Assembly (NCBI RefSeq): GCF_900155945.1
Contig: NZ_FTMN01000002.1
Span: 434,001 to 498,000, forward strand
Direction of reading: 5' to 3'
Source of the DNA: Marinobacterium stanieri
GTDB lineage: Bacteria; Pseudomonadota; Gammaproteobacteria; Pseudomonadales; Balneatricaceae
Length of the DNA: 64,000 nucleotides
Position 1 is the first letter of the stretch, and each line of letters begins with the position of its first letter. Shown here one piece after another: positions 1 to 64,000 of the stretch. Position numbers and translations under genes: made by a program. The notes below the pieces were generated by a model that saw only the letters and a program-made list of their open reading frames with translations, was not told the DNA's origin and ran no database searches.

Positions 1-1091
1 ATATTGGCTGGCTGCTGTTGATGCGTCTGCTTCAGGGGATCGCCGGCGCGATGATCTTTGGCACCGGCATGGCGATCGTATCTCAGGTGTTTGCTGAACA
101 TGGCCGCGGCATGGCGCTGGGGCTAACGTCGACGTCAGTTTATCTGGGCCTTACCTGCGGCCCGCCCATCGGTGGCTGGCTCACGGAGTGGTGGGACTGG
201 CACGCAGTGTTTCTGGCGCCTCTGCCGCTGGCCATCGTCTGTGCCCTGCTGGTGTGGATCAACGTACGCGAGACCGAGCGTCAGAAAGATGAACGGCTGG
301 ACTGGATTGGCAGCCTGCTGTTTATCGCTGCCTCCAGCCTCTTTTTTGTTGGCCTGTCAGAGCTGCCGGACTGGAAAGGCGGGCTGCTGGGCGTCATCGG
401 GCTGGCGTTGCTGGGCCTGTTCATCTACCAGCAGGAGCACTCTCCCTATCCGCTGATCCGGCTGCGTCGGATGGTAAAGAACCTGGTGTTCTTCCGTTCC
501 ATTCAAGCCAGTTTCCTGATGTATGCCGCCAACTATCCGCTGCAGTTTCTGCTCAGCCTCTATCTGCAATATATCCGTGAACTGTCTCCGGCCGAGGCGG
601 GACAGCTGATGCTGCTGCAGGCGATGATGATGGCGCTGCTGGCACCTGTCGCAGGCCGTCTGTCCGACCGCATGGAACCGCGTATACCGGCGACTCTGGG
701 CTGTATCCTGTTCGGTACCGGCTTTATGATTCTGGCGCTGCTGGATCAGGACAGTGGCCTTGGCCAGGTGATGTTGGCACTGCTGGTCATGGGCACCGGC
801 TTCGGGCTGTTCTCTTCGCCCAACAACAATGGCGCCTTGAGTGTGGTGCCGACCGAGCGCCTGAGCATCGCCTCTTCCCTGCTCAACATCTCCCGTACGC
901 TGGGCAACATGCTGGGCATGGCAGTGGTGGTCTTCCTGTTCAACATGTTTATCGGCAATGCCCAGCTGACATCCGATCAGTTCCCGGCCTTGATGAATCT
1001 GCTGGAATTCGCGTTCTGGATCTGCTGCGGCTACTGCCTGCTGGCCGCCTGGCGCTCCTGGTCGCGAGGCACCGTGCATCAGCAAGGCTGA
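1..1091 (+). CDS. MFS efflux transporter, N-terminus cut by window edge
   Basis: C-terminal part of a major facilitator superfamily permease. The reading frame is open from base 3 (IGWLLLMRLLQG...), so the true start lies outside the window and the TTG/ATG near 18-21 are internal codons. The segment RLLQGIAGAMIFGTGMAIVSQVF and the following GPPIGGWLTE resemble MFS motifs around helices 4-5 of drug:H+ antiporters of the DHA family. About ten hydrophobic segments follow, with a short charged loop (RETERQKDERLD) and the cytoplasmic motif AGRLSDRME typical of the second half. The role is probably proton-driven export of a small molecule. The substrate cannot be read from sequence. It ends convergent with the aldehyde dehydrogenase at 1176. 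Confidence 0.8.
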   Translation, partial: IGWLLLMRLLQGIAGAMIFGTGMAIVSQVFAEHGRGMALGLTSTSVYLGLTCGPPIGGWLTEWWDWHAVFLAPLPLAIVCALLVWINVRETERQKDERLDWIGSLLFIAASSLFFVGLSELPDWKGGLLGVIGLALLGLFIYQQEHSPYPLIRLRRMVKNLVFFRSIQASFLMYAANYPLQFLLSLYLQYIRELSPAEAGQLMLLQAMMMALLAPVAGRLSDRMEPRIPATLGCILFGTGFMILALLDQDSGLGQVMLALLVMGTGFGLFSSPNNNGALSVVPTERLSIASSLLNISRTLGNMLGMAVVVFLFNMFIGNAQLTSDQFPALMNLLEFAFWICCGYCLLAAWRSWSRGTVHQQG

Positions 1092-1102
1092 TTTTCAGGC
1101 AT

Positions 1103-1129
1103 AAAAAAGCCGGGGTACAAGACCCCGGC
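1103..1129 (-). terminator. Rho-independent terminator of the porin/aldehyde dehydrogenase operon
   Basis: Perfect 8-bp stem GCCGGGGT (1109-1116) / ACCCCGGC (1122-1129) with a 5-base loop. Six A residues at 1103-1108 become a T-run when read on the minus strand, so it terminates transcription leaving the dehydrogenase gene. It lies between two convergent genes and may also slow transcription from the MFS side. Confidence 0.85.
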
Positions 1130-1175
1130 AAGCACTTCGTAGCAACAATCACAGAAGTGAGATGATGAAAAAGCC

Positions 1176-2591
1176 TTAGCCGCGGCTGATGCTCAACAGC
1201 TGTGGCTGGGTGTACTCGAGCAAGCCTTCCTCGCCAAACTCGATACCCACGCCGGACATCTTGCTGCCACCGAAGGGGCAGTGGGGCAAGACTTCAGCGT
1301 GGTTGTTGATCCAGGCAGTGCCTGACTCAAGGCGTGTCGCAACTGCACGCGCCTGTTCAATGTCATCGCCCCAGACGGAACCGCCCAGGCCGTTGACGTT
1401 ATCGTTGGCCATGGCCAGTGCTTCTTCCACGGTGCTGTAAGCAATGATCGGCAGGGCAGGACCAAACTGCTCTTCGTCGACCAGGCGCACGCCATTGCTG
1501 ACGCCAGCCACAATTGTCGGCGGGTAGAAGAAACCGTTACCCTGCTGAGCTTCGCCACCGCAGAGAACACGACCACCCTGTGCACGGGCGTCGTCAACCA
1601 GCTCGGCAACCAGATCCAGCTGGGCCTTGTTCTGAACCGGACCGAAGGTAACACCCTCTTCCAGACCGGAACCGACCACCTGCTCTGAAGCCAGTTCAAC
1701 CAGCTTGGCGCACATTTCGTCGTACTGATCTTCGTGTACGTACAGACGCTTGAGCGCGGCACAGGTCTGACCCATATTCAGGAACGCCGTCTGGAAGATG
1801 CCTTGGGCAATCTTGTCCAGATCGGTACCCGGCAGCACGATAGAGGCATCGTTACCACCCAGCTCCAGGGTCAGGCGCTTCAGGTTGTCGGCAGACTTGC
1901 GCATGATGTCCTGACCGGTCGGAGTAGAACCGGTGAAGACGATCTTGTTGATGTCCTGGTGAGATGTCATGGCACGACCGATGCCGCCTTCACCTGTGAC
2001 AATGTTGATCACGCCAGCCGGCACAACCTGGTTGATCAGCTCGACCAGTTTCAGCGTGCTGAACGGCGTCAGGGAGGACGGCTTGGACACTACGGTATTA
2101 CCGGTACGGATCGCCGGCATGATGTGCCATACCGCAATCATCAGCGGCCAGTTCCACGGCGTGATTGAGCCTACAACACCCAGCGGCTTGTGGTGCAGCT
2201 CGGCCAGGCGTGTTTCGCTGTCTTCGATAACCTTGACCGGCACATCAAGGTCAGCGGTGTAACGGGTCCAGCCTGCAGCGGCACCAACTTCCATCTGTGC
2301 AAGCGCCAGCGGCTTGCCCTGCTCCAGTGTTACCACACGGGCCAGTTCGTCAGCGTTGGCATCGATCAGGTCCGCGATACGGTGCAGCATCGCCTTGAGC
2401 TCGGCATCCGGCGTGTGCTGGAAGGTTTTGAAAGCCGCCTGTGCGGCAGCCACGGCCTCGTCCACCTGCTCCGGTGTAGCGGCCGGACACTGGGCAAAGG
2501 CTTCACCGGTGGCCGGGTTGTTCACCGGGAACGGCTCACGTCCGCCCTCAACCGGCTGGCCATTGATAAAGATTGTCGATACCGTCTGCAT
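1176..2591 (-). CDS. NAD(P)-dependent aldehyde dehydrogenase
   Basis: 471-residue ALDH-superfamily enzyme oxidising an aldehyde to the carboxylic acid in the cytoplasm. Visible motifs: PWNWPL and the PSSLTPFS segment of the cofactor site, FTGSTPTG, the general-base glutamate in LTLELGGND, the catalytic cysteine in GQTCAALKRLYVH, and the C-terminal FGGSKMSG. It lies directly downstream of the porin gene on the same strand, with about 70 bases between, and a strong terminator follows, so the two probably form an operon. In this amine-oxidation neighbourhood it most likely handles an aldehyde from amine dehydrogenase action. The exact aldehyde is inference. Start ATG at 2591, preceded by an AAGGAAT-like ribosome site. 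Confidence 0.88.
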   Translation of the reverse strand: MQTVSTIFINGQPVEGGREPFPVNNPATGEAFAQCPAATPEQVDEAVAAAQAAFKTFQHTPDAELKAMLHRIADLIDANADELARVVTLEQGKPLALAQMEVGAAAGWTRYTADLDVPVKVIEDSETRLAELHHKPLGVVGSITPWNWPLMIAVWHIMPAIRTGNTVVSKPSSLTPFSTLKLVELINQVVPAGVINIVTGEGGIGRAMTSHQDINKIVFTGSTPTGQDIMRKSADNLKRLTLELGGNDASIVLPGTDLDKIAQGIFQTAFLNMGQTCAALKRLYVHEDQYDEMCAKLVELASEQVVGSGLEEGVTFGPVQNKAQLDLVAELVDDARAQGGRVLCGGEAQQGNGFFYPPTIVAGVSNGVRLVDEEQFGPALPIIAYSTVEEALAMANDNVNGLGGSVWGDDIEQARAVATRLESGTAWINNHAEVLPHCPFGGSKMSGVGIEFGEEGLLEYTQPQLLSISRG

Positions 2592-2663
2592 GAGAAATTC
2601 CTTAGGTTGCGAAAAGCACCCGGCCCGACTCGGACAGGGTGCCTTGGGTTACATCGGGTTTGA

Positions 2664-3992
2664 TCAGAACGGAACGATCGCGATGACCTGTCCGTAGACA
2701 TTGGTGTCGTCGCCACCAATCTGAGTTCCGTTGCTGCTATCTGGAGTATAGAAGCCAACCAGCGGGCTGATGATCAGGTTCGGGGTGACCACCCATTCCG
2801 CGTACAGGTCGATTTCCTGACCGTCCATGGCACCGCCAGCAGTGTCGCTGAAGTCAAAGAACAGCGCGCCCAGGCTCAGCATTTCGGTCGGTGAGGCTTT
2901 TACGCCCACGTGATGAACATCGGTACCGGAGTTGAACGGGCCGGCATAGTTGGCCGCCACTTCACCCTGGAACCAGGTGCCGTAGCCACGGTTGAAACCG
3001 AAGAACAGCGGGTCGAAGCCTTCGTCGAAGGAGGCGTAACGGTAGTTCACGCTCGGTGACCAGGCTACGTCAGCGAAGGTCCAGCCGGCTTCCATGTACC
3101 AGGCATCGGCATCCGGTGCAGAGTTGTCGCCCTGATCCTGAGTGACGAACTCACCGGACAGGAACAGGTTTTCAACGCCGGCATTGCCCTGGTAACGCAG
3201 GCTCAGGGTCTGCTGACCGTCACGGTTGGTGTAGCCGTAGTCTTCGTTGACATCCAGACCTTCAATGAAGGCGGCACCGAAAGTACCTTCCGGAGTGACA
3301 TATTCGGCGTTGATACCGGCCAGCTCGGTTTCAGCCTGGGCACGGTTGTCCGATTCCAGCCAGAACAGGTCGGCACGCAGCCCTTCGGCACCACCGACAC
3401 GTACAACTGCGGTACGATCAAAGGCTTTACGCGCGGCCAGCCAGTAGGCGCCACCGCGGTTCATGTTGGTGCCGGCCAGCTTATCGATGGCATCACCGAA
3501 GTTGAGGGCGTCACCGTTGATCAGGAAACCGTCGCCAATGGAAAAGTTCTGACGACCGAAAGAGATGTCCAGACCGTCCTGACCCAGCGCCGGGATCAGG
3601 CTGCCGGAACGCCAGCCCAGGTAGGCGTCTTCCAGGTCGGTTTCAGATTCGTCACCGGAGGTGAAACCACCGGCATCACCGTCGCCCCAAGTAGCGGAGC
3701 TGACCAGGTTCAGGCCACCGTAAACGCTGGCACCGGATTGGTAAGCGTGGCTGCCGGACAGACCGTACTTGATGTAGCCTTCGCGCCAGTCGGAACCACC
3801 GGCTTCGCTTTTGGCACCCAGGTTGTAGTTTTCTTCACTGGTGAATACACCGAATACCGCTTCGATATCCAGGTTCAGCTCGGAGCCGTTCTCACTGTAA
3901 AGGTTGTAGGCGGAAGCCGGTGCCGACAAAGCTGCAGCAACCGCTGCCGTCAGCAAATAGCCGGAAGTACGACGAAAGATCTGATTTTTCAT
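2664..3992 (-). CDS. Outer-membrane beta-barrel porin-like protein
   Basis: About 442 residues. The start is placed at the second ATG (3992): the GAGGA ribosome site touches the ATG at 4001 but sits about 8 bases from this one. A signal peptide with a hydrophobic alanine-rich core ends at PASA before YNLYSENG. The mature chain is rich in aromatic, glycine and acidic residues in alternating strand patterns, and ends in QVIAIVPF with a terminal phenylalanine, the usual outer-membrane assembly signature. It probably forms a channel for uptake of an amine, alcohol or acid. The exact porin family was not recognised. It leads an operon with the aldehyde dehydrogenase at 1176, and its upstream region shares a phased repeat with qhpA copy 2. 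Confidence 0.75.
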   Translation of the reverse strand: MKNQIFRRTSGYLLTAAVAAALSAPASAYNLYSENGSELNLDIEAVFGVFTSEENYNLGAKSEAGGSDWREGYIKYGLSGSHAYQSGASVYGGLNLVSSATWGDGDAGGFTSGDESETDLEDAYLGWRSGSLIPALGQDGLDISFGRQNFSIGDGFLINGDALNFGDAIDKLAGTNMNRGGAYWLAARKAFDRTAVVRVGGAEGLRADLFWLESDNRAQAETELAGINAEYVTPEGTFGAAFIEGLDVNEDYGYTNRDGQQTLSLRYQGNAGVENLFLSGEFVTQDQGDNSAPDADAWYMEAGWTFADVAWSPSVNYRYASFDEGFDPLFFGFNRGYGTWFQGEVAANYAGPFNSGTDVHHVGVKASPTEMLSLGALFFDFSDTAGGAMDGQEIDLYAEWVVTPNLIISPLVGFYTPDSSNGTQIGGDDTNVYGQVIAIVPF

Positions 3993-4063
3993 TGGCGTCA
4001 TTCCTCGGGTGCCGGACCGGCATCATCCATGCCGATCAGGTCAAATGTATATTATTGTAGACG

Positions 4064-4069
4064 CACTAA
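4064..4069 (-). promoter_or_regulatory. Candidate -10 box of the porin operon
   Basis: TACAAT on the minus strand, with no recognisable -35 hexamer 17 bases upstream, as expected of an activator-dependent promoter. Its upstream edge is 36 bases from the first repeat of the array at 4105. The candidate -10 in front of qhpA copy 2 has the same spacing. Confidence 0.4.
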
Positions 4070-4104
4070 GACTAGAGGCTGCCTGTAAACCAGATACGTG
4101 TTTG

Positions 4105-4141
4105 TTGTGAGAACTTGTGGCGATTTGTAACAGCTTGTAAC
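4105..4141 (-). promoter_or_regulatory. Four 10-bp-phased TTGT direct repeats upstream of the porin
   Basis: On the plus strand TTGT begins at 4105, 4115, 4125 and 4135, exactly ten bases apart. The first two continue as TTGTG and the last two as TTGTAAC. Direct repeats on one helical turn are the usual binding layout of OmpR/PhoB-family response regulators. The same arrangement and order occur before qhpA copy 2 (37390), next to an OmpR-family regulator gene. The array sits between the porin gene and the 3' end of the sigma-54 regulator gene. Confidence 0.65.
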
Positions 4142-4145
4142 GCCA

Positions 4146-6107
4146 TCACATCCCCAGCGCTTTCAGCCTCCGGTACAGGGTTGCGCGACTGATCCCCAGT
4201 GCCGTGGCTGCAGCCGTAACATTGCCGTCATGCTGTTCCAGAGCACGCCGGATCATCATTTCTTCGCTGGCCTGAAGGGTGCCGGCTGTCGAAGCGGGCC
4301 CCTGCTCCAGCTCATCCAGAAAATCATCGCTCAGATGGCTTTCATCCAGCACCCGTTCGTCCGGTTCCATAAAGGCCAAGGCCACTTTCAGGACCATCTC
4401 CAGCTGACGAACATTCCCGGGCCAACGATAAGCCTCCAGGCGGGTTAAAAGCCCTGCTTCAATTTCAATGTCGGGACGCTCCAGCTGCTGCAGCAATCGT
4501 GCACATAGCGTGTCAAAACTGCTTCGCTCACGCAGTGCCGGCAGTTTGACGCCCACGCCATTGAGTCGGTAATAGAGGTCCTCACGGAACTCGCCCTCGG
4601 CGACCATCTGCTTGAGATCACGATGAGTTGCACCAATCAGGGCAATATCCAGAGCCACCTCTTCGCCGCCCCCCAGTGGCGCTACCTTGCGCTCCTGCAA
4701 TACACGCAGCAAACGTGCCTGCAGTGATAACGGCATGTCACCGATCTCATCCAGGAACAGCACACCACCGTTCGCCTGCTGGAAACGCCCCTGCATGCCA
4801 CCCTTGCGTGAACCGGTAAAAGCGCCTTCGCGATAACCAAAGAGTTCGGACTCAATAAGCCCTTCCGGAATGGCGGCACAGTTTACCGCGACAAATGGTT
4901 GGCCGCTCCGGTTACCCGCCTGATGCAATGCCCTGGCAGCTACCTCCTTGCCGCTGCCGGTTTCACCGTTCAATAGCACGGGGACATCATTGTCCAAGGC
5001 CTTCACCGCCATTTTCATGGCACGGGTCAAACGCGGTTCACCCTCGGCAAAATCCAGTACAGCCTGGTCCCGTGTCGGTTTGACTCTGGGCTCGATATCA
5101 CGGCTGACCGGCGTCAACGCAGCCAGCCGATTCGGGAACTGCAGAAGCTCACAGAAGAGTTCGCCCGCACGTGTCTGAACTGATGCGATCCGTTGCCGCA
5201 TGCAGTTATTCATCAACACGCCCATTTTCTCACCCACCAGCTCTTCCAGCTGACGCCCGACCAGTTGATCTCGCCCACGGCCCAGCAACTGGCAACCCTG
5301 TTCGTTTATTGCCAGCAGAGCGCCGCATTCATCCAGCGCCACCAGGCCTTGCCAGGCGGAGCGCAGATACTGATGTCGTGTGTGAAATGCCAGCACAATG
5401 CGATGCTGATACTGACTGGTAAACAGGCGGGATTCGATATTGCGTGCAGCCAGCTGGATAACGCCCAGACTGTCTTTGGGCTGATCATTACGGCCTACCC
5501 GTGTCAGGTCGAGCACACCGGTCACCTGACCATCGGCATCGATAATGGGGGCAGAGGTGCAGGAAAAATGCGCTACCGTATCGAGAAAATGCTCTTCTTC
5601 GTTAATCAATACCGGTCGGCGCTCGATCAGAGCGGTACCGACAGCATTGGTGCCACGGTTGGCTTCACTCCAGGACACACCCTGACGCAACGCCAGCTGG
5701 CGTGACGGTGTAACAATCTGGTCACTGCCTTCCAACGCCAGGATACGGGCGTCCGCATTGGCCAGTATGATCAGGCCCTGGTCACCAAATTGGTGCGTCA
5801 GCTGCTCAATTTCGGGCAGCGCAGAATGCAGCAACGGCTGATGCTGTTCCTTGAAAGCCAACAGATCACTGACTTCGTCAATCTGTTCGGGGTCAGTGGA
5901 AGCGTTATCGAGCCCGGCTTCCAGACTACGACGCCAGGAGGCTTCGATTTCATCACGCAGGAAGCCGCGTGGTAACTGTCCATCGGTGTGCAAGCGCTCA
6001 CGAGCAACACGCGCAGAGAGCACAGGGTCGCTTATAAGATCCTGGCGTAAACGAGGAGCCATACATCCGGCCTCTTTATTGTTATTGTCCGGGTTGACAT
6101 GAATCAT
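4146..6107 (-). CDS. AcoR-type sigma-54-dependent transcriptional activator (GAF-AAA-Fis)
   Basis: About 653 residues when started at the ATG at 6107, which has a GGGAGAG ribosome site. The frame is open to 6266 but that extension does not look conserved, and an ATG at 6065 is also possible. Domains in order: an N-terminal GAF sensor region (ANRGTNAVGTAL, SAPIIDADGQVTGVLDLT), a PAS-like stretch, a sigma-54 AAA+ domain with Walker A GETGSGKE, the sigma-54 contact loop as GAFTGS rather than GAFTGA, Walker B LFLDEIGDM, the R-finger region, and a C-terminal Fis helix-turn-helix (VTAAATALGISRATLYRR). AcoR-like proteins activate catabolic operons in response to small ligands. It is the natural candidate to act on the two -24/-12 promoters and four palindromes at 11567-11884. 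Confidence 0.88.
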   Translation of the reverse strand: MIHVNPDNNNKEAGCMAPRLRQDLISDPVLSARVARERLHTDGQLPRGFLRDEIEASWRRSLEAGLDNASTDPEQIDEVSDLLAFKEQHQPLLHSALPEIEQLTHQFGDQGLIILANADARILALEGSDQIVTPSRQLALRQGVSWSEANRGTNAVGTALIERRPVLINEEEHFLDTVAHFSCTSAPIIDADGQVTGVLDLTRVGRNDQPKDSLGVIQLAARNIESRLFTSQYQHRIVLAFHTRHQYLRSAWQGLVALDECGALLAINEQGCQLLGRGRDQLVGRQLEELVGEKMGVLMNNCMRQRIASVQTRAGELFCELLQFPNRLAALTPVSRDIEPRVKPTRDQAVLDFAEGEPRLTRAMKMAVKALDNDVPVLLNGETGSGKEVAARALHQAGNRSGQPFVAVNCAAIPEGLIESELFGYREGAFTGSRKGGMQGRFQQANGGVLFLDEIGDMPLSLQARLLRVLQERKVAPLGGGEEVALDIALIGATHRDLKQMVAEGEFREDLYYRLNGVGVKLPALRERSSFDTLCARLLQQLERPDIEIEAGLLTRLEAYRWPGNVRQLEMVLKVALAFMEPDERVLDESHLSDDFLDELEQGPASTAGTLQASEEMMIRRALEQHDGNVTAAATALGISRATLYRRLKALGM

Positions 6108-6269
6108 AGGTGCTCTCCCTTGTATACGACAATGCCCGCTCAGGTGCAAATAGAGGGAAGACAGCAAAATTTGCGCCAGTGGTTGCCAACACAGGTGTGC
6201 GCCAGAGCTGAACCACCGGCAAACACTGGAGTCGAACAACATTATGAACCTTATCAGTGAGGACACGTC

Positions 6270-6791
6270 ATGCGTATCGCCGGCCTGATAGCCATTTCTC
6301 TCATTCTGGGCGGCTGTGCCTCCCTGCCCGATGACCTGACCTCACCTGAAGGCCAGGCCCTGTTGCCCTTTGCTGATTCCAGGACGGTAGCGGCATCCCA
6401 GCAAAAAGCACGCTGGGGCGGTGAAATTGTCGCGGTGCGTAACCTGGCTCAGGGCAGTCAGGTGGAAGTGGTGCAGTTTGTCCTCAGCAGCAACGGCTAC
6501 CCGGTTAAAAGTGACAACAGTGGCGGGCGTTTTCGGATCGAGACCTCGGCTTTTATAGATCCGGCGATTTACAAGGCAGGGCGGAAAGTCACCGCATTGG
6601 GGCAATTTGACCGTATCGAATCAGGCAAAATCGATGAACAGCCCTACAATTTTCCGATTCTTAAAACGGAATCGGTGCACCTTTGGCCGGAAGTAAAAGA
6701 GCCCCCTGCTGCCTGTGATTGCGACCCGTTCTGGGGCAACAGCCTGATGCATCGTCCGATTATTGTGGTGCCGGCCAAGCAGCCGAGATAA
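6270..6791 (+). CDS. Slp-family outer-membrane lipoprotein
   Basis: 173 residues with a lipoprotein signal peptide ending in LGGC (lipobox, cysteine about 16). The mature part carries the Slp pattern: GGEIVAVRNLAQGSQVEVVQF, then GGRFRIE, FIDPAIYKAGRKVTALGQ and a C-terminal YNFPIL...HLWPE block. E. coli Slp is a starvation-inducible outer-membrane lipoprotein of unclear function. The ATG at 6270 follows AGGA at a good distance. It is transcribed divergently from the sigma-54 activator and converges on the qhp copy 1 operon. No functional link to amine oxidation is evident. Confidence 0.75.
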   Translation: MRIAGLIAISLILGGCASLPDDLTSPEGQALLPFADSRTVAASQQKARWGGEIVAVRNLAQGSQVEVVQFVLSSNGYPVKSDNSGGRFRIETSAFIDPAIYKAGRKVTALGQFDRIESGKIDEQPYNFPILKTESVHLWPEVKEPPAACDCDPFWGNSLMHRPIIVVPAKQPR

Positions 6792-6823
6792 GTCGTTTGC
6801 TTCGCTGAGGGCTGAGGGCCGAG

Positions 6824-6854
6824 AAAAAAAGAGCCCGGACGCGAGGGTCCGGGC
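6824..6854 (-). terminator. Terminator of qhp operon copy 1
   Basis: Stem GCCCGGAC (6833-6840) / GTCCGGGC (6847-6854), loop of six. Seven A residues at 6824-6830 give the T-run on the minus strand. It closes the copy 1 operon right after qhpB and shows that no maturation genes follow there. Confidence 0.85.
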
Positions 6855-6909
6855 AAGCCTGTCGGTTCATGAGTGCAGACAGGGAGAGATTACAGGCGTG
6901 CTGGCAGGG

Positions 6910-8034
6910 TTAGCGCATAAACACCTGAGATGTTGAGATCGCCATGTCACCGCCCGGCAGCTGGATATTGCCCAGTTTTTCCATGCTGTCGGCATCATAG
7001 ATGGCCACATCGTTGAAGGTACCACCCAGGTAAACCTTGCTGCCGTCATGGTTCATGGCAATACAGTAGTAGGAGTGGTCCAGTTCTGCAGCGCCCACCA
7101 ATTCTTTCTTCTCAATGTCATACTTTGCCAGACGGTTCAGTACCCCGAACACCAGGTTCGGATCCTTGGGTGAACGCATACCGGAGAAGTAGATCTCGGT
7201 AATCGGACCGAAATCGGTGGTTTCGGTTTCACCGGTTTCCAGATTCACGTTCATGAAGCCGTAGATCCAGTCCGCCGTATTCAGATCGTAGCTTTCATCC
7301 TGAAATTTGGCGGTGGTGTACAGAATGGTGAAGTCCTTTGAGGGAGACTGGATCGGCCAGGCATTCAGCACATCAGGCGGGGCATACAGCGGGCGGTCCC
7401 AGTTGCGGCTGGGAATCGCCACATCCACCTCACCGGTGTTCACATCCACCTTGTAGATATCGGCACCGGCCATATACAAAGTGCCGTCATCCCCGGTCTG
7501 CATCACCGTAACCTGGCGTGGCGACGGGAAGGTACGAACCGGCTTGGCATCCAGCCCTGCACTGGTGTCATAGACCGCCAGACGCGCCGGCTGCACGCGG
7601 TAGTGGTCGCGGTACAGCATGGTCGGATTCTGCACCGCATAGATCTCGTCACCATCGGCACTGATGGCAAAGGAGAAGATCGATTTGGTACGTTCATTCT
7701 GCTGCAGTGACATGGAAGCATGGAAGGTCACTTCGCAGTTATCCAGGTTCACACCGTAGATATCCTCGTAGTGGTTGTTGAGGATATAGGCGGTTTTGCC
7801 ATCCGGTGCCATCTGCGTCACGCCGGGGCCAAATGCATCCGGCAGTTCGCAACTTTTGTAGAGAGTATCGGTTTGCAGGTCGATCACGTGCATGCTGTTG
7901 GGGTAGTTTGCCACCAGCATGTACTCATTGCCCTCTACCAGCGCCGGCCCCTGAGCCAGCACACTGGTGGAAATTGCCGAACCCAGCACCAGCGCGGCCG
8001 TCGGCATCAATGCGGTCAGTCGTTTCTTATCCAT
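6910..8034 (-). CDS. qhpB: Quinohemoprotein amine dehydrogenase beta subunit, copy 1
   Basis: 374 residues with an N-terminal signal peptide (MDKKRLTALMPTAALVLGSA..., cleavage probably after VLAQ or nearby). The chain has repeating blade motifs of a seven-bladed propeller, such as MHVIDLQTDTLY, GKTAYILNNHYEDIYGV, KVYLGGTFNDVAIYDADSMEKLGNIQLPGGD. In QHNDH the beta subunit is a periplasmic beta-propeller that clamps the small quinone-bearing gamma subunit against the di-heme alpha subunit. It is about half identical by eye to copy 2 (32720-33838), including the closing MEKLGNIQL/LDKIGSIQL segment. Last gene of the copy 1 operon, 18 bases after qhpC. Confidence 0.93.
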   Translation of the reverse strand: MDKKRLTALMPTAALVLGSAISTSVLAQGPALVEGNEYMLVANYPNSMHVIDLQTDTLYKSCELPDAFGPGVTQMAPDGKTAYILNNHYEDIYGVNLDNCEVTFHASMSLQQNERTKSIFSFAISADGDEIYAVQNPTMLYRDHYRVQPARLAVYDTSAGLDAKPVRTFPSPRQVTVMQTGDDGTLYMAGADIYKVDVNTGEVDVAIPSRNWDRPLYAPPDVLNAWPIQSPSKDFTILYTTAKFQDESYDLNTADWIYGFMNVNLETGETETTDFGPITEIYFSGMRSPKDPNLVFGVLNRLAKYDIEKKELVGAAELDHSYYCIAMNHDGSKVYLGGTFNDVAIYDADSMEKLGNIQLPGGDMAISTSQVFMR

Positions 8035-8052
8035 TATCAGATCACCTTCGGC

Positions 8053-8379
8053 TTAGTTCTTGTCTTTCGGGAACACGGTACCCAGGTTGCGCCAGTCCTC
8101 TTTCGAGTTCATCGCATCCTTGTTCCAGTCCGGATAGGTGTTCATCATGTCCGGCACCTGTGCCGGCCACCAGCAAGGGTCTGCACAGCCGTAAAGGTCA
8201 GCTTCCATCGGCTGGCACAGCGAGGTTACGCCGCCAAAGGCATCAATTTCCCAGCCCGGGTCGGTGGTGGCAGTACAGCCGGCCAGTGAGCTCATGGCCA
8301 CGACCTCTTCCACACTGTCGTCGGCCACGGCCTGGCTCAGCAACTGAGCCTTGTTATTGATCGCTTTGAGATGTTTCAT
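8053..8379 (-). CDS. qhpC: Quinohemoprotein amine dehydrogenase gamma subunit (CTQ precursor), copy 1
   Basis: 108 residues, started at the ATG at 8379 and not at an upstream in-frame ATG inside qhpD. The first 28 residues ([16 protein letters not shown]...EEVVA) match the length and position of the leader removed during maturation. In mature numbering (28-residue leader), all known crosslinking residues are present: Cys7/Glu16, Cys27/Asp33 and Cys41/Asp49 for the thioether bonds, and Cys37/Trp43 (GCADPCWW) for the cysteine tryptophylquinone. The subunit supplies the catalytic quinone that attacks the amine. It begins one base after the stop of qhpD, which makes its crosslinks. Confidence 0.95.
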
Positions 8380-8380
8380 G

Positions 8381-9811
8381 TCAGTGCGCCCTCCGAGGCG
8401 AGATAAACTGGTCGATGAAGGCGGGATTGACCGCCATGATGCGGCTGTAGACTTCAATACCGAAGTCGACCCAGTCACGCATCAGGTCGCAGTAGTGGTA
8501 GGTCGGATGGGTCGGATCGCCGTAACGGGCGTAGCTCTCGTGATAACAGCCACCAGAACAGAGGTTACGGATACGGCAGCTGGCACAACCGGTGTCGGTA
8601 CGATCCAGACGTTTGGACAGGAAGTCACCCAGCTCAACCTGCTGCACACCGCTCTTCACATTGCCAAAGGTCGGCATATCCGAGCCGGTGAATCGGTGAC
8701 ACAGGTTCAATTCGCCCTCATGATCCACCGCCAGCATTTTCAGGCCGGCACCACAGGGCAATGCCTTCTTGTGGCCTTCATGCAGGTCGGTAATCAGCTG
8801 ATGCATATTGGAGAAGCCGATATTACGGTGCTCCAGAGCCGCATCGAGGTAGCGCTGACCCAGACGTTTCATGCCGGCGAAGACTTCAACCAGCTCCTCG
8901 GATGTGAGGTTGTAGCTGCTGATATCACCCGAGGTGACCGGTGCAAAGCCCACTTCCGAGAAGCCCATATCATTGAACAGGTGGTCCCAGATCCGCTCCA
9001 CTTCGGTGGTGCCATGAGTGAGCGTGACACGGGCCCCTACCGGGCGAGAGTCATAGCGTTCCAGCAGGCGTCGCGCCTTGCGACGCACCACGTCATAGGT
9101 GCCCTGGCCGCCCACGGTGATACGGTTCTTGTCATGGATCGCCTTGGGGCCATCCATGCTGACCGACAGGCCAAAGCGGTGCTTGTTGAGCCAGTCGATA
9201 ATCTCGTCCGTCAGCAGGGTGGCATTGGTCGTCATCACATACTCGACCTGCTTGCCCAGACTGGCAAAACGCTTGTCACAGTAGTCCACCATGGCTTCTA
9301 TCAACGGGCGGTTACTGAGTGGTTCGCCACCGAAGAACACCACCGTGTAGCGGTCTTCATCGGGCGATTCACGCAGTAACATTTCCACCGAATCCACGGC
9401 TGTCTGCAGCTCCATCTTGCGCCCGGCCGAAGGAATATCCAGGTCTTCCTTGTAGCAGTATGTACAGCTGAGGTTGCAGCCGGTATTAACGTTCAGCACC
9501 ACCGTGGTCAGCGGGAACTGATCCACCTGTCGCGTACCGATATCATCGGTCAGCGGTCGGCCGTCATTGACCAGCTCCAGTGCCAGCAGCTCACGAACCG
9601 TTTCCGTGATCTCCTGTTCCGAGAAACGGTTGCTCAAGCCGGTTATCAGTGATTCGGCCGTTTCTGCGCCACTGCGCAGGCGGTCCAGTACACCTGAGGT
9701 CAGGTTATCCAGCGCAAACAACGAGCTGGATGGAATATGGAACAGCATTCGGGTGTCCCCGACTTGCACCTCGTGCAGGTTATGTTCCACCAGATTGAGT
9801 ACAGCACCCAT
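8381..9811 (-). CDS. qhpD: Radical SAM peptide-modifying enzyme for QHNDH gamma subunit, copy 1
   Basis: 476 residues. The radical SAM cluster motif CxxxCxxC is at residues 112-119 ([13 protein letters not shown]). Two further groups of cysteines near the C-terminus ([27 protein letters not shown]...YHYC) form a SPASM-type domain for auxiliary iron-sulfur clusters, and an N-terminal region of about 95 residues resembles a peptide-recognition domain. In characterised systems QhpD installs the three Cys-to-Asp/Glu thioether bonds in the gamma polypeptide in the cytoplasm before export. It sits between qhpA and its substrate gene qhpC. Copy 2 is closely similar and has the same motif numbering. 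Confidence 0.95.
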
Positions 9812-9882
9812 ATCCGGTCTCCCCTTTCAGAATTCATGTCGAGTACCCTCGGGGTACCCCCTGAGTTTTCAGTACCCGTTCA

Positions 9883-11478
9883 TCACGGAATCGGGGGATT
9901 GTTCCAGCGCTGTACCGTCACGATCATCTGACCTTCGGCATTATGGGTCTCGCCGCCATCCTGGACCTGCGCCTGTACCTTCAGGTTACCGGCGTTGTTG
10001 GTCATCATGCGGCGCTCGGGATTAGGGCCTGCGGCCGCCGGCGTAAAGACACCCGTGCTGCTGTTCATACGACCGGTGAAGTGCACATCCCGATCGGCTT
10101 CAGCCACCGCATCAAAGGGTGCGACCGACCAGGTCGCGGGCATCATGCCAATGCGGTAGTCATCGGCGGTACCGGCCTTGCCATCGGCACCAACAGCCCA
10201 GGCCTCAGCTTCAAAACGCGCTTCAACACGGGGAGTTGAGCTGCCATTGCCGCCGACTCGCGCAACCGCAAACTCGGGCACCACTTTCACGTTGGCAACG
10301 CGATCATAAACGGCGAAACGACCACCTTCAGCAGTCCCTACGCTGGCAGTGACCACACCGCTGGCATCTTCGGCGGCACGGGCTCGCACGCGGATGAGGT
10401 CAGGGCTTTCGCTGATCACTTCAATCACATCCACACCGGCACCCAGTACCGGCATGCCACTGAGCCCAGTACCGACAATGCTGATCTCGGCTTCGGTTCC
10501 GGCTTTAATATATGCCGGCTGCAGCGCCAGAATGCGGCTTGCACCCTTGGCATCTCGAGCGGCGACCACATCGGCACCCACTTCGTCCTTATCGCGCAGG
10601 AACATGCGGCCACTGAGCTGACCATCCTTGAGCGCGAACACCTGACGCATTACCTGGCCATCGATCTCGATATTGGCGCGCCACTCGTAGCCGGTATAAA
10701 CGACCGCTTGCCCCTCACCCTTGAGTGCACTGCCATCGTCGTATTCACCGGTTAATGTCAGACGGTACTGGTCATCACCCTGAGCAGGCGTTACCTGCAT
10801 GCGCGCATGGAAAGCGCCCTTCCCGGGCATATGTCCAGCCAGTGTCCAGTCGCCATCGACCGGCGCTTCTGCCTGCTGCTGCCATTCATTCCAGGCCTTT
10901 GAATCCATCGGCAGCATCTCGGCCAGCTCGGGCACCATTTCATTCAGTGCCAGATCCAGCCAGTCGCGGTCACGGGCCAGTGCCTGGAATTCAGTGGTGG
11001 GCCATTGGCCAAGGTGGAAATGAACCAGGTGTTCCCATTCGGACGCCGGGCGGCGCTGCAACATTACGCGCGCACCGGAGTGACAACGTGCACACATTTC
11101 AGTGAAGGCCTGGGAATCAAAGGCTTCGGAGGTATTCAGCCGACGCTCAAGTGCATAACGTACGCCTTCGGTTTCCGACGGTGCCAGACCCTGGCGGTCC
11201 GACAGATATTTCACCAGCGTGCGCCGATCTTCATCGCTGATCTGCAGGCCATGCATCACCTGCATACGCGCGATGGTCATCAGCCAGCCTTCCGGTGACT
11301 TGCGTTGATGGCTGATACGGCTCCACTGGTTATCACCTTCCTGTGTATGGCATGCCAGGCAGTTGTTCTGAATGATCTGCTCGGCTTCAGGTGCGGCCTG
11401 GGCCGTCTGGGTTGCCAGTGCGACGGCCAGTGCCAGTAAGCCGCCTCCCAGAGGTTTTAGAGTTTTTGTTGTGTTCAA
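9883..11478 (-). CDS. qhpA: Quinohemoprotein amine dehydrogenase alpha subunit (di-heme), copy 1
   Basis: 531 residues if started at the TTG at 11478. The strong GGAGGT ribosome site lies between the in-frame ATG at 11502 and this TTG, six bases before it, so TTG is the likelier start. The signal peptide ends TAQA before APEAEQ. Two heme c sites are visible, CLACH at 40-44 and CARCH at 129-133, followed by all-beta domains typical of the alpha subunit. The hemes carry electrons from the CTQ quinone to an external acceptor in the periplasm. First gene of the copy 1 operon. A near-consensus sigma-54 promoter is about 90 bases upstream. Confidence 0.94.
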   Translation of the reverse strand: MNTTKTLKPLGGGLLALAVALATQTAQAAPEAEQIIQNNCLACHTQEGDNQWSRISHQRKSPEGWLMTIARMQVMHGLQISDEDRRTLVKYLSDRQGLAPSETEGVRYALERRLNTSEAFDSQAFTEMCARCHSGARVMLQRRPASEWEHLVHFHLGQWPTTEFQALARDRDWLDLALNEMVPELAEMLPMDSKAWNEWQQQAEAPVDGDWTLAGHMPGKGAFHARMQVTPAQGDDQYRLTLTGEYDDGSALKGEGQAVVYTGYEWRANIEIDGQVMRQVFALKDGQLSGRMFLRDKDEVGADVVAARDAKGASRILALQPAYIKAGTEAEISIVGTGLSGMPVLGAGVDVIEVISESPDLIRVRARAAEDASGVVTASVGTAEGGRFAVYDRVANVKVVPEFAVARVGGNGSSTPRVEARFEAEAWAVGADGKAGTADDYRIGMMPATWSVAPFDAVAEADRDVHFTGRMNSSTGVFTPAAAGPNPERRMMTNNAGNLKVQAQVQDGGETHNAEGQMIVTVQRWNNPPIP

Positions 11479-11566
11479 GGTCCGACCTCCTTCAGTGGTC
11501 ATGGACGGGTATCTCAGAGGAGATGCCCGTTGAGATCCGGGTCATGTTGAGTCACATGAGAAGGAA

Positions 11567-11581
11567 GCACAGCCTGTGCCA
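11567..11581 (-). promoter_or_regulatory. Sigma-54 promoter of qhp operon copy 1
   Basis: On the minus strand TGGCAC-AGGCT-GTGC, matching the -24/-12 consensus TGGCAC-N5-TTGC with one change. The GG and GC doublets are ten bases apart as required. Transcription would start near 11555, leaving a leader of about 75 bases before qhpA. Confidence 0.75.
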
Positions 11582-11659
11582 GATTAACCTTATGTTTATA
11601 AAACAGTCACTTGGCGTTCATATTACGACTTTAGACCCCTATTTCACCGAGGCTGGAAC

Positions 11660-11792
11660 CGTCTTATATCGAGACAACTGTATCAGCCTGAGACACCGCA
11701 TTGAGACAACACGGCTACCGGAGCCTGCAGGCCGTTTTAATGAGCGTCTCAGGTTGCAGCATTGCACTGCTCCGGCGTCTCAATCTGCGACG
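11660..11792. promoter_or_regulatory. Cluster of four 17-bp palindromic activator sites between divergent sigma-54 promoters
   Basis: Four imperfect dyads fit YGTCTCA-N3-TGAGACR: 11660-11676 (CGTCTTA/CGAGACA), 11679-11695 (TGTATCA/TGAGACA), 11745-11761 (CGTCTCA/TGCAGCA, weak right half) and 11776-11792 (CGTCTCA/TGCGACG). They lie about 80-215 bases from both sigma-54 promoters, the normal range for enhancer sites of bacterial enhancer-binding proteins. The AcoR-type activator at 4146 is the only such protein in the window. This 450-base gap (11479-11928) contains no gene I can support. Confidence 0.65.
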
Positions 11793-11869
11793 CAGGCGTG
11801 TTTTGCATCTAGTCGAAAAAAACAAAAATACTTTATATTTATCAATGACTTAAAGATAAAAACCCAAAC

Positions 11870-11884
11870 TGGCACAGGCATTGC
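11870..11884 (+). promoter_or_regulatory. Sigma-54 promoter of the aldehyde dehydrogenase at 11929
   Basis: TGGCAC-AGGCA-TTGC is an exact match to the -24/-12 consensus with correct ten-base GG-to-GC spacing. Predicted transcription start is near 11896, about 33 bases before the ATG. It is almost identical to the divergent promoter at 11567-11581. Confidence 0.88.
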
Positions 11885-11928
11885 CATCCCTGAACAGGAG
11901 CTATCACTATAACGACAAGAGGCAAGCC

Positions 11929-13419
11929 ATGAGCGAATTTACCCTGCACCCCGATACTCAAGCCTTTATCAGCCGCACCCACCCGCTTCTGATTGGCGAC
12001 CAGCGCCCTGAAGGTCGTGACGGTGGCACCATTGATGTGATCAACCCGGCCACCGGTGAGAAGTTCACCCAGGTTGCCCGCGCTACTGCTGAAGACGTTA
12101 ACCAGGCCGTTGCCTGCGCACGTCAGACATTTGAAGATTCCGGCTGGAGCCGGATGACACCGGTTGAGCGGGAGCGCCTGCTGTGGCGCTTTGCTGACCT
12201 GATTGAAGCCAATGCCCAGTCACTGGCCGAGCTGGAATGCATGGACAACGGCAAGAGCGTTGCTGTCGCCGGCGCCGTGGATATACAGCTGGCGGTAAAT
12301 TTCCTGCGCTATATGGCCGGCTGGGCTACCAAGATCGAAGGCAGCAGCGTACAGCCTTCAGTACCATTCATGCCGGGCGCCCAATTCCACGGTTACACCA
12401 CCCGTGAACCCGTGGGTGTGGTCGGCGCTATCGTAGCCTGGAACTTCCCGCTGCTGCTGGCGTGCTGGAAACTGGGCCCGGCACTTGCCACCGGTTGTAC
12501 CGTCGTACTCAAGCCCGCCGAAGATACACCGCTGACCGCCCTGCGCCTGGGCGAGCTGGCACTTGAAGCCGGTTACCCGCCCGGCGTACTCAATGTCGTG
12601 CCGGGGCTCGGTCAGGATGCCGGTGCCGCCCTGTCATCCCACCCGGACGTGGACAAGCTGACCTTCACCGGCTCGACCGGCGTCGGCAAGATGATCGGCA
12701 AGGCTGCCATGGATCATATGACCCGTGTGACTCTGGAACTGGGCGGCAAGTCACCGACCATCGTGCTGGATGATGCCGACCCGCAGGACGCCGCAGCCGG
12801 GGCTGCCAATGCCATCTTCTTCAATCAGGGTCAGGTATGCTGCGCCGGCTCACGCCTGTATGTTCAACGCAAGCTGTTCGACAACCTGGTCGCCGATATC
12901 ACCGATATTGCTGGCAAGATTCAGCTGGGCAACGGCCTCGACCCCACGACAGAAATGGGACCACTGGTATCCGCCGTACAGCAGCAGCGGGTACAGGGTT
13001 TCATCGACAAGGGGGTATCTGAAGGCGCACGCCTGACTACAGGCGGGGACAGCCAGGGTCCGGGGTTCTTTGTGCAGCCAACCGTGGTGGTGGACGTAGA
13101 CCAGCGCTCATCACTGGTACAGGAAGAGATATTCGGCCCGGTACTGGTCGCCATGCCGTTTGATGACATCGACGAGGCTATCCGGATTGCCAACGACAGC
13201 CAGTACGGCCTGGGCGCCAGCATCTGGTCCAACAACCTGTCTGCAGTGCACCGCATGGTGCCGCGCATCAAATCCGGCAGTGTCTGGGTGAACTGCCATA
13301 CGGCACTGGACCCGAGCCTGCCCTTCGGTGGCTTCAAGCAGTCAGGCCTTGGCCGCGAGATGGGCGCTGCCTGTATCGAGCACTACACCGAGGTGAAATC
13401 GGTATTGATGAAAGTGTAA
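11929..13419 (+). CDS. Aldehyde dehydrogenase, phenylacetaldehyde dehydrogenase-like
   Basis: 496 residues, started at the ATG at 11929 behind an AGAGG site. ALDH-superfamily motifs: VAWNFPLLLACWK, LKPAEDTPLTALRLGEL, FTGSTGVGK, the general-base glutamate in TLELGGKSPTIV, the catalytic cysteine region FFNQGQVCCAGSRLYV, EEIFGPV and FGGFKQSGLGRE. The doubled cysteine and overall pattern resemble class 1/2 dehydrogenases such as FeaB, which oxidises phenylacetaldehyde, the product of phenethylamine oxidation. That substrate is inference. It shares a divergent control region with qhp copy 1, so amine oxidation and aldehyde disposal are probably co-induced. Confidence 0.9.
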   Translation: MSEFTLHPDTQAFISRTHPLLIGDQRPEGRDGGTIDVINPATGEKFTQVARATAEDVNQAVACARQTFEDSGWSRMTPVERERLLWRFADLIEANAQSLAELECMDNGKSVAVAGAVDIQLAVNFLRYMAGWATKIEGSSVQPSVPFMPGAQFHGYTTREPVGVVGAIVAWNFPLLLACWKLGPALATGCTVVLKPAEDTPLTALRLGELALEAGYPPGVLNVVPGLGQDAGAALSSHPDVDKLTFTGSTGVGKMIGKAAMDHMTRVTLELGGKSPTIVLDDADPQDAAAGAANAIFFNQGQVCCAGSRLYVQRKLFDNLVADITDIAGKIQLGNGLDPTTEMGPLVSAVQQQRVQGFIDKGVSEGARLTTGGDSQGPGFFVQPTVVVDVDQRSSLVQEEIFGPVLVAMPFDDIDEAIRIANDSQYGLGASIWSNNLSAVHRMVPRIKSGSVWVNCHTALDPSLPFGGFKQSGLGREMGAACIEHYTEVKSVLMKV

Positions 13420-13425
13420 CAGACG

Positions 13426-13455
13426 TGATCGACAGAGCTCAGGCCCTGTCGATCA
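13426..13455. terminator. Hairpin between convergent genes
   Basis: TGATCGACAG (13426-13435) pairs perfectly with CTGTCGATCA (13446-13455), loop of ten. No T-run follows, so termination is possible but not certain. It separates the aldehyde dehydrogenase from the convergent GNAT gene. Confidence 0.45.
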
Positions 13456-13458
13456 GCC

Positions 13459-14175
13459 TCAGCCACGGCGGTAACTGCGAATCCTGAACTGCGGCTGGAA
13501 CCCCAGCTTGTGGTACAGGGGCTCGCCGGCCACCGAGGCTTGCAGGCAAACATACTCGGCGCCAGCCGACCGAGCCCTTTCCAGCAACATCAGCATCAGT
13601 TCACGGGCAATGCCCTGCCCCTGCAACTCAGGCGGAACCCCCACCTGATGTATCCCTGTGACCGGTCCTGTGCGATAGAGAATCGCCGTAGCGATTGGCT
13701 CTCCATTCAAGCTGGCCCAGAGGACATCCACATCCGGCTGCTGGCGTAGTTGATCGATCACCTCAGCATCCAGCGTGTAGCCAAAGGCTCGCCCGCACAG
13801 ACTGGACCATTGCTCGGCCTGCTCGTGACTCTCAATCAGGCGGACGTCCAGGCGCGGATGATCCGGAGACGGCGTATCAGTGTCCAGCGGCAACACCATC
13901 GCCAGCTGCTCAAGACCGACTTCCAGCCCTTGCCGGCGCAGGGCCTGTTCCAGTGCAACGCTCGCTTCACCTGCGCGCCAAACGGGAAACAGATAGTTGG
14001 CCGGTATGTGCTCAATAATCTCTGACCATTCAGCTGCCTGCTGATCAGGATGTTGCCAACACCGGCGGGGCCAGCTGATGGACTGTTGCAGCTCTTCTGT
14101 AACCTGAGTGGCACCCATCAATTGCCAGAGACCGGTTAAATTCTCAAGATTGGCATGTTCAAGCAGCTTGTCCAT
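13459..14175 (-). CDS. GNAT-family N-acetyltransferase
   Basis: 238 residues, started at MDKLLEHANL (14175), where the ATG overlaps the stop of the upstream gene by one base (TGATG); the longer open frame runs inside that gene. The C-terminal half has the GNAT fold: VGVPPELQGQGIARELMLMLLERARSAGAEYVCLQAS, with the Q-x-x-G-x-A acetyl-CoA loop, then EPLYHKLGFQP. The N-terminal 110 residues are a divergent domain also seen in two-domain GNATs. Acceptor substrate unknown. It is translationally coupled to a small membrane transporter and a nitroreductase, suggesting a three-gene operon. Confidence 0.85.
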   Translation of the reverse strand: MDKLLEHANLENLTGLWQLMGATQVTEELQQSISWPRRCWQHPDQQAAEWSEIIEHIPANYLFPVWRAGEASVALEQALRRQGLEVGLEQLAMVLPLDTDTPSPDHPRLDVRLIESHEQAEQWSSLCGRAFGYTLDAEVIDQLRQQPDVDVLWASLNGEPIATAILYRTGPVTGIHQVGVPPELQGQGIARELMLMLLERARSAGAEYVCLQASVAGEPLYHKLGFQPQFRIRSYRRG

Positions 14176-14624
14176 CAGGCTTTCTCCCAGTAAATCAGGC
14201 TGACACCGGCCACCAGCACCGCCAGGCCTATCAGGCGTGTCACATTCATCGGTTTCACCGGCTGGTCGAACCAGCCGTAATGACTGGCAATCACGGCCAG
14301 CACGATTTGCCCGGTCAGAGCGAAGGACATCATCGGGCCAACGCCCATTCGCGGGATCAAAAAATAGAACATCCCCACCCCAAAGGCACTGATGATACCG
14401 CCACCCCACAGGTACAGAGGCACAGACTGCAGTCGATCCACACTGGGCACACCTGCGCGCTGAACGGCAACGACCAGCAGTGACACCAGGCAGGCTACAG
14501 CAAAGGCGATACCTGTACCCAGCATGGTACTGCCCAACTCCACCCCCAGACGGGCATTCATGCCCGCTTGAATGGCAATGGCACCGCCGGCAGACAGCGC
14601 CAGCCAGGGAAGCAGGCTGCTCAT
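14175..14624 (-). CDS. DMT-type small multidrug/YdcZ-like (DUF606) membrane protein
   Basis: 149 residues with four to five hydrophobic segments. The start AIQAGMNARLGVELGSTMLGTGIAF and the central MGVGPMMSFALTGQIVLAVIASHYGWF are characteristic of the YdcZ/DUF606 family, half-size relatives of the drug/metabolite transporters. It overlaps the upstream nitroreductase by four bases and the downstream GNAT gene by one base. Substrate unknown. Confidence 0.82.
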   Translation of the reverse strand: MSSLLPWLALSAGGAIAIQAGMNARLGVELGSTMLGTGIAFAVACLVSLLVVAVQRAGVPSVDRLQSVPLYLWGGGIISAFGVGMFYFLIPRMGVGPMMSFALTGQIVLAVIASHYGWFDQPVKPMNVTRLIGLAVLVAGVSLIYWEKA

Positions 14625-15250
14625 GCCAGCACCCGGGTCATCACCTGCGCCGGCAGGCGCACCTTTGGCAGACCTGCAACGGCATCATCCGCATGACGTT
14701 CGCCCAGGGCACAGATGGCAACACTTCTCAGTCCCTGCTCGGCAAGCCCCAGCACCTGGTCATAACCTGCGGCATCAAAACCGGTCATGGGGCAGCTATC
14801 AATGCCCAACAGCGCCGCACTGGTCAAGCTGTTGCCCAGCGCCAGATAGACCTGCTGATCAGCCCAATGTGCCTTTTCCTGCTCAGTCATGTCCCGGAAA
14901 TAGCCGTTCAGATGCGCCTGAAACCCCTGATACTCCTCGGCAGTGCCTCCCCGTTGATGAACCATCAGCTGGATATGCTCAGCCACAAAGGTCTCATCAA
15001 TTTGTGTCACGGCGGCAAACACCAACAGGTGCGAGGCGTTCGCAACCTTATCCTGCCCCATGGAATGGGCCAGCAGATCTCGACGCAGTTCAGGGTTACT
15101 GATCAGCAACAGACGATAGGGCTGAAGACCAAAAGCGCCCGGGCTCAGGCGTGTAGCTTCCAGCAGGGATTCCAGCTGTTGCGAGTTCAGTGTGGTATTG
15201 GAGAATTGCTTGACGGCATAGCGCCAGTTCAGTGCATTCAAGATGGACAT
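14621..15250 (-). CDS. Nitroreductase-family NAD(P)H-dependent oxidoreductase
   Basis: 209 residues. The N-terminus (NWRYAVKQFSNTTLNSQQLESLLEATRLSPGAFGLQPYRLLLI) is the FMN-binding start of NfsB/YdgI-like nitroreductases. The later region ALLGIDSCPMTGFDAAGYDQVLGL and SVAICALGERHADD match the cofactor-proximal C-terminal part. Such flavoproteins reduce nitro groups, quinones or enals with NAD(P)H in the cytoplasm. First gene of a coupled group with the DMT-type transporter and GNAT. A Crp/Fnr-like regulator precedes it about 100 bases upstream and may control it. Confidence 0.88.
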   Translation of the reverse strand: MSILNALNWRYAVKQFSNTTLNSQQLESLLEATRLSPGAFGLQPYRLLLISNPELRRDLLAHSMGQDKVANASHLLVFAAVTQIDETFVAEHIQLMVHQRGGTAEEYQGFQAHLNGYFRDMTEQEKAHWADQQVYLALGNSLTSAALLGIDSCPMTGFDAAGYDQVLGLAEQGLRSVAICALGERHADDAVAGLPKVRLPAQVMTRVLA

Positions 15251-15348
15251 AATCGACTCCAGTGTTGGGCTTCACATTGCGGGATATCCGCTGACTGGAG
15301 ACAGATTACGTGTGGCGGCCCCGAGGCTCATTTACATAGGTTGATGGC

Positions 15349-15936
15349 TCAGGATTTTTTTCGAATTCGGCTTAGCTGAGTGGGCGTCACGCCAAGATGT
15401 GAAGCTATATGGTATTGCGGCAGACGTGCCAGCAGCTCAGGATACTCCTGCCGGAATGCCTGGTAACGCTCCGCTGCGTCCTGCTGAACAAGGCGAACCT
15501 CGCGGGTATCCTTGTCCAGCAACCAGTGGGTCTCCAGGTAGTGAATCTGAAACAGTTTGAGATCCTCACTGCGATACAGCAGATCACGAAAAGCCTTAAA
15601 GTCGATTTCGATGATGACCGAATCTTCCAGCGCCTGGATCGAATGCAGTGAGGGTTCCTGGCGCAACAGGGCGGTCATTGAGCCGGGAAACCGCCCCTCC
15701 TGAAAGAAGTTCTTATTGAATTCATTGCCCTTCTCATCCAGCACAAAGACACGAAACAGCCCCTGACAGACAAACGCAAAGGAACGCGGCACCTCACCAA
15801 CTCGGCAGATCAGATCCTGCCTGGCAACCTGACGATACTGACAAATTGCCCTGAGCGCCTGCCAGGTAGTATCGGACAATGGATAGTAGCCTGACATCGC
15901 CTGGCGTAACTGGATAAATGCCTGTTCCTGATTCAT
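15349..15936 (-). CDS. Crp/Fnr-family transcriptional regulator
   Basis: 195 residues. An N-terminal cyclic-nucleotide-binding-like beta-roll (LICRVGEVPRSFAFVCQGLFRVFVLDEKGNEFNKNFFQEGRFPGSMTALL) is followed by a dimer helix and a C-terminal helix-turn-helix (PQYHIASHLGVTPTQLSRIRKKS). No cysteine cluster for an iron-sulfur sensor is present, and the arginine of the cAMP phosphate site is not obvious, so the ligand is unknown. It lies upstream of the nitroreductase operon on the same strand and may regulate it in response to electrophile or redox stress (inference). Confidence 0.85.
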   Translation of the reverse strand: MNQEQAFIQLRQAMSGYYPLSDTTWQALRAICQYRQVARQDLICRVGEVPRSFAFVCQGLFRVFVLDEKGNEFNKNFFQEGRFPGSMTALLRQEPSLHSIQALEDSVIIEIDFKAFRDLLYRSEDLKLFQIHYLETHWLLDKDTREVRLVQQDAAERYQAFRQEYPELLARLPQYHIASHLGVTPTQLSRIRKKS

Positions 15937-15969
15937 CTCGACCTCATCTGCTGACGCCTAATTATACCC

Positions 15970-16182
15970 TTAAACATTGTGCCGGCTGAGCCTCTGAGGA
16001 GACTTTTCAAACAGGCCCGAATGAATTGCAGGCCAAACCGCACCTCGGGTAATCACCAGCAACAGAAGCAGCCCTCCCGGTATCAGAACCATGGCCAATA
16101 GTGGCCGGAGGATGTAGCAGAACACAATCAAGGTCGGCCCCAGAATCAGATAGGCACCCAGGCGGTTTAAAGCAGCTTTCAT
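15970..16182 (-). CDS. Small inner-membrane protein of unknown function
   Basis: 70 residues: a short basic N-terminus, two hydrophobic stretches (LILGPTLIVFCYILRPLL and VLIPGGLLLLLVI) and a basic C-terminal tail. The start has an AAGGA site. The only upstream feature is a pair of palindromes shared with the divergent TetR gene, which supports it being a real regulated gene. I do not recognise the family. Confidence 0.55.
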   Translation of the reverse strand: MKAALNRLGAYLILGPTLIVFCYILRPLLAMVLIPGGLLLLLVITRGAVWPAIHSGLFEKSPQRLSRHNV

Positions 16183-16202
16183 GGTTACACGTCCTTTAAA
16201 AA

Positions 16203-16237
16203 ATGAGCATGCTCATAAAATAAATTGAGCACGCTCA
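16203..16237. promoter_or_regulatory. Paired palindromic operator for the adjacent TetR-family regulator
   Basis: ATGAGCATGCTCAT (16203-16216) is a perfect palindrome. A second copy, TGAGCACGCTCA (16226-16237), has its centre 22 bases away, two helical turns. Both lie between the divergent TetR gene and the small membrane protein gene, the classic autoregulatory layout. Confidence 0.75.
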
Positions 16238-16308
16238 TTTATCAAGCATAAACGCATTACTTTTATGCCCGAGGCTGTTAGCATCCATGGCCACAGGGAG
16301 AAAAGAGT

Positions 16309-16857
16309 ATGAGCACAAAACGCGAGCAGACCCGCACACGCATCCTGCAGGCAGCCTGGCAGTTGTTTCAGGAACAGGGCTACCAGAACAGTAGCACTCG
16401 CGCCATTGCGCGTGCGGCAGGCGTGGCCGATGGCACTGTTTTCAGCCACTTCAAGACCAAGCTGGATATGCTGAAAGCCGGCATTCTGGTGCAGGTAGAC
16501 ACTGTTGTAGCAGAAGCCGATCGCCTGCTTCGCGCCAATACTCCTGAACAGAGGCTGCTGCACTATGCCAGCCACCTGTATCCATTCTATGCAGAATGCG
16601 CCGAATTCAGTCGTGAGCTTTTCAAGGAACTGCTGTGGGATCAGCAGGAGTTACGCCCCCAGATTCAGGCATTTATAGACAAGCTGTTTGCAGACAAGCC
16701 ATCTGAGGACGACAGGCTGTATGGGCAGATATTGATGGACCTGTATTTTATGACCCTGCTTGAGGGTCTTGGGGAGAGAACCTGTGACTCAGACCGGATG
16801 CTGGCACAGCTTGGGGCCAAGCTGGACCATATGAGCCGTGCTCAGCCGGCAACCTGA
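16309..16857 (+). CDS. TetR/AcrR-family transcriptional regulator
   Basis: 182 residues. The N-terminal helix-turn-helix is clear (TRTRILQAAWQLFQEQGYQNSSTRAIARAAGVADGTVFSHFKTKLDML). The C-terminal ligand domain is divergent. It is divergent from the 70-residue membrane protein gene, with twin palindromes between them as the probable operator. Its 3' end overlaps by 16 bases the convergent diguanylate cyclase gene. Confidence 0.88.
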   Translation: MSTKREQTRTRILQAAWQLFQEQGYQNSSTRAIARAAGVADGTVFSHFKTKLDMLKAGILVQVDTVVAEADRLLRANTPEQRLLHYASHLYPFYAECAEFSRELFKELLWDQQELRPQIQAFIDKLFADKPSEDDRLYGQILMDLYFMTLLEGLGERTCDSDRMLAQLGAKLDHMSRAQPAT

Positions 16858-18497
16858 ACAGTGTTACGCCCGGCTGATTTGGCCGCGTACAGGGCGTTGT
16901 CAGCCAAACCTATGAGCTTGTCAGGGTGCAGGCTGCCACTGGGTGAGAGGGAAGCAACGCCAAGACTCAAGGTGACTACGCCGGCCTCGGCGCCGGTATG
17001 CTCAATCGCCAGCGCACGCACGGCTTCCAGTACTTTCCAGGCCAGTTTTTCGGTGTGCTCGGTATCCAGCCCCGGCAACAGCATGATGAACTCTTCACCA
17101 CCGTAACGGGCGGCCAGGTCGCTGCTGCGCTGCAGGCATGAGGACATGGCCTGGGCGACGCGATGCAGACATTCGTCCCCCTGCTGGTGACCATAGGTAT
17201 CGTTATAGGCCTTGAAGCGATCCACATCGCCCATGATGACTCCAAGTGAATACCCTTCGCGGCGGGCACGGTTCCATTCTTGCTCCATCGCCTGCTCAAA
17301 GTGGCGTCGATTGGCGATCCCCGTCAGTTCATCCGTGACACTGATCTTGGCCAGTTCATCATTCATCGTCTGCAGATCCACATTCGCCTTGGCCAGGCGC
17401 TGCTCAGCCTGCTGCCGCGCCTGCACAAAAAAGGCAAAAGTCGTGCCCATAGTGGCGATTTCATCCTGCCCCTCGATAGGAATAGACACGCGATGCCCTT
17501 CCAGATGTGACTGCATGGCACTGCTGAGCTTGTCGATTCGTGCTACCACCGTGCGGCGAATATAGATCACCGCCAGCGCGGTTACGCCAAACAACACAAG
17601 TGCCGCCACCAGAAGACCAAAAAGGGACTGGCGAATCAGCGTCTGGTGTTTGTTAATCGCTTCCTGAGCGGCCAGCTTCAATTCAACATGGTAGTTGAAC
17701 GAAGCGCCTGTCAGCTTCTGCGCCAGCACACGGGTCTTGCGTGCCTGTGCCAGCGTTGCCCGTTCGCTGTTCAACTCCTCGTCATGTGCCTGCAGCATTT
17801 GCTGCAGCAGAGGCACCAGCTTCTCACGCTGGGCATTCAGAGTGCTGCCCCGAAGGTCCAAAGCGCCAAGTTCCGACAATGCCTTCATGGCCCGCTCCTG
17901 CAGCTGAGCCACCTGACCCGGGCGCTCTGCCCCAAGCGCAGCACCAGTGTAGCCGACCGCCTGGGTAGCCGCCGAGTAAAAGGCTTTTTCAGATGTTGGC
18001 AACCCCAGCCACTGGCTGCTGACAGGCCACTCACGTAACAGCAGGAAGAGCTGGTCCATACGTTTCAGATGGTCCAGCTGCAGCGCTTTTTCCTGGTTAA
18101 GACGGCTGTCCAGGGTATCCAGGCTCTGGAAGAAGGGGTTCTGCCAGCGGTCAAGTTCCTGCTCCATATGGCTGTTCACCATACCGCCATGATCCAGCTT
18201 CTCGCGGCTCGCCTTGTACAGCTGTCGCAGATTCTCGGTGCGCTGACTGCCAATACTGAGAGAGCGCTCACCACTGACCATCACTTCAAACACTTCTGCC
18301 GCAATGACTTCAGCATTTCGGGTCAGTTCGGCAGCCTTGAGCGCCTGCTCAAAATGCTCCCCCGCCAGGTGGCGAAACTCCTGATACTGCTGATACATGA
18401 CGTAGCCGATGATGGACGCCGACAACAGGTAAAGGCCGAACACCAATGAGATGATCAGCGTGAGGCGTGTTCCGATACTGCGCGTGGCAAGAGGCAT
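16842..18497 (-). CDS. Membrane diguanylate cyclase with periplasmic sensor and HAMP
   Basis: 551 residues. N-terminal membrane helix (LTLIISLVFGLYLLSASIIGYVM), a large, mostly helical periplasmic domain of about 260 residues, a second membrane helix (LFGLLVAALVLFGVTALAVIYI), a HAMP segment (RIDKLSSAMQSHLEGHRVSIPIEGQDEIATMGTTF), a coiled linker and a GGDEF domain with the active GGEEF signature. The product-inhibition site RxxD (RSSD) lies just before it. It makes c-di-GMP. The solute-binding protein gene at 18513 ends 15 bases upstream on the same strand, so the binding protein may deliver the periplasmic signal. Confidence 0.9.
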   Translation of the reverse strand: MPLATRSIGTRLTLIISLVFGLYLLSASIIGYVMYQQYQEFRHLAGEHFEQALKAAELTRNAEVIAAEVFEVMVSGERSLSIGSQRTENLRQLYKASREKLDHGGMVNSHMEQELDRWQNPFFQSLDTLDSRLNQEKALQLDHLKRMDQLFLLLREWPVSSQWLGLPTSEKAFYSAATQAVGYTGAALGAERPGQVAQLQERAMKALSELGALDLRGSTLNAQREKLVPLLQQMLQAHDEELNSERATLAQARKTRVLAQKLTGASFNYHVELKLAAQEAINKHQTLIRQSLFGLLVAALVLFGVTALAVIYIRRTVVARIDKLSSAMQSHLEGHRVSIPIEGQDEIATMGTTFAFFVQARQQAEQRLAKANVDLQTMNDELAKISVTDELTGIANRRHFEQAMEQEWNRARREGYSLGVIMGDVDRFKAYNDTYGHQQGDECLHRVAQAMSSCLQRSSDLAARYGGEEFIMLLPGLDTEHTEKLAWKVLEAVRALAIEHTGAEAGVVTLSLGVASLSPSGSLHPDKLIGLADNALYAAKSAGRNTVQVAG

Positions 18498-18512
18498 TAT
18501 TGACCTTAAGGG

Positions 18513-19526
18513 TTACTGGAACAGGGGCGCATAGAGGATTCCACCTCTTGACCAGGGCTTATTCAGCCCTTGTTCTATCCCCACCGCCGTGTCGGGACCA
18601 AAATGACGTTGATAGATTTCAGAGTAGTTGCCCACACTGCGAATCATGTTAATGGCCCAGTCCTGCGGCAGCCCAAGGCGCTCCGCCAGATCACCGGAGA
18701 CACCCAGCAGCTTCTGTACTTCGCCATTGGGATTGCTTTCGGCCATGGCCAGTACATTATCCCGGGTGATGCCCTTTTCATCGGCCAGAATCAAACCATT
18801 CACCACCGCGCTGATGGCACGCGCCCAGGCTTCATCTCCCTCGGCCACCATCGGACCGATCGGCTCACGGGTGAAGGCCAACGGCAGGACGCGATACTCG
18901 TCCGGATTCTCGGCACGGTTAGCACGGTTAACCGCCAGATTCATCCGGTCCGCCGTATAGGCATCGCAGTTGCCACGAAAGAAGCTGTCCCCATTGGAGA
19001 AATGTATCTGAGCATCGACACCACGGGCTTTCAGCAGATCCACCAGGTTTTGATGCGTGCTTGTATTCTCAGTAACACAGATCGATTTGCCGCTCATGTC
19101 ATGCACGGAGTCTATGCCAGAGCTTGTCCGCACCAGAAAGCCCTGGCCGTCGAACAGATAGATCGCCGGAAAGCGCACGCCATAATTCAATTCTCGACCG
19201 AGGGTGCGCGTGGTGCTGTACATCACCACATCGGCTTCCGCTTTCTGCAGCGAGGTGAAGCGCGTGGTCGCATCCACCTCAAGATATTGGACTCGGTCCG
19301 GATCGCCAAAAAGGGCTGCCGCCGTGGCACGGCAGAAGTCGACATAGAAGCCTTCCCAGTTGCCCTCGACATTAAGCGCACTGCGGCCAGGGTCATCCGG
19401 GAACACTCCGCAGCGAATGTCACCATGCAGCTTCACAGTGTCCAGCACAGATGCATGCGCAGCTGTGCTCATCATAGAGCCAGCCAGGCCCAGAGCCATG
19501 AAAACAGAACGCATAACTAATCGCAT
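18513..19526 (-). CDS. Periplasmic amino-acid-type solute-binding protein
   Basis: 337 residues with a signal peptide (cleavage near AAHA). The pattern VKLHGDIRCGVFPDDPG...GNWEGFYVDFCRATAAALFGDPDRVQYLEVDATTRFTSLQKAEADVVMYSTTRTLGRELNYGVRF is typical of the AapJ/BztA general amino-acid-binding branch. The usual permease and ATPase genes are absent; the next gene is a membrane diguanylate cyclase. That suggests a sensing rather than a transport role, as for NspS/MbaA in Vibrio cholerae. An orphan transport component cannot be excluded. Confidence 0.87.
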   Translation of the reverse strand: MRLVMRSVFMALGLAGSMMSTAAHASVLDTVKLHGDIRCGVFPDDPGRSALNVEGNWEGFYVDFCRATAAALFGDPDRVQYLEVDATTRFTSLQKAEADVVMYSTTRTLGRELNYGVRFPAIYLFDGQGFLVRTSSGIDSVHDMSGKSICVTENTSTHQNLVDLLKARGVDAQIHFSNGDSFFRGNCDAYTADRMNLAVNRANRAENPDEYRVLPLAFTREPIGPMVAEGDEAWARAISAVVNGLILADEKGITRDNVLAMAESNPNGEVQKLLGVSGDLAERLGLPQDWAINMIRSVGNYSEIYQRHFGPDTAVGIEQGLNKPWSRGGILYAPLFQ

Positions 19527-19550
19527 AACAAAGACTCCGGAAACGACGAC

Positions 19551-20189
19551 TTAACGGCGCAAGCTATCGGCATCGGACAACAGCAGCCCTGCACCAAAGG
19601 CCAGCATGACACCCCCCAACACACGATCAACCCAATGCCCCACGGCATTGAACCGTGCCCGTACGGCAGGCCGCGACAACACCAGCGTGACCAGCGCAAA
19701 CCAGCCGAATTGTAGCAGCATCATCCACCCCCCAAGGAGCAGTATCTGCCACAGAGGTGTCAAGGGTGTGATCAGTAGCGTAAAAACGGAGAGAAAGTAG
19801 AGCGGCGCCTTGGGATTCAAGGCATTGCAGATAAAACCATGCGTCATCAACCCGAGAGGGCTTGCACTGGGCACATTCGAGGGCGCCGCATCCGGCCCGG
19901 AGGCACGACTACGCAAACCGGATATGCCCAGCCAGATCAGATAGGCTGCCGCCAGGTACTTGAGCAAACTGAGGGCAAATGCGGATTCGCTCACCAGTGC
20001 TGCCATACCCAAGGATGAATAGGTAATGTGAACTGAAAGGCCTAGCGCTATACCCAGGCTGCACAGCAGTCCGGCGCGCTTGCCTCTTACCAGAGACTGC
20101 TGGCTTACCATGACAAAATCAGGCCCGGGAGAGGCGGCAGCCAGCAGATGAATGAGCGTTACGGTAAGAAACGCATCAATGAAATCCAT
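19551..20189 (-). CDS. LysE/RhtB-family amino-acid exporter
   Basis: 212 residues, about six membrane helices. The N-terminus FLTVTLIHLLAAASPGPDFVMVSQQSLVRGKRAGLLCSLGIALGL carries the family SPGPD motif. Members export amino acids or homoserine lactone-like metabolites. It lies just upstream of the amino-acid-binding protein gene on the same strand, with 24 bases between, so the three genes 20189-16842 may be co-transcribed. Specificity unknown. Confidence 0.9.
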   Translation of the reverse strand: MDFIDAFLTVTLIHLLAAASPGPDFVMVSQQSLVRGKRAGLLCSLGIALGLSVHITYSSLGMAALVSESAFALSLLKYLAAAYLIWLGISGLRSRASGPDAAPSNVPSASPLGLMTHGFICNALNPKAPLYFLSVFTLLITPLTPLWQILLLGGWMMLLQFGWFALVTLVLSRPAVRARFNAVGHWVDRVLGGVMLAFGAGLLLSDADSLRR

Positions 20190-20194
20190 ACACA

Positions 20195-20240
20195 GTATCC
20201 AATCCAGGTGCCCTCAGGCACCATGTTTCTTAATGGATAC
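20195..20240. repeat. Inverted repeats upstream of the LysE gene
   Basis: GTATCCA (20195-20201) and TGGATAC (20234-20240) are exact inverses. They enclose a tight hairpin made of GGTGCC and GGCACC around 20207-20222. They lie immediately upstream of the exporter start and could be an operator (Lrp- or LysR-type) or a leader hairpin. Confidence 0.4.
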
Positions 20241-20344
20241 AAAATAAAGCAAGGCCAGCCCTAAAAGCAATCATGTTCTGCCCTGAGCATGGCCTTATAG
20301 TCGGAGACATGGCCGGGGAAACACAAGGTATGCGCTATTGGCCT

Positions 20345-21331
20345 TCAGTTCCAGTCTGTTTCGACGCACTTGCCATCACTACAGGCGACTTGGATACAGT
20401 TGCGACTGCCCTCTTTTGCTCGGTACAGCGCCCGGTCCGCCTGCTCCAGAAAGTGCTCCAGGCTGTCGGTGTGGGCCGGCAGAGAGGTCGCAACCCCGCA
20501 GCTAAGGGTGATGCGGTGTGCCACCGGCGAGCTGGGGTGATGGATATCAGCGCTTTTCAGCTTATCAAAGCATCGTTGTGCTACCGTTTTGGCAGCGGAA
20601 GCATCCGTTTGTGGTAACACCAGCACGAACTCTTCGCCCCCGAACCGGGCGGCAAAATCACGTGCCCGCGTTGCACTCTGAGTCAGCAGCTGCGCCACTT
20701 CGCGCAGGCATTCATCGCCCTTGAAGTGGCCGAAGCTATCGTTGTACTGCTTGAAATAGTCGATATCGAACATGATGATCGATAGCGGCTGCTGCTGTCG
20801 CCGCGCCTCCATCCATTCACGTTCAAGCACCTGATCGAGCATGCGACGGTTGGCCACCCCGGTCAGGCTATCCAGATAGGAAAGTTCTTCGAGCTCCTGA
20901 CGCAAGCGGTCACGCTCGATCTCAACCTTTTTACGCTCGCTGATATCAAACATGAAACCAACCAGGGCTTCCATATTGCCCTGCTGGTCGCGCAGCACAT
21001 GTACAACATCACGAATCCAGACGTATTCGCCCTGTTGCGTCAAAGCACGGTAGTCAGCCTCATGATCTGCACCCTTGCGAGACTGTTCCAGACAGAACTC
21101 GACCACCCGTTTTCGATCTTCCGGGTGCATGCGCTCAGCCCAATCTTCAACGCTGTTCCAGCTGGCTCTGGGCCAGCCCAGCAGGTGCTCGATTTGCGGG
21201 CCAATATAGGTGAAGGTCAGCGAATTCCAATCGATCTTCCATGGTATTGCCTTGGTCGACTCCAGCAGGGTTTTATAGAAATCGGGATCATCCTCGATGC
21301 CCTTCCCCTGCCCGGCTTCCTTAATTGTCAT
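20345..21331 (-). CDS. PAS-GGDEF diguanylate cyclase (soluble)
   Basis: 328 residues without membrane helices. A PAS/PAC domain fills residues 20-135 (LTFTYIGPQIEHLLGWPRASW...YVWIRDVVHVLRDQQGNMEALVGFMFDISERKK). A GGDEF domain with the active GGEEF motif and the RxxD inhibition site (RARD) follows. Cytoplasmic c-di-GMP synthesis with input through the PAS domain; ligand or partner unknown. It is one of four GGDEF proteins in the window. Confidence 0.9.
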   Translation of the reverse strand: MTIKEAGQGKGIEDDPDFYKTLLESTKAIPWKIDWNSLTFTYIGPQIEHLLGWPRASWNSVEDWAERMHPEDRKRVVEFCLEQSRKGADHEADYRALTQQGEYVWIRDVVHVLRDQQGNMEALVGFMFDISERKKVEIERDRLRQELEELSYLDSLTGVANRRMLDQVLEREWMEARRQQQPLSIIMFDIDYFKQYNDSFGHFKGDECLREVAQLLTQSATRARDFAARFGGEEFVLVLPQTDASAAKTVAQRCFDKLKSADIHHPSSPVAHRITLSCGVATSLPAHTDSLEHFLEQADRALYRAKEGSRNCIQVACSDGKCVETDWN

Positions 21332-21462
21332 TTTATTCCTCTACTGCAAGGCGTTGTGACTGCCTGCTGGCGGGAAACTCCATAACCCGTCAATCCGCAG
21401 GGACTTATGTCACCAAAAAGAAACACATGACTTAAAGTAGCTTCAAAACCACCCAAGGTCTA

Positions 21463-21485
21463 CTGAATATTGACTGAATATTCAG
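21463..21485. repeat. Overlapping CTGAATATT direct and inverted repeat
   Basis: CTGAATATT occurs at 21463 and again at 21474, eleven bases on. The second copy completes the perfect palindrome CTGAATATTCAG (21474-21485). It lies upstream of the PAS-GGDEF gene and may be an operator or the stem of a terminator for the gene ending at 21516. Confidence 0.35.
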
Positions 21486-21515
21486 AGCCATTTCTACTTT
21501 TTTCACCGGAACAGG

Positions 21516-22760
21516 TTACCCGCTGGATGAATATCCGGAGCCGTGCAAGGATACTCTCCCACGGCCGAGGTGCTTGGCCTGGTAGCAGGCTGTGTCGGCT
21601 TGGCATAGCAGATCTTTCAAGCCGGCTGCCTGCCCGGAAACCGGGACTACACCGATACTGGCCCCCACCCTGAACTCGCGGTTGCCCCACCGGAATTGAA
21701 ACGCGTGAACGGCTTCACAAATACCTTCAGCCACCTTGCAGCCCGCGTTTAATGCGCAGTCCCTTAACAGAATGGCAAACTCGTCACCTCCCAGCCGTGC
21801 AAGCTCATCCGCCTCACGGATGCGCCCTCTCATAACTCCTGCAATGGCTTTCAGCAACTCATCCCCGGCGGCATGACCACAGGTATCATTTACTACCTTG
21901 AAGTGGTCCAGGTCGATAAACATGAGCACATGTTCGGCACCCGGGCCTTGCTGTGCTTCATCAAGGCTTATGGCCAGACGTCGCTCAAACTCCCGACGGT
22001 TGATAATGCCGGTCAGGGGATCATGCTTGGCTTCAAACTCCGCCTGCTGTTTCTCCATTTTCAACAGACTGGCTTCATGCTGGCGGTTTTTCAGCTCATC
22101 CTGCATGTCGATATGGTGGCGTTCAATCGCACTGCGCATATCGCTGAACGTCTGAGAAAGTTCACCAATTTCCCCTGCAGCCTGATCCGGCAGGTGTGTA
22201 CCAAAATGGCCATGCATCAGCTTGTGTGCAGCCTGAATCATTTGCGCCAGTGGCCTGCGTATAACCATCTCCACCTGAAACCAGACGGCCAGCAGCATCA
22301 GCGCCAATACAATCAATAAGGCGATCTGCAAGGATATTTGTTGGCTGCGCACCACACCCAATACGGGTGCCATATCCACCACAACCTGAAGCTCAGCGAC
22401 AGCCGGGTCCAGAAACCCTACTTTCGCACTCAGCTGGATAATTTCATCCCTATCCGCCAATCCTTCAGGCTGTGTCAGTGGGTACAAACGCTGACCCTCG
22501 GCATTGACCAGTACGACTTGCAGCCAATCGGGTGAATCATGCTTGATAGCATTCAACAGGGTGTAAACGTTGGCCAGGTCGCTCTCCAACAACGGTGGCA
22601 AAATTGCTTCTGCGGCAAGTTCAAGACGATCCTGATGCGCCTTACGCGCAATTTGCAGAGTCTGATCACTCACCGGAGGCAAAACTACCCAGTGCACGTA
22701 CAGGAGAAACCCGGCCGCCAACCCCAGCAGTAGATAGATAAACCTGGCTCTTAGTCCCAT
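21516..22760 (-). CDS. Membrane diguanylate cyclase with periplasmic domain and HAMP
   Basis: 414 residues. Membrane helix near the N-terminus (FIYLLLGLAAGFLLYVHWVV), a periplasmic domain of about 110 residues, a second helix (LQIALLIVLALMLLAVWF), a HAMP segment (RRPLAQMIQAAHKLMHG), a coiled coil and a GGDEF domain with GGDEF and RxxD (READ) intact. It follows, 18 bases downstream, a PhnD-type binding protein gene on the same strand. The pair suggests ligand-controlled c-di-GMP synthesis. Confidence 0.9.
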   Translation of the reverse strand: MGLRARFIYLLLGLAAGFLLYVHWVVLPPVSDQTLQIARKAHQDRLELAAEAILPPLLESDLANVYTLLNAIKHDSPDWLQVVLVNAEGQRLYPLTQPEGLADRDEIIQLSAKVGFLDPAVAELQVVVDMAPVLGVVRSQQISLQIALLIVLALMLLAVWFQVEMVIRRPLAQMIQAAHKLMHGHFGTHLPDQAAGEIGELSQTFSDMRSAIERHHIDMQDELKNRQHEASLLKMEKQQAEFEAKHDPLTGIINRREFERRLAISLDEAQQGPGAEHVLMFIDLDHFKVVNDTCGHAAGDELLKAIAGVMRGRIREADELARLGGDEFAILLRDCALNAGCKVAEGICEAVHAFQFRWGNREFRVGASIGVVPVSGQAAGLKDLLCQADTACYQAKHLGRGRVSLHGSGYSSSG

Positions 22761-22778
22761 AACCGACCTCAGCCCTGC

Positions 22779-23606
22779 TTAATCCAGAATGTAATAATCA
22801 TCCAGGCCACGGTCACGCAGCTCGGTATAATCATCCATCGTTGCCGATACAGACTGGAACATGGGTATCCTGGCCATCAACTGCTGTCCTTGAGCGGTCG
22901 ACGCCAGCGCCAGCCAGGCATCGCGCATCTTCTCACGGTCACTCTCGGGGACACGTGGATGCGCTGACAGAGGATGCGGTTTAATGCCCTGGGTTTCATA
23001 CAGGATGCGCAAATGTGCTTGCAGGTCTTCAGGCTGTTTCTTCAAAGTGCTCAACACACCGCCACCCGCTGCGGTCTGCCCCAGGGCCACATTCAGATAC
23101 ACTGAACTGTGTGTTTGCACATAGCGTGGAATAAATTTGAGATTGAACTGGCCATCCAGGTCGGCACGCATCAGCAGTGACGCGCCAAGTGCATTGGGAG
23201 AAGGAAAGGCGATCATGGACCCATCAAGGTCGCTCAATGCTTCATAGGGGCTATCCTTGGCAACGACCAGCACCCCTTTCAACATTCGCGAGTCATCCCG
23301 CACCAGTGGCACATAGCCCTGGCTGTCATTCGCCTTGAGCAGATGATAGGGGTTCATGTACGCGAAATCGTACTGGCCCGCCAGAAACTTCTTCTCAAAT
23401 ACCGGTATTTTCGGGCTGCCAATCAGCTTGAGTCGAAAGCCCGTTCGCTTCTCCAGCGCACTCAGTATCGGCTGCCAGGTTTCAAAGAGCTTTCGCTGTT
23501 CAAACTGGGGCACAACGCCAACGGTATATTCACGGGAGGAAGCGCTATCAGCGGCCCACAAAGGCATAGCCAACGCGACTAAACAAAGGGAGAGAAGGTA
23601 CTTCAT
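22779..23606 (-). CDS. PhnD-type phosphate/phosphonate solute-binding protein
   Basis: About 275 residues started at MKYLLSLCLV (23606); a GTG three codons upstream is possible. The signal peptide ends around LWAADS. The mature protein matches the PhnD-like family: YTVGVVPQFEQRKLFETWQPILSALEKRTGFRLKLIGSPKIPVFEKKFLAGQYDFAYMNPYH, then the LSDLDGSMIAFPSPNALGASLL segment and a GGGVLSTL loop. No ABC permease or ATPase gene is near; the next gene is a membrane diguanylate cyclase, so a sensing role is likely. Ligand unknown. Confidence 0.85.
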   Translation of the reverse strand: MKYLLSLCLVALAMPLWAADSASSREYTVGVVPQFEQRKLFETWQPILSALEKRTGFRLKLIGSPKIPVFEKKFLAGQYDFAYMNPYHLLKANDSQGYVPLVRDDSRMLKGVLVVAKDSPYEALSDLDGSMIAFPSPNALGASLLMRADLDGQFNLKFIPRYVQTHSSVYLNVALGQTAAGGGVLSTLKKQPEDLQAHLRILYETQGIKPHPLSAHPRVPESDREKMRDAWLALASTAQGQQLMARIPMFQSVSATMDDYTELRDRGLDDYYILD

Positions 23607-23768
23607 GGCGATCACTCGATCGTTCTGAGGCGACAGGGAGCTTACACCTCAACAAGCTGAACATATGACACACAATAATTGTCGCAGATGCGGCTTTGTC
23701 GTAGTAGTTCAGCTCGGTTTTGAATGCACCTGACTTGATCTGAGTCCGCGCCAGGCGCAAAACCAGTA

Positions 23769-24491
23769 CTAAAGTATGAGGGGCAAGGGCTGCTCCAACA
23801 CAAATACCTCCGGAGCCAACCTCACACGCCAGGCCAGGATTTCGACCCCACGCGCACGGGCTTCTCGCAGCAATTCGCCGTAGCGTGCATCGATCTCATC
23901 AGCAGGACGGGCTGCCAGTGCACCCGTATGCTGCACACAGAAAAACAGAACGGCTCGACGCCCTTCATCGACGACCTGCATGAGGGTTTGCAGATGCTTT
24001 TGCCCACGCTCGGTGACCGAGTCCGGAAAGGCAATAATGCCATCATCCTTATCCTCGGGCCCCGGCCCCAGCGTTACATTTTTCACTTCAATGAAGGTAT
24101 GCGGATCAGCACGCTTCCCCAGTGCCAGATCAAAGCGACTGTCGCCATAGCGCACTTCGCGTTCAACACCTGAGTCGGGCTGAAGCTCAGGTATCCATCC
24201 TGCCCGTACCGCTTCTTCCACCAGCGCATTGGTGCGACTGGTATTCACCCCGGCCCAGTGCCCGTGGCCAACCTGCAGGGCTTCCAGCGTATGCCGGTAT
24301 TTGCGCTTTGTGTTGCCGCTATCCGAGATCAGCGCTGCCTGCTCAACACCGGGTAGCACACAGTTGCGCATGGACCCGGTATTCGGGCAATGCACGGTCA
24401 TTTCACTGCCATCAGCACGACGGACATCAGCAAGAAAGCGCTTGTAGCGACGCAACAAAACAACAGGTTCAAGCGAGGGTTCAAATTGCAC
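23769..24491 (-). CDS. sfsA: SfsA-family protein (sugar fermentation stimulation protein, nucleic-acid-binding)
   Basis: 240 residues, the normal family length. Clear family blocks: LLRRYKRFLADV, VHCPNTGSMRNCVLPG, KRKYRHTLEALQVGHGHWAGVNTSRTN, FDLALG and the catalytic-like FIEVKNVTLGPG...FPDSVTERGQKHLQTL. SfsA has a PD-(D/E)XK-like nuclease fold and was first described in maltose metabolism of E. coli; its cellular role is still unclear. It stands alone, with the DsrE/rhodanese operon divergent upstream. Confidence 0.95.
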   Translation of the reverse strand: MQFEPSLEPVVLLRRYKRFLADVRRADGSEMTVHCPNTGSMRNCVLPGVEQAALISDSGNTKRKYRHTLEALQVGHGHWAGVNTSRTNALVEEAVRAGWIPELQPDSGVEREVRYGDSRFDLALGKRADPHTFIEVKNVTLGPGPEDKDDGIIAFPDSVTERGQKHLQTLMQVVDEGRRAVLFFCVQHTGALAARPADEIDARYGELLREARARGVEILAWRVRLAPEVFVLEQPLPLIL

Positions 24492-24600
24492 GTTAACTCC
24501 GAGCCAGCATGAAAGTCAGCAGCATTGTGCATGGGTGAGCAAGGAGTTCAAATCGAGAGCGCCACTTTTCAGCGTCACCGCTTCACAACCAAATAATATA

Positions 24601-24625
24601 AGTATATTCTAATTTAGAATATACT
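24601..24625. promoter_or_regulatory. Perfect AT-rich palindrome, probable operator of the DsrE/rhodanese operon
   Basis: AGTATATTCTA (24601-24611) and TAGAATATACT (24615-24625) are exact inverses separated by ATT. It lies 24 bases before the DsrE start. AT-rich palindromes with an ATTC/GAAT core are typical of BigR/SqrR/YgaV-type ArsR repressors that sense persulfide. No ArsR gene is in the window, so the cognate repressor would be encoded elsewhere. Confidence 0.65.
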
Positions 24626-24649
24626 AACCAACATGCACAGGACTCGACC

Positions 24650-25075
24650 ATGAAAAAGCTCTTCCTAACGCTTGGACTCTGCTCAGCACTGATGACAACG
24701 GCGACACAGGCCGAAAACGTTGATCAGGCACTGGTTATTGTCAACAGCGGTTCACTGCAAACACAGGGAATGGCCATGGTACTGGCCAATGCCATGCAGG
24801 CCAAGGGTACCCAGGTTGATGTGTTGCTCTGCGACCAGGCCGGCGACCTGGCGCTTAAATCGACCCGGAGCTCTGAACTTAAACCACGCAATGTCACCCC
24901 TGAGCAGCTGATGGGTAAACTCCAGCAAGGGGGCGCCCAGGTCAGCGTATGTGCGCTCTATCTCCCCAATAGCCAGCACACACAAAACGACTTGCGCGCG
25001 GGGATCAATGTGGCCAAGCCACCGGCCATTGCCGACCAAATGCTGGATTCCAACCGCCGCATTTACAGCTTTTGA
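24650..25075 (+). CDS. Secreted DsrE/DsrF-like sulfur-relay protein
   Basis: 141 residues with a signal peptide (MKKLFLTLGLCSALMTTATQA). The mature domain resembles DsrE: DQALVIVNSGSLQTQGMAMVLANAMQAKGTQVDVLLCDQAGDLAL, then EQLMGKLQQGGAQVSVCALYLPNS, with cysteines at the positions used in sulfur relay. The LCDQAGDL and VCALYLPN blocks match the periplasmic DsrE branch. First gene of an operon with a secreted rhodanese, so the pair probably handles sulfane sulfur in the periplasm. Confidence 0.8.
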   Translation: MKKLFLTLGLCSALMTTATQAENVDQALVIVNSGSLQTQGMAMVLANAMQAKGTQVDVLLCDQAGDLALKSTRSSELKPRNVTPEQLMGKLQQGGAQVSVCALYLPNSQHTQNDLRAGINVAKPPAIADQMLDSNRRIYSF

Positions 25076-25096
25076 GACATAAACAGGTAGTCAATT

Positions 25097-25654
25097 ATGA
25101 AGAAGTTCATCACAACGATTCTGGTATCAGCCTCGCTCGCACTGGGAGGTGCGGCATCACATGCGGACGAAATGGGCATCAGCAATAAGGATGCCTACGA
25201 GCTGGTTCAAGCAGAGAACCAAAACGTACTCTTTGTGGATGTACGTGACCCGGTCGAGATCATGTTCATCGGATTCACAGACAGTGTTGACCTGAACATC
25301 CCCTATCTGATGGTCGACAGAAACCAGTGGGACAGTGAAAAAAACCGCTTCCGCCTGTATCGAAACCCGGATTTCATTGCCCAAATTGAAGCGGCACTCA
25401 GTGCGCGGGGTATGGACAAGAGTGCAACCGTTATCACCATGTGCCGCTCGGGCAGCGAACGCGGACTGCCCAGCGCCCAGTTTTTGCAGGAGCATGGCTT
25501 TGATAACGCCCGTTACGTGATCAATGGCTTTCAGGGCAGCAGCGTGAAACAGGGAGAGAAAAAGGGACTTCGCATTAAAAACGGCTGGCAAAACTCGGGC
25601 CTCCCCTGGCAGGCCAAGCCAAATCCCGAGAAAATTTATCGACTGGCCCCTTGA
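25097..25654 (+). CDS. Secreted rhodanese-domain protein
   Basis: 185 residues with a signal peptide (cleavage near ASHA). The rhodanese domain shows FVDVRDPVEIMFIGF near the N-terminus and the active-site loop CRSGSERG, with the catalytic cysteine that carries a persulfide. The N-terminal ISNKDAYELVQAENQNVLFVDV is the usual first strand. It follows the DsrE gene by 21 bases. Together they suggest periplasmic thiosulfate or persulfide transfer. Confidence 0.88.
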   Translation: MKKFITTILVSASLALGGAASHADEMGISNKDAYELVQAENQNVLFVDVRDPVEIMFIGFTDSVDLNIPYLMVDRNQWDSEKNRFRLYRNPDFIAQIEAALSARGMDKSATVITMCRSGSERGLPSAQFLQEHGFDNARYVINGFQGSSVKQGEKKGLRIKNGWQNSGLPWQAKPNPEKIYRLAP

Positions 25655-25668
25655 TACATCACGATTGT

Positions 25669-25693
25669 CAGGAGGCTAACGGGCCTCCTGCTT
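25669..25693 (+). terminator. Terminator of the DsrE/rhodanese operon
   Basis: Perfect stem CAGGAGGC (25669-25676) / GCCTCCTG (25683-25690), loop of six, followed by CTTT. The T-run is short, so efficiency is uncertain. Confidence 0.65.
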
Positions 25694-25742
25694 TAACAGC
25701 CAAAGTCAGAGCCCGTATAATGCGCCCTCGTTCACGTGACTG

Positions 25743-26447
25743 ATGAGGTATGACTTGAAACTGGGTAAACGGTTACAACAGATAGCGGCACTTGCCGACG
25801 AATCCTATACCCATATCTGGGATTGCTGTTGTGACCATGGGTACCTGGGACAGGCACTGCTGCATCAGTTGCACCAGCCCCAAATTCATTTCGTCGATAT
25901 CGTTCCGGAGCTGATCAACTCACTGGAGCTTCATCTGCAGCAAAAAGCACCACTTAGCGGCTGGCACACCGCCTGTATGGATACCGGGGAGCTACCGCTG
26001 GATCAAATGCCCGGCAAACACCTGGTCATCATTGCCGGTGTGGGTGGCGATCTGATCCAGGAATTGGTCACCCGGCTGCACCAGCAACGCCCCGATGCAG
26101 ATGTGGACTATCTGCTATGCCCGGTCTACCACCAGTACGCCGTTCGCCAGCAGCTGATTGCTCTGGGCTTTCGCCTGAAGCAGGAAGTACTGGTCAAGGA
26201 CAAGCGCCACTTCTACGAGATCCTGAAGGTGTGCCCCGGCTTACCTCAGAACCGACATTTGCCAGCCGTCAGCCCTACCGGCCAGCGCATCTGGAAAGCG
26301 GACACGGAAATGCAGACTCGTATCGCCCGAGAGTACCTGAGCCGAACACTGGCGCATTATCGCCGCACCAGCCGCGGTAACCACAAGCCGGTCGAGCATA
26401 TTATCGCGGCCTACGCTGATGTCCGGATTGAAACCGCCGAGGGCTAA
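25743..26447 (+). CDS. trmK: tRNA (adenine(22)-N1)-methyltransferase-type enzyme
   Basis: 234 residues. The TrmK/YqfN pattern is clear: LGKRLQQIAALADESYTHIWDCCCDHGYLGQALL as the SAM-binding motif I (usually D-I-G-x-D-H; here DCCCDHG), then HFVDIVPELINSLELHL, LVIIAGVGGDLIQELV and LLCPVYHQYAVRQQLIALGFRLKQE. It methylates A22 in tRNAs in characterised members. The ATG at 25743 gives a short N-terminus; a TTG at 25755 with a GAGGT site five bases before it gives MKLGKRLQ and is equally likely. It overlaps the convergent TetR gene by four bases. Confidence 0.82.
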   Translation: MRYDLKLGKRLQQIAALADESYTHIWDCCCDHGYLGQALLHQLHQPQIHFVDIVPELINSLELHLQQKAPLSGWHTACMDTGELPLDQMPGKHLVIIAGVGGDLIQELVTRLHQQRPDADVDYLLCPVYHQYAVRQQLIALGFRLKQEVLVKDKRHFYEILKVCPGLPQNRHLPAVSPTGQRIWKADTEMQTRIAREYLSRTLAHYRRTSRGNHKPVEHIIAAYADVRIETAEG

Positions 26448-27025
26448 TCTTTCTGGCGAACATGCGCTTGCAGCAATGGCTCTGCAATCGCCCAGGCCTT
26501 GAGAGCAGCGTTTTTATCCCCGGTTACATGCGCCTGCACAATGGCCCCCTCTTTCAGGATTGCCAGCGCATCAACCAGCTGATCCAGCACTCCAGACTCC
26601 ACCCATGCCGACAGGTGCTGTCGCATAAGTGCCTGCACCGCCCGCTTGTGCGCTGAACATTGCTGATGCAATGGATGCTCTGCATCCCCGTATTCAGCAC
26701 TGAGGTTAATGAAGTAGCAGCCATTAAATTGAGGCTGGCCAGCATCTTCACCGTTGAACCAGTCATGTAAAGCATCAAACATCGCTTTCAAAGCGTCTAT
26801 TCCTGCCTGCCCAGTTGCCATTCGCTCACCGAGCCAGTTCAGAAAACGCTGATCACGATAACTGAGCGTCGCCGCCACCAATTCATCCTTGCTGGCAAAG
26901 TGGTTATACAGGGTTTTCTTGGCCACCCCTGACTCAGTCAAAATGCGATTGATCCCCACCGCATGCACACCCTCACGATAGAAAATGTCGAATGCGACCT
27001 GCACCAGATGTTCTCGCTTATCCAT
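26444..27025 (-). CDS. TetR/AcrR-family transcriptional regulator
   Basis: 193 residues. Helix-turn-helix in VQVAFDIFYREGVHAVGINRILTESGVAKKTLYNHFASKDELVAATL. The C-terminal part (LPQFNGCYFINLSAEYGDAEHPLHQQCSAHKRAVQALM-like) is the TetR_C domain of the YcdC/NemR-like group. It is divergent from an HPP-family membrane protein, with twin palindromes between, and so is probably its repressor. Confidence 0.9.
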   Translation of the reverse strand: MDKREHLVQVAFDIFYREGVHAVGINRILTESGVAKKTLYNHFASKDELVAATLSYRDQRFLNWLGERMATGQAGIDALKAMFDALHDWFNGEDAGQPQFNGCYFINLSAEYGDAEHPLHQQCSAHKRAVQALMRQHLSAWVESGVLDQLVDALAILKEGAIVQAHVTGDKNAALKAWAIAEPLLQAHVRQKD

Positions 27026-27065
27026 TCAGACTCCTCTGTCTTGATTGGCCCATGTTGACACCAGG

Positions 27066-27100
27066 AGACAGACCTGTCTACCATGGAGACAAATCTGTCT
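27066..27100. promoter_or_regulatory. Twin palindromic operator between tetR and the HPP gene
   Basis: AGACAGACCTGTCT (27066-27079) and AGACAAATCTGTCT (27087-27100) are near-identical dyads with centres 21 bases apart. They fill the gap between the divergent TetR gene and the HPP-family gene. Confidence 0.75.
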
Positions 27101-27116
27101 ACTTAAGGAAATATTC

Positions 27117-27599
27117 ATGAGCCCCCACCTTTCCCTCCCGATGCAATTGAAAACCGCATTACTGGCCGGACTGGGTGCAAGCCTCTGTATTTCAGGATTG
27201 GGGCTGCTGGGCCATTTGCAGCAAGCCCTCTGGTTGATGGCTCCCTTTGGCGCCACCATGGTGATTCTGTTTGCCCTGCCGGCCAGCCCCTTGGCACAGC
27301 CGCGCAATATCATTGTCGGGCATCTGCTGACGACGGCTTTAGGCCTGCTCATTGCCCAGCTGTGGGGCGTGCATGTCTGGTCAATGGGGCTGGCGGTTGG
27401 CCTGGCAGTCATGTTGATGATGCTCACTCACACCACTCATCCGCCTGCCGGTGCCAATCCGCTGCTGGTGATGTTGGCAGGTGAACACTGGAATTTTCTG
27501 GTGAATCCGGTGGCTGTGGGCGCCATCGCTATTGTCGCCTTTGGCTATGCCTACCACCGCTGGATATCCCGGCAGCCCTATCCTGCTCGCTGGTTTTAA
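27117..27599 (+). CDS. HPP-family integral membrane protein
   Basis: 160 residues, started at the ATG at 27117 behind AAGGA. Four hydrophobic segments surround the family signature HTTHPPAGANPLL. The N-terminal motif LWLMAPFGATMVILFALP and PLAQPRNIIVGHLLTT are also typical. HPP proteins transport small anions in some bacteria and plants (nitrite in known cases); the substrate here is unknown. Divergent TetR regulator and shared operator suggest inducible expression. Confidence 0.85.
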   Translation: MSPHLSLPMQLKTALLAGLGASLCISGLGLLGHLQQALWLMAPFGATMVILFALPASPLAQPRNIIVGHLLTTALGLLIAQLWGVHVWSMGLAVGLAVMLMMLTHTTHPPAGANPLLVMLAGEHWNFLVNPVAVGAIAIVAFGYAYHRWISRQPYPARWF

Positions 27600-27618
27600 A
27601 ATGCCCAGGCAAAACAAC

Positions 27619-27647
27619 TTGACAGCCCCCGGTCATTTCTGTTTATT
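27619..27647 (+). promoter_or_regulatory. Sigma-70 promoter of the threonine dehydratase leader
   Basis: A consensus -35 TTGACA (27619-27624) is followed after 17 bases by TTTATT (27642-27647), inside TTTATTCTATAA. It lies about 40 bases before the leader peptide, so the transcript would contain the whole attenuator. Confidence 0.65.
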
Positions 27648-27686
27648 CTATAACCACTTTTTAGCAAGTCAGTCAGGAGCGCTCAA

Positions 27687-27749
27687 ATGAGCTGCATCAC
27701 CACCAAAATCATGATGATTATTCACACTAACAGAGGTTTGGTGGGATAA
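27687..27749 (+). CDS. Ile/Thr-rich attenuation leader peptide of the threonine dehydratase gene
   Basis: 20-codon frame starting MSCITTKIMMII, with four isoleucine and three threonine codons, behind an AGGAG site eight bases before the ATG. It is followed by a terminator hairpin and then the dehydratase gene. Composition resembles the thr and ilv leader peptides of enterobacteria. The peptide itself need have no function: ribosome speed through the Ile/Thr codons would choose between the two RNA folds. Confidence 0.85.
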   Translation: MSCITTKIMMIIHTNRGLVG

Positions 27750-27801
27750 CCTGTACTTGCAAATACGCATTCAAAAAACCCGCCAAATGGCGGGTTTTTT
27801 T
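27737..27801 (+). promoter_or_regulatory. Transcription attenuator with mutually exclusive antiterminator and terminator
   Basis: Terminator: CCCGCC (27779-27784) pairs with GGCGGG (27789-27794), flanked by an A-run before and seven T after. Antiterminator: TTTGGTGGG (27737-27745), the last codons of the leader, can pair with CCCGCCAAA (27779-27787) over nine bases with one G-U pair, removing the left terminator arm. A ribosome stalled at the Ile codons would leave 27737-27745 free and allow read-through; one reaching the stop codon would cover it and permit termination. Confidence 0.82.
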
Positions 27802-27835
27802 ATGGCTGAAAATAGCTGACATCCATTGAGAGGAT

Positions 27836-28864
27836 ATGACCATGACCGCAGCAGCCGCACTACCCGAGCCCCTGACATTCACTGACCTTCTGCCCGAGGT
27901 TCAGGACATTGAGGCGGCCGCTGCACGTATGGAAGGCATTATTCGCCATACACCGCTGCAGAAAAGTGAATATCTGAGCCGTAAATACAAGGCTGAAATT
28001 CTGCTGAAACGCGAAGACCAGCAACCGGTTCGCTCGTTCAAGATTCGTGGTGCCTACAATCGCATTGCACAGCTGTCCGATCAGGAACGTGCCTGCGGCA
28101 TCGTCTGTGCCAGTGCCGGCAACCATGCTCAGGGCGTAGCCTATTCCTGCCATGCTCTGGGAATCCGAGGCAGGGTATTCATGCCTGCCAACACGCCGGC
28201 CTTGAAAGTGAACAAGGTGCGGGAATTTGGCGGCGACCAGATTGATGTGGTGCTGACAGGCCACACCTTTGATGACGCCTGCGCTGCCGCGAAAGAGTTT
28301 GAACGCACGGAAGGGGCAACGTTCATCCATCCCTTCGATGATTTTGATGTCATTGCCGGTCAGGGCACCCTGGCACTGGAAACACTGGAGGACGCCCCCG
28401 GCGCCATCGATTACCTGTTCGCGCCGGTCGGCGGTGGCGGTCTGGCCAGCGGTGTGGGTACCGTGTTCCATCACCGCAGCCCCGATACCTACCTTGTGGG
28501 TGTAGAGCCCAAGGATGCCGCAGCGCTGAAGCACTCCTTTGCGGCCGGGTACAACCTGACGCTGGCCAGGATCGATCCGTTTATCGACGGTGCCGCCACC
28601 AAGCGAATTGGTGAGCTGGGTTATACCATTTGTCGCCAGGCGCTGCATGAAGTGGTCTCAGTAGACGACAAGGCAACCTGCAGCACACTGATCGATTTGT
28701 ACCAGGAGGAAGCCATCGTGGCAGAGTTGGCCGGCTGCCTGAGCATTGCAGCTTTGGAACAGTACAAGGACGAGATTGCCGGCAAACGGGTGGTGTGCAT
28801 CCTCAGTGGTGGCAACAACGATTTCACCCGTGCCGGTCAGATCATGCAAAAAGCCAATGCCTGA
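27836..28864 (+). CDS. Threonine (or serine) dehydratase, PLP-dependent, without regulatory domain
   Basis: 342 residues. The PLP-binding lysine lies in VRSFKIRGAYNRI. Also visible are the SAGNHAQGVAYSC loop, the GGGGLASG phosphate-binding loop and C-terminal CILSGGNND. Threonine dehydratases convert threonine to 2-oxobutyrate and ammonia. The biosynthetic IlvA of about 510 residues has C-terminal ACT-like domains that bind isoleucine; this protein ends after the catalytic domain, like TdcB. The Ile/Thr leader and attenuator upstream suggest a role in isoleucine supply, with control at transcription instead of feedback inhibition. It ends three bases before the convergent qhpG. Confidence 0.87.
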   Translation: MTMTAAAALPEPLTFTDLLPEVQDIEAAAARMEGIIRHTPLQKSEYLSRKYKAEILLKREDQQPVRSFKIRGAYNRIAQLSDQERACGIVCASAGNHAQGVAYSCHALGIRGRVFMPANTPALKVNKVREFGGDQIDVVLTGHTFDDACAAAKEFERTEGATFIHPFDDFDVIAGQGTLALETLEDAPGAIDYLFAPVGGGGLASGVGTVFHHRSPDTYLVGVEPKDAAALKHSFAAGYNLTLARIDPFIDGAATKRIGELGYTICRQALHEVVSVDDKATCSTLIDLYQEEAIVAELAGCLSIAALEQYKDEIAGKRVVCILSGGNNDFTRAGQIMQKANA

Positions 28865-28867
28865 TAC

Positions 28868-30196
28868 TCAGGCGGACAACCAGCCCTGCTGACGCATCCA
28901 GTTAGCCAACAGAGGACCCTTATCGTTGCCGATGTGATCAGCTAGAACCTCGGCGGCGGCACGCTCAGGTTCTGCCCGTACCGCATCGAGCAAGGGTGCC
29001 AGCGGCAGTCCGTTCAAGTGCCAGATACCCAGTGGCTGGTCCGGTGTGATCACCACATGAGCTTCCGTAATCAGGCCGTTTTCGACCACAGGACGCATAC
29101 CGGTTGTGACCACCTCCGGTGTAACCTCGATATGCAAGGGTTCAGCATCCGGCCACTGGCGCCGCGCTTGCCAGAAAGGCCGATCCGGCCACTGACTCTC
29201 CTGGGCGTAAAAGTCACGCCCGATGCGGGCAAAGCGGTAAAACAGCCCCTCGATACGCGCCTCATGGAACGCCTTGGCCAACTCTGCGCGTTCAGGGTTC
29301 TGGATTAGTGTATTGACCACTGCCGGTGCCTGCAGAGCCGATGACAACGCCTGGAAAATTCCATTCCCCGATAACGGGTCTACCGCCATGGCGGCATCCC
29401 CCACGCGGATCCAGTTATCGCCGGCGCTGCGCTCACAGAGCACCGGGCTGCTGGTGCGCGCATAAATCGACCCGACAGGCTTAGCTCCCGCCATAAAAGG
29501 CGCTGACTGCTCCAGCCGCTCCAGCCGTGCACGACACCAGTCGTCCAGCTCGCGCTTGGGTGGCAAGTTGGCGCTGGCCACATCCAGGGTAAGCTGCAGA
29601 TAACGGCGGCCATCTGCACGCATGGCCATCCAGGCCCAGCCATCCTCGAAACTTTCCACGGCTGTTTTTGGTTCGGCCTCTTCACCTTGCCAATATTGCA
29701 GCAGAGACACGGTCTGCGTGCCTTTTACCCGAGACACACCCGCCGCCGGTGCGGCACGGCCGCGGGCCTCAACCAGAAACGGCGCTCGGAGCTGCAGCTC
29801 TCCACCGTCGGTCAACGCCACATCGGCCGTAAAAGCGCCTTCATGTTCCTGGCAGTTGTGTACTCGGCCCTGAACTACATCAACACCCTGCTCGGCCAGA
29901 TCCTGCAGCAGGCCACGATCAAACGGCTGACGCGGAATCAAACGCTCGGTGTTGGCTGCACTGGTCTCACCATTCCAGGTCACCTGGCGTGGTGACGGCG
30001 CGGCCAATGCCTGCAACGCATGCTTGAAACCGGCCGCCTGCATGCCTTGAACGGCACGGTCAGAACTACCCTCCACCGCATCGAAGGGGCGCGGCTCGCT
30101 GACAACCGACACCGAATACCCCAGACGACGCAGGCCAAGGGCGACCGCACCACCGGCCGGGCCTCCGCCCAGAATCAAAATATCCGTATCAGCCAT
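28868..30196 (-). CDS. qhpG: FAD-dependent monooxygenase for tryptophylquinone formation
   Basis: 442 residues, started at MADTDILILGGGPAGG (30196) behind a GAGGAG site, overlapping the end of qhpE by eight bases; an in-frame ATG at 30241 is less likely. The dinucleotide-binding GGGPAGG motif opens the protein. GDAAMAVDPLSGNGIFQAL is the FAD ribityl/pyrophosphate-binding GD motif of group A flavin monooxygenases. In known systems QhpG hydroxylates the target tryptophan of the crosslinked gamma subunit, the first step of CTQ formation. Only one copy exists here, so it presumably serves both gamma subunits. Confidence 0.92.
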   Translation of the reverse strand: MADTDILILGGGPAGGAVALGLRRLGYSVSVVSEPRPFDAVEGSSDRAVQGMQAAGFKHALQALAAPSPRQVTWNGETSAANTERLIPRQPFDRGLLQDLAEQGVDVVQGRVHNCQEHEGAFTADVALTDGGELQLRAPFLVEARGRAAPAAGVSRVKGTQTVSLLQYWQGEEAEPKTAVESFEDGWAWMAMRADGRRYLQLTLDVASANLPPKRELDDWCRARLERLEQSAPFMAGAKPVGSIYARTSSPVLCERSAGDNWIRVGDAAMAVDPLSGNGIFQALSSALQAPAVVNTLIQNPERAELAKAFHEARIEGLFYRFARIGRDFYAQESQWPDRPFWQARRQWPDAEPLHIEVTPEVVTTGMRPVVENGLITEAHVVITPDQPLGIWHLNGLPLAPLLDAVRAEPERAAAEVLADHIGNDKGPLLANWMRQQGWLSA

Positions 30197-30875
30197 GAGC
30201 CGCTCCTCGTCGTTCCGGTCCTTGATACTGTGATTGCTCAATCAGCCACTGACGCGCCGCGCTAAGGCTTGGGCTCGAGGCCTGCTGCAAATAGCGCAGA
30301 AGGTGTGCACTCAGATGAGCACAGCCCAGGCTCGCCCCCGACAGCCCGCGGGTATTATCCAGCGGCAGCACACAGGCACCAAAGTCGGCGAACTCGGTTT
30401 CAAGATAGGAGATCTCTTCACGCTGGCAACGAGCATCACCGGTCATGCGGAATACACCCGGATAGTGCGCCGGATAAACCGGCTCCCCCCGTGCCGGGCT
30501 GGAAGCACAGATCAACACACCGGCTTTCAGCGCCTGCTCGCAGGCCTCACGCAGGGCCGGACGGTCCTGACGCAAGCCCAGGCTCAGATTGATCACCTGC
30601 ACACCCTGCTCCACCAGCCAGTCGATGGCAGCGGCCACCTGAACAGCGGTCGTGGTTAAACGCGCCTGAAAAACCTGTGCCGAAAACACTTCCGCCTCGG
30701 GGGCCAGAGCCTGAATCACCTCGATCGTGCGGGTGCCATGACCCAGCTGATCCGGCTCCGCCTCAGCCAGCCACAACTGCCCCTCATCCAGTACAAAGGC
30801 CGCACTTTCAACCAGCTGTTGTTGTACGGAGCAGCCCGAATCAACCACCCCGACTTTCAGTGGGCTAGTGGACAT
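30189..30875 (-). CDS. qhpE: Subtilisin-like protease that removes the gamma-subunit leader
   Basis: 228 residues, started at MSTSPLKVGVVDSG (30875), preceded by AGGAGG six bases away. The catalytic triad of the S8 family is visible: Asp12 (VVDSG), His46 (LGHGT) and Ser182 (SGASLG). It has no signal peptide, so it acts in the cytoplasm. Known QhpE cleaves the 28-residue leader of QhpC after crosslinking. The gene overlaps qhpF and qhpG at its two ends, showing tight coupling. Compact size and lack of a prodomain fit the QhpE type. Confidence 0.92.
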   Translation of the reverse strand: MSTSPLKVGVVDSGCSVQQQLVESAAFVLDEGQLWLAEAEPDQLGHGTRTIEVIQALAPEAEVFSAQVFQARLTTTAVQVAAAIDWLVEQGVQVINLSLGLRQDRPALREACEQALKAGVLICASSPARGEPVYPAHYPGVFRMTGDARCQREEISYLETEFADFGACVLPLDNTRGLSGASLGCAHLSAHLLRYLQQASSPSLSAARQWLIEQSQYQGPERRGAAHG

Positions 30876-32592
30876 CGGCCACCTCCTCAATCAGGCTCAG
30901 ATGCGCATTTTGCAGCAGCAAGCGACGGTCGGCGCCGGCAAGCGTTGAGGGTCGATGACTGATCAGAATGCGGGTGCGGCCGGCAAAGAGACGATCCACC
31001 GCTGCGATCACCTGCTGCTCCGTCGCCTCATCAACGGCGGAGGTAGCCTCATCCAGCACCAGCACCGCCGGCTGCTGCAGCAGTGCACGGGCAATAGCGA
31101 TACGCTGTTTCTGACCACCGGACAGCTGCTGACCGCGCTCACCCAGCGGCGTATCCAGACCTTGAGGCAGACGCTGAATCAAATCGTCCAGCTGGGCTTC
31201 CCGTGCCGCCTCACGCACCTCAGCATCACTGGCATTGGGGCAGGCATAGCGCAGGTTGTCAGCCAGGGAGCCACGGAACAGCGTAATATCCTGGGACACC
31301 ACGGCGACACAGCGGCGCAGTTCCGCCAGGCTGAGTTCACGTATATCAACGCCATCCAGCAGGACTTGCCCTTCCTGGGGATCGTAATGCCGCTGCAGCA
31401 GGTCAATCAGCGTTGATTTACCCGCACCTGAAGCACCGGCCAGCGCGATCTTCAAGCCGGCTGGCAGTTCAGCGCTGACATTATCCAGCACCGGACCACG
31501 CCCATCATAAGCAAAGCTGACGTTTTCAATGCGCATCTCGCCACGCACGGGCTGAGGCAGGGATTTGGGCTCGGCTGGTGTTTCGATCTCAACCTCGGCC
31601 AGGCGCAACTCGTTAACACGATCCAGGCTGACGCTCATGCGCTGAATGGCAACATACAAGCCCAACAGACTGTTGACCGGCCCTGTGGCCATGCCCAAAT
31701 ACGTCGAGAAGGCAATCAGCGAGCCCAGCTGCCACTCGCCCTGAATCACCCACCAGCCACCGATCAGAAAGGCAGCGGCACGGGTCATGGACGTCAGCGT
31801 ACCGGGAATGGCATGGGTAAAGAATTCGGTCACCTGCAGCTGCAGGAGTTTATCAAGATAGCTGTCATTCAGCCCGCCGAGGCGGGTACGTTCGCGCCCT
31901 TCTTGACCAGTCGACTGAATGAATTTAACCGCTGGCAGGGTTTCGACCAGAAAGCTGGACAGATCCGCCGAGCGTTCGCGCATCTCACGGGTACGCACTT
32001 CAACCTTGCGTCGCATCCAACGCAGCCAGACGATTTCCAGTGGAATGAGCACCAGCACCAGCAGCGACAACTGCCATGAAAGTGCCACCAACAACACCAG
32101 CGCACCGGCAAGACCGATAATACTGCTGACCGCAGAAAACAGGCTGTCGACGGCAAAACGTTGAATCGCGGCCACGTCGCCATCAATTCGTGACAGCAGG
32201 TCACCAATACGACGCTGGCCAAAGAACGACGGTGAAAGGCGCTGCAGATGCGCATAGAGATCGGTGCGCAGCGCAAACAGAATCCGCCCCGACAGGCGCG
32301 TGTGCAGATAGCGGTTCACCCCGGAGAGTGCAGTGCTGAGAATACCCACGAAGATCATGGCGATCGCCAGCTGCACCAGCACACCATAGTCCTTTGCGAT
32401 CAAGCCATCATCAATCAGCATCTTGGTCAGCCAGGGCTGCAACAGCACGAAGGCGGAGCCGATGAACGATAAGCCCAGCAACCCGGCAATGGCACGGCGC
32501 TGCGGCTTGATGAAGCTGTACAACCAGCGAAACCCCTGCTCCAATCGGCTGCGATCGGGCGCATGGATGGCGCGTACCAGCCAGTTCAGCAT
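30865..32592 (-). CDS. qhpF: ABC-type peptide exporter for QHNDH gamma subunit maturation
   Basis: 575-residue half-transporter with a six-helix membrane domain (AGLLGLSFIGSAFVLLQPWL, RIGDLLSRIDGDVAAIQRF, ...) and an ATPase domain with Walker A ALAGASGAGKSTLIDLL, Q-loop VSQDITLFRG, signature LSGGQKQRIAIARALL, Walker B VLVLDEATSAVD and H-loop ISHRPSTL. In QHNDH systems QhpF is required for production of the active periplasmic enzyme and is thought to export the modified gamma polypeptide, which lacks a signal peptide. It is separated from qhpB by a terminator-like hairpin, so it may be expressed below the structural genes. Confidence 0.92.
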   Translation of the reverse strand: MLNWLVRAIHAPDRSRLEQGFRWLYSFIKPQRRAIAGLLGLSFIGSAFVLLQPWLTKMLIDDGLIAKDYGVLVQLAIAMIFVGILSTALSGVNRYLHTRLSGRILFALRTDLYAHLQRLSPSFFGQRRIGDLLSRIDGDVAAIQRFAVDSLFSAVSSIIGLAGALVLLVALSWQLSLLVLVLIPLEIVWLRWMRRKVEVRTREMRERSADLSSFLVETLPAVKFIQSTGQEGRERTRLGGLNDSYLDKLLQLQVTEFFTHAIPGTLTSMTRAAAFLIGGWWVIQGEWQLGSLIAFSTYLGMATGPVNSLLGLYVAIQRMSVSLDRVNELRLAEVEIETPAEPKSLPQPVRGEMRIENVSFAYDGRGPVLDNVSAELPAGLKIALAGASGAGKSTLIDLLQRHYDPQEGQVLLDGVDIRELSLAELRRCVAVVSQDITLFRGSLADNLRYACPNASDAEVREAAREAQLDDLIQRLPQGLDTPLGERGQQLSGGQKQRIAIARALLQQPAVLVLDEATSAVDEATEQQVIAAVDRLFAGRTRILISHRPSTLAGADRRLLLQNAHLSLIEEVADVH

Positions 32593-32653
32593 CTATCTAT
32601 CCTTATGTATTTCCTGGCAATATCGAGCGGCCTCTGAGCAGCTCCTGCCCAAT

Positions 32654-32687
32654 AAAAACGGGAGGTCCGTTGCCGGCACCTCCCGTT
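32654..32687 (-). terminator. Terminator/attenuator between qhpB copy 2 and qhpF
   Basis: Stem AACGGGAGGT (32657-32666) / ACCTCCCGTT (32678-32687). A-rich bases at 32651-32658 give TTTTTATT on the minus strand. A second inverted repeat, TACCTGA/TCAGGTA, lies around 32692-32719 next to the qhpB stop. The pair should lower transcription from the abundant structural subunits into the maturation genes. Confidence 0.75.
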
Positions 32688-32719
32688 GACTATACCTGAT
32701 TTGCCGAGCGCGTCAGGTA

Positions 32720-33838
32720 TCAGTCCTTGATGGTTGCCACACGCAGGTCAGACGTGGACATGTCACCGGTCAGCTGAATGGAGCCGATCTTGTCCAGCGT
32801 TTCACTGTCATGGACTGAGATATCGCTGCTGGTACCGCCTACGTAGATGGTTTTGCCATCACCCGAGATGTTCAGGTCGTAGTAGGTGTGACCCAGTTCA
32901 TGTACCGCCAGCGTTTCGTTCTTGCTGATATCGTGCTTGGACAGCGTGTTGAAGCTGCCGTACAGGATATTGGAGTCACGCGGGTCGGTAATGAAGTTGA
33001 AGATGATGAATTCGAACGGAATGGTTTCCACACGCTCGGCTTCACCGGTCTCCAGATCCACACGGCTCATGCCCCACCACCATTCGGCGGTTTCGAAGTT
33101 CCACTCTTCAGAGTCAAACTTGGCGGTCACGTACGGCATGATGTACTCGTTGGCCTGCTCACCCTGAGAATGCATGGCGAAAGCATCAGGCGGCAACCAC
33201 AGCGGGCCTTTCTCCCAGTTGGCCAGCTTGCTGACCATGCGGATATCACCGGTTTCCGGGTTGATTGCCTTGAGATCAGCACCACCCAGGATTACTTCAT
33301 TCTGGGCCGTGGTGGCGATCTTGGTGATACGACGATCCACCGGGAAGGTGCGTACAACCTTGGCGTTCATACCATCTTCAATGTTGAATACGGCCAGGCG
33401 CGGCTGCATCACTTCAAAGCGGTCACGGTGCTTCTTGACCGGGTTCTGCACGGTGTACAGTTCGGTACCGTCGGCGCTGACGGTGATCGACTGCATGGAG
33501 ATCACCTGCAGAGTCGGGGAAGACTGCTCGGCCTTGAAGGTCATGTCACAGTTACGAATATCGAAACCGTAAATGTCCTTGGTACCGTTACTCAGCACAT
33601 AGGCGTGGGTATTGTCCGGGGACATGGCGATAGAGCCAGTACCGAACGGGCCAGGGATATCACAGGTACGCGCGATCTCGTTGGTGCTCATGTCGATCAC
33701 GTGCAGCTGATTGGGACGGGTCACCGTCAGCAGGTATTCCTGGTCCGCCATGGCATAGGGTGCCACCGCTGACAGGGCTGCGCCCATCACCAGGGAGCCA
33801 GCCAGGCCGGCTGATTTGAACGTGTTAGTCAGTTTCAT
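32720..33838 (-). CDS. qhpB: Quinohemoprotein amine dehydrogenase beta subunit, copy 2
   Basis: 372 residues, started at MKLTNTFKSAGL (33838) behind AGGAG; the longer open frame to 34108 runs within qhpC. The signal peptide ends at AMA before DQEYLLTVTRPNQLHVIDMSTN. Blade repeats of the beta-propeller are evident (HAYVLSNGTKDIYGFDIRNCD, KTIYVGGTSSDISVHDSETLDKIGSIQLTGD). Compared with copy 1 the blade order is the same but surface loops differ, which fits a different amine preference or acceptor. It follows qhpC by 13 bases. Confidence 0.93.
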   Translation of the reverse strand: MKLTNTFKSAGLAGSLVMGAALSAVAPYAMADQEYLLTVTRPNQLHVIDMSTNEIARTCDIPGPFGTGSIAMSPDNTHAYVLSNGTKDIYGFDIRNCDMTFKAEQSSPTLQVISMQSITVSADGTELYTVQNPVKKHRDRFEVMQPRLAVFNIEDGMNAKVVRTFPVDRRITKIATTAQNEVILGGADLKAINPETGDIRMVSKLANWEKGPLWLPPDAFAMHSQGEQANEYIMPYVTAKFDSEEWNFETAEWWWGMSRVDLETGEAERVETIPFEFIIFNFITDPRDSNILYGSFNTLSKHDISKNETLAVHELGHTYYDLNISGDGKTIYVGGTSSDISVHDSETLDKIGSIQLTGDMSTSDLRVATIKD

Positions 33839-33851
33839 CTGCCAGCTCCTG

Positions 33852-34175
33852 TTACTGCTCATCCTCGAAGATACCATCCAGCTTGCGCCAGTCCTTGTCG
33901 GCTTTCGCCACATCCTTACCCCAGTCCGGGTAAGTGTGCATGGTGTCCGGGACCTGTGCCGGCCACCAGCAGGCGTCGGCACAACCGTACAGGTCAGATT
34001 CCATCGGCTGACACAGTGAGCCCAGACCACCAAAGGGGTCCAGCTCCCAGCCCGGGTCAGTGGTGGCCGTACAGCCCACAACGGTCTGCATGGCAACAAC
34101 GTCTTCAACTTCTTCCGGGCTGACCGCCTTGTTGATCAGCTGCGCTTTCTTGTTCAGAGACTTGAGATGTTTCAT
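33852..34175 (-). CDS. qhpC: Quinohemoprotein amine dehydrogenase gamma subunit (CTQ precursor), copy 2
   Basis: 107 residues. The 28-residue leader ([16 protein letters not shown]...VEDVVA) precedes [16 protein letters not shown]. Counting from residue 29, the crosslink pairs Cys7/Glu16, Cys27/Asp33 and Cys41/Asp49 and the quinone pair Cys37/Trp43 (GCADACWW) all fall at the positions known from crystal structures of this enzyme. The ATG overlaps the qhpD stop (ATGA). It is about 70% identical by eye to copy 1, diverging most in the leader middle and the C-terminal tail. Confidence 0.95.
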
Positions 34176-35605
34176 TTAGCACTCCTCCTCGGAGAGACAT
34201 GTGCTTCGAAGAACCCGGGGTTCTCGAGCATGATCCGCGAATACACTTCCACACCAAAGTCGACCCAGTCTCGCATCAGGTCACAGTAGTGGTAGGAAGG
34301 ATGCGTCGGATCTCCATATTTGGCGTAACTTTCGTGGTAACAACCACCCGAACAGAGGTTTCGAATACGGCAGGTTTCACAACCGGTGTTGCTGCGGTCC
34401 AGGCGTTTCTCGACGAACTGACCCAGGCTGGCCTTGTCGATACCGTTTTCCACATCACCGAAGGTCTGCATGTCAGAGCCGGTAAAGCGGTGACACAGGT
34501 TCAGGTCACCATCCTTGTCGACAGCCAGCAGACCGATGCCGGCACCACAGGGCACCAGTTTCTTGTTGCCTTCATACATGTCAGTAATCAACTGATGCAT
34601 GTTGCCGTAGCCGAAGTTTTCATTGCGCAGTGCGGCTTCAAGGTAACGTTTGCCCAGGCGTTTCATGCCGGCGAACACCTCGACCAGCTCTTCACCGGTC
34701 AGGTTGAATTCGGCTATATCGCCCGAGGTCACGGGGCCAAAGCCCACTTCGAAGAAGCCCAGCTCGCCGCTGAGGTGATCGTAGATTTTCTCCACATCGG
34801 TGATGCCACGTGTCAGCGTGACACGGCAGCCCACCGGGCGCGCGTTGTAACGGGCCAGCAGCATTTCCACCTTGCGGCGGACCACATCGTAGGTACCCTG
34901 ACCACCAACGGTAATCCGGTTCTTGTCGTGCATCGCCTTGGGGCCATCCATGGAGATGGTCAGGCCGAAGCGATGCTCGTTGAACCAGTCCACCAGCTCT
35001 TCGTTAAGCAGGGTGGCGTTGGTTGTCATGGTAAAGTCGACAGTGGCATCCAGCTTGGAAAAGCGCTCCTCGCAATAGGCCACGACATCTCGGATCAGTG
35101 ACATATTGGACAGCGGCTCACCACCGAAGAAGACCACGTTGTACGCGGGCTGGTTCGGCGATTCCCTCAGCAACATTTCGACCGACTTGATCGCCGTCTC
35201 ATAGGCCATTTTCTCGCCCTTGGACGGCGTCGTCAGGTCTTCCTTGTAGCAGTAGGTGCAGCTGAGATTGCAGCCGGTGTTAACGTTCAGCACCACAGTG
35301 GTCAGCGGAAACTGTTCCACTTTCTGCGGATCCGGGTTGATGCGGGCAACCGCACCGGGCTCGGAAATCACTTCCAGTGAGCGCAGCTCCTCAATCACTT
35401 CGGAGACCGCTTCCTGCGAATAGCGCGCATGCAGTTCAGCCAACTGCTGGTGTGATACCTGCTCATGGCGATCGAACAGCTGCAACAGTTCGCGCCCGAG
35501 ATCATCGAGTTCGAAAATGCTGCTGCTGGGGATGTGAAACAGCATCTGGCGGGCATCAACATCAACCCTGTGCAGATTCGGTTTCACCAGTGTCATGGCG
35601 CCCAT
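34172..35605 (-). CDS. qhpD: Radical SAM peptide-modifying enzyme for QHNDH gamma subunit, copy 2
   Basis: 477 residues. CxxxCxxC at 112-119 ([13 protein letters not shown]), SPASM-type cysteines at the C-terminus ([24 protein letters not shown]...YHYC), and the FFGGEPLSN motif for SAM binding. It should form the three thioether crosslinks in the adjacent gamma precursor. It is translationally coupled to qhpC through a four-base overlap. Keeping a separate qhpD for each qhpC, while sharing later maturation enzymes, suggests each QhpD is tuned to its own leader. Confidence 0.95.
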
Positions 35606-35663
35606 GATTCACCTCTTTGTTGTTCTGTTGGGTGGCTACTTTTTGTTGTCGGGTGTCAGAGGC

Positions 35664-37265
35664 TTAGTCCAGTACGCGGCGTACGAAGTCCTGCACCGCT
35701 ACCAGCATGCTGCCTTCGCCTTCAACGGTGGTATCACCGTCTTTAACACTTGCTACCACTGCCAGACGACCAACGTTGTTGGCACTCATCTTACGGGCCG
35801 GGTTCGGACCGGCATCACCCGGTGTAAAGATGCCTGCGGCATTGATCATGCCGGCATATTTGTCATCTTTATCATGGGCAGCCACTTCGTCGGCCGGCTT
35901 GATGCTCCACTGTGCCGGCATGTAGCCCAGACGCAGGTCGTCATCCGTACCCGCTTCGCCATCAGCACCCGCGCTGTAGCCCACGGCACGATAATTGGCA
36001 CGTACCTTGGCCATGGCGCTGTCAGCACCACCGTTACGGGTTACCGCGTTGGCCGGCTGTACTTCAACACGGGCCAGTTCGCTGTATACGGCCAGCTCGG
36101 CATTAGCCTTGCCAACGGATACGGAACGCATGCCTTCTGCACCGTTCGCCTTGGCGATCACGGTAATACGGTCCTTGCTGCGAGAAACCACTTTCTCGAC
36201 TGCAACACCCTCGCCCAGATTGATCTCGCCATCCAGGTTCTGGCCAACCAGCGTCAGCTCGGTGCTGACACCGGAGCGCAGGTAAGACGGCTGAACCGCA
36301 ACGATGTCCGCAGCACCCTGATCACGCACGGCCATCAGGTCACCACCGATTTCACGCTCAGCAGCCAGGAACATGCGGCCTTCCAGGTTGTTGCCGGCCT
36401 TGTCTGCCGCCATCACCTGGCGCATTTTCACGCCGTCAATGGTCAGGCTGGCACGCCATTCGAAGCCGGTATAGACGGTTGCATTACCCTTGCCGGCCAG
36501 CTTGCTGCCATCGGCGTAGGTGCCTTCGATATCCAGGTCATACTTGCCTTCGCCGGTCTTGGCAGCCGACATCCAGGCATCAAACTCGCCCTTGCCCGGA
36601 ATAAAGCCGGTTACACGCCAGCGGCCCATGAGGTCGCTCTTGTCAGCGGCTTTCCAGTTGCTCCAGGCATTGGTTTCAAACGGGAACTGTTCGGCCAGCT
36701 TAACAGCGGTGTCGTTGCGTGCGATATCGAACCACTGACGGTCACGTGCCAGGGAGTGGAATTCAGTAGTCGGGAACTGCCCCATGTGGAAATCAACCAG
36801 GTATTTCCACTCCTGCTCGGTACGGCGCTGCAGGCTGAAACGGGCACCGGAGTGACAGCGTGCGCACATTTCTGCAGTACCCGGCTCAATACCGGTTTCC
36901 ACGATATTGGTATCCTGCTCCAGCAGGTAGCGGTAGCCTTCGGTCTCTTCCGGCGCCAGGCCCTGAGTATCCGCCAGGTATTTAACCAGCGCACGCTTCT
37001 CCTCGGTGGAGATCTGCAGGTTGCGCAGGTGAATCATGCGGTTCAGCGTCATGTGCCAGCCTTCCGGCGTTTTACGCTGTTCACTGATACGGGAGAAGCT
37101 GGGCGCCTCAGCCGTACCGCTTTCGGTATGACAGGCCAGGCAGCGGTCCCGGATGATCTGTTGTGCGTCCTGAGCCAGAAGCGGGGTACTGGCCAGACCG
37201 GCCAATGCCAACACGCCTGTGCTCAACAGCGCACGTTTGGAATTATTATTACTCAATGCCATCAC
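35664..37265 (-). CDS. qhpA: Quinohemoprotein amine dehydrogenase alpha subunit (di-heme), copy 2
   Basis: 533 residues. The signal peptide ends near LLAQ before DAQQIIRDR. Heme c sites are CLACH at 42-46 and a CARCHSGARF further on, followed by beta-rich domains (GRWRVTGFIPGKGEFDAWM...KYDLDIEGTYADGSKL). A long antisense open frame covers the same bases but is a shadow. First gene of the seven-gene copy 2 operon; a four-repeat phased array lies about 125 bases upstream, shared in form with the porin promoter. Confidence 0.94.
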   Translation of the reverse strand: MMALSNNNSKRALLSTGVLALAGLASTPLLAQDAQQIIRDRCLACHTESGTAEAPSFSRISEQRKTPEGWHMTLNRMIHLRNLQISTEEKRALVKYLADTQGLAPEETEGYRYLLEQDTNIVETGIEPGTAEMCARCHSGARFSLQRRTEQEWKYLVDFHMGQFPTTEFHSLARDRQWFDIARNDTAVKLAEQFPFETNAWSNWKAADKSDLMGRWRVTGFIPGKGEFDAWMSAAKTGEGKYDLDIEGTYADGSKLAGKGNATVYTGFEWRASLTIDGVKMRQVMAADKAGNNLEGRMFLAAEREIGGDLMAVRDQGAADIVAVQPSYLRSGVSTELTLVGQNLDGEINLGEGVAVEKVVSRSKDRITVIAKANGAEGMRSVSVGKANAELAVYSELARVEVQPANAVTRNGGADSAMAKVRANYRAVGYSAGADGEAGTDDDLRLGYMPAQWSIKPADEVAAHDKDDKYAGMINAAGIFTPGDAGPNPARKMSANNVGRLAVVASVKDGDTTVEGEGSMLVAVQDFVRRVLD

Positions 37266-37348
37266 TCCCTTACTGATGAGATGGATCTTCTTCTATTGTG
37301 CCCAAGCGGTGACGCGGCTCTGCAACGCACTACCCGCTTCAGTGGTCA

Positions 37349-37354
37349 TAGCTA
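37349..37354 (-). promoter_or_regulatory. Candidate -10 box of qhp operon copy 2
   Basis: TAGCTA on the minus strand (an overlapping TATGAC is an alternative). Its upstream edge is 36 bases from the first repeat at 37390, the same as for the porin promoter. No good -35 is visible. Confidence 0.3.
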
Positions 37355-37389
37355 AACTAAACACGCCATGTAAATGAATTATCTAGCTT

Positions 37390-37427
37390 TTGTGCTAAGT
37401 TGTGCCCAGATGTAACAGAATGTAAAA
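37390..37427 (-). promoter_or_regulatory. Four 10-bp-phased (T/A)TGT direct repeats upstream of qhpA copy 2
   Basis: TTGT at 37390 and 37400 and ATGT at 37410 and 37420, exactly ten bases apart. The first two continue as TTGTG and the last two as ATGTAA, the same order and orientation to the gene as at 4105-4141. The array lies in the gap between qhpA and the divergent OmpR-family regulator gene, which is its most likely binding protein. Confidence 0.65.
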
Positions 37428-37502
37428 AGCCCTTTCACTTTTTCGTCACACAACGGATATTGCCTTTTTCACCATTCGGCTGCTGTTCCCGAGGCTCAAG
37501 CG

Positions 37503-38240
37503 ATGCAGACTTCATACGCCCCTGCGCACATACTGATTGTAGAAGATGATTTGGCGTCCAGGTCCCTGCTGGTCAGTTACTTTGAAAACGAAGGCTACCG
37601 GGTCTCGGAAACGGACCAGGCAGATGACTTGCACGAGCGCATCGAGCAGGAAGGGATTGATTTGATTTTGCTGGATATCAGCCTGCCCGGAAAAGACGGA
37701 CTGACCGTCACCCGCGAGCTGCGGGCAGCCTCCCGTGTGGGCATTATTCTGGTCACCAGCAAGGGCGATGAAATCGACCGTATTGTCGGCCTTGAGCTGG
37801 GTGCTGACGACTACGTCACCAAACCCTTCAACCCGCGTGAGCTGCTGGTCAGAGCCAAGAACCTGCTCTGGCGTATCCAGACCGCCTTGCCTGAAGGCGA
37901 TGACAAGGCCCCCGTGCGTACCGGCGCCAAAGGCTATACCTTCGAGGGCTGGCACCTGGACCCCTTCAAGCGCCAGCTAACCAGCCCTGAGGGTGAGCAG
38001 GAGCGCTTACCCGAAGGCGAGTTCAAGCTGCTGCAGACACTGGCGGAACACCCGGGACAGGTGCTGTCCCGCGATCAGCTGATGGATGCCATCCATGATC
38101 GTGAATGGACCCCCAACGACCGCTCGGTGGATGTGCTCATTGGCCGTTTGCGCCGCAAACTGGGCGACAATCCGTCCAACCCGCAGCTGATTCTGACCGC
38201 CCACGGGGCCGGCTACATGTTTGCCGGTGATACTCGCTGA
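37503..38240 (+). CDS. OmpR-family response regulator
   Basis: 245 residues. Receiver domain with acidic pocket (ILIVEDD), phospho-acceptor Asp58 (LILLDISLPGKDGL), Thr85 and Lys107 (VTKPFNP). The C-terminal winged helix-turn-helix runs LPEGEFKLLQTLAEHPGQVLSRDQLMDAIHDREWTPNDRSVDVLIGRLRRKLGDNP. The stop overlaps the start of the giant hybrid kinase (TGATG), so the two are co-translated partners. It is divergent from qhpA copy 2 and most similar in style to the TorR/ArcA branch. The phased repeats before qhpA2 and the porin are the expected kind of target. Confidence 0.92.
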   Translation: MQTSYAPAHILIVEDDLASRSLLVSYFENEGYRVSETDQADDLHERIEQEGIDLILLDISLPGKDGLTVTRELRAASRVGIILVTSKGDEIDRIVGLELGADDYVTKPFNPRELLVRAKNLLWRIQTALPEGDDKAPVRTGAKGYTFEGWHLDPFKRQLTSPEGEQERLPEGEFKLLQTLAEHPGQVLSRDQLMDAIHDREWTPNDRSVDVLIGRLRRKLGDNPSNPQLILTAHGAGYMFAGDTR

Positions 38241-41200
38241 TGCAAACCCCGGACGGCTATCGCCTGCAGCAACGCCTGCACCAGAGCAAACAGATGGAAG
38301 TCTGGCGTGCGCTGCGTTTGCGCGATAACGTCAGCGTTATCATCAAGCAGCTGGATGCCGTCCACTGTAACCATGAACACCTGAGCCGCTTTCAGCATGA
38401 GTACGACATGCTGTCCCGGCTGCAGATCCCCGGCATAGTGCGGCCGCTGGAACTGCTGCAACTGGACCGTGGCCCCACCGCGCTCTACAGCGACTCCCAC
38501 TCGATTCCCGTGCGCCAGCTGATGCAACACGAGCAACTGCCCTGGACACGCTGGCTGGCCATCATCATCAAGGCCGCCAACCTGCTGGGCCGCTTGCACG
38601 AAGCCGGTATCATCCATAAACAGATCACACCTGATCATGTGCTGGTCAACCCCGATACCGGCATGGTGGAGCTGATCGGCTTCTCGCGCTGTACCGGGTT
38701 AAGTCGAGAGCAAGCCAGCTGGCACACCCCGGACCTGAGTCTGGAAGGCCTGGCCTATATCGCGCCGGAACAGACCGGTCGCATCAACCGCAGCATCGAT
38801 TACCGCAGCGATTACTACAGCCTCGGCGCCAGCTTTTACGAAATGGTGACCCAGCGCCCGCCGTTCGTCAGCGAAGACGGCATGGAGCTGGTGCATGATC
38901 ATATCGCCAAACAGGTTCGCCAGCCGCATCTGCTCAATCCGCAGCTGCCGGAAATGCTGTCGCGGGTGATCCTCAAGCTGCTGTCCAAGGACGCGGCCCA
39001 GCGCTATCAGTCCAGTGTCGGTCTTACCCATGACTTGCAGCTCTGTTTGCAGGCCCATCATCGGCAACGTTTTCCGGGCGACTTCCAGCCGGGACAGGAA
39101 GACCTGTCCGCGCGCTTCCAGATCCCGCAGCGCCTGTATGGCCGTGAAGCACTGCTGCAGCAGCTGCAGCATCTTTATGACCACAGCAGCGCCCACCGCC
39201 ACCCGTTCATTCTGATTCACGGCTACGCCGGTGTCGGTAAAACCAGTCTGGTACACGAACTGCGCCAGTATGTGAATGAACAGGGCGGACGCTTTACCAG
39301 CGGCAAGTTTGACCAGTTCCGCCGCAACCGGCCCTATTTCGCTATCGTTCAGGCCCTGCAAGGCCTGGTACGGCAGATGCTGACCGAGCCGGAACAGCGC
39401 ATTGCCGAACTGCGTGAAGCCCTCCTCCTGCATATCGGCAGTCAGGCGCAGGTGCTGCTGAAACTGATCCCCGAACTGGAGTTGATTATCGGCCAGCAGC
39501 CCGATGTGCCTGCATTGCCTCCGGTGGAGGAGCAAAGCCGGTTTTCCCGCCTGTTCTCACAACTGCTGCACGTACTGGCCTCGCCGCAACGCCCACTGGT
39601 GCTGTTCCTGGACGACCTGCACTGGGCCGACCTGGCCTCACTGCATTTGATTGAAGCCCTGGCCGGACAGGAACGCCCCATCGGTCTGATGCTGATCGCC
39701 AGTTATCGTGACCATGAGTTGAGCGCGACTCATCCGCTCAAGGTCAGCCTCGACCGCATGGCGCGCTCAACGCCGGAACCGGTTGAGCTGTCACTACAGC
39801 CGTTGGATCTGGATCAGGTTACCCAGCTGATTGCTGATACCCTGCGTGTGGAGCGCAGTCGTTGCCGCAGCCTGGCCAGGGTCTGCATCGAAAAAACCCA
39901 GGGCAACCCCTTCTTCCTTAACCAGTTCCTGCACTCATTGCATGAAGAGGGGCTGATCAACTTCCGTGAGCAGCAATGGCAATGGGATGAGCAGGCGATC
40001 CATGCCCAGGAAATGACCGATAACGTCATCGAGCTGATGGTCAACAAGATCCAGAAGCTGGCCGCCGCGACTCAGGCGGTACTGCCTCTGGCCGCCTGCA
40101 TCGGCAGCAGTTTCAATCTGCGCACCCTGTCACTGGTGAGCGGCCTGACACCCCGTGTGGTCGCCGACCGCCTCTGGCCGGCCATGACCGAGGGCCTGAT
40201 TCTGTCCCAGGACGACAGCTACCGCCTGTTCCAGCATCAGGAGCCCGAACGCTCGCGCTACCGCTTTGTACATGACCGCGTACAGCAAGCTGCCTACTCA
40301 TTGATTGCCGATGACGAGCTGGAAGAGCTGCACCTGCAGATTGGTCAGCAGCTGTGCGCCAGCCTGACCACTGCCGAGGTCGAGACTCGCATCTTCGAGA
40401 TTACCAACCATCTCAACCAGGCCCACAGCCTGCTCAAGACCCAGGCCGAGCGTACCCGACTGGCCGAGTTGAACCTGAAGGCCGGGCTCAAGGCACGCGA
40501 ATCCGCGGCCTTTGCGTCGGCCCGTGAATATTACGACCAGGGCCTGAATCTGCTGCCAGAAGACGCCTGGAACAGCTGCTACCGCCTGACATTGAGCCTG
40601 CACACCGCAGCCGCCGACTGCGCCAATATTTTGGGCCATAAGCAGCGCATGCTGGAGTTGATCGAAGCAATCGACCGTCACGGCCAGGCCCTGCTCGACC
40701 GCATTCAGGCCTACGAGATCCAGATCCAGTCCCAGGTGGCCAACAACGAGTTCGGCAGCGCGCTGGATACGGCACTGAGTACCCTGCAGCAGCTGGGCGT
40801 CAGCATTCCTGCTGACCCATCCACCACCCAACTACTCAGAGCCGTGGGCAAAACCCAATGGCTGCTGCGACGCACGGCGCCAGAGCGTATTCCCGAACTG
40901 CCTGCCATGAGCGATCCTCAGCTGGCCGCCGCCATGCCGCTGCTGGCCAGCATGTTCGGTGCCATCAAGTTTTCCAGCTCAGGACTGCGCCCGCTGGTCA
41001 TGGCGCGTCAGGTCGAGCTGACACTCAAGCACGGCCTCACCCCCTCATCGGCCCAGGCCTTTGCCGGCTATGGCGGCGTACTCTGCGGCCAGTTCAGCAT
41101 GATTGAGCAGGGTTACCAGCTGGGACAGCTGGCAATGGAGCTGGATCGGCGTTACCTGTCGCCGCTGACGCACCACCGTACCCTGTCGCTGTTCGACTCC

Positions 41201-44200
41201 TATGTTCGCCACTACCGCGAGCCACTGCGCAACTGCCTGGAATCCCTGCTCAACGCGCACCAGTTGGCACAGGAAGCCGGTGATATGGAATGGGGTGCCT
41301 ACGCCCTGGCCGCTTATATCCAGTATGCCTTTCAACTCTGTGCCAACCTGGATGAACTGCAGCCGCGTCTGGAACAGTATGCTGACCAATTGTCACAATC
41401 CGGCCAGCAACAGTCCCTGCAGTATTCCCTGTTTGTGCTCCAGACCATGGCCAACCTGCGCGGCCATTGCGCCGACCCGCTGAAGTTCACCGGCCCCTTC
41501 TACCACGAAGAAGAAGGCCTGAAAGAGCTTGAGCGCGAGCACCACATGACCGCCATCTGCCTGCACCATTACTACAAGGCATTGATCTGTTACCTGCTGG
41601 GCGAGTACAAATCGGCTTACCTGCATACGGAATCCGGCATGGCGCTGCTATCTTCCATCAGCGGTACCTTTACCGGCCCCTGGCTGCAGGCATTGCACGG
41701 ACTCAGTATCCTGGCGCTGCTGCCGGATACCAGCATTTTGCAGCAACCCTCTCGCATTAAGCGGGTGCAACGCATTCTGCGCAAGGTGCGTAAACTCAGC
41801 CGCTACTGCCCTGAAAACCACCAGCATCATGTTGACCTGCTGCAGGCCGAGCTCTTCCGCAGCCAGCACAAATACAGCAAGGCCATGGACCTTTATGAGC
41901 AGGCCATCGAACGTGCCCGCCATCAGGGGTTCAAAATGGAAGAAGCCATGGCCGCCGAACTGGCAGGCCGCTTCTATCTGGAGTGGGATAAACCGGGCAT
42001 CGCCCGTACCTACCTTCAGGATGCTTACAGCCGCTATGCGGAATGGGGTGCCCAGGCCAAACTGGAACAGATGCAACAGGCCTATCCATTTGCACTTGAG
42101 CGACCGCTGCAGGCAGGTGTCGCCGAATCAGCGCCGGGCCAGACCCTGAGCCCGCAATCGCTGGACAACCAGGCCTTCGATATCAACTCGGTAATCCACG
42201 CTTCCCAGGCTATCTCCGATGAGATTGTGCTGGAGCGACTACTGGAACAGCTGATGCAGCTGGCCTTGCAAAACGCTGGTGCCCAGCGCGCCATCCTCAT
42301 GCTGCGACGCCCGGATGGTCTGTTCCTGGAAGCTGAGATTTGCCATAACCAGCCGCCCCGACTCTTTACCGATCAGGCACTTGAGGCCAGTGCCGAGCTG
42401 CTGCCATTGAGCATCGTGCACTATGTGACCCGTACCAAGGATGATGTGGTGCTGGGCAATGCCGTCGAGCATCAGATGTTTCAGCACGACCCCTATATTC
42501 GTCACCACCAGCCGCGTTCGCTGCTGGCCATTCCGATTCTTTACCACGGTGACCTGACCGCTGTGCTCTACCTGGAACACACCGAGAGCCGTGACGTTTT
42601 TAATCGCAATCGTCTGAAAACTCTACAGATACTGGCGGCGCAGGCGGCGATCTCTATTGAAAACGCCAAGTTGTATCAGAGCCTGGAACAGTCGGAACGT
42701 GAGTACCGTTCACTGTTTGAAAATGCCAGCGAGGGTATCTTCCGTATCGACCAGAACGGCCGCTTCATTTCCGCCAACCCGGCGCTGATCGAGCTGCTGG
42801 GATACAGCAGTGCAGACGCATTTTTCAGCCAGGTAACGGATGTGATCCGTGATTGCTTCATCTCGCGCCAGGAGTGCCGGGCTTTTCTGGGTGAGCTGAG
42901 CCAGCAGGAGCATGTCAGCGGTTTTGAAAGCCGCTGGCGTCGTGCCGATGGCTCCGAGGTATTCGTGGCTATTTCGGCGCACTGCATCACTGACGAGAAG
43001 CATGATCAGCTCTGCTACGAGGGCTCAATCACCGATATCAGTGAGCGCAAGGCTAAGGAACAGGCCGAGCTGGCCCGGGAGAAAGCAGAAGCCGCCAGCG
43101 AAGCCAAGAGCCTGTTCCTGGCTTCCATGAGCCACGAGATCCGCACGCCGATGAACGGCATTCTGGGCATGGCTCAACTGCTGATGCGTACCGAGCTGCC
43201 AGCTGCGCAGCAGGAACAGGTCCAGGCTATTTACCGCTCCGGCCAATCCCTGCTCAGCATCCTCAACGATGTGCTCGACTTCACCAAGATTGAAGCCGGC
43301 CAGATGGAGCTGGAAGCGACTCCCTTCAAGCTGAATGAGCAGCTTGAACAGCTGCGCCAACTGCTCTCCCCCATGGCGCAGGAAAAACACCTCGACCTGA
43401 TTTTGCGGTGCGACGACAGCCTGCCGGAGTCCGTACTGGGCGATGCCCGCGCGCTGAACCAGGTTTTGCTCAACCTCTGCACCAACGCGCTCAAGTTCAC
43501 CCATGAGGGCTATGTACTGATCAAGGCACGTGCCTTGAGCTGCGATAAACCGGAGCAGCACCGCATCCGCTTTGAAGTGGAAGACACCGGTATCGGCATC
43601 CCTGCCAGCGCTCACGAACGCATCTTCACCCACTTCAGCCAGGCCGACAGCTCCATTACGCGTCGCTTCGGTGGCACCGGACTAGGCCTGTCGATCTGCA
43701 AGCGCCTGGTAGACCTTCAGCAGGGCAAAATCGGCTTTGACAGTGCAGAGGGTCGGGGTACCAGTTTCTGGGTGGAACTGGACTACGTGGCCACCACCAC
43801 ACCTCATACCGTGATTGCTCAGGAACCAACCAGGGCACGCGACTGCGCACTGGATATCCTGTTGGTTGAAGACACCCCGATCAACCAGCAGGTCACGGTG
43901 GGATTACTGGAGTCCGAAGGCCACCGTGTCAGTGTCGCGGACGATGGCTACACGGCCCTGTCGATGCACAACGACCACGCCTACGACCTGGTACTGATGG
44001 ATATACATCTGCCGGATATGGACGGGATCGAAACGGCTCGGCGCATGCGTGAGCACTCCAACCCCCAGCGCGCTGGCGTGCGCATTATTGCCCTGACCGC
44101 ATCAGTCACACCAGCTGAAGTGCGCCGTTACGAAGAAGCCGGGATGGATGCCGTAGTGGGCAAGCCCCTGCAGTTTGGCGAGCTACGCCGCCAGCTGCAC

Positions 44201-44572
44201 GGCGCATCAGATACACCGCCAGCGCCGGCCATGCCACCGGCAGCGCTGGAGTATCTGGACCTTAACCTGCTGCATCAGCACCAGAATATGCTCGGCCCTC
44301 AACGCTTCAATGAGCTCTGTGATCAGATGGAACAGCAGTGCCTGCAACTATTGTCACAACTGCAAAGCGCTGTGGGTGAGTCACAAACCGAACTGCTGCA
44401 TAAGCTGGCCGGCACGCTGGGTAACTTCGGCATGCCCAAGGCGGCAGCCTGCTGCCGTACGCTGGAACAATCAGGCGAGCGTTCTGCAGATGCCATAGCA
44501 CAACTGGACAGCCTCTGCCGCGCCAGCCTGGGGTCACTGAAACAGCATTTTGCCCAGGACCAGACGGCTTAA
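38240..44572 (+). CDS. Giant hybrid sensor kinase: degenerate Ser/Thr kinase, AAA/TPR-like, GAF, PAS, histidine kinase, receiver, HPt
   Basis: 2110 residues, no membrane helix evident. N-terminal protein-kinase-like domain (1-270): lysine in [11 protein letters not shown] and the APEQTGR segment are kept, but the catalytic loop reads [11 protein letters not shown] instead of HRD and the DFG position reads GFS, so it is probably inactive. Then an AAA ATPase with Walker [10 protein letters not shown] (about 327) and Walker [13 protein letters not shown], a long helical repeat region to about 1300, GAF (1313-1473), PAS (1483-1600), HisKA with [11 protein letters not shown] (His about 1632), HATPase ([13 protein letters not shown]), receiver (Asp about 1921, [11 protein letters not shown]), and a C-terminal HPt ([13 protein letters not shown], His about 2053). 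The chain can run a full phosphorelay to the co-translated response regulator. Confidence 0.92.
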
Positions 44573-45435
44573 TCGAGCACCAGCGGCTTTAGCCAGCGGT
44601 AGTCTTCGGCACTGACCGGGACAATCCCCTGAGCACGCTTTTGCTTCAATAACAGATCAAGCGCCGGTGATGGCTGCAGCAAGGCCTGCGAGAGCGCCTC
44701 GGTCAGCTCGGGACAAAGGTGGCTGCTGGAGACGATAGGATCGTAGTGGATGGGCGGTGAGCGCCATAACTCCCGCCATTCACCGGCCTCAGCCTCCCCC
44801 CGCTCGATATAGGCATCCGCTTCGCGGCTGGCGACAAAGGCAGCCTCAACCTGCCCCGCCTGCAGCGCTTTCAGGGCACGGTCATGGGAGCCGGCATAGA
44901 CCAAATGCGAGGCCAGCCGGTCCAGCGCCAGCCCGGTATCCTCGACAAACCGCGTACGGGGAATTACACCACCTGAGGTACTGTTCGGATCGGTCAGAGC
45001 AATGGCCTGCCCTTGCAGATCTTCTGGTGCCGCGTAAGTCTCACCCTGTCTGACCAGCAACAGGGAGTTGTAGTAACTGCCCTCAGGCGAGAAGGTACCA
45101 CCGGCAAAGCTGTAGGACCCAATGGGCTTGATACCGGGGTCACGCTCACTGGCCTTGAGGTAAGACGCCGGCCCCATCTCCGCCAGATCAACGGCACCGG
45201 ATACGATGCTTTCGATAACCGCCTGGTAGGAGTGTGCGGCAATGGTTACCACCGGGATGCCCAACACCTCTTCCAGATGCAGGCGCATGGGCTCAAAGGC
45301 TTCATATTGCAGCTGCTGGGACTGCTTGGGCACCGTTACAAAGCGCAGTATTTCCGGCTGCTTGCAGGTGTCTGCCTGCACTGCCCCCGCTGCCAGCATC
45401 AACATGGCCACCAACACACGCCTGATCATCTTCAT
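44569..45435 (-). CDS. PhnD-type solute-binding protein
   Basis: 288 residues with a signal peptide (cleavage near VQA). PhnD-like pattern: LRFVTVPKQSQQLQYEAFEPMRLHLEEVLGIPVVTIAAHSYQAVIESIVSGAVDLAEMGPASYLKA, ALTDPNSTSGGVIPR and a C-terminal VSAEDYRWLKPLV. No transport genes are nearby. Its ATG overlaps the stop of the upstream GGDEF-EAL gene by four bases, so the two are co-translated and probably form a ligand-sensing unit. It is convergent with the giant kinase gene, overlapping its last bases. Confidence 0.87.
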   Translation of the reverse strand: MKMIRRVLVAMLMLAAGAVQADTCKQPEILRFVTVPKQSQQLQYEAFEPMRLHLEEVLGIPVVTIAAHSYQAVIESIVSGAVDLAEMGPASYLKASERDPGIKPIGSYSFAGGTFSPEGSYYNSLLLVRQGETYAAPEDLQGQAIALTDPNSTSGGVIPRTRFVEDTGLALDRLASHLVYAGSHDRALKALQAGQVEAAFVASREADAYIERGEAEAGEWRELWRSPPIHYDPIVSSSHLCPELTEALSQALLQPSPALDLLLKQKRAQGIVPVSAEDYRWLKPLVLD

Positions 45436-47750
45436 AGCTTCACCTTGCGTTTGGGGGTTTGCAGATAATCCCGTACTTCAGCTTCCTCAACGGCGCGGCT
45501 GAAGAGAAAACCCTGAGCCTCATCACAGCCAGCCAGCTTGAGGTACACCAGCTGATCAGGTGTTTCCACACCCTTGGCCACCACTCTCAGGCGCATCTTG
45601 CGCGCAACCGAGATCGTGGCCGACAGCAATACATTGTCATCAAAACTGTTACGAATATGTCGAATCAGTGCCGGACTCAGCTTGATACAGTTAAATGGCA
45701 AACGAGAGACACGCTGCAGCCCCTCTTCGCTGGAGCCGAAGTCATCCATCACCAGTCCGACACCCAGCTCGCTGACCAGGCGGAGCTGGCGTATGGCCTG
45801 ATCACCCAGATGCTGCAGATCCTGATCCCCAATCTCCAGTTCAAGCCAGCCGGGGGTTAAGCGGTACTCCTCAATCAGCATGCGCAGTTGCCCCGGCAAG
45901 GTCGGGTCATTGATTTGAGAAGCCGACAGGTTCAGCGCCACCGGCAGAATATCGAGCCCTTCATCCGCCCACTGACGCAGCTGCTGTGCCAACTGCCGCA
46001 GCAGCTGGTAGCCCAGGGCAGGCATGAGCTGCTGCTGTTCAACCAGCGGCAGAAAGACGGCAGGCATAAGCAGCCCCTGCTGAGGTGACTCCCAGCGCAC
46101 CAGCGCTTCAAAGCCGCCGGTTTCATAACCTCGCAAGAAGAGGCGCGGCTGGAAGTGCAGCTGGAACTCGCCCCGCTCGATCGCCTCCGGAATCAGCGCC
46201 TGCAACTCTTCGGTTGAAACCTCCTGTGCCGCATCCTGACTGTCAAACAGCCGGAACTGGGCACGCCCGCCACGTTTGGCGCGGTACATGGCGATGTCGG
46301 CATGCTTGATCAGGGTTTCGATATCCATGCCGTCTCGCGGTGCCATGGCCACACCGATACTGGGACTGGTCGCCAGACCACCCGCCTCAAGCTCTGGATA
46401 GGGCGCTGCCAGCACATCCACCAGACGCTGAACCTTCTGCTCCACATCCGCTTGCTGCTTGACGGCCGTCAGCATCACTACAAACTCGTCACCACCAAAA
46501 CGGCTGACAATATCGCTTTCACGCAGGTTATCGGTGAGGCGCCGGGCCACTTCCTGCAGCAGGTTGTCACCCACCTTGTGACCCAGGGTGTCATTGATCG
46601 CCTTGAACCTGTCCAGGTCAATAAAGCAGACGGCCGCAAAACGTCCCTGTCGTTTGGATCCGGCCAGATGTGAATGTCCCAGCTCGGTAAAGAGACGTCG
46701 GTTGTACAGGCCGGTCAGGTGGTCGCGCGAAGCAGCCTTCACACTGTCTTCATGCTCGCGCCGCAGCCGGGCGAGCAACTTCATGTTGCGCTGCTCAGAC
46801 TGCTGCAGCTCTCGCAGCTGCACTTCCCGCACATGCATCATGCGCAGCAGCCAGAGCAAGCCGCCAGCAGCAATCAGCGTAATGATGACCACTGACACCA
46901 GAAACTTGTTGCGCTGGCGATGATATCCGGCCAGGGCTTCACTTTCGGATTGCCGCACCGCAATCACCAAAGGTGCCCGCTCGAGCTTGGCAAAGTGGCC
47001 CAGATAGTAACGCTGGTTGTCGGTATGCAAGTCCCGGGTAGTGCCCTGGTTAAGCCGCGACTTCAACAGTACGGTGTTATCAAATGCCGAGCGCCCGGTC
47101 ACCAGGCCTCCCCGCTCGGCGCGCAGCAGCTCGGCGCCCTGCGCAGTTAAGACATGGATACTGGTTTCCCGCCCCAGCTGCAGGTTCTGATAGAGGTTAA
47201 GCAGGTAGCCCAGGTCCATTTCCAGTACCAGCAGGCAGCAATCGGACCTGCCCGGAGTGTTAATCGGCATGGCCAGAGGCACACTCCAGGACTTGCCGAG
47301 GGCTTCAGAGGGCAGAATGTTGATGGGCCAGGTTCTCTGGTGAGAAAGGCTTGCTTGCCATCCCTGCTGCAGCCTGGGCAGGTTGGTCGCCGAGGTCGAA
47401 TTCAGCACCCGCCCATCACGACTGTAAACGGTCATGCGCGTGAACACGGGGTCGGTCGCCATCAGCGTTGCCAGCGGCCCGGCAGCGGGCAATTCGCCAC
47501 GCGAGAGCTGCAACCGCACCAGCGTCTTGAATGCCTCGGTACGGTCCAGCACCTGATTGATGTTTTCAGACACTACCAAAGAAAGGTTCTGCAGGATGAC
47601 CTTGTGTTCATCAAGCACCTGTTCGCGATTCTGGCGCAGCTGGTAGCCGGCAAAGATCCAGGTTGCCAAAATCACCAGCATCGCCAAGGCGATCAGCACA
47701 CCTTGCAATGAAGAAATCGTAATGGCATCACGCTCTAAAGGGGGGCTCAA
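45432..47750 (-). CDS. Membrane GGDEF-EAL protein with periplasmic sensor domain
   Basis: 772 residues. N-terminal helix (LQGVLIALAMLVILATWIFAGY), a Cache-like periplasmic domain to about 285, a second helix (FLVSVVIITLIAAGGLLWLL), then GGDEF with GGDEF and RxxD (RESD) intact, and an EAL domain with the signature FEALVRW, LNLSASQI and LVMDDFGSSEEGL, where the metal-binding DDFG is kept. Both synthesis and breakdown of c-di-GMP are possible. The four-base overlap with the downstream binding-protein gene supports joint function. Confidence 0.92.
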   Translation of the reverse strand: MSPPLERDAITISSLQGVLIALAMLVILATWIFAGYQLRQNREQVLDEHKVILQNLSLVVSENINQVLDRTEAFKTLVRLQLSRGELPAAGPLATLMATDPVFTRMTVYSRDGRVLNSTSATNLPRLQQGWQASLSHQRTWPINILPSEALGKSWSVPLAMPINTPGRSDCCLLVLEMDLGYLLNLYQNLQLGRETSIHVLTAQGAELLRAERGGLVTGRSAFDNTVLLKSRLNQGTTRDLHTDNQRYYLGHFAKLERAPLVIAVRQSESEALAGYHRQRNKFLVSVVIITLIAAGGLLWLLRMMHVREVQLRELQQSEQRNMKLLARLRREHEDSVKAASRDHLTGLYNRRLFTELGHSHLAGSKRQGRFAAVCFIDLDRFKAINDTLGHKVGDNLLQEVARRLTDNLRESDIVSRFGGDEFVVMLTAVKQQADVEQKVQRLVDVLAAPYPELEAGGLATSPSIGVAMAPRDGMDIETLIKHADIAMYRAKRGGRAQFRLFDSQDAAQEVSTEELQALIPEAIERGEFQLHFQPRLFLRGYETGGFEALVRWESPQQGLLMPAVFLPLVEQQQLMPALGYQLLRQLAQQLRQWADEGLDILPVALNLSASQINDPTLPGQLRMLIEEYRLTPGWLELEIGDQDLQHLGDQAIRQLRLVSELGVGLVMDDFGSSEEGLQRVSRLPFNCIKLSPALIRHIRNSFDDNVLLSATISVARKMRLRVVAKGVETPDQLVYLKLAGCDEAQGFLFSRAVEEAEVRDYLQTPKRKVKL

Positions 47751-47841
47751 GCTGGTACATCCCTGTCACGTCAGAAGGCAAATCGCTGTATTAACACAGC
47801 GACACTTAAGGAACGCTAACAAAAAGGAGTGACAGCTTGAT

Positions 47842-47875
47842 GACATGCCCGACAGGCCAAGCCTGCCGAGCATGC
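47842..47875. terminator. Long imperfect hairpin downstream of the LEA-like lipoprotein gene
   Basis: ACATGCCCGACAGG pairs with CCTGCCGAGCATGC across a five-base loop, with two mismatches. There is no clear T-run. It may be a terminator or RNA-stabilising stem for the lipoprotein gene ending at 47895. A separate small dyad, TCGCTGT/ACAGCGA, lies around 47783-47802. Confidence 0.35.
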
Positions 47876-47894
47876 AGAGAACACCTGAAGGCAA

Positions 47895-48290
47895 TCAGGA
47901 GTCGGAGGATTTCAGCTCGTCCAGCTGAGTGCGGGCTTCATCGGTCAGGTCTTCCGCGGTTTCGGAGGCCGCTTCACCAAATGCCTTGGCATCTTCTTTG
48001 ACACGGTCATAGGTCTCACCCGTGGCTTCACGGATCTGATCACCGGTTTCAGCCGCCTTTTCTGACAGATCATCCGCTGTTGACTGGGCACTGTCCTTGG
48101 CATCCTTGTAGACATCGCCTGCAGCTGTCAGCGTTTCATCAGCCTCACGCTTCAGCTTATCCATGGAAGATTCGCTTTTTTCCAGCACTTCCGCACGGTC
48201 CTGCTCGGCTTCAGTTGCGGAATCATCACAACCTGTCAGCGCCAGCGCCGATACCAGCAGGGTAGAACCAATCAATGTCTTCATATGCAT
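47895..48290 (-). CDS. Small helical lipoprotein, LEA/apolipoprotein-like repeats
   Basis: 131 residues, started at MHMKTLIGSTLLV (48290) eight bases after AGGAGGT. The lipobox LTGC is followed by a hydrophilic chain of repeated 11-residue-like amphipathic helices rich in Ala, Asp, Glu and Thr (DKLKREADETLTAAGDVYKDAKDSAQSTADDL...). This composition resembles LEA group 3-type desiccation proteins and small envelope-stress lipoproteins. Specific function unknown; it is convergent-free and seems to be a single gene. Confidence 0.75.
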   Translation of the reverse strand: MHMKTLIGSTLLVSALALTGCDDSATEAEQDRAEVLEKSESSMDKLKREADETLTAAGDVYKDAKDSAQSTADDLSEKAAETGDQIREATGETYDRVKEDAKAFGEAASETAEDLTDEARTQLDELKSSDS

Positions 48291-48366
48291 AAAAAGATAC
48301 CTCCTGTGAATGTCGTATCCTGGCGCCCAGTCTAATGACCCAGCCTGAGTCGCGGATGAACGGCTG

Positions 48367-48924
48367 TCAGAATGACACCAGCGTGAGCACGCCAAGCGCT
48401 ACAAAGAGCACACAGGCCGATTTACGCGCCAGATCCAGAGGGATCTTCTGCATCAGCCAGCTGCCCGCATAGGCCACAGGCACATTGGCCAGCAACATGC
48501 CCAGCGTGGTTCCCATGATCACCCAGAACAGGTCGTCATAACGCGCCGCCAGTATCACCGTCGCAACCTGGGTTTTGTCACCAATCTCGGCAATAAAGAA
48601 CAGGATAGTCGATGCCAGGAAGGCACCATATTTGAGAACGGCGCCGTCTTCCTCATCTTCCTTGTCAGGAATCAGTATCCAGAAGCCGACCAGAATAAAG
48701 CTCAGGCCCAGAATCCAGGGCACCCAGCTTTCGGGAATCCACTGTACCGCCCAGGCACCCAGCCAGGCAGAAAGCGCATGATTAAGCAGTGTTGCCACCA
48801 GAATGCCGAGAATGATGGCATTGCGCTGAGCAAAACGAGCGGTAAGGAAAAGTGTAAGCAGCTGTGTTTTGTCGCCTATTTCAGCAATCGCAACAGCCAG
48901 AGTAGAAGGGATAAACGCGTCCAT
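48367..48924 (-). CDS. TMEM165/GDT1 (UPF0016) family manganese/calcium exporter
   Basis: 185 residues, started at MDAFIPSTLAVAIAEIGDKTQ (48924). Six hydrophobic segments with the two family signature repeats E-x-G-D-K-T (EIGDKTQLLTLFL near residue 15 and EIGDKTQVATVIL near 110), which form the cation-binding site. Bacterial members (MneA/MntX-like) export manganese. A yybP-ykoY-like riboswitch lies directly upstream, in full agreement with a role in removing excess manganese. Confidence 0.88.
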   Translation of the reverse strand: MDAFIPSTLAVAIAEIGDKTQLLTLFLTARFAQRNAIILGILVATLLNHALSAWLGAWAVQWIPESWVPWILGLSFILVGFWILIPDKEDEEDGAVLKYGAFLASTILFFIAEIGDKTQVATVILAARYDDLFWVIMGTTLGMLLANVPVAYAGSWLMQKIPLDLARKSACVLFVALGVLTLVSF

Positions 48925-48934
48925 TGATATGCTT

Positions 48935-48980
48935 CCGGCGGGCCAAGAGTCCATTAAGACATCACACGCCGGCCCGCCAG
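48935..48980 (-). promoter_or_regulatory. GC-rich hairpin next to the ribosome site, likely riboswitch expression platform
   Basis: GGCGGGCC (48937-48944) pairs with GGCCCGCC (48971-48978) across about 26 bases, ending 10 bases before the start codon. There is no T-run. It would hide or expose the ribosome site, so control is probably translational. Confidence 0.45.
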
Positions 48981-48999
48981 GTCAGCATGTCATGTCTCA

Positions 49000-49105
49000 G
49001 GTCTCATTAATCCCGTACGGGACGTGACAGCCATGAGCTTGAGGCTCAATTATGTTGACGGCCACTCCGCCGGCTGACGCCGGACAGAAAATTACTCCCC
49101 CAAGA
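49000..49105 (-). ncRNA. yybP-ykoY-type manganese riboswitch
   Basis: Read on the minus strand, the leader has the conserved GGGGAGTA start (49091-49102 region), followed by a GC-rich stem, GGCCGTCAACA, TGAGCC...CAAGCTC and a terminal TGAGACC near 49000-49006. These blocks in this order are those of the Mn2+-sensing yybP-ykoY RNA. The downstream gene is a GDT1-family exporter, a known target class. Boundaries are approximate because no folding was run. Confidence 0.78.
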
Positions 49106-49230
49106 GCGGCGAGGATAATACCATCAGGGACACATAAATCAAGGCGACTGCCCGCTCAAACAGAGACTGGCCTGTTCGTCTGGCTCAGGTAGAATGGTCA
49201 GCCCACTCTGCCACAACATGGACGAAATCT

Positions 49231-49776
49231 ATGACACTTCGACCGGGACTCGCCGCTTGCCTGCTCCTCGGCACACTTTTGACAGGCTGCCAAACCATAC
49301 AGGTGCCTTTCATTTCCGAGCCGGAACCGGCTGAAACGCCCCAGCCCCCTGCCGAAGAACCGATTGTCGAAGAGTCCAGAGCCAGCTCCATTCCGGCCCA
49401 GCTGCCCGCCAGCGCCGACCTGAACTGGGAGCCCAAGCTGGACCAGCCGATTACCCAGCTGGAAGCCCAGCTGCAGGTGGAAGAGTCTCAGCTAAGCAAA
49501 AACCACACCCTTTCCAGCATCGCCTATCTGTACGATGCACGGCTGTACATGCTGTTTCAGGATACGCTGGACTACCTGCCTGAACAGGCGCGTCGTCATG
49601 AGGTGGAACTGCAGAACCGCTGGCTGGACCAACGCGCCGAGGCTATGACCCGCGCGTTCCTGGATGATGAAGACGGTGAGGTCGCGCGCTACAAGGCCGG
49701 TGAAGCCTTTATTGAGGAGACGCGCAAGCGTATCCAGGAACTGGAACGCCTGCGTGAGCTGGTGGTGATCGATTAA
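49231..49776 (+). CDS. Lipoprotein of unknown function with coiled-coil-like C-terminus
   Basis: 181 residues. Signal peptide with lipobox LTGC (Cys about 20), then a proline/glutamate-rich linker (FISEPEPAETPQPPAEEP) and a charged helical C-terminal two thirds (LEAQLQVEESQLSKNHTLSSIAYLYDARLYMLFQDTLDYLPEQARRHEVELQNRWLDQRAEAM...). I do not recognise the family. It lies alone between the riboswitch and the convergent DUF2252 gene. Confidence 0.75.
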   Translation: MTLRPGLAACLLLGTLLTGCQTIQVPFISEPEPAETPQPPAEEPIVEESRASSIPAQLPASADLNWEPKLDQPITQLEAQLQVEESQLSKNHTLSSIAYLYDARLYMLFQDTLDYLPEQARRHEVELQNRWLDQRAEAMTRAFLDDEDGEVARYKAGEAFIEETRKRIQELERLRELVVID

Positions 49777-51081
49777 TCAGGATTCCTGATGGCGCAGGAA
49801 CGCCTGATAGTCACGTTCAACGCAGTCGGCATAGGCCTGCGCCATACCTTGCAGCAGGTCGTTGAATGCCGCCTTCTGTGGTAGTGCCAGGCCCAATACA
49901 GCCTTGGCAAACTGACTGGCGCCCTCCTCGCTCAGCGCCTGAGCGCCGCGCAGATGGGAGGCTGCCAGAATACGGCCCCAAAGCGCGGCAATATGGCGCC
50001 AATGCTTTGGCTTGGTCAGCTTATCGGTCGGATAGTCTGCCTTGAAGGGTGAGCGCTCCCGCACGGAAAACACCTGCTCACCCACTTCAAGCCAGCCCAC
50101 ATAAGGGTCCGGGTGGCGCGCCATCGCCTGAAAGGCCAGAGCATGGCGCTCCCCTTCATGTGCAAACATGGCGGCATATTCGTCACGTTCGCGCTGACTC
50201 ATCACCCACCAGGCCGCCGGCGGCTGCTGCGCCTTGATATCCAGAATCACATCATCATGATCGCCACTGCCCTGCCCTTCAACCAGGGCATAGAAGCGGT
50301 CCGTTCCCAGAGAACCGGTACCGGCATTGATACGCCGGGCAATATCTTTCACCTTGAAATGCTGGTGACTGTGGCCGGGCACCTCATCCGCCAGCGTATC
50401 CTGATAATCCTGCAGCGCCTGTTCCAGCGCCTGATATTCAGAGTGCAGCAATGGCTCCAGCTTGGGGTGGTCCGGCATAAAGCTGCGTACGGATTCACCT
50501 TCGGCCACTGTCCATTTGCGCAGCATCTTGGCGCGGCTTTTCTTGTCGGTCAGTTTAATCAGGAAGGCCTGCAGGCGGCCATCAGTCGTATCCGCCATGG
50601 CGGCCCAGTCCCGGACCTCTTCACTATCCGCCGCCAGCGTGTCCAGATAGCTGTCGATCAGCGTTTCCAGAATCTCGGTGATCGCTTCCGGTTTGAGGGC
50701 TTCACTCTCACGCACCGCCAGCACCACACTGATCAGCAGACGCCAAAGATCGTACTGGTAATCGCCGACGATACCGTCATCAAAGTCATCCAGGCCAAAA
50801 CGCACCCGTTCATCATGACTGCCGTAGGCACCAAAGTTATGCAGGTGCGCATCCCCCTGCAGCCAGGTTTGCGTCTCGGTACGCCCACCAAACAGGGAAA
50901 AGTGCCAATCCCGATACATATCCTGCCAGTACAGGTGGTTGCTGCCACGAAAGAAGCTGAATGCCGATACCGACATGCGCTCATACTTTTGCTGCCTCAA
51001 ATGTGCATCCAGATCGGCATCGAAGCGTTCCAGCGCTTCAATGACCTGCTCATCACGATTATGTGCTGTGGCGACACGCAT
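49777..51081 (-). CDS. DUF2252 family protein
   Basis: 434 residues when started at MRVATAHNRDEQ (51081), preceded by AGGAGAG; the frame is open to 51141. Characteristic DUF2252 blocks: AFSFFRGSNHLYWQDM, WLQGDAHLHNFGAYG, FGLDDFDDGIVGDYQYDLWRL, GTGSLGTDRFYALVEGQG and a C-terminal ALPQKAAFNDLLQGMAQAYADCVERDYQAF. The family resembles aminoglycoside-phosphotransferase-like kinases (the GDAHLHNFG and DDFDD segments are like the catalytic and metal motifs), but no substrate is known. Confidence 0.88.
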   Translation of the reverse strand: MRVATAHNRDEQVIEALERFDADLDAHLRQQKYERMSVSAFSFFRGSNHLYWQDMYRDWHFSLFGGRTETQTWLQGDAHLHNFGAYGSHDERVRFGLDDFDDGIVGDYQYDLWRLLISVVLAVRESEALKPEAITEILETLIDSYLDTLAADSEEVRDWAAMADTTDGRLQAFLIKLTDKKSRAKMLRKWTVAEGESVRSFMPDHPKLEPLLHSEYQALEQALQDYQDTLADEVPGHSHQHFKVKDIARRINAGTGSLGTDRFYALVEGQGSGDHDDVILDIKAQQPPAAWWVMSQRERDEYAAMFAHEGERHALAFQAMARHPDPYVGWLEVGEQVFSVRERSPFKADYPTDKLTKPKHWRHIAALWGRILAASHLRGAQALSEEGASQFAKAVLGLALPQKAAFNDLLQGMAQAYADCVERDYQAFLRHQES

Positions 51082-51199
51082 GTTCGCTCTCCTGCTGTGC
51101 GTTTGACCACGTACCTTAAACCCAGCGTTGCGCTGGATCAAACTCAGTGTTCACCCGCTCGGCAAGGCAACTTTGCACGTGTTAACATAATGGATAACT

Positions 51200-51220
51200 G
51201 AGAATGATTCTGATAATCAG
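51200..51220. promoter_or_regulatory. Fur-box-like site upstream of the di-heme peroxidase
   Basis: TGAGAATGATTCTGATAATC resembles the Fur consensus of repeated GATAAT units and lies about 10-30 bases before the peroxidase start, where bound protein would block initiation. Mismatches exist, so confidence is moderate. Confidence 0.5.
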
Positions 51221-51229
51221 GCTGTATTC

Positions 51230-52381
51230 ATGAAAAATCGTGCCTTGCTTACCTTCCTGCTCCCAATGTGCCTTTCCACCACCACAGCAATGGCGCAAAA
51301 CGACGCTGACACCAGCCAACTGAAGGCCAAAGCCGCACTGGGCCAGCAGCTGTTTTTTGATGTTAACCTGTCGAAAAATCGCAGCCAGTCCTGCGCCAGC
51401 TGCCATTCGCCGGCACAGGGTTTCGCTGATAACCGCAAGGGTACAGAGCTTGGCGGGTCTTTGGGTGACGATGGACACTCACTGGGCGATCGCAACGCAC
51501 CTACTGCTGCCTATGCTGCCTTCAGCCCCGAGTTTCATCGCAAGGCCAATGGCGAATGGGCCGGCGGCCAGTTCTGGGACGGGCGCGCCTCAACCCTGGC
51601 CGACCAGGCAGGTGGCCCGCCCTTGAACCCGATCGAAATGGGCATGCCGGACAAGGCCAGCGTGGTCGCGCGTCTGAAAGATGCACCGCGCTACGTCATG
51701 CAGTTCGAGAAGCTTTACGGCAACGGTATTCTGGAGCAACCTGAACAGGCCTATGCCGCCATGGCAGACAGCCTGGAAGCCTTTGAGAAAACCAGAGAGT
51801 TTGCTCCCTTCGATTCCAAATACGACCGCTTCCTGCGCGGCGAAGCCAAGCTCACGGACCAGGAAGAACTGGGGCGCCTGCTGTTCTTCTCGCAGCAATT
51901 CACCAACTGCAACCAGTGCCACCAGCTGCGCACCAGTGCACGCGCCAAGGATGAAACCTTCACCAGCTACGAATATCGCAACATAGGCACACCGGTGAAT
52001 ACAAAACTGCGCGCAGTTAATGGTGTTGCCGCTGAGTTCATCGACCAGGGCCTGCTGGATAACCCGGCCATCGACGACCCGAACCAGGCCGGCAAGTTCA
52101 AGATTCCCACCTTGCGCAACGTCGCCGTCACCGGCCCCTACATGCATAACGGCGTGTTCCAGGACCTGCGTACCGTGGTGCTATTCTACGACAAATACAA
52201 CAACCCCACCCGCACGACCAACCCGGAAACCGGAGAACCCTGGGGCAAGCCGGAAGTGTCCGCGAACCTGGCACTAAAGGAGCTGGAAGCAGGCCCCGCA
52301 CTGGAAGATGAACGCATTGATGCACTGGTCGCTTTCATGAAGACACTGACCGACCAGCGTTATGAGCACTTGCTGAAGTGA
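51230..52381 (+). CDS. Di-heme cytochrome c peroxidase (CcpA/MauG family)
   Basis: 383 residues with a signal peptide (cleavage near MAQ). Two heme c motifs, CASCH in the N-terminal third and CNQCH in the middle, define the family. The C-terminal block RNVAVTGPYMHNGVFQDLRTVVLFYDKYN holds the distal methionine or tyrosine ligand region. Typical members reduce periplasmic hydrogen peroxide, while MauG relatives mature the quinone of methylamine dehydrogenase. QHNDH does not need MauG, so a peroxidase role is more likely, perhaps dealing with peroxide. Start ATG at 51230. Confidence 0.88.
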   Translation: MKNRALLTFLLPMCLSTTTAMAQNDADTSQLKAKAALGQQLFFDVNLSKNRSQSCASCHSPAQGFADNRKGTELGGSLGDDGHSLGDRNAPTAAYAAFSPEFHRKANGEWAGGQFWDGRASTLADQAGGPPLNPIEMGMPDKASVVARLKDAPRYVMQFEKLYGNGILEQPEQAYAAMADSLEAFEKTREFAPFDSKYDRFLRGEAKLTDQEELGRLLFFSQQFTNCNQCHQLRTSARAKDETFTSYEYRNIGTPVNTKLRAVNGVAAEFIDQGLLDNPAIDDPNQAGKFKIPTLRNVAVTGPYMHNGVFQDLRTVVLFYDKYNNPTRTTNPETGEPWGKPEVSANLALKELEAGPALEDERIDALVAFMKTLTDQRYEHLLK

Positions 52382-52393
52382 GGTGAACCTTTT

Positions 52394-52491
52394 TTCGCGC
52401 GCGGAGCGCGCTCCCACAGAGCAGGCCTGTGCTTAGGCAGTTGTATTAATGAGCTTAGTATTTTGTTGTGGGAGCGCGCTCCGCGCGCGAA
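52394..52491. repeat. Inverted pair of REP sequences upstream of the RAYT gene
   Basis: A 25-base REP unit starting TGTGGGAGCGCGCTCC and ending GCGCGAA occurs forward at 52467-52491 and inverted at 52394-52418. The two face each other across 48 bases. An identical third copy is at 53308-53332. Units of this kind form hairpins and are typical substrates of the transposase encoded next to them. Confidence 0.82.
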
Positions 52492-52562
52492 TATGAATAT
52501 CACCAAACAAATCCCACATCAGGCCTATACTCAAACACCAACAACAGAGGCAAGGATGCCTT

Positions 52563-53009
52563 ATGTATCATTCAAACCGCTTGCGTACCGGTCGCTATTC
52601 AGCGACCGGCCATATCTACCTGATCACCATTAACTGCAAAGCGCGCGCGCCGGTATTCTCTGAGTTTCATACCGCCCGCTGTTTCGTTCATGCACTGCAG
52701 GAAGCCCAGCTCTCCTCCGAGACACTGGCGTATGTGGTAATGCCGGACCATGTTCACTGGCTGATGCAGTTGAAGGACGCGTTCAGTCTGTCCGAGTCGG
52801 TTCGTTTTGTTAAAAGCCGCACCACTTCACTCATCCATCAGGCTTCTGGCTATCACATTAGCGTTTGGCAGTCGGGGTTCCATGACCGGCAGCTGCGCCA
52901 GGAAGATGATCTGGTTCATCTGGCCCGCTATGTAGTGGCCAACCCGGTTCGAGCAGGGCTGGTTCGCTCGGTCAGGGAATATCCGCTTTGGGATGCGGTT
53001 TGGATTTAG
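52563..53009 (+). CDS. REP-associated tyrosine transposase (RAYT, Y1/IS200-like)
   Basis: 148 residues. HUH-type single-strand transposase: YVVMPDHVHWLMQL carries the histidine-hydrophobic-histidine metal site, and ARYVVANPVRAGLV near the C-terminus holds the catalytic tyrosine. The conserved N-terminal RYSATGHIYLITINCK and VWQSGFHDRQLRQ are RAYT signatures. Such domesticated genes mobilise or maintain REP sequences. Matching REP copies flank the gene on both sides, and the 3' end lies inside a tandem duplication. Confidence 0.9.
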   Translation: MYHSNRLRTGRYSATGHIYLITINCKARAPVFSEFHTARCFVHALQEAQLSSETLAYVVMPDHVHWLMQLKDAFSLSESVRFVKSRTTSLIHQASGYHISVWQSGFHDRQLRQEDDLVHLARYVVANPVRAGLVRSVREYPLWDAVWI

Positions 53010-53266
53010 ACTGGGGTGAGGCTGGGGAAAACGCTATTCGGCCAGGGGACTGACCTCCCACAGTTAACCCCGCACTTCGGTGAGCAGGTGATGTGTGGGA
53101 GCTCACTCCTGTGAGCGAAACGGGATTACCCGCTTTGGAATGTGGTTTGGATTTAGACTGAGATGAGGCTGGGAAAAACGCTATTCGGCAGAGGGACTGG
53201 CCTCCCACAGTTAACCCTGCACTTCGGTGGATCGGTGATGTGTGGGAGCTCACTCCTGTGAGCGAA
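52984..53266. repeat. Imperfect tandem duplication of about 147 bp downstream of the RAYT
   Basis: Unit 1 (52984-53130) and unit 2 (53131-53266) share CGCTTTGGRATG, TGGATTTAGACTG, AACGCTATTCGGC, CCTCCCACAGTTAACCC, GCACTTCGGTG and the REP-like TGTGGGAGCTCACTCC with GCTCAC/GTGAGC stem. The unit begins within the last 26 bases of the RAYT gene, so part of its 3' end is duplicated. The gap 53010-53415 has no gene. Confidence 0.8.
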
Positions 53267-53307
53267 CTAAACTCTGCCCCTCTTAAGTTTGATCACGCGG
53301 GTAATGT

Positions 53308-53332
53308 TGTGGGAGCGCGCTCCGCGCGCGAA
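53308..53332 (+). repeat. REP sequence before purC
   Basis: Exact third copy of the unit at 52467-52491, lying about 85 bases before the purC start. Confidence 0.85.
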
Positions 53333-53415
53333 TCCTGCCAACCTTGTGCTAGAATCCCGCCATTCATTTCTGCCCTTGATGGCTGACCAATCCAAGCAAC
53401 AGGACCTGTGACACC

Positions 53416-54519
53416 ATGAGCCTTGCGCAATCCGTTCTGGCCGTGAACAACGACCTGCCGATCCGTACCGACCGCCCCGTTCACAGCGGCAAGGTACGTT
53501 CCGTCTACTGGCTGACCGAAGCGGACAGCCGCCGTCTGATCGAAGAGAAAGGCTACGACGTGGCCCCTGATGCCCCACTGGCGATCATGGTGATCAGCGA
53601 CCGTATTTCCGCATTCGATTGTATCTGGCACGGTGAAGATGGCTTGAATGGCGTACCCGGCAAAGGCGCGGCGCTGAATGCGATTTCCAACCACTGGTTT
53701 GGCCTGTTCCGCGAGAAGGGTCTGGCCGACAGCCACATCGTTGATATCCCGCATCCGTTTGTCTGGATCGTGCAGAAGGCACGTCCGGTGATGATCGAAG
53801 CGATCTGCCGTCAGTACATCACGGGCTCCATGTGGCGTGCCTACACCAAGGGTGAACGTGAGTTCTGTGGTATCACTCTGCCGGAAGGCCTGCAGAAGGA
53901 CCAGAAGCTGCCCGAGCTGCTGATGACCCCATCTACCAAGGGTATTCTGCGCGGTATTCCGGGCGTTCCGGAAGCGGATGACGTGAACATCACCCGCGCC
54001 AACATCGCCGATAACTTCGAAGCCTTCGGTTTCCGTTCTGAAGCGGACATCGCCCAGTACGAGAAGCTGCTGAAAGAAGGTTTTGGCGTGATCAGCGATG
54101 CCCTGGCGGAGCTGGATCAGGTGTTCGTCGATACCAAGTTCGAGTTCGGTTACGTCACCGATGCGTCCGGCAACGAAAAGCTGATCTACATGGATGAAGT
54201 GGGCACGCCTGACTCCTCCCGTATCTGGGATGGCCCGGCCTACCGCGATGGCAAGGTGATCGAGAAGTCGAAAGAAGGCTTCCGCCAGCTGTTGCTGAAC
54301 CACTTCCCGGATCCGGATATCCTGCTCAACAAGGAGCGCATGGATGAGCGTGAGGCCCTGGCCCGTGACAACGCCCTGCCGACTGAAGTGCTGATGGATG
54401 TATCCCGTACCTACCTGGGCATTGCCGAGAAGGTCGTTGGCCACAAGATTGAGCTGTCGGAGAATCCGAAAGCCGAAATCATTGAAATCCTGCGTGATCA
54501 GTATGGTCTGATCGACTGA
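53416..54519 (+). CDS. purC: Phosphoribosylaminoimidazole-succinocarboxamide (SAICAR) synthase
   Basis: 367 residues, the longer bacterial form. [11 protein letters not shown] and [34 protein letters not shown] carry the ATP- and substrate-binding motifs (R-D-x-[FY] type). [13 protein letters not shown] and FEFGYV...[16 protein letters not shown] follow in family order. It joins aspartate to CAIR in purine synthesis. Single gene, with a REP upstream and a strong terminator downstream. Confidence 0.96.
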
Positions 54520-54543
54520 TACTACTACCGGCCAAGCCAGAAT

Positions 54544-54581
54544 AAAAAACCTCCCGCTGCCATAAGCAGGGGAGGTTTTTT
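54544..54581 (+). terminator. Terminator of purC
   Basis: CCTCCC (about 54550-54555) pairs with GGGAGG (about 54570-54575), flanked by six A before and six T after, so it works in both directions. Confidence 0.9.
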
Positions 54582-54620
54582 GTTGGGCAGTTTTCAGACT
54601 TTTTTACTGCAGGTAGCCCT

Positions 54621-54647
54621 TTCGGCCAGGGGACTGGCCTCCCACAG
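54621..54647 (+). repeat. Fragment of the 147-bp repeat
   Basis: TTCGGCCAGGGGACTGGCCT and the following CCCACAG match the central part of both tandem units at about 53038-53064 and 53186-53212. This shows that the repeat unit is dispersed, not only tandem. Confidence 0.65.
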
Positions 54648-54779
54648 GTACACCTTGTCACAGTTTGCATGTATCAATGCAGGTTTACCACAAGAGCCCT
54701 GTCTCAACTGGCTTGTCACAGAAGGCTCTCTCTGGTGACTTTTCTCTACAGTTTCGCAAAGTCCGCAGACACCTTTCAC

Positions 54780-55610
54780 TTAACGCGGTTTCAAGGCATC
54801 ACAGTTGGGGCGACGCCCTTCGGCCTGCGCCTGCTGGTACAGTGGATAGTACTGTGACAGTTGGGCGTCCAGCTTGCGAATACGGGTTGTGGATGCCGGG
54901 TGTGTCGACAGCAGTTCAGGCGGTGCAGCACCACCCTTCTCGGCCATTGTCTGCCACAGACTTACCGCTTCACGCGGGTCGAAACCGGCCTTGGCCATCA
55001 GCTCCTGGCCCAGCATGTCGGCCTCGGATTCATGGGCTCGGCTGTAAGGCAGCAGGATGCCGTACTGGGCGCCCAGCCCCAGTGCCATAACGGCAGCCTT
55101 TTGAGTTTTGCTATCGACCTGATCAGCCAGTACCAAGCTGGTGGCAGTAATACCAAGCTGTGTCAGCATCTGCTGGCTCATACGCGCATTACCGTGCTGC
55201 GCCAATACATGAGACACCTCATGGCCAATCACCGATGCCAGCTGATCCTGGTTTTTTGCCACCTTGAGCATGCCGGTATACACACCCATCTTGCCACCCG
55301 GCAACGCGAAAGCATTTACGGCCTCGTCCTTGAACACCACCAGCTCCCAATCCTGGGGCGCGTAGCCATATTCACGCGGCACCTGCATCACGATGGCATC
55401 GGCAATACACTGCACATAGCGGTTGGTCTGCTTGTCCTTCTCGATTTCGAGCTTCTCTTTCATCTGCTCGAACGACTGCGTCCCCATGGCATTCATCTGC
55501 TGCGGCGAGTTAAGCAGCAGCGTCTTTTCCCCCGTGGGAGACACTGCACACCCTGCTGCCAGGGCGCTCAAACCTGCGATCAGGGCCAAACGCTTGCACG
55601 CTTTCAACAT
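54780..55610 (-). CDS. M48-family metallopeptidase, lipoprotein
   Basis: 276 residues with lipobox AAGC (Cys about 21). The zinc motif HEVSHVLAQH (H-E-x-x-H) is preceded by DQLASVIG, and the third ligand lies in HESEADMLGQELMAKAGFDPREAV. It matches periplasmic M48 lipoproteins related to LoiP/YcaL, which trim misassembled outer-membrane proteins. It begins right after the stop of the HxlR gene, so the two could be co-transcribed. Confidence 0.9.
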   Translation of the reverse strand: MLKACKRLALIAGLSALAAGCAVSPTGEKTLLLNSPQQMNAMGTQSFEQMKEKLEIEKDKQTNRYVQCIADAIVMQVPREYGYAPQDWELVVFKDEAVNAFALPGGKMGVYTGMLKVAKNQDQLASVIGHEVSHVLAQHGNARMSQQMLTQLGITATSLVLADQVDSKTQKAAVMALGLGAQYGILLPYSRAHESEADMLGQELMAKAGFDPREAVSLWQTMAEKGGAAPPELLSTHPASTTRIRKLDAQLSQYYPLYQQAQAEGRRPNCDALKPR

Positions 55611-55967
55611 TCAATCTTCTCCTGCTTGCTCTGGAAGTTCACTCTGCGTCCGTGCGGTATTGAGCGCATCGGCATGTTCCACCACCCAATCGTGCAGCGC
55701 CTGTAGATGCGGCACCAGACTTTGCCCCAGAGGCGTCAATGAATACTCGACTCTGGGCGGGACTTCAGGGAATACATGACGGTGAATAATACCGCCCTGC
55801 TCCAATTCGCGCAGCTGTTGCGTTAATACTTTCTGGCTCACATCGGGCATGCACTGGCGCAATTGCCCAAAGCGTAAGGTACCGTCCTTTAACCAGAACA
55901 GAATCAAAGGCTTCCATTTGCCACCAATGAGTTCGAGTACGGTATAGAGTTCACAATGTTCGCGCAT
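55611..55967 (-). CDS. HxlR-family winged-helix regulator
   Basis: 118 residues. The core LIGGKWKPLILFWLKDGTLRFGQLRQCMPDVSQKVLTQQLRELEQGGIIHRHVFPEVPPRVEYSLTPLGQSLVP is the HxlR domain. It has a single N-terminal cysteine (REHCELY), the redox-sensing position in HypR/QorR-type members. Divergent from a YdhR-type monooxygenase gene that it may control. Its stop is directly followed by the M48 gene start. Confidence 0.92.
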   Translation of the reverse strand: MREHCELYTVLELIGGKWKPLILFWLKDGTLRFGQLRQCMPDVSQKVLTQQLRELEQGGIIHRHVFPEVPPRVEYSLTPLGQSLVPHLQALHDWVVEHADALNTARTQSELPEQAGED

Positions 55968-56065
55968 GGGTTTCCTGCAGGTAACCGAGGCACCTGAAAG
56001 TGCCTTCTTGTCGCATCTCAGGTTGCTATCTAAGCTCGCAGCTTAAACGACAAAGGAGAGCAACC

Positions 56066-56392
56066 GTGGCTATTATCATACTGATTGATTTTACCATGCC
56101 TGCCGAGATGCTCGGTGACAACCTGACCGAAGCCGCACGCGGACTGGCCGAGTCCATCAACCATGAACCGGGCTTCATTTCCAAGATATGGACCGAGAAT
56201 ACGGAAACCGGTGAGGCGGGCGGAATTTACCATTTTGCCGACAAGGCTTCAGCGCAGGCGTATCTGGAGATGCACTCGAAGCGGGTTGAAGCGATGGGGG
56301 CCAAGAATATTCGCGGTCGCATTTTCGCTATCAACGAGACGCTGACCAGGATTAATCACGGCCAGACAGGAAAAGGCCCGGCAGAACACTGA
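56066..56392 (+). CDS. YdhR-type putative monooxygenase
   Basis: 108 residues from a GTG at 56066, six bases after AAAGGAGAG; the longer frame begins inside the promoter region. FTMPAEMLGDNLTEAARGLAESINHEPGFISKIWTENTETGEAGGIYHFADKASAQAYLEMHSKRVEAMG is the YdhR domain, a small ferredoxin-like dimer proposed to act on aromatic compounds or quinones. Divergent HxlR regulator suggests induction by electrophiles (inference). Confidence 0.85.
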   Translation: MAIIILIDFTMPAEMLGDNLTEAARGLAESINHEPGFISKIWTENTETGEAGGIYHFADKASAQAYLEMHSKRVEAMGAKNIRGRIFAINETLTRINHGQTGKGPAEH

Positions 56393-56411
56393 GGTCCGGC
56401 CGGGCCTTTCT
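56375..56411 (+). terminator. Terminator of the YdhR-type gene
   Basis: GGCCCGGC overlapping the end of the gene pairs with the GCCGGGCC at about 56399-56406, followed by TTTCTC. The loop contains the stop codon. Confidence 0.6.
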
Positions 56412-56430
56412 CACTAGGACAAAGCAGGTT

Positions 56431-56589
56431 TACAGGGTGTTGAAAAGCGTTATCGAGGCAGCCGAGGCAAGCGGAACGCCGCCCGGGCAAAAACAGGCGA
56501 AAAAGCGCAGTTTAGTGAACTAAATGAGCATTTTGAGCCTGTTTTTAACGATGCATCGGCAACGCAGATAGATTTTCAGCAGCCTGTTA
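56431..56589. mobile_element. MITE-like palindromic element of about 159 bp
   Basis: The ends are imperfect inverses: TACAGGGTGTTGAAAA at the left (56431-56446) and TTTTCAGCAGCCTGTTA at the right (56573-56589). Inside are AAAACAGGC/GCCTGTTTT and GTTTAGTGAACTAAA, so the whole can fold into a long hairpin. No coding capacity. The right end supplies the stop codon of etfA (TAA at 56587-56589). Confidence 0.65.
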
Positions 56590-57516
56590 CAAACGGCTTT
56601 CCAGCTCGGGAACCGCTTCGAACAAATCGCCCACCAGCCCATAGTCGGCTACCTGGAAGATCGGCGCTTCTTCATCCTTGTTGATCGCCACGATGATCTT
56701 GGAGTCTTTCATACCGGCCAGGTGCTGGATGGCACCGGAGATGCCCACAGCGATGTAGAGTTCCGGCGCAACCATCTTGCCGGTCTGACCGACCTGCATG
56801 TCATTGGGCACAAAGCCTGCGTCAACAGCCGCTCGGGAGGCACCGACTGCAGCGCCCAGTTTGTCCGCCACTTTATTGAGCAGCTCGAAGTTCTCGCCGT
56901 TACCCATACCACGGCCACCGGAGATCACCACAGACGCAGCAGTCAGTTCCGGACGATCGGACTTGGCCAGTTCTTCACCGACGAAGCTCACATCCGCATG
57001 CTGATGCACAGAACCACAGGCTTCAACATTCGCGCTGCCACCGGTGGCTTCAGCCGCATCAAAGGCGGTGCCACGTACCGTGATCACCTTGACCGGATCG
57101 GAAGACTTGACGGTTGCGATGGCATTACCGGCATAGATCGGGCGTTTGAAGGTATCCGGCGCTTCAACTGCGCTGATATCGGACAGCTGATTTACGCCCA
57201 GCAGAGCCGCCACGCGCGGCGCAACGTTTTTACCGGTAGTGGTACCCGGCGCCAGGATGTGGCTGTAACCATCGGCCAGCTCTACTACCAGCTTGCTCAG
57301 ATTTTCGGCCAACTGGTGAGCGTAAGCGGCATTGTCCGCATGGATCACCTTGCGTACACCGGCGATGGCAGAGGCCGCTTCGGCTGCAGCCTGGGCGTTT
57401 TCACCTGCTACCAGCAGGTCGATATCACCGCCGATCTGTTGTGCTGCCGTCACCAGATTCAGGGTAACCGGCTTGAGGGACTGGTTGTCGTGTTCGGTAA
57501 TAATCAGGATGCTCAT
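56587..57516 (-). CDS. etfA: Electron transfer flavoprotein alpha subunit
   Basis: 309 residues. An N-terminal domain with [19 protein letters not shown] is followed by the conserved FAD-binding C-terminal domain: [105 protein letters not shown] passes electrons from acyl-CoA dehydrogenases to ETF:quinone oxidoreductase. Its start overlaps the stop of etfB by four bases. The stop lies in the inverted repeat of a MITE-like element. Confidence 0.97.
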
Positions 57517-58265
57517 GCTACCACCTTCGCTTCGTTACGCAGTTTGTCCACCAGCTCTTCAACGGAGCCAACCTTGATACCTGCCTGACGCTCTGCCGGC
57601 GGTTCAACGCTCAGCAGTTCGGCACCTGCAGACAGCTGGGCACCCAGCTCATCCGGGGTTTTCACATCCAGGGGTTTCTTCTTCGCCTTCATGATATTGG
57701 GCAAAGAGGCGTAACGCGGTTCGTTCAAACGCAGGTCGGTGGTAACCACGGCCGGCAGCTTCAGGCTCAGGGTCTGCAGACCACCGTCAATTTCACGGGT
57801 CACTTTCAGGGACTCGCCTTCAACCACGACTTCAGACGCGAAGGTCGCCTGCGGGCGGTCCATCAGCGCTGCCAGCATCTGGCCGGTCTGGTTGTTGTCG
57901 GAGTCGATCGCCTGTTTGCCCAGCAGGATCAGGTCAGCGGACTCTTCTTCCGCCACTTTCTGCAGGATACGGGCCACGGACAGGGAGTCCAGCTGATCCT
58001 GAGCATCAACCTGAATGGCACGATCAGCACCCAGTGCCAGTGCGGTACGCAGCTGCTCCTGGCAGGGCTTGCTGCCGATAGACACCACCACCACTTCCGT
58101 AGCGGTGCCAGCTTCTTTCAGGCGCACGGCCTCTTCAACAGCGATTTCACAGAAGGGGTTCAGGGCCATTTTCACATTGGCCAGATCCACATCGGTTTTG
58201 TCGGATTTAACACGCACTTTGACGTTGTAGTCGATTACGCGCTTAACGGCTACGAGTACTTTCAT
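57513..58265 (-). CDS. etfB: Electron transfer flavoprotein beta subunit
   Basis: 250 residues, started at [19 protein letters not shown] (58265), 15 codons inside the longer frame. Typical EtfB blocks: [70 protein letters not shown] and [24 protein letters not shown]. It lies downstream of an acyl-CoA synthetase gene, with a GGGAGG/CCTCCC hairpin (58299-58318) between that may tune expression. Confidence 0.97.
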
Positions 58266-58339
58266 AGGTACACCTTTTTGTTGTTCTGCTCGACTGGATG
58301 GGAGGCACATCGGCCTCCCGGCGGATCAGGGCTGAAAGA

Positions 58340-59992
58340 TCAGGCTGTTTCCGCTTCTTCAGCCGCCTGCTTACGCAGGAGGAATCGCTGGATCTTGCCG
58401 CTTGAAGTCTTCGGCAAGTCGGTTACAAATTCGATTTCACGCGGGAAAGCGTGAGTGGACAGTCGGTTGCGTACATGCTGCTGCAGGGTTTCTGCCAGCG
58501 CCTCATCGGCATCGAACTGCGGATGGGTCACCACATAGGCCTTAACGATGGCACCACGCTTGTCATCCGGCTTGCCGACTACGGCGCTCTCGATAACGGC
58601 TTCATGCTCCAGCAGAGTGCTCTCCACATCGGCCGGGCCAATGCGGTAGCCGGCAGACGCGATAATGTCGTCATCACGGCCGGTGTAGGAGTGGGAACCA
58701 TCGCCATTATTGATGACGATATCGCCGGTCAGGTAGTACTTGCCATGGAAGGGGCTCTTCTCTTCCCAGGTGTAGCCCTGGAAGAAGTACAGCGGCGAGT
58801 TGTCCATGTCCACGGCCAGTTCACCACTCTCTCCTTCAGCCACTTCATTGAAGTTGGCATCCAGAGCAACCAGGCGATAGCCCGGCAACTGATAGCCCAT
58901 GCTGGCATCGCGGTGCTGATGCTCCAGCTCGTGGAAGTTGGCCGAAGTCATGCCGGTTTCGGTCTGACCATACTGGTCGCAGACGGTGCAATCGAATGCA
59001 CGCTTCACCCAGGTCACGATTTCCGGGTTCAGAGGCTCACCGGCACTGCTGGCCACACGCAAGTCGATTTCCGGATAGTCTTTCAGCAGGGCATCGTTTG
59101 CCTTGAGCATACGATAGGCGGTCGGAGCCGCTGCCAGGTTGGTGATCTTGTAGGTGCGCAGGAATTCGAAGGTGTTTTCAGCGGTAAAGCCGGCTTCGTT
59201 GAAGTGCGTCGTGCAACCCAGCAGCAGCGGACCCACAACGGCGTAGTAGAGGCCGTAAGCCCAACCCGGGTCAGCCACATTCCAGAAGTTGTCGGTATCG
59301 CGCAGACCGATGGCATAACGCATGTATACGTAGAACGCCGGCAGCGCCTTGGCCGGGATGGTGACACCCTTGGATTTGCCGGTGGTGCCTGAGGTAAACA
59401 TCTGCAGGAACGGGTCTTCCGCGCCAATCTTGACCGGCTCGAACTGGTCAGACTGCTGATCCAGCGTGGCGTAGAACAGGTTGTCCGCTTCAGCGGCCAG
59501 CTCATGACCGGCATCCGCCACCAGCATGGTTTCCGGCAGGCCGTTCACGTCTTTCAGTTTGGCCCACTGGTCCGGGTTGGTAATGATCAGCTTGGTCTGT
59601 GCCTTCTGTACACGGTACTCAATCGCACCCGGGCCAAACGCCGTAAACATCGGCTGATACACGGCACCGGCACGCAGTGCCCCCAGTACCGCAATCAACA
59701 ATTCAGGGGTACGGGTCAGCAGGGCCGAAATTCGGTCGCCCTTGCCAATACCACGTGACTGGAGGAAGTTGGCGAACTGAGCGGAACGCTGCATCAGTTC
59801 TCGGAAGGTCATTTCACCACTGTCGCCATTGGCCAGTTCGTAGCGCAATGCAACCTTGACGGGGTCTTCGGCCCAGCGATCGCAGATCTCCTCACAGACG
59901 TTGAGGCCCGCGTTAAAATCGCCCACGAAGTTCTGTATGATCGACTCCGGCGTGAAGTCCTTGATGAAATCGTTGTAGCTGATCTTGTCCAT
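58340..59992 (-). CDS. AMP-forming acyl-CoA synthetase
   Basis: 550 residues. P-loop FTSGTTGKSKGVTIP, the YGQTETG motif, TGDI in YYLTGDIVINNGDGS, the hinge SAGYRIGPADVEST and C-terminal catalytic lysine in LPKTSSGKIQRFLLRK. It has the layout of medium-chain or acetate-type CoA ligases. The chain length preferred cannot be read. It is the first gene of an operon with etfB and etfA, which supports entry of a carboxylic acid into beta-oxidation, possibly the acids made from amines by the aldehyde dehydrogenases. Divergent AraC-type regulator. Confidence 0.9.
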   Translation of the reverse strand: MDKISYNDFIKDFTPESIIQNFVGDFNAGLNVCEEICDRWAEDPVKVALRYELANGDSGEMTFRELMQRSAQFANFLQSRGIGKGDRISALLTRTPELLIAVLGALRAGAVYQPMFTAFGPGAIEYRVQKAQTKLIITNPDQWAKLKDVNGLPETMLVADAGHELAAEADNLFYATLDQQSDQFEPVKIGAEDPFLQMFTSGTTGKSKGVTIPAKALPAFYVYMRYAIGLRDTDNFWNVADPGWAYGLYYAVVGPLLLGCTTHFNEAGFTAENTFEFLRTYKITNLAAAPTAYRMLKANDALLKDYPEIDLRVASSAGEPLNPEIVTWVKRAFDCTVCDQYGQTETGMTSANFHELEHQHRDASMGYQLPGYRLVALDANFNEVAEGESGELAVDMDNSPLYFFQGYTWEEKSPFHGKYYLTGDIVINNGDGSHSYTGRDDDIIASAGYRIGPADVESTLLEHEAVIESAVVGKPDDKRGAIVKAYVVTHPQFDADEALAETLQQHVRNRLSTHAFPREIEFVTDLPKTSSGKIQRFLLRKQAAEEAETA

Positions 59993-60112
59993 ACTGAAAC
60001 CTGTTTATTGTTGTAATGCGGCTGCCCACTGAAGGGGGTCCATGCATAGGCGCTCTAGAAACAAGGGTTTTCCCTTACTTGCAGTATGAAAGCAGGTTAA
60101 TGGATAGGCCGG

Positions 60113-60151
60113 TGACAACAGAATGACAACTTCCAACAGATAAATTGACAA
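60113..60151. promoter_or_regulatory. Helically phased TGACAA direct repeats
   Basis: TGACAA occurs at 60113, 60124 and 60146, at 11- and 22-base steps, in the gap between the acyl-CoA synthetase and the divergent AraC-type gene. Direct repeats on one face of the helix fit AraC-family binding. Confidence 0.5.
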
Positions 60152-60227
60152 TTTTTGCACGCGATTCACGCTTGCCCGTTCACCGCCGGCATCGCGGTTT
60201 CGGGTTGGCTGGAGCCCTGTTTCAAGC

Positions 60228-61232
60228 ATGAAAAACCTGACCTTTTCATCCCATTACGCACGCGCCATGCTGCACGGCCCTGAGGTCAAGGGCATGGATA
60301 TAGCGGCATTGCTGGCGGACTGTGATATCGATTCCAAGGTGATCGCCCAGCCCAAGGCACGTATCCGCAAGGGGCAATTCATTCGCCTGTTTCGCGCTAT
60401 CTGGCGCGAGCTGGATGACGAGTTCATGGGACGAACAAGTCAGCCCTGCAAGGTAGGACATTTTCATCTGATGGGGTCGCTGGTGGTGCACAGCAGCAAC
60501 CTGCAGGAAGTGATTGAACAAAGCATCCGCTGCTACAGCCTGTTCTCGGAAGATATCGAGATCAGGCTGAATCTGGACGGCGACGAAGCGGAGTTGAGCC
60601 TGACTCACCAGCACCCTGAGCTGGACCCGGACAACTTTCTGGTGGAGTGGCTATTGATGGTCTGGCACCGGCTGATAGGCTGGTTGATCGGCCGTAAAAT
60701 CGTGCTCAGCCATGCAAGTTTTACCCACCCGTTGCCACTGCATTTTGATGAATATCGCTTCATCTATCCCTGCAAGTGCCTGTTCGAGCAGCCTCGCACC
60801 AGCATCTTCTTCAGCAAAAACTATCTCAGCATGCCGGTGACACGCACCTCCAAAGAGCTGGACGAATTTATCATCTGCTCGCCGCGTGACCTGCTGATCT
60901 GGACCGATGAGGACGACAGCCTGAGCACACGTGTGCGCGGCATGCTGGAAACTTTTGACGAAGGCGGCCTGCCGAATCTGGACTGGGTGTCCGAGCAGCT
61001 GCACACCACCTCCTATACCCTGTCACGCAAGTTGAAGGCGGAGGGCACTTCCTATCAGGCGATCAAGGATAACCTGCGCCGAGACCAGGCGATCATGATG
61101 CTGACCCGCCAGAACCTCAGCATTGGTGACATTTCCAGCCAATTGGGCTTTGCCGAACCCGGCGCCTTCTCACGTGCTTTCAAGCACTGGACCGGCGTCA
61201 GTCCGCTGGCGTATCGAAAGCAGGAAGCCTGA
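60228..61232 (+). CDS. AraC-family regulator with OruR/Arabinose_bd-type N-terminal domain
   Basis: 334 residues. The N-terminal region (YARAMLHGPEVKGMDIAALLADCDIDSKVIAQPKARIRKGQFIRLFRAIWRELDDEFMG) is the domain of OruR/ArgR-like regulators. The C-terminal AraC helix-turn-helix is LDWVSEQLHTTSYTLSRKLKAEGTSYQAIKDNLRRDQAIMML...LGFAEPGAFSRAFKHWTG. Divergent from the acyl-CoA synthetase/etf operon, which it probably activates. Its 3' end overlaps by 35 bases the convergent GntR gene. Confidence 0.9.
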   Translation: MKNLTFSSHYARAMLHGPEVKGMDIAALLADCDIDSKVIAQPKARIRKGQFIRLFRAIWRELDDEFMGRTSQPCKVGHFHLMGSLVVHSSNLQEVIEQSIRCYSLFSEDIEIRLNLDGDEAELSLTHQHPELDPDNFLVEWLLMVWHRLIGWLIGRKIVLSHASFTHPLPLHFDEYRFIYPCKCLFEQPRTSIFFSKNYLSMPVTRTSKELDEFIICSPRDLLIWTDEDDSLSTRVRGMLETFDEGGLPNLDWVSEQLHTTSYTLSRKLKAEGTSYQAIKDNLRRDQAIMMLTRQNLSIGDISSQLGFAEPGAFSRAFKHWTGVSPLAYRKQEA

Positions 61233-62178
61233 GGGTCAGGCCTGCTTTGCGTACCAGCTGTTCCAGTTCCTGACGCGAGAGCCGCGCCACTTCCGAATAG
61301 GTATGGCGCATCACGCGGATATCGTTTTCCAGCAACGCCCGCAGCAGTTCGGATGCCTCCCGGTTACGCCCCTGCAGCAGTGCTTCCAGAATGGCCATGC
61401 GCCGCCGGCACGCTTTCTCCACCGAGGTATGCAGCTGCATCGACAGCAGGTCCGAGGGCTTTCGCAGCCGGTTCTGCTGCTTCATCATCGCAACAAGGAA
61501 ACGGTTGCCCGAGCAGTGCATCAGCAACTCATGAAAGTCCGCACTCAGGGCAAACAGTTGCGCTGCAGGTACCTGTTCAGGTTGTGCAATGGCCTGTTGG
61601 TGACGTTCAAGCAGCGCCTCAACTGACTCCGTATCCAGCGTCCACTCCGGCTCCAACAAGGCGGCCGGTTCCATCATCAAGCGGCAGCGGTAGCTCTCAT
61701 AATGGCTTTGGGCATTATTCAGGTTGTCACTCAACAGCCATTTATAGCCTTTGCCCGGCTGAACAATGCCGTCTACTTCCAGCTGCACCAGCAAGCGTTG
61801 CACTTCAGAGCGGCTGGCACCATAGCGCTGCTGCAGCTCCCGCTCGGAAAACGCTGCAGGCAGCTCCGACAGAAAACGGTCTATGAGAAACGCCATATAC
61901 AGATCTTGAGGGTCGCTTTCATCCAGGTTTTCCTCAAACAGACTCAGCTCACTGGCCGGCACCCGCAACTCCACGCCTCGATAGGGCAAAGACTCCACCC
62001 AGCCCTGCTGTTCCAGCAATCCCAGCGCCGCCCGTATGGGCGAACGTGACACCTGAAACTGATCTGCCAGCGCCGACTCCCTCAGTCTGAATCCCTGGGG
62101 TGCGCCCTGCTGCTTCAGCCATTGCACGATCTGATCGGCCAACCTGGCCTGAAGTGCGGTTACTGCCTTCTGAACCAT
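61198..62178 (-). CDS. GntR-family regulator with FCD-type C-terminal domain
   Basis: 326 residues, unusually long for the family. Winged helix in the N-terminal 70 residues (GFRLRESALADQFQVSRSPIRAALGLLEQQGWV), then a second winged-helix-like segment (ERELQQRYGASRSEVQRLLVQLEVDGIVQPG, about residues 110-145), then an all-helical FCD domain with ADFHELLMHCSGNRFLVAMM. Divergent from a TonB-dependent receptor. The two identical-arm inverted repeats in between are its probable operators. Confidence 0.85.
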   Translation of the reverse strand: MVQKAVTALQARLADQIVQWLKQQGAPQGFRLRESALADQFQVSRSPIRAALGLLEQQGWVESLPYRGVELRVPASELSLFEENLDESDPQDLYMAFLIDRFLSELPAAFSERELQQRYGASRSEVQRLLVQLEVDGIVQPGKGYKWLLSDNLNNAQSHYESYRCRLMMEPAALLEPEWTLDTESVEALLERHQQAIAQPEQVPAAQLFALSADFHELLMHCSGNRFLVAMMKQQNRLRKPSDLLSMQLHTSVEKACRRRMAILEALLQGRNREASELLRALLENDIRVMRHTYSEVARLSRQELEQLVRKAGLTLRLPAFDTPAD

Positions 62179-62247
62179 AACGCCCGTTAATTCCCTTCAA
62201 CACCAAAGGCATAAGGGTACTGCCTGTTCCCTGAAAACACCAAAATT

Positions 62248-62316
62248 GTATTTCATCAACCAAAATACCATTGATAACAATTCTCATTGCGTATAGTATT
62301 TTCACATCCAAAATAC
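62248..62316. promoter_or_regulatory. Two GTATTT-N9-AAATAC operators flanking a Fur-box-like site
   Basis: Inverted repeats with arms GTATTT and AAATAC and nine-base centres lie at 62248-62268 and 62296-62316. Between them GATAACAATTCTCATTG (62273-62289) resembles a Fur box. All lie between the GntR gene and the TonB receptor, suggesting joint control by GntR and iron. Confidence 0.65.
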
Positions 62317-62349
62317 AAAACCACTTTCATCCGCCAAAGGAGTTGCTCC

Positions 62350-64000
62350 GTGCCCTCTCCCCTACTGACGTTTCGCAAATCACTGATATCCGTTGCCATT
62401 GGTCTGGCCAGTACCCAGGCACTTGCCGCTGAAGCTGATCTGAACACGACCGTCATTACGGCCAACCGAGCTGCGACCAGTATTGCTGATATCCCGGCCA
62501 CCGTACGTGTGATCGAAGCCGAGCAGATCCAGCAGCAGATGCGCGGCGGCAGTGATTTCAAGGATGCCTTGGCGCAGCTGATCCCCAGCCTGGATGCCGG
62601 CAGTCAGGGGCGGACCAACTATGGTCAGTACATGCGCGGACGCTCCATTCTGGTCATGATCGACGGGGTGTCACTCATCTCCAGCCGCAGCGTGAGCCGT
62701 CAGTTCGAGTCTATCGACCCGTTCAACATTGCCCGCATTGAAGTGATCTCCGGCGCCAGCTCCGTCTACGGTGGCGGTGGTACGGGCGGTGTCATCAACA
62801 TTATTACGCGCAAGGGCACACCGGGCGAACCCCGCTTCGATCTGGAAACCGGCGTGAAGAGTGGCTTCCACAGTGACGATCTGGACAGTCAGCTGGCAGG
62901 TGCCGTCAGTGGCGGCAATGACCGCATGGACTATAGGATTTCTGCCTCACTGCGCAAAACCGGCGCCTTCTACAACACTGAGGATGAAGAGATCCTGCAG
63001 GACATCACCCAGACCTCGTCCCAGTATGGCGATCAGGTCGACCTGATGGCCAACACTGGCATCCAGCTGGATGACGAACAGCACCTTCAGTTGACGGCCC
63101 AGTATTTCAAGAACGAACAGGATGCTGACCGCTTCTCCTACTTCGGCCCCAACTATGCCGGCTTCACCGACCCGTCACAGGTATCCGTAGAGGATGGGCT
63201 GCAACTGGATGACCAGCCGGAAACCGAGCGCAAGTTGCTGAACCTGCAATACGCCAATGATGACCTGATGGGCCAGCAGCTGTTGGTGCAGGGGTTCTAT
63301 CGCAGCGAAGCACTGCAGTTCTACCCCTTCCCGCGTGCGGCAAGCCAGACTGTCAGCGCCTCCAATCAGGAAACCGAAGTCTATGGCCTCAAGGCTGTTA
63401 TGGTCAGCCAGCTGAGTGCGGATACCTCACTCACCTACGGTGCCGACCTGAGCCGGGAAACCTTCGACAGTCGCCAGCAGTATTATAATTTTGCCGATGC
63501 CGCAGCCAGCGGTGGCCTGGTCTACAACCCCGATGTCAGCACTGGTCGCTACCCCGGCGTTGAAATCGATGAGATGGCGCTGTTCTTGCAAGCCAACAGC
63601 CAGGTGACTGATCAGCTGACCCTGAACGGTGGTCTGCGTTATCAGTATGCCAATGCCAAGATCGACGACTTTGTCGATACCGACCAGCAGTACCTGGTCG
63701 CCACTGGTCAGCTGCCCTATGCCGACGCCGTGCCGGGCGGTGAAGCCGATTACAACACCACCCTGTTCAACCTGGGCGCGGTCTACTCACTGACCCCGGA
63801 ACACCAGCTTTATGCCAATTTCTCACAAGGCTTTGAAGTGCCGGACCCGGCCAAATATTACGGCTACGGCAACTACGATGGCAGCAACCTGATCTCCGGC
63901 ATCAACGTGGCGGACAACAAGGCAGACGCCCTCAAGACCGACTCCTACGAACTGGGCTGGCGTTATGACGATGGTCAGCTGCGCACCCAGCTGTCGGCCT
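62350..64000 (+). CDS. TonB-dependent ferric-siderophore receptor, IutA-like; 3' end outside window
   Basis: 550 codons seen, starting at a GTG (62350) nine bases after AAAGGAG. A signal peptide ends at ALAA. The plug domain carries VIEAEQIQQQMRGGSDFKDALAQLIPSLDAGSQGRTNYGQYMRGRSILVMIDGV and RIEVISGASSVYGGGGTGGVINIITRKG, followed by barrel strands such as YANFSQGFEVPDPAKYYG and SYELGWR. By memory of family sequences it most resembles the aerobactin receptor IutA; no siderophore synthesis genes are visible here. It imports iron-siderophore with TonB energy. A Fur-like site lies upstream. Confidence 0.87.
   Translation, partial: MPSPLLTFRKSLISVAIGLASTQALAAEADLNTTVITANRAATSIADIPATVRVIEAEQIQQQMRGGSDFKDALAQLIPSLDAGSQGRTNYGQYMRGRSILVMIDGVSLISSRSVSRQFESIDPFNIARIEVISGASSVYGGGGTGGVINIITRKGTPGEPRFDLETGVKSGFHSDDLDSQLAGAVSGGNDRMDYRISASLRKTGAFYNTEDEEILQDITQTSSQYGDQVDLMANTGIQLDDEQHLQLTAQYFKNEQDADRFSYFGPNYAGFTDPSQVSVEDGLQLDDQPETERKLLNLQYANDDLMGQQLLVQGFYRSEALQFYPFPRAASQTVSASNQETEVYGLKAVMVSQLSADTSLTYGADLSRETFDSRQQYYNFADAAASGGLVYNPDVSTGRYPGVEIDEMALFLQANSQVTDQLTLNGGLRYQYANAKIDDFVDTDQQYLVATGQLPYADAVPGGEADYNTTLFNLGAVYSLTPEHQLYANFSQGFEVPDPAKYYGYGNYDGSNLISGINVADNKADALKTDSYELGWRYDDGQLRTQLSA

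Follow-up and report, generated by a model that had tools for sequence, protein, structure and literature searches.

Two arrays of four short half-sites, each placed in front of an operon with an exact ten-base period, are very probably the operators of one dedicated two-component regulon, in which a TorR-like response regulator, phosphorylated by a giant kinase, would activate both of these -35-less operons together. The arrays lie in the window, the 64,000-nucleotide stretch of Marinobacterium stanieri DNA that was analysed, where one precedes a porin–aldehyde dehydrogenase operon and the other a gene cluster for a second type of quinohemoprotein amine dehydrogenase (qhp2; Table 1). As judged by comparison of genomes, the footprint of the putative regulon is unusually clean, and the regulon of amine oxidation, porin and aldehyde dehydrogenase that an earlier sequence-only reading had suggested is supported both by the targets of the array in related genomes and by the co-occurrence of array, regulator and qhpA2, from which we infer binding and control.

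Table 1. Features of the proposed regulon, in window coordinates.
Feature	Position	Strand	Basis or role
Array 1	4105..4140	(-)	Four half-sites, ten-base period; promoter of porin–aldehyde dehydrogenase operon
TTTACA element, promoter 1	4084..4089	(-)	Proposed fifth half-site; TTTACA in 78/79 promoters
-10 hexamer TAGTCT, promoter 1	4069..4074	(-)	9 bases after TTTACA; TANNNT in 78/79 promoters
Outer-membrane porin	2664..4001	(-)	Pfam Alginate_exp, 25.9 bits (cut-off 25.2); first gene of operon
Aldehyde dehydrogenase	1176..2591	(-)	Second gene of porin operon (predicted co-transcription)
Array 2	37390..37425	(-)	Four half-sites, ten-base period; promoter of qhp2 operon
TTTACA element, promoter 2	37369..37374	(-)	Alignment of related promoters
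-10 hexamer TAGTTT, promoter 2	37354..37359	(-)	Alignment of related promoters
qhpA2, quinohemoprotein amine dehydrogenase alpha subunit	35664..37265	(-)	615 bits (cut-off 274.35 bits)
Rest of qhp2 cluster	28868..35605	(-)	Domain matches
qhpD2 radical SAM	34172-35605	(-)	Domain
Beta-subunit-like gene of qhp2 cluster	32720-34108	(-)	Domain
ABC exporter (qhpF-like)	30865-32592	(-)	Domain; name suggested by domain and order
Subtilase (qhpE-like)	30189-30890	(-)	Domain; name suggested by domain and order
FAD enzyme (qhpG-like)	28868-30241	(-)	Domain; name suggested by domain and order
TorR-like OmpR-family response regulator	37503..38240	(+)	Proposed array binder; divergent from qhpA2
2110-aa hybrid histidine kinase	38240..44572	(+)	Starts at last base of regulator gene

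Checking of the coordinates bore out the positions, the exact ten-base period and the common orientation relative to the minus-strand gene that had been claimed for both arrays. Array 1 consists of the half-sites TTGTG, TTGTG, TTGTA and TTGTA, which start at 4105, 4115, 4125 and 4135 and read TTACA, GTTACA, CACAA and CACAA in the sense of the gene, and array 2 of TTGTG, TTGTG, ATGTA and ATGTA, starting at 37390, 37400, 37410 and 37420. Their description as two TTGTG units followed by two (T/A)TGTAA units is correct within the window but does not extend beyond it, as TTGTG is not the general proximal unit and relatives keep only TGT (ACA in gene sense). No further set of four TGT at ten-base spacing was found on either strand of the 64-kb window. 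The genome-wide scan for such half-sites that the sequence-only reading had proposed as a check found the pattern WTGT-N6-WTGT-N6-WTGTAA-N4-WTGTAA, at up to two mismatches, at the two arrays and nowhere else in the 4.68-Mb genome (reversed control, one match), and a search of the M. stanieri genome for a wider regulon with the full module at up to three mismatches returned the same two sites and no others. Occurrence at random rates, which had been named as the outcome that would speak against the site, was not seen: both genome sites are the arrays, and the pattern exceeds chance level in the family and not outside it. When four ACA units at a fixed step were counted on both strands of the window and 20 relatives' stretches (458,286 bases), 28 runs were obtained at step 10 and none at steps 8, 9, 11, 12 or 13, a count that is not an unbiased rate, since the presence of an array was the reason for including nearly all stretches and runs that overlap were counted repeatedly, and that shows the ten-base step to be specific.

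The arrays are part of a larger promoter module, which includes an element absent from the earlier reading: a TTTACA on the promoter-proximal side, separated from the nearest half-site by 22 bases, or two helical turns. In gene sense, the aligned module comprises TTACA at 0, GTTACA at 9-14, ACA at 22 and 32, TTTACA at 51-56 and TANNNT at 66-71. TTTACA and TANNNT are each kept in 78 of 79 promoters, a tally made up of the 87 distinct family arrays minus the four without an assigned gene, the three before an ABC exporter and the one before the second porin of genome G028; the search pattern accounts for part of the conservation seen in the array columns, whereas it imposed nothing downstream of the array. 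TANNNT corresponds to a sigma-70 -10 hexamer, and the -10 box that had been placed 36 bases from each array coincides with it at both window promoters. In contrast, no sigma-70 -35 hexamer was found at 16-18 bases, where matches to TTGACA reach at most three of six positions in all 79 promoters. TTTACA was considered as an ordinary -35 element and ruled out, because only 9 bases, instead of 16-18, separate it from the conserved -10, and the longer distance shows no conserved hexamer. In column profiles from which near-identical promoters had been removed (43 reduced to 38 and 36 to 30), a large share of the spacer columns, such as 19-21 and 59-61, is close to random, and others are partly conserved (25-31 in the qhpA2 promoters, 40-50 in both promoter groups). 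A matrix built from 51 promoters outside the genus gave the window sites scores of 78.5 and 57.8, with the next best at -32.8.

Head-to-tail half-sites in tandem are characteristic of OmpR F1-type sites and of PhoB boxes, the latter of which stand in for the -35. The ten-base head-to-tail half-sites described here fit an OmpR/PhoB-type regulator bound on one face of the helix, and the lack of a -35 together with the position of TTTACA 9 bases before the -10 is most simply read as class II activation in which the regulator replaces the -35 as PhoB does. The step to TTTACA is 22 and not 20, which counts against the proposed explanation.

All eight genomes of the genus, M. stanieri included, carry exactly two matches at up to one mismatch and the control none. 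Within the family, the array occurs in 50 of 116 genomes and 10 of 16 genera (89 matches listed, against one for the reversed control); in other families of the order, four of 372 genomes have one match each, compared with six of 372 for the reversed control, so that the array is at chance level outside the family. Of the 87 distinct arrays, 80 precede qhp2, porin or aldehyde dehydrogenase genes: 43 lie before qhpA2 (including array L178 of G059, assigned by coordinates and not by the automatic match), 35 before porin and two before aldehyde dehydrogenase, while three precede a qhpF-like ABC exporter and four have no assigned target, one of the latter adjoining the gene of a sister TorR-like regulator (G023). 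Context maps of 20 chosen stretches, covering 19 of the 116 family genomes and nine other genera, place an array with up to two mismatches before qhpA2 in 16 of 18 qhpA2 stretches, and 14 of these arrays separate qhpA2 from the divergently oriented regulator gene; in the remaining two stretches (G045 and G042) the matrix detected a diverged module before qhpA2. The array stands before the porin gene in 11 mapped stretches, usually with aldehyde dehydrogenase next, and directly before aldehyde dehydrogenase in two genomes of genus g9. The qhp2 cluster is presumably one transcript. Its qhpA2 gene is defined here by a TIGR03908 score group rather than by a tree (584.7-649.8 bits, against 674.7-733.8 for qhpA1), leaving aside G107 (fragments) and G052 (19.6 bits). 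The first qhp type, qhp1, was rejected as a target, with the matrix finding nothing before qhpA1 and the array being absent from three of three genomes that have qhpA1 but not qhpA2.

The OmpR-family regulator that had been recognized beside array 2 indeed contains a receiver domain (99.7 bits) and a Trans_reg_C winged helix (87.9 bits), both above cut-off, and inspection of its translation by eye locates the phospho-acceptor Asp and acidic pocket in IVEDD and LLDISLPGKDG. Its nearest model is the NCBIfam TorR equivalog, whose cut-off of 275 it narrowly misses at 272.3 bits, and the closest solved chains by sequence are BaeR, RegX3, the receiver domains of TorR and ArcA, and MtrA. Orthologs (at least 359.9 bits, clearly apart from sister regulators at no more than 275.7 bits) are present in 48 of the 116 family genomes, and the set of genomes with qhpA2 is identical. 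The array is found in 47 of these 48 and in three of the 68 others (Fisher p 1e-27, a value that ignores shared descent), the three being G107, a fragmented assembly, and G023 and G074, with one mismatch each. At E <= 1e-86, the regulator occurs in nine of 390 genomes of the order, all within the family, and in one of 369 genomes of the class, its own. Where the regulator is not beside qhp2 (G054 and G056), the regulator–kinase pair adjoins the porin gene. Because regulator, kinase and qhp2 travel together, the regulator cannot be told apart from its companions by such statistics alone. The conserved 10-base direct repeat that accompanies it across genus and family genomes is its candidate binding target. 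Moreover, TTACA-N5-TTACA occurs, on the opposite strand, upstream of the sister regulators' own genes at five of six loci examined, which suggests that this regulator clade reads TTACA repeats. Matches to the regulator in named genomes are other response regulators, the best of them 52% identical and from Vibrio, among at least 80 loci in which close relatives may be absent.

The kinase contains a degenerate protein-kinase domain, AAA_16, GAF, PAS, HisKA, HATPase, receiver and Hpt domains, and thereby shows the Pkinase, AAA_16, GAF, HisKA, HATPase order of the protein kinase–AAA–GAF–histidine kinase family. In 16 of 16 aligned kinases, hand-picked from the fetched stretches, the phospho-sites of the histidine, receiver and Hpt modules are kept, whereas the catalytic Asp of the HRD motif is replaced by Q, K or R, in the window protein as in the others; the protein-kinase domain is therefore probably not catalytic. 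With a peak 19-residue hydropathy of 1.49 and no strongly hydrophobic segment, a membrane span is unlikely and the kinase is probably cytoplasmic. Plasmid-borne relatives of similar architecture exist, the best six matches being cyanobacterial (33.5-36.7% identity over 87-94%).

In the proposed mechanism, the kinase would phosphorylate the TorR-like regulator by a phosphorelay that involves the histidine, receiver and Hpt domains of the kinase itself, possibly in response to an amine or its aldehyde product. The phosphorylated regulator would then bind in head-to-tail arrangement to ACA half-sites that follow each other at one helical turn, probably occupying the distal pair first, followed by the proximal ACA pair and then by TTTACA two turns further; the distal pair is the probable entry point because it holds the longest unit, GTTACA, although the search pattern itself favoured this pair. 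Bound just upstream of the -10, the regulator would replace the missing -35, so that the qhp2 and porin–aldehyde dehydrogenase operons would be activated together. That the same regulator instead represses from the arrays, or switches sign with phosphorylation, is rather unlikely: sequence alone does not give the sign, and the related ArcA is described in the available text as tuning anaerobic repression through multi-repeat sites (PMC3798270), but promoters without a -35 match and with a fixed distance from TTTACA to the -10 suit an activator that replaces the -35.

Activation by the TorR-like regulator must also be weighed against binding of the arrays by another factor, namely a sigma-54 activator (4146-6266), a CRP-like protein reading TGTGA, or a sister TorR-like regulator, any of which appears improbable. 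The sigma-54 activator gene, beside the porin gene, does adjoin array 1, and relatives of it adjoin the porin array of G070 (a close one) and the ABC-exporter array of G106; among the 20 mapped stretches, however, G070 alone has such a relative beside an array. Similarly, the TTGTGA of array 1 resembles a CRP half-site, but the site is a direct repeat and not a palindrome, and TGTGA is not kept in relatives. As to the sister regulators, which have TTACA repeats upstream and one of which is neighbour to the G023 array, 10 of 11 family genomes that have the sister but lack the qhp2 regulator have no array, G023 being the exception. Mere shared ancestry of duplicated DNA, with no present function, could explain the similarity of the module at both promoters but is next to negligible, for neutral drift would not keep the un-imposed TTTACA and TANNNT nearly fixed between near-random spacers in the non-redundant promoter sets, of 38 and 30, that belong to two different operons.

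Control of a qhp operon by an amine has a precedent in QhpR regulation, which involves an AraC-family regulator. According to the available text, control there is amine-inducible, and the qhp operon includes qhpR and an n-butylamine-inducible regulator (PMC7876137); the second qhp type, by contrast, is accompanied by a two-component system. TorR resembles the present regulator not only in sequence but also in that torCAD carries four decameric boxes, and the C-terminal part of the kinase best matches TorS (426.8 bits, cut-off 676.5). However, the input part of the kinase is unlike that of TorS, the units here are GTTACAT-like and do not match the tor box, given as CTGTTCATAT in the accessible part of PMC9239176, and neither torCAD-type genes nor TorS/TorT linkage was found among the scanned neighbours, which comprise qhp2 genes, a different kinase, a phosphonate-binding-type protein and GGDEF-EAL. 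ArcA sites, as far as the available text of PMC3798270 describes them, consist of two to five direct repeats, four consecutive ones among them, and include repeats two turns (22 bp) apart within one protected region, which provides a precedent for the 22-base step to TTTACA; they differ in their mostly 11-bp spacing and in their number, 158 of the 176 bound regions containing a box, against a step of 10 and two genome sites here. The HLR1 element of RpaB, two (G/T)TTACA(T/A)(T/A) units separated by 2 nt (PMC9241938, accessible part), is close to the distal pair and has the same 10-base step, but it has just two units, and the regulator scores only 164.7 bits on the RpaB model (cut-off 330).

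The sequence-only reading had not recognized the site as one already described. In the literature that could be consulted, this applies to the regulon, its unit and the link to the second qhp type, which appear new, but not to the kind of site, as direct-repeat operators of the OmpR/PhoB family are known and TorR, ArcA and RpaB use comparable head-to-tail repeats. Two-component control of quinohemoprotein amine dehydrogenase was likewise not found in the literature searched (titles and abstract openings, with subscription papers mostly outside). For the second type of quinohemoprotein amine dehydrogenase, which seems to be under separate control, the comparison supplies a putative regulator and operator and a set of targets; for the giant kinase, it supplies a specific proposed output. 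In addition, dozens of natural promoters keep one phase, with a higher or lower repeat number in some of them, and together they are well suited to testing how repeat number and the absence of a -35 determine the activation that OmpR-family regulators exert.

Several of these promoters depart from the standard module, a lack of rigidity that counts against the proposed explanation. The matrix recovers the qhp2 promoters of G042, G045, G038 and G108 (58.8 to 64.7 bits), which the pattern at one mismatch had missed; those of G042, G045 and G038 have an altered first half-site and no longer have the fourth, and that of G108 carries a single change in each of the two distal units, indicating that four perfect half-sites are the norm and not a strict need. 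TTTACA reads TTGGCA in one porin promoter, which could alternatively be read as a sigma contact. Outside the tally, the porin promoter of G027 has six ACA units at steps of 10, 10, 11, 10 and 9, running through the usually empty slot to TTTACG, and that of G054 has eleven ACA at 12, 22, 32, 42, 63, 73, 83, 93, 103, 113 and 122, with GCA in the gap and no recognisable TTTACA; its longest unbroken run is six, against at most four in 200 random sequences. One may tentatively imagine, with considerable doubt, that the soluble phosphorelay kinase, with its AAA_16 domain and its protein-kinase fold without the catalytic aspartate, signals the presence of amine or aldehyde inside the cell to a TorR-like regulator, and that this regulator forms a head-to-tail polymer on an elastic, helically phased track, whose norm would be four half-sites plus one two turns away, with six ACA and TTTAC in G027 and eleven ACA in G054; half-site number would set promoter sensitivity, and the regulon would coordinate uptake, periplasmic oxidation and aldehyde removal. 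Downstream of the three arrays that precede ABC exporters, the rest of the module is missing (matrix scores -14.0 to -19.3). Finally, a genome-wide search with the distal pair alone (TTACA-N4-GTTACA) yielded one further site, on contig 5 (reversed control, one), which lies roughly 45 bases ahead of the first ATG in an open reading frame that matches no Pfam family; its full matrix score is -68.6, but with TATACT 10 bases after the distal pair it is possibly a candidate minimal site.

Matrix scanning found no array of ten-base-phased ACA half-sites upstream of qhpA1, the alpha-subunit gene of the first quinohemoprotein amine dehydrogenase set (qhp1), and the two sets, qhp1 and qhp2, therefore seem to be separately regulated. 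Within the 64-kb window, maturation genes resembling qhpE, qhpF and qhpG were found as a single group, which lies in the qhp2 cluster and may be common to both amine dehydrogenases.

The hybrid histidine kinase begins with a protein-kinase domain, in which the HRD aspartate is replaced by Q, K or R in all aligned kinases (16/16); judging from these substitutions, the enzyme probably carries a fused, conserved pseudokinase at its N-terminus.

Features of the window and of related stretches (L, individual sequence stretches; G, genomes of the same family)
Feature	Sequence	Position
First qhp set and adjoining sigma-54 activator gene	window	4146-11502
qhpE-, qhpF-, qhpG-like genes	window	28868-32592
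Protein-kinase domain of the hybrid kinase	window	38240-39070
Porin promoter	L202 (G054)	about 5056-5200
Porin promoter	L072 (G027)	about 1394-1480
Repeats before ABC exporter	L199 (G106)	about 2400
Repeats before ABC exporter	L193 (G107)	about 1670
Repeats before ABC exporter	L200 (G036)	about 1930
TTACA-N4-GTTACA pair	L212 (own genome, contig 5)	1501-1515

Two porin promoters carry extended arrays: in that of G054 the ACA half-site occurs eleven times with nearly perfect ten-base phasing, a run much longer than the usual four, and in that of G027 the array fills the normally empty slot between half-site four and TTTACA. TTTACA repeats in 10-11-base steps also occur upstream of the sister TorR-like regulator's own gene (L196, L205, L207, L208 and L191); in L205 the genes after this regulator gene encode a solute-binding protein and a hybrid kinase of the CHASE5 type.

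Array-like repeats precede a qhpF-like ABC exporter gene in three genomes (G106, G107 and G036), where matrix scoring gave no match to the downstream TTTACA and -10 part. In the M. stanieri genome itself, a single TTACA-N4-GTTACA pair on contig 5, followed after 10 bases by TATACT, precedes an open frame that has no Pfam match and is divergent from an OprD-type porin gene.
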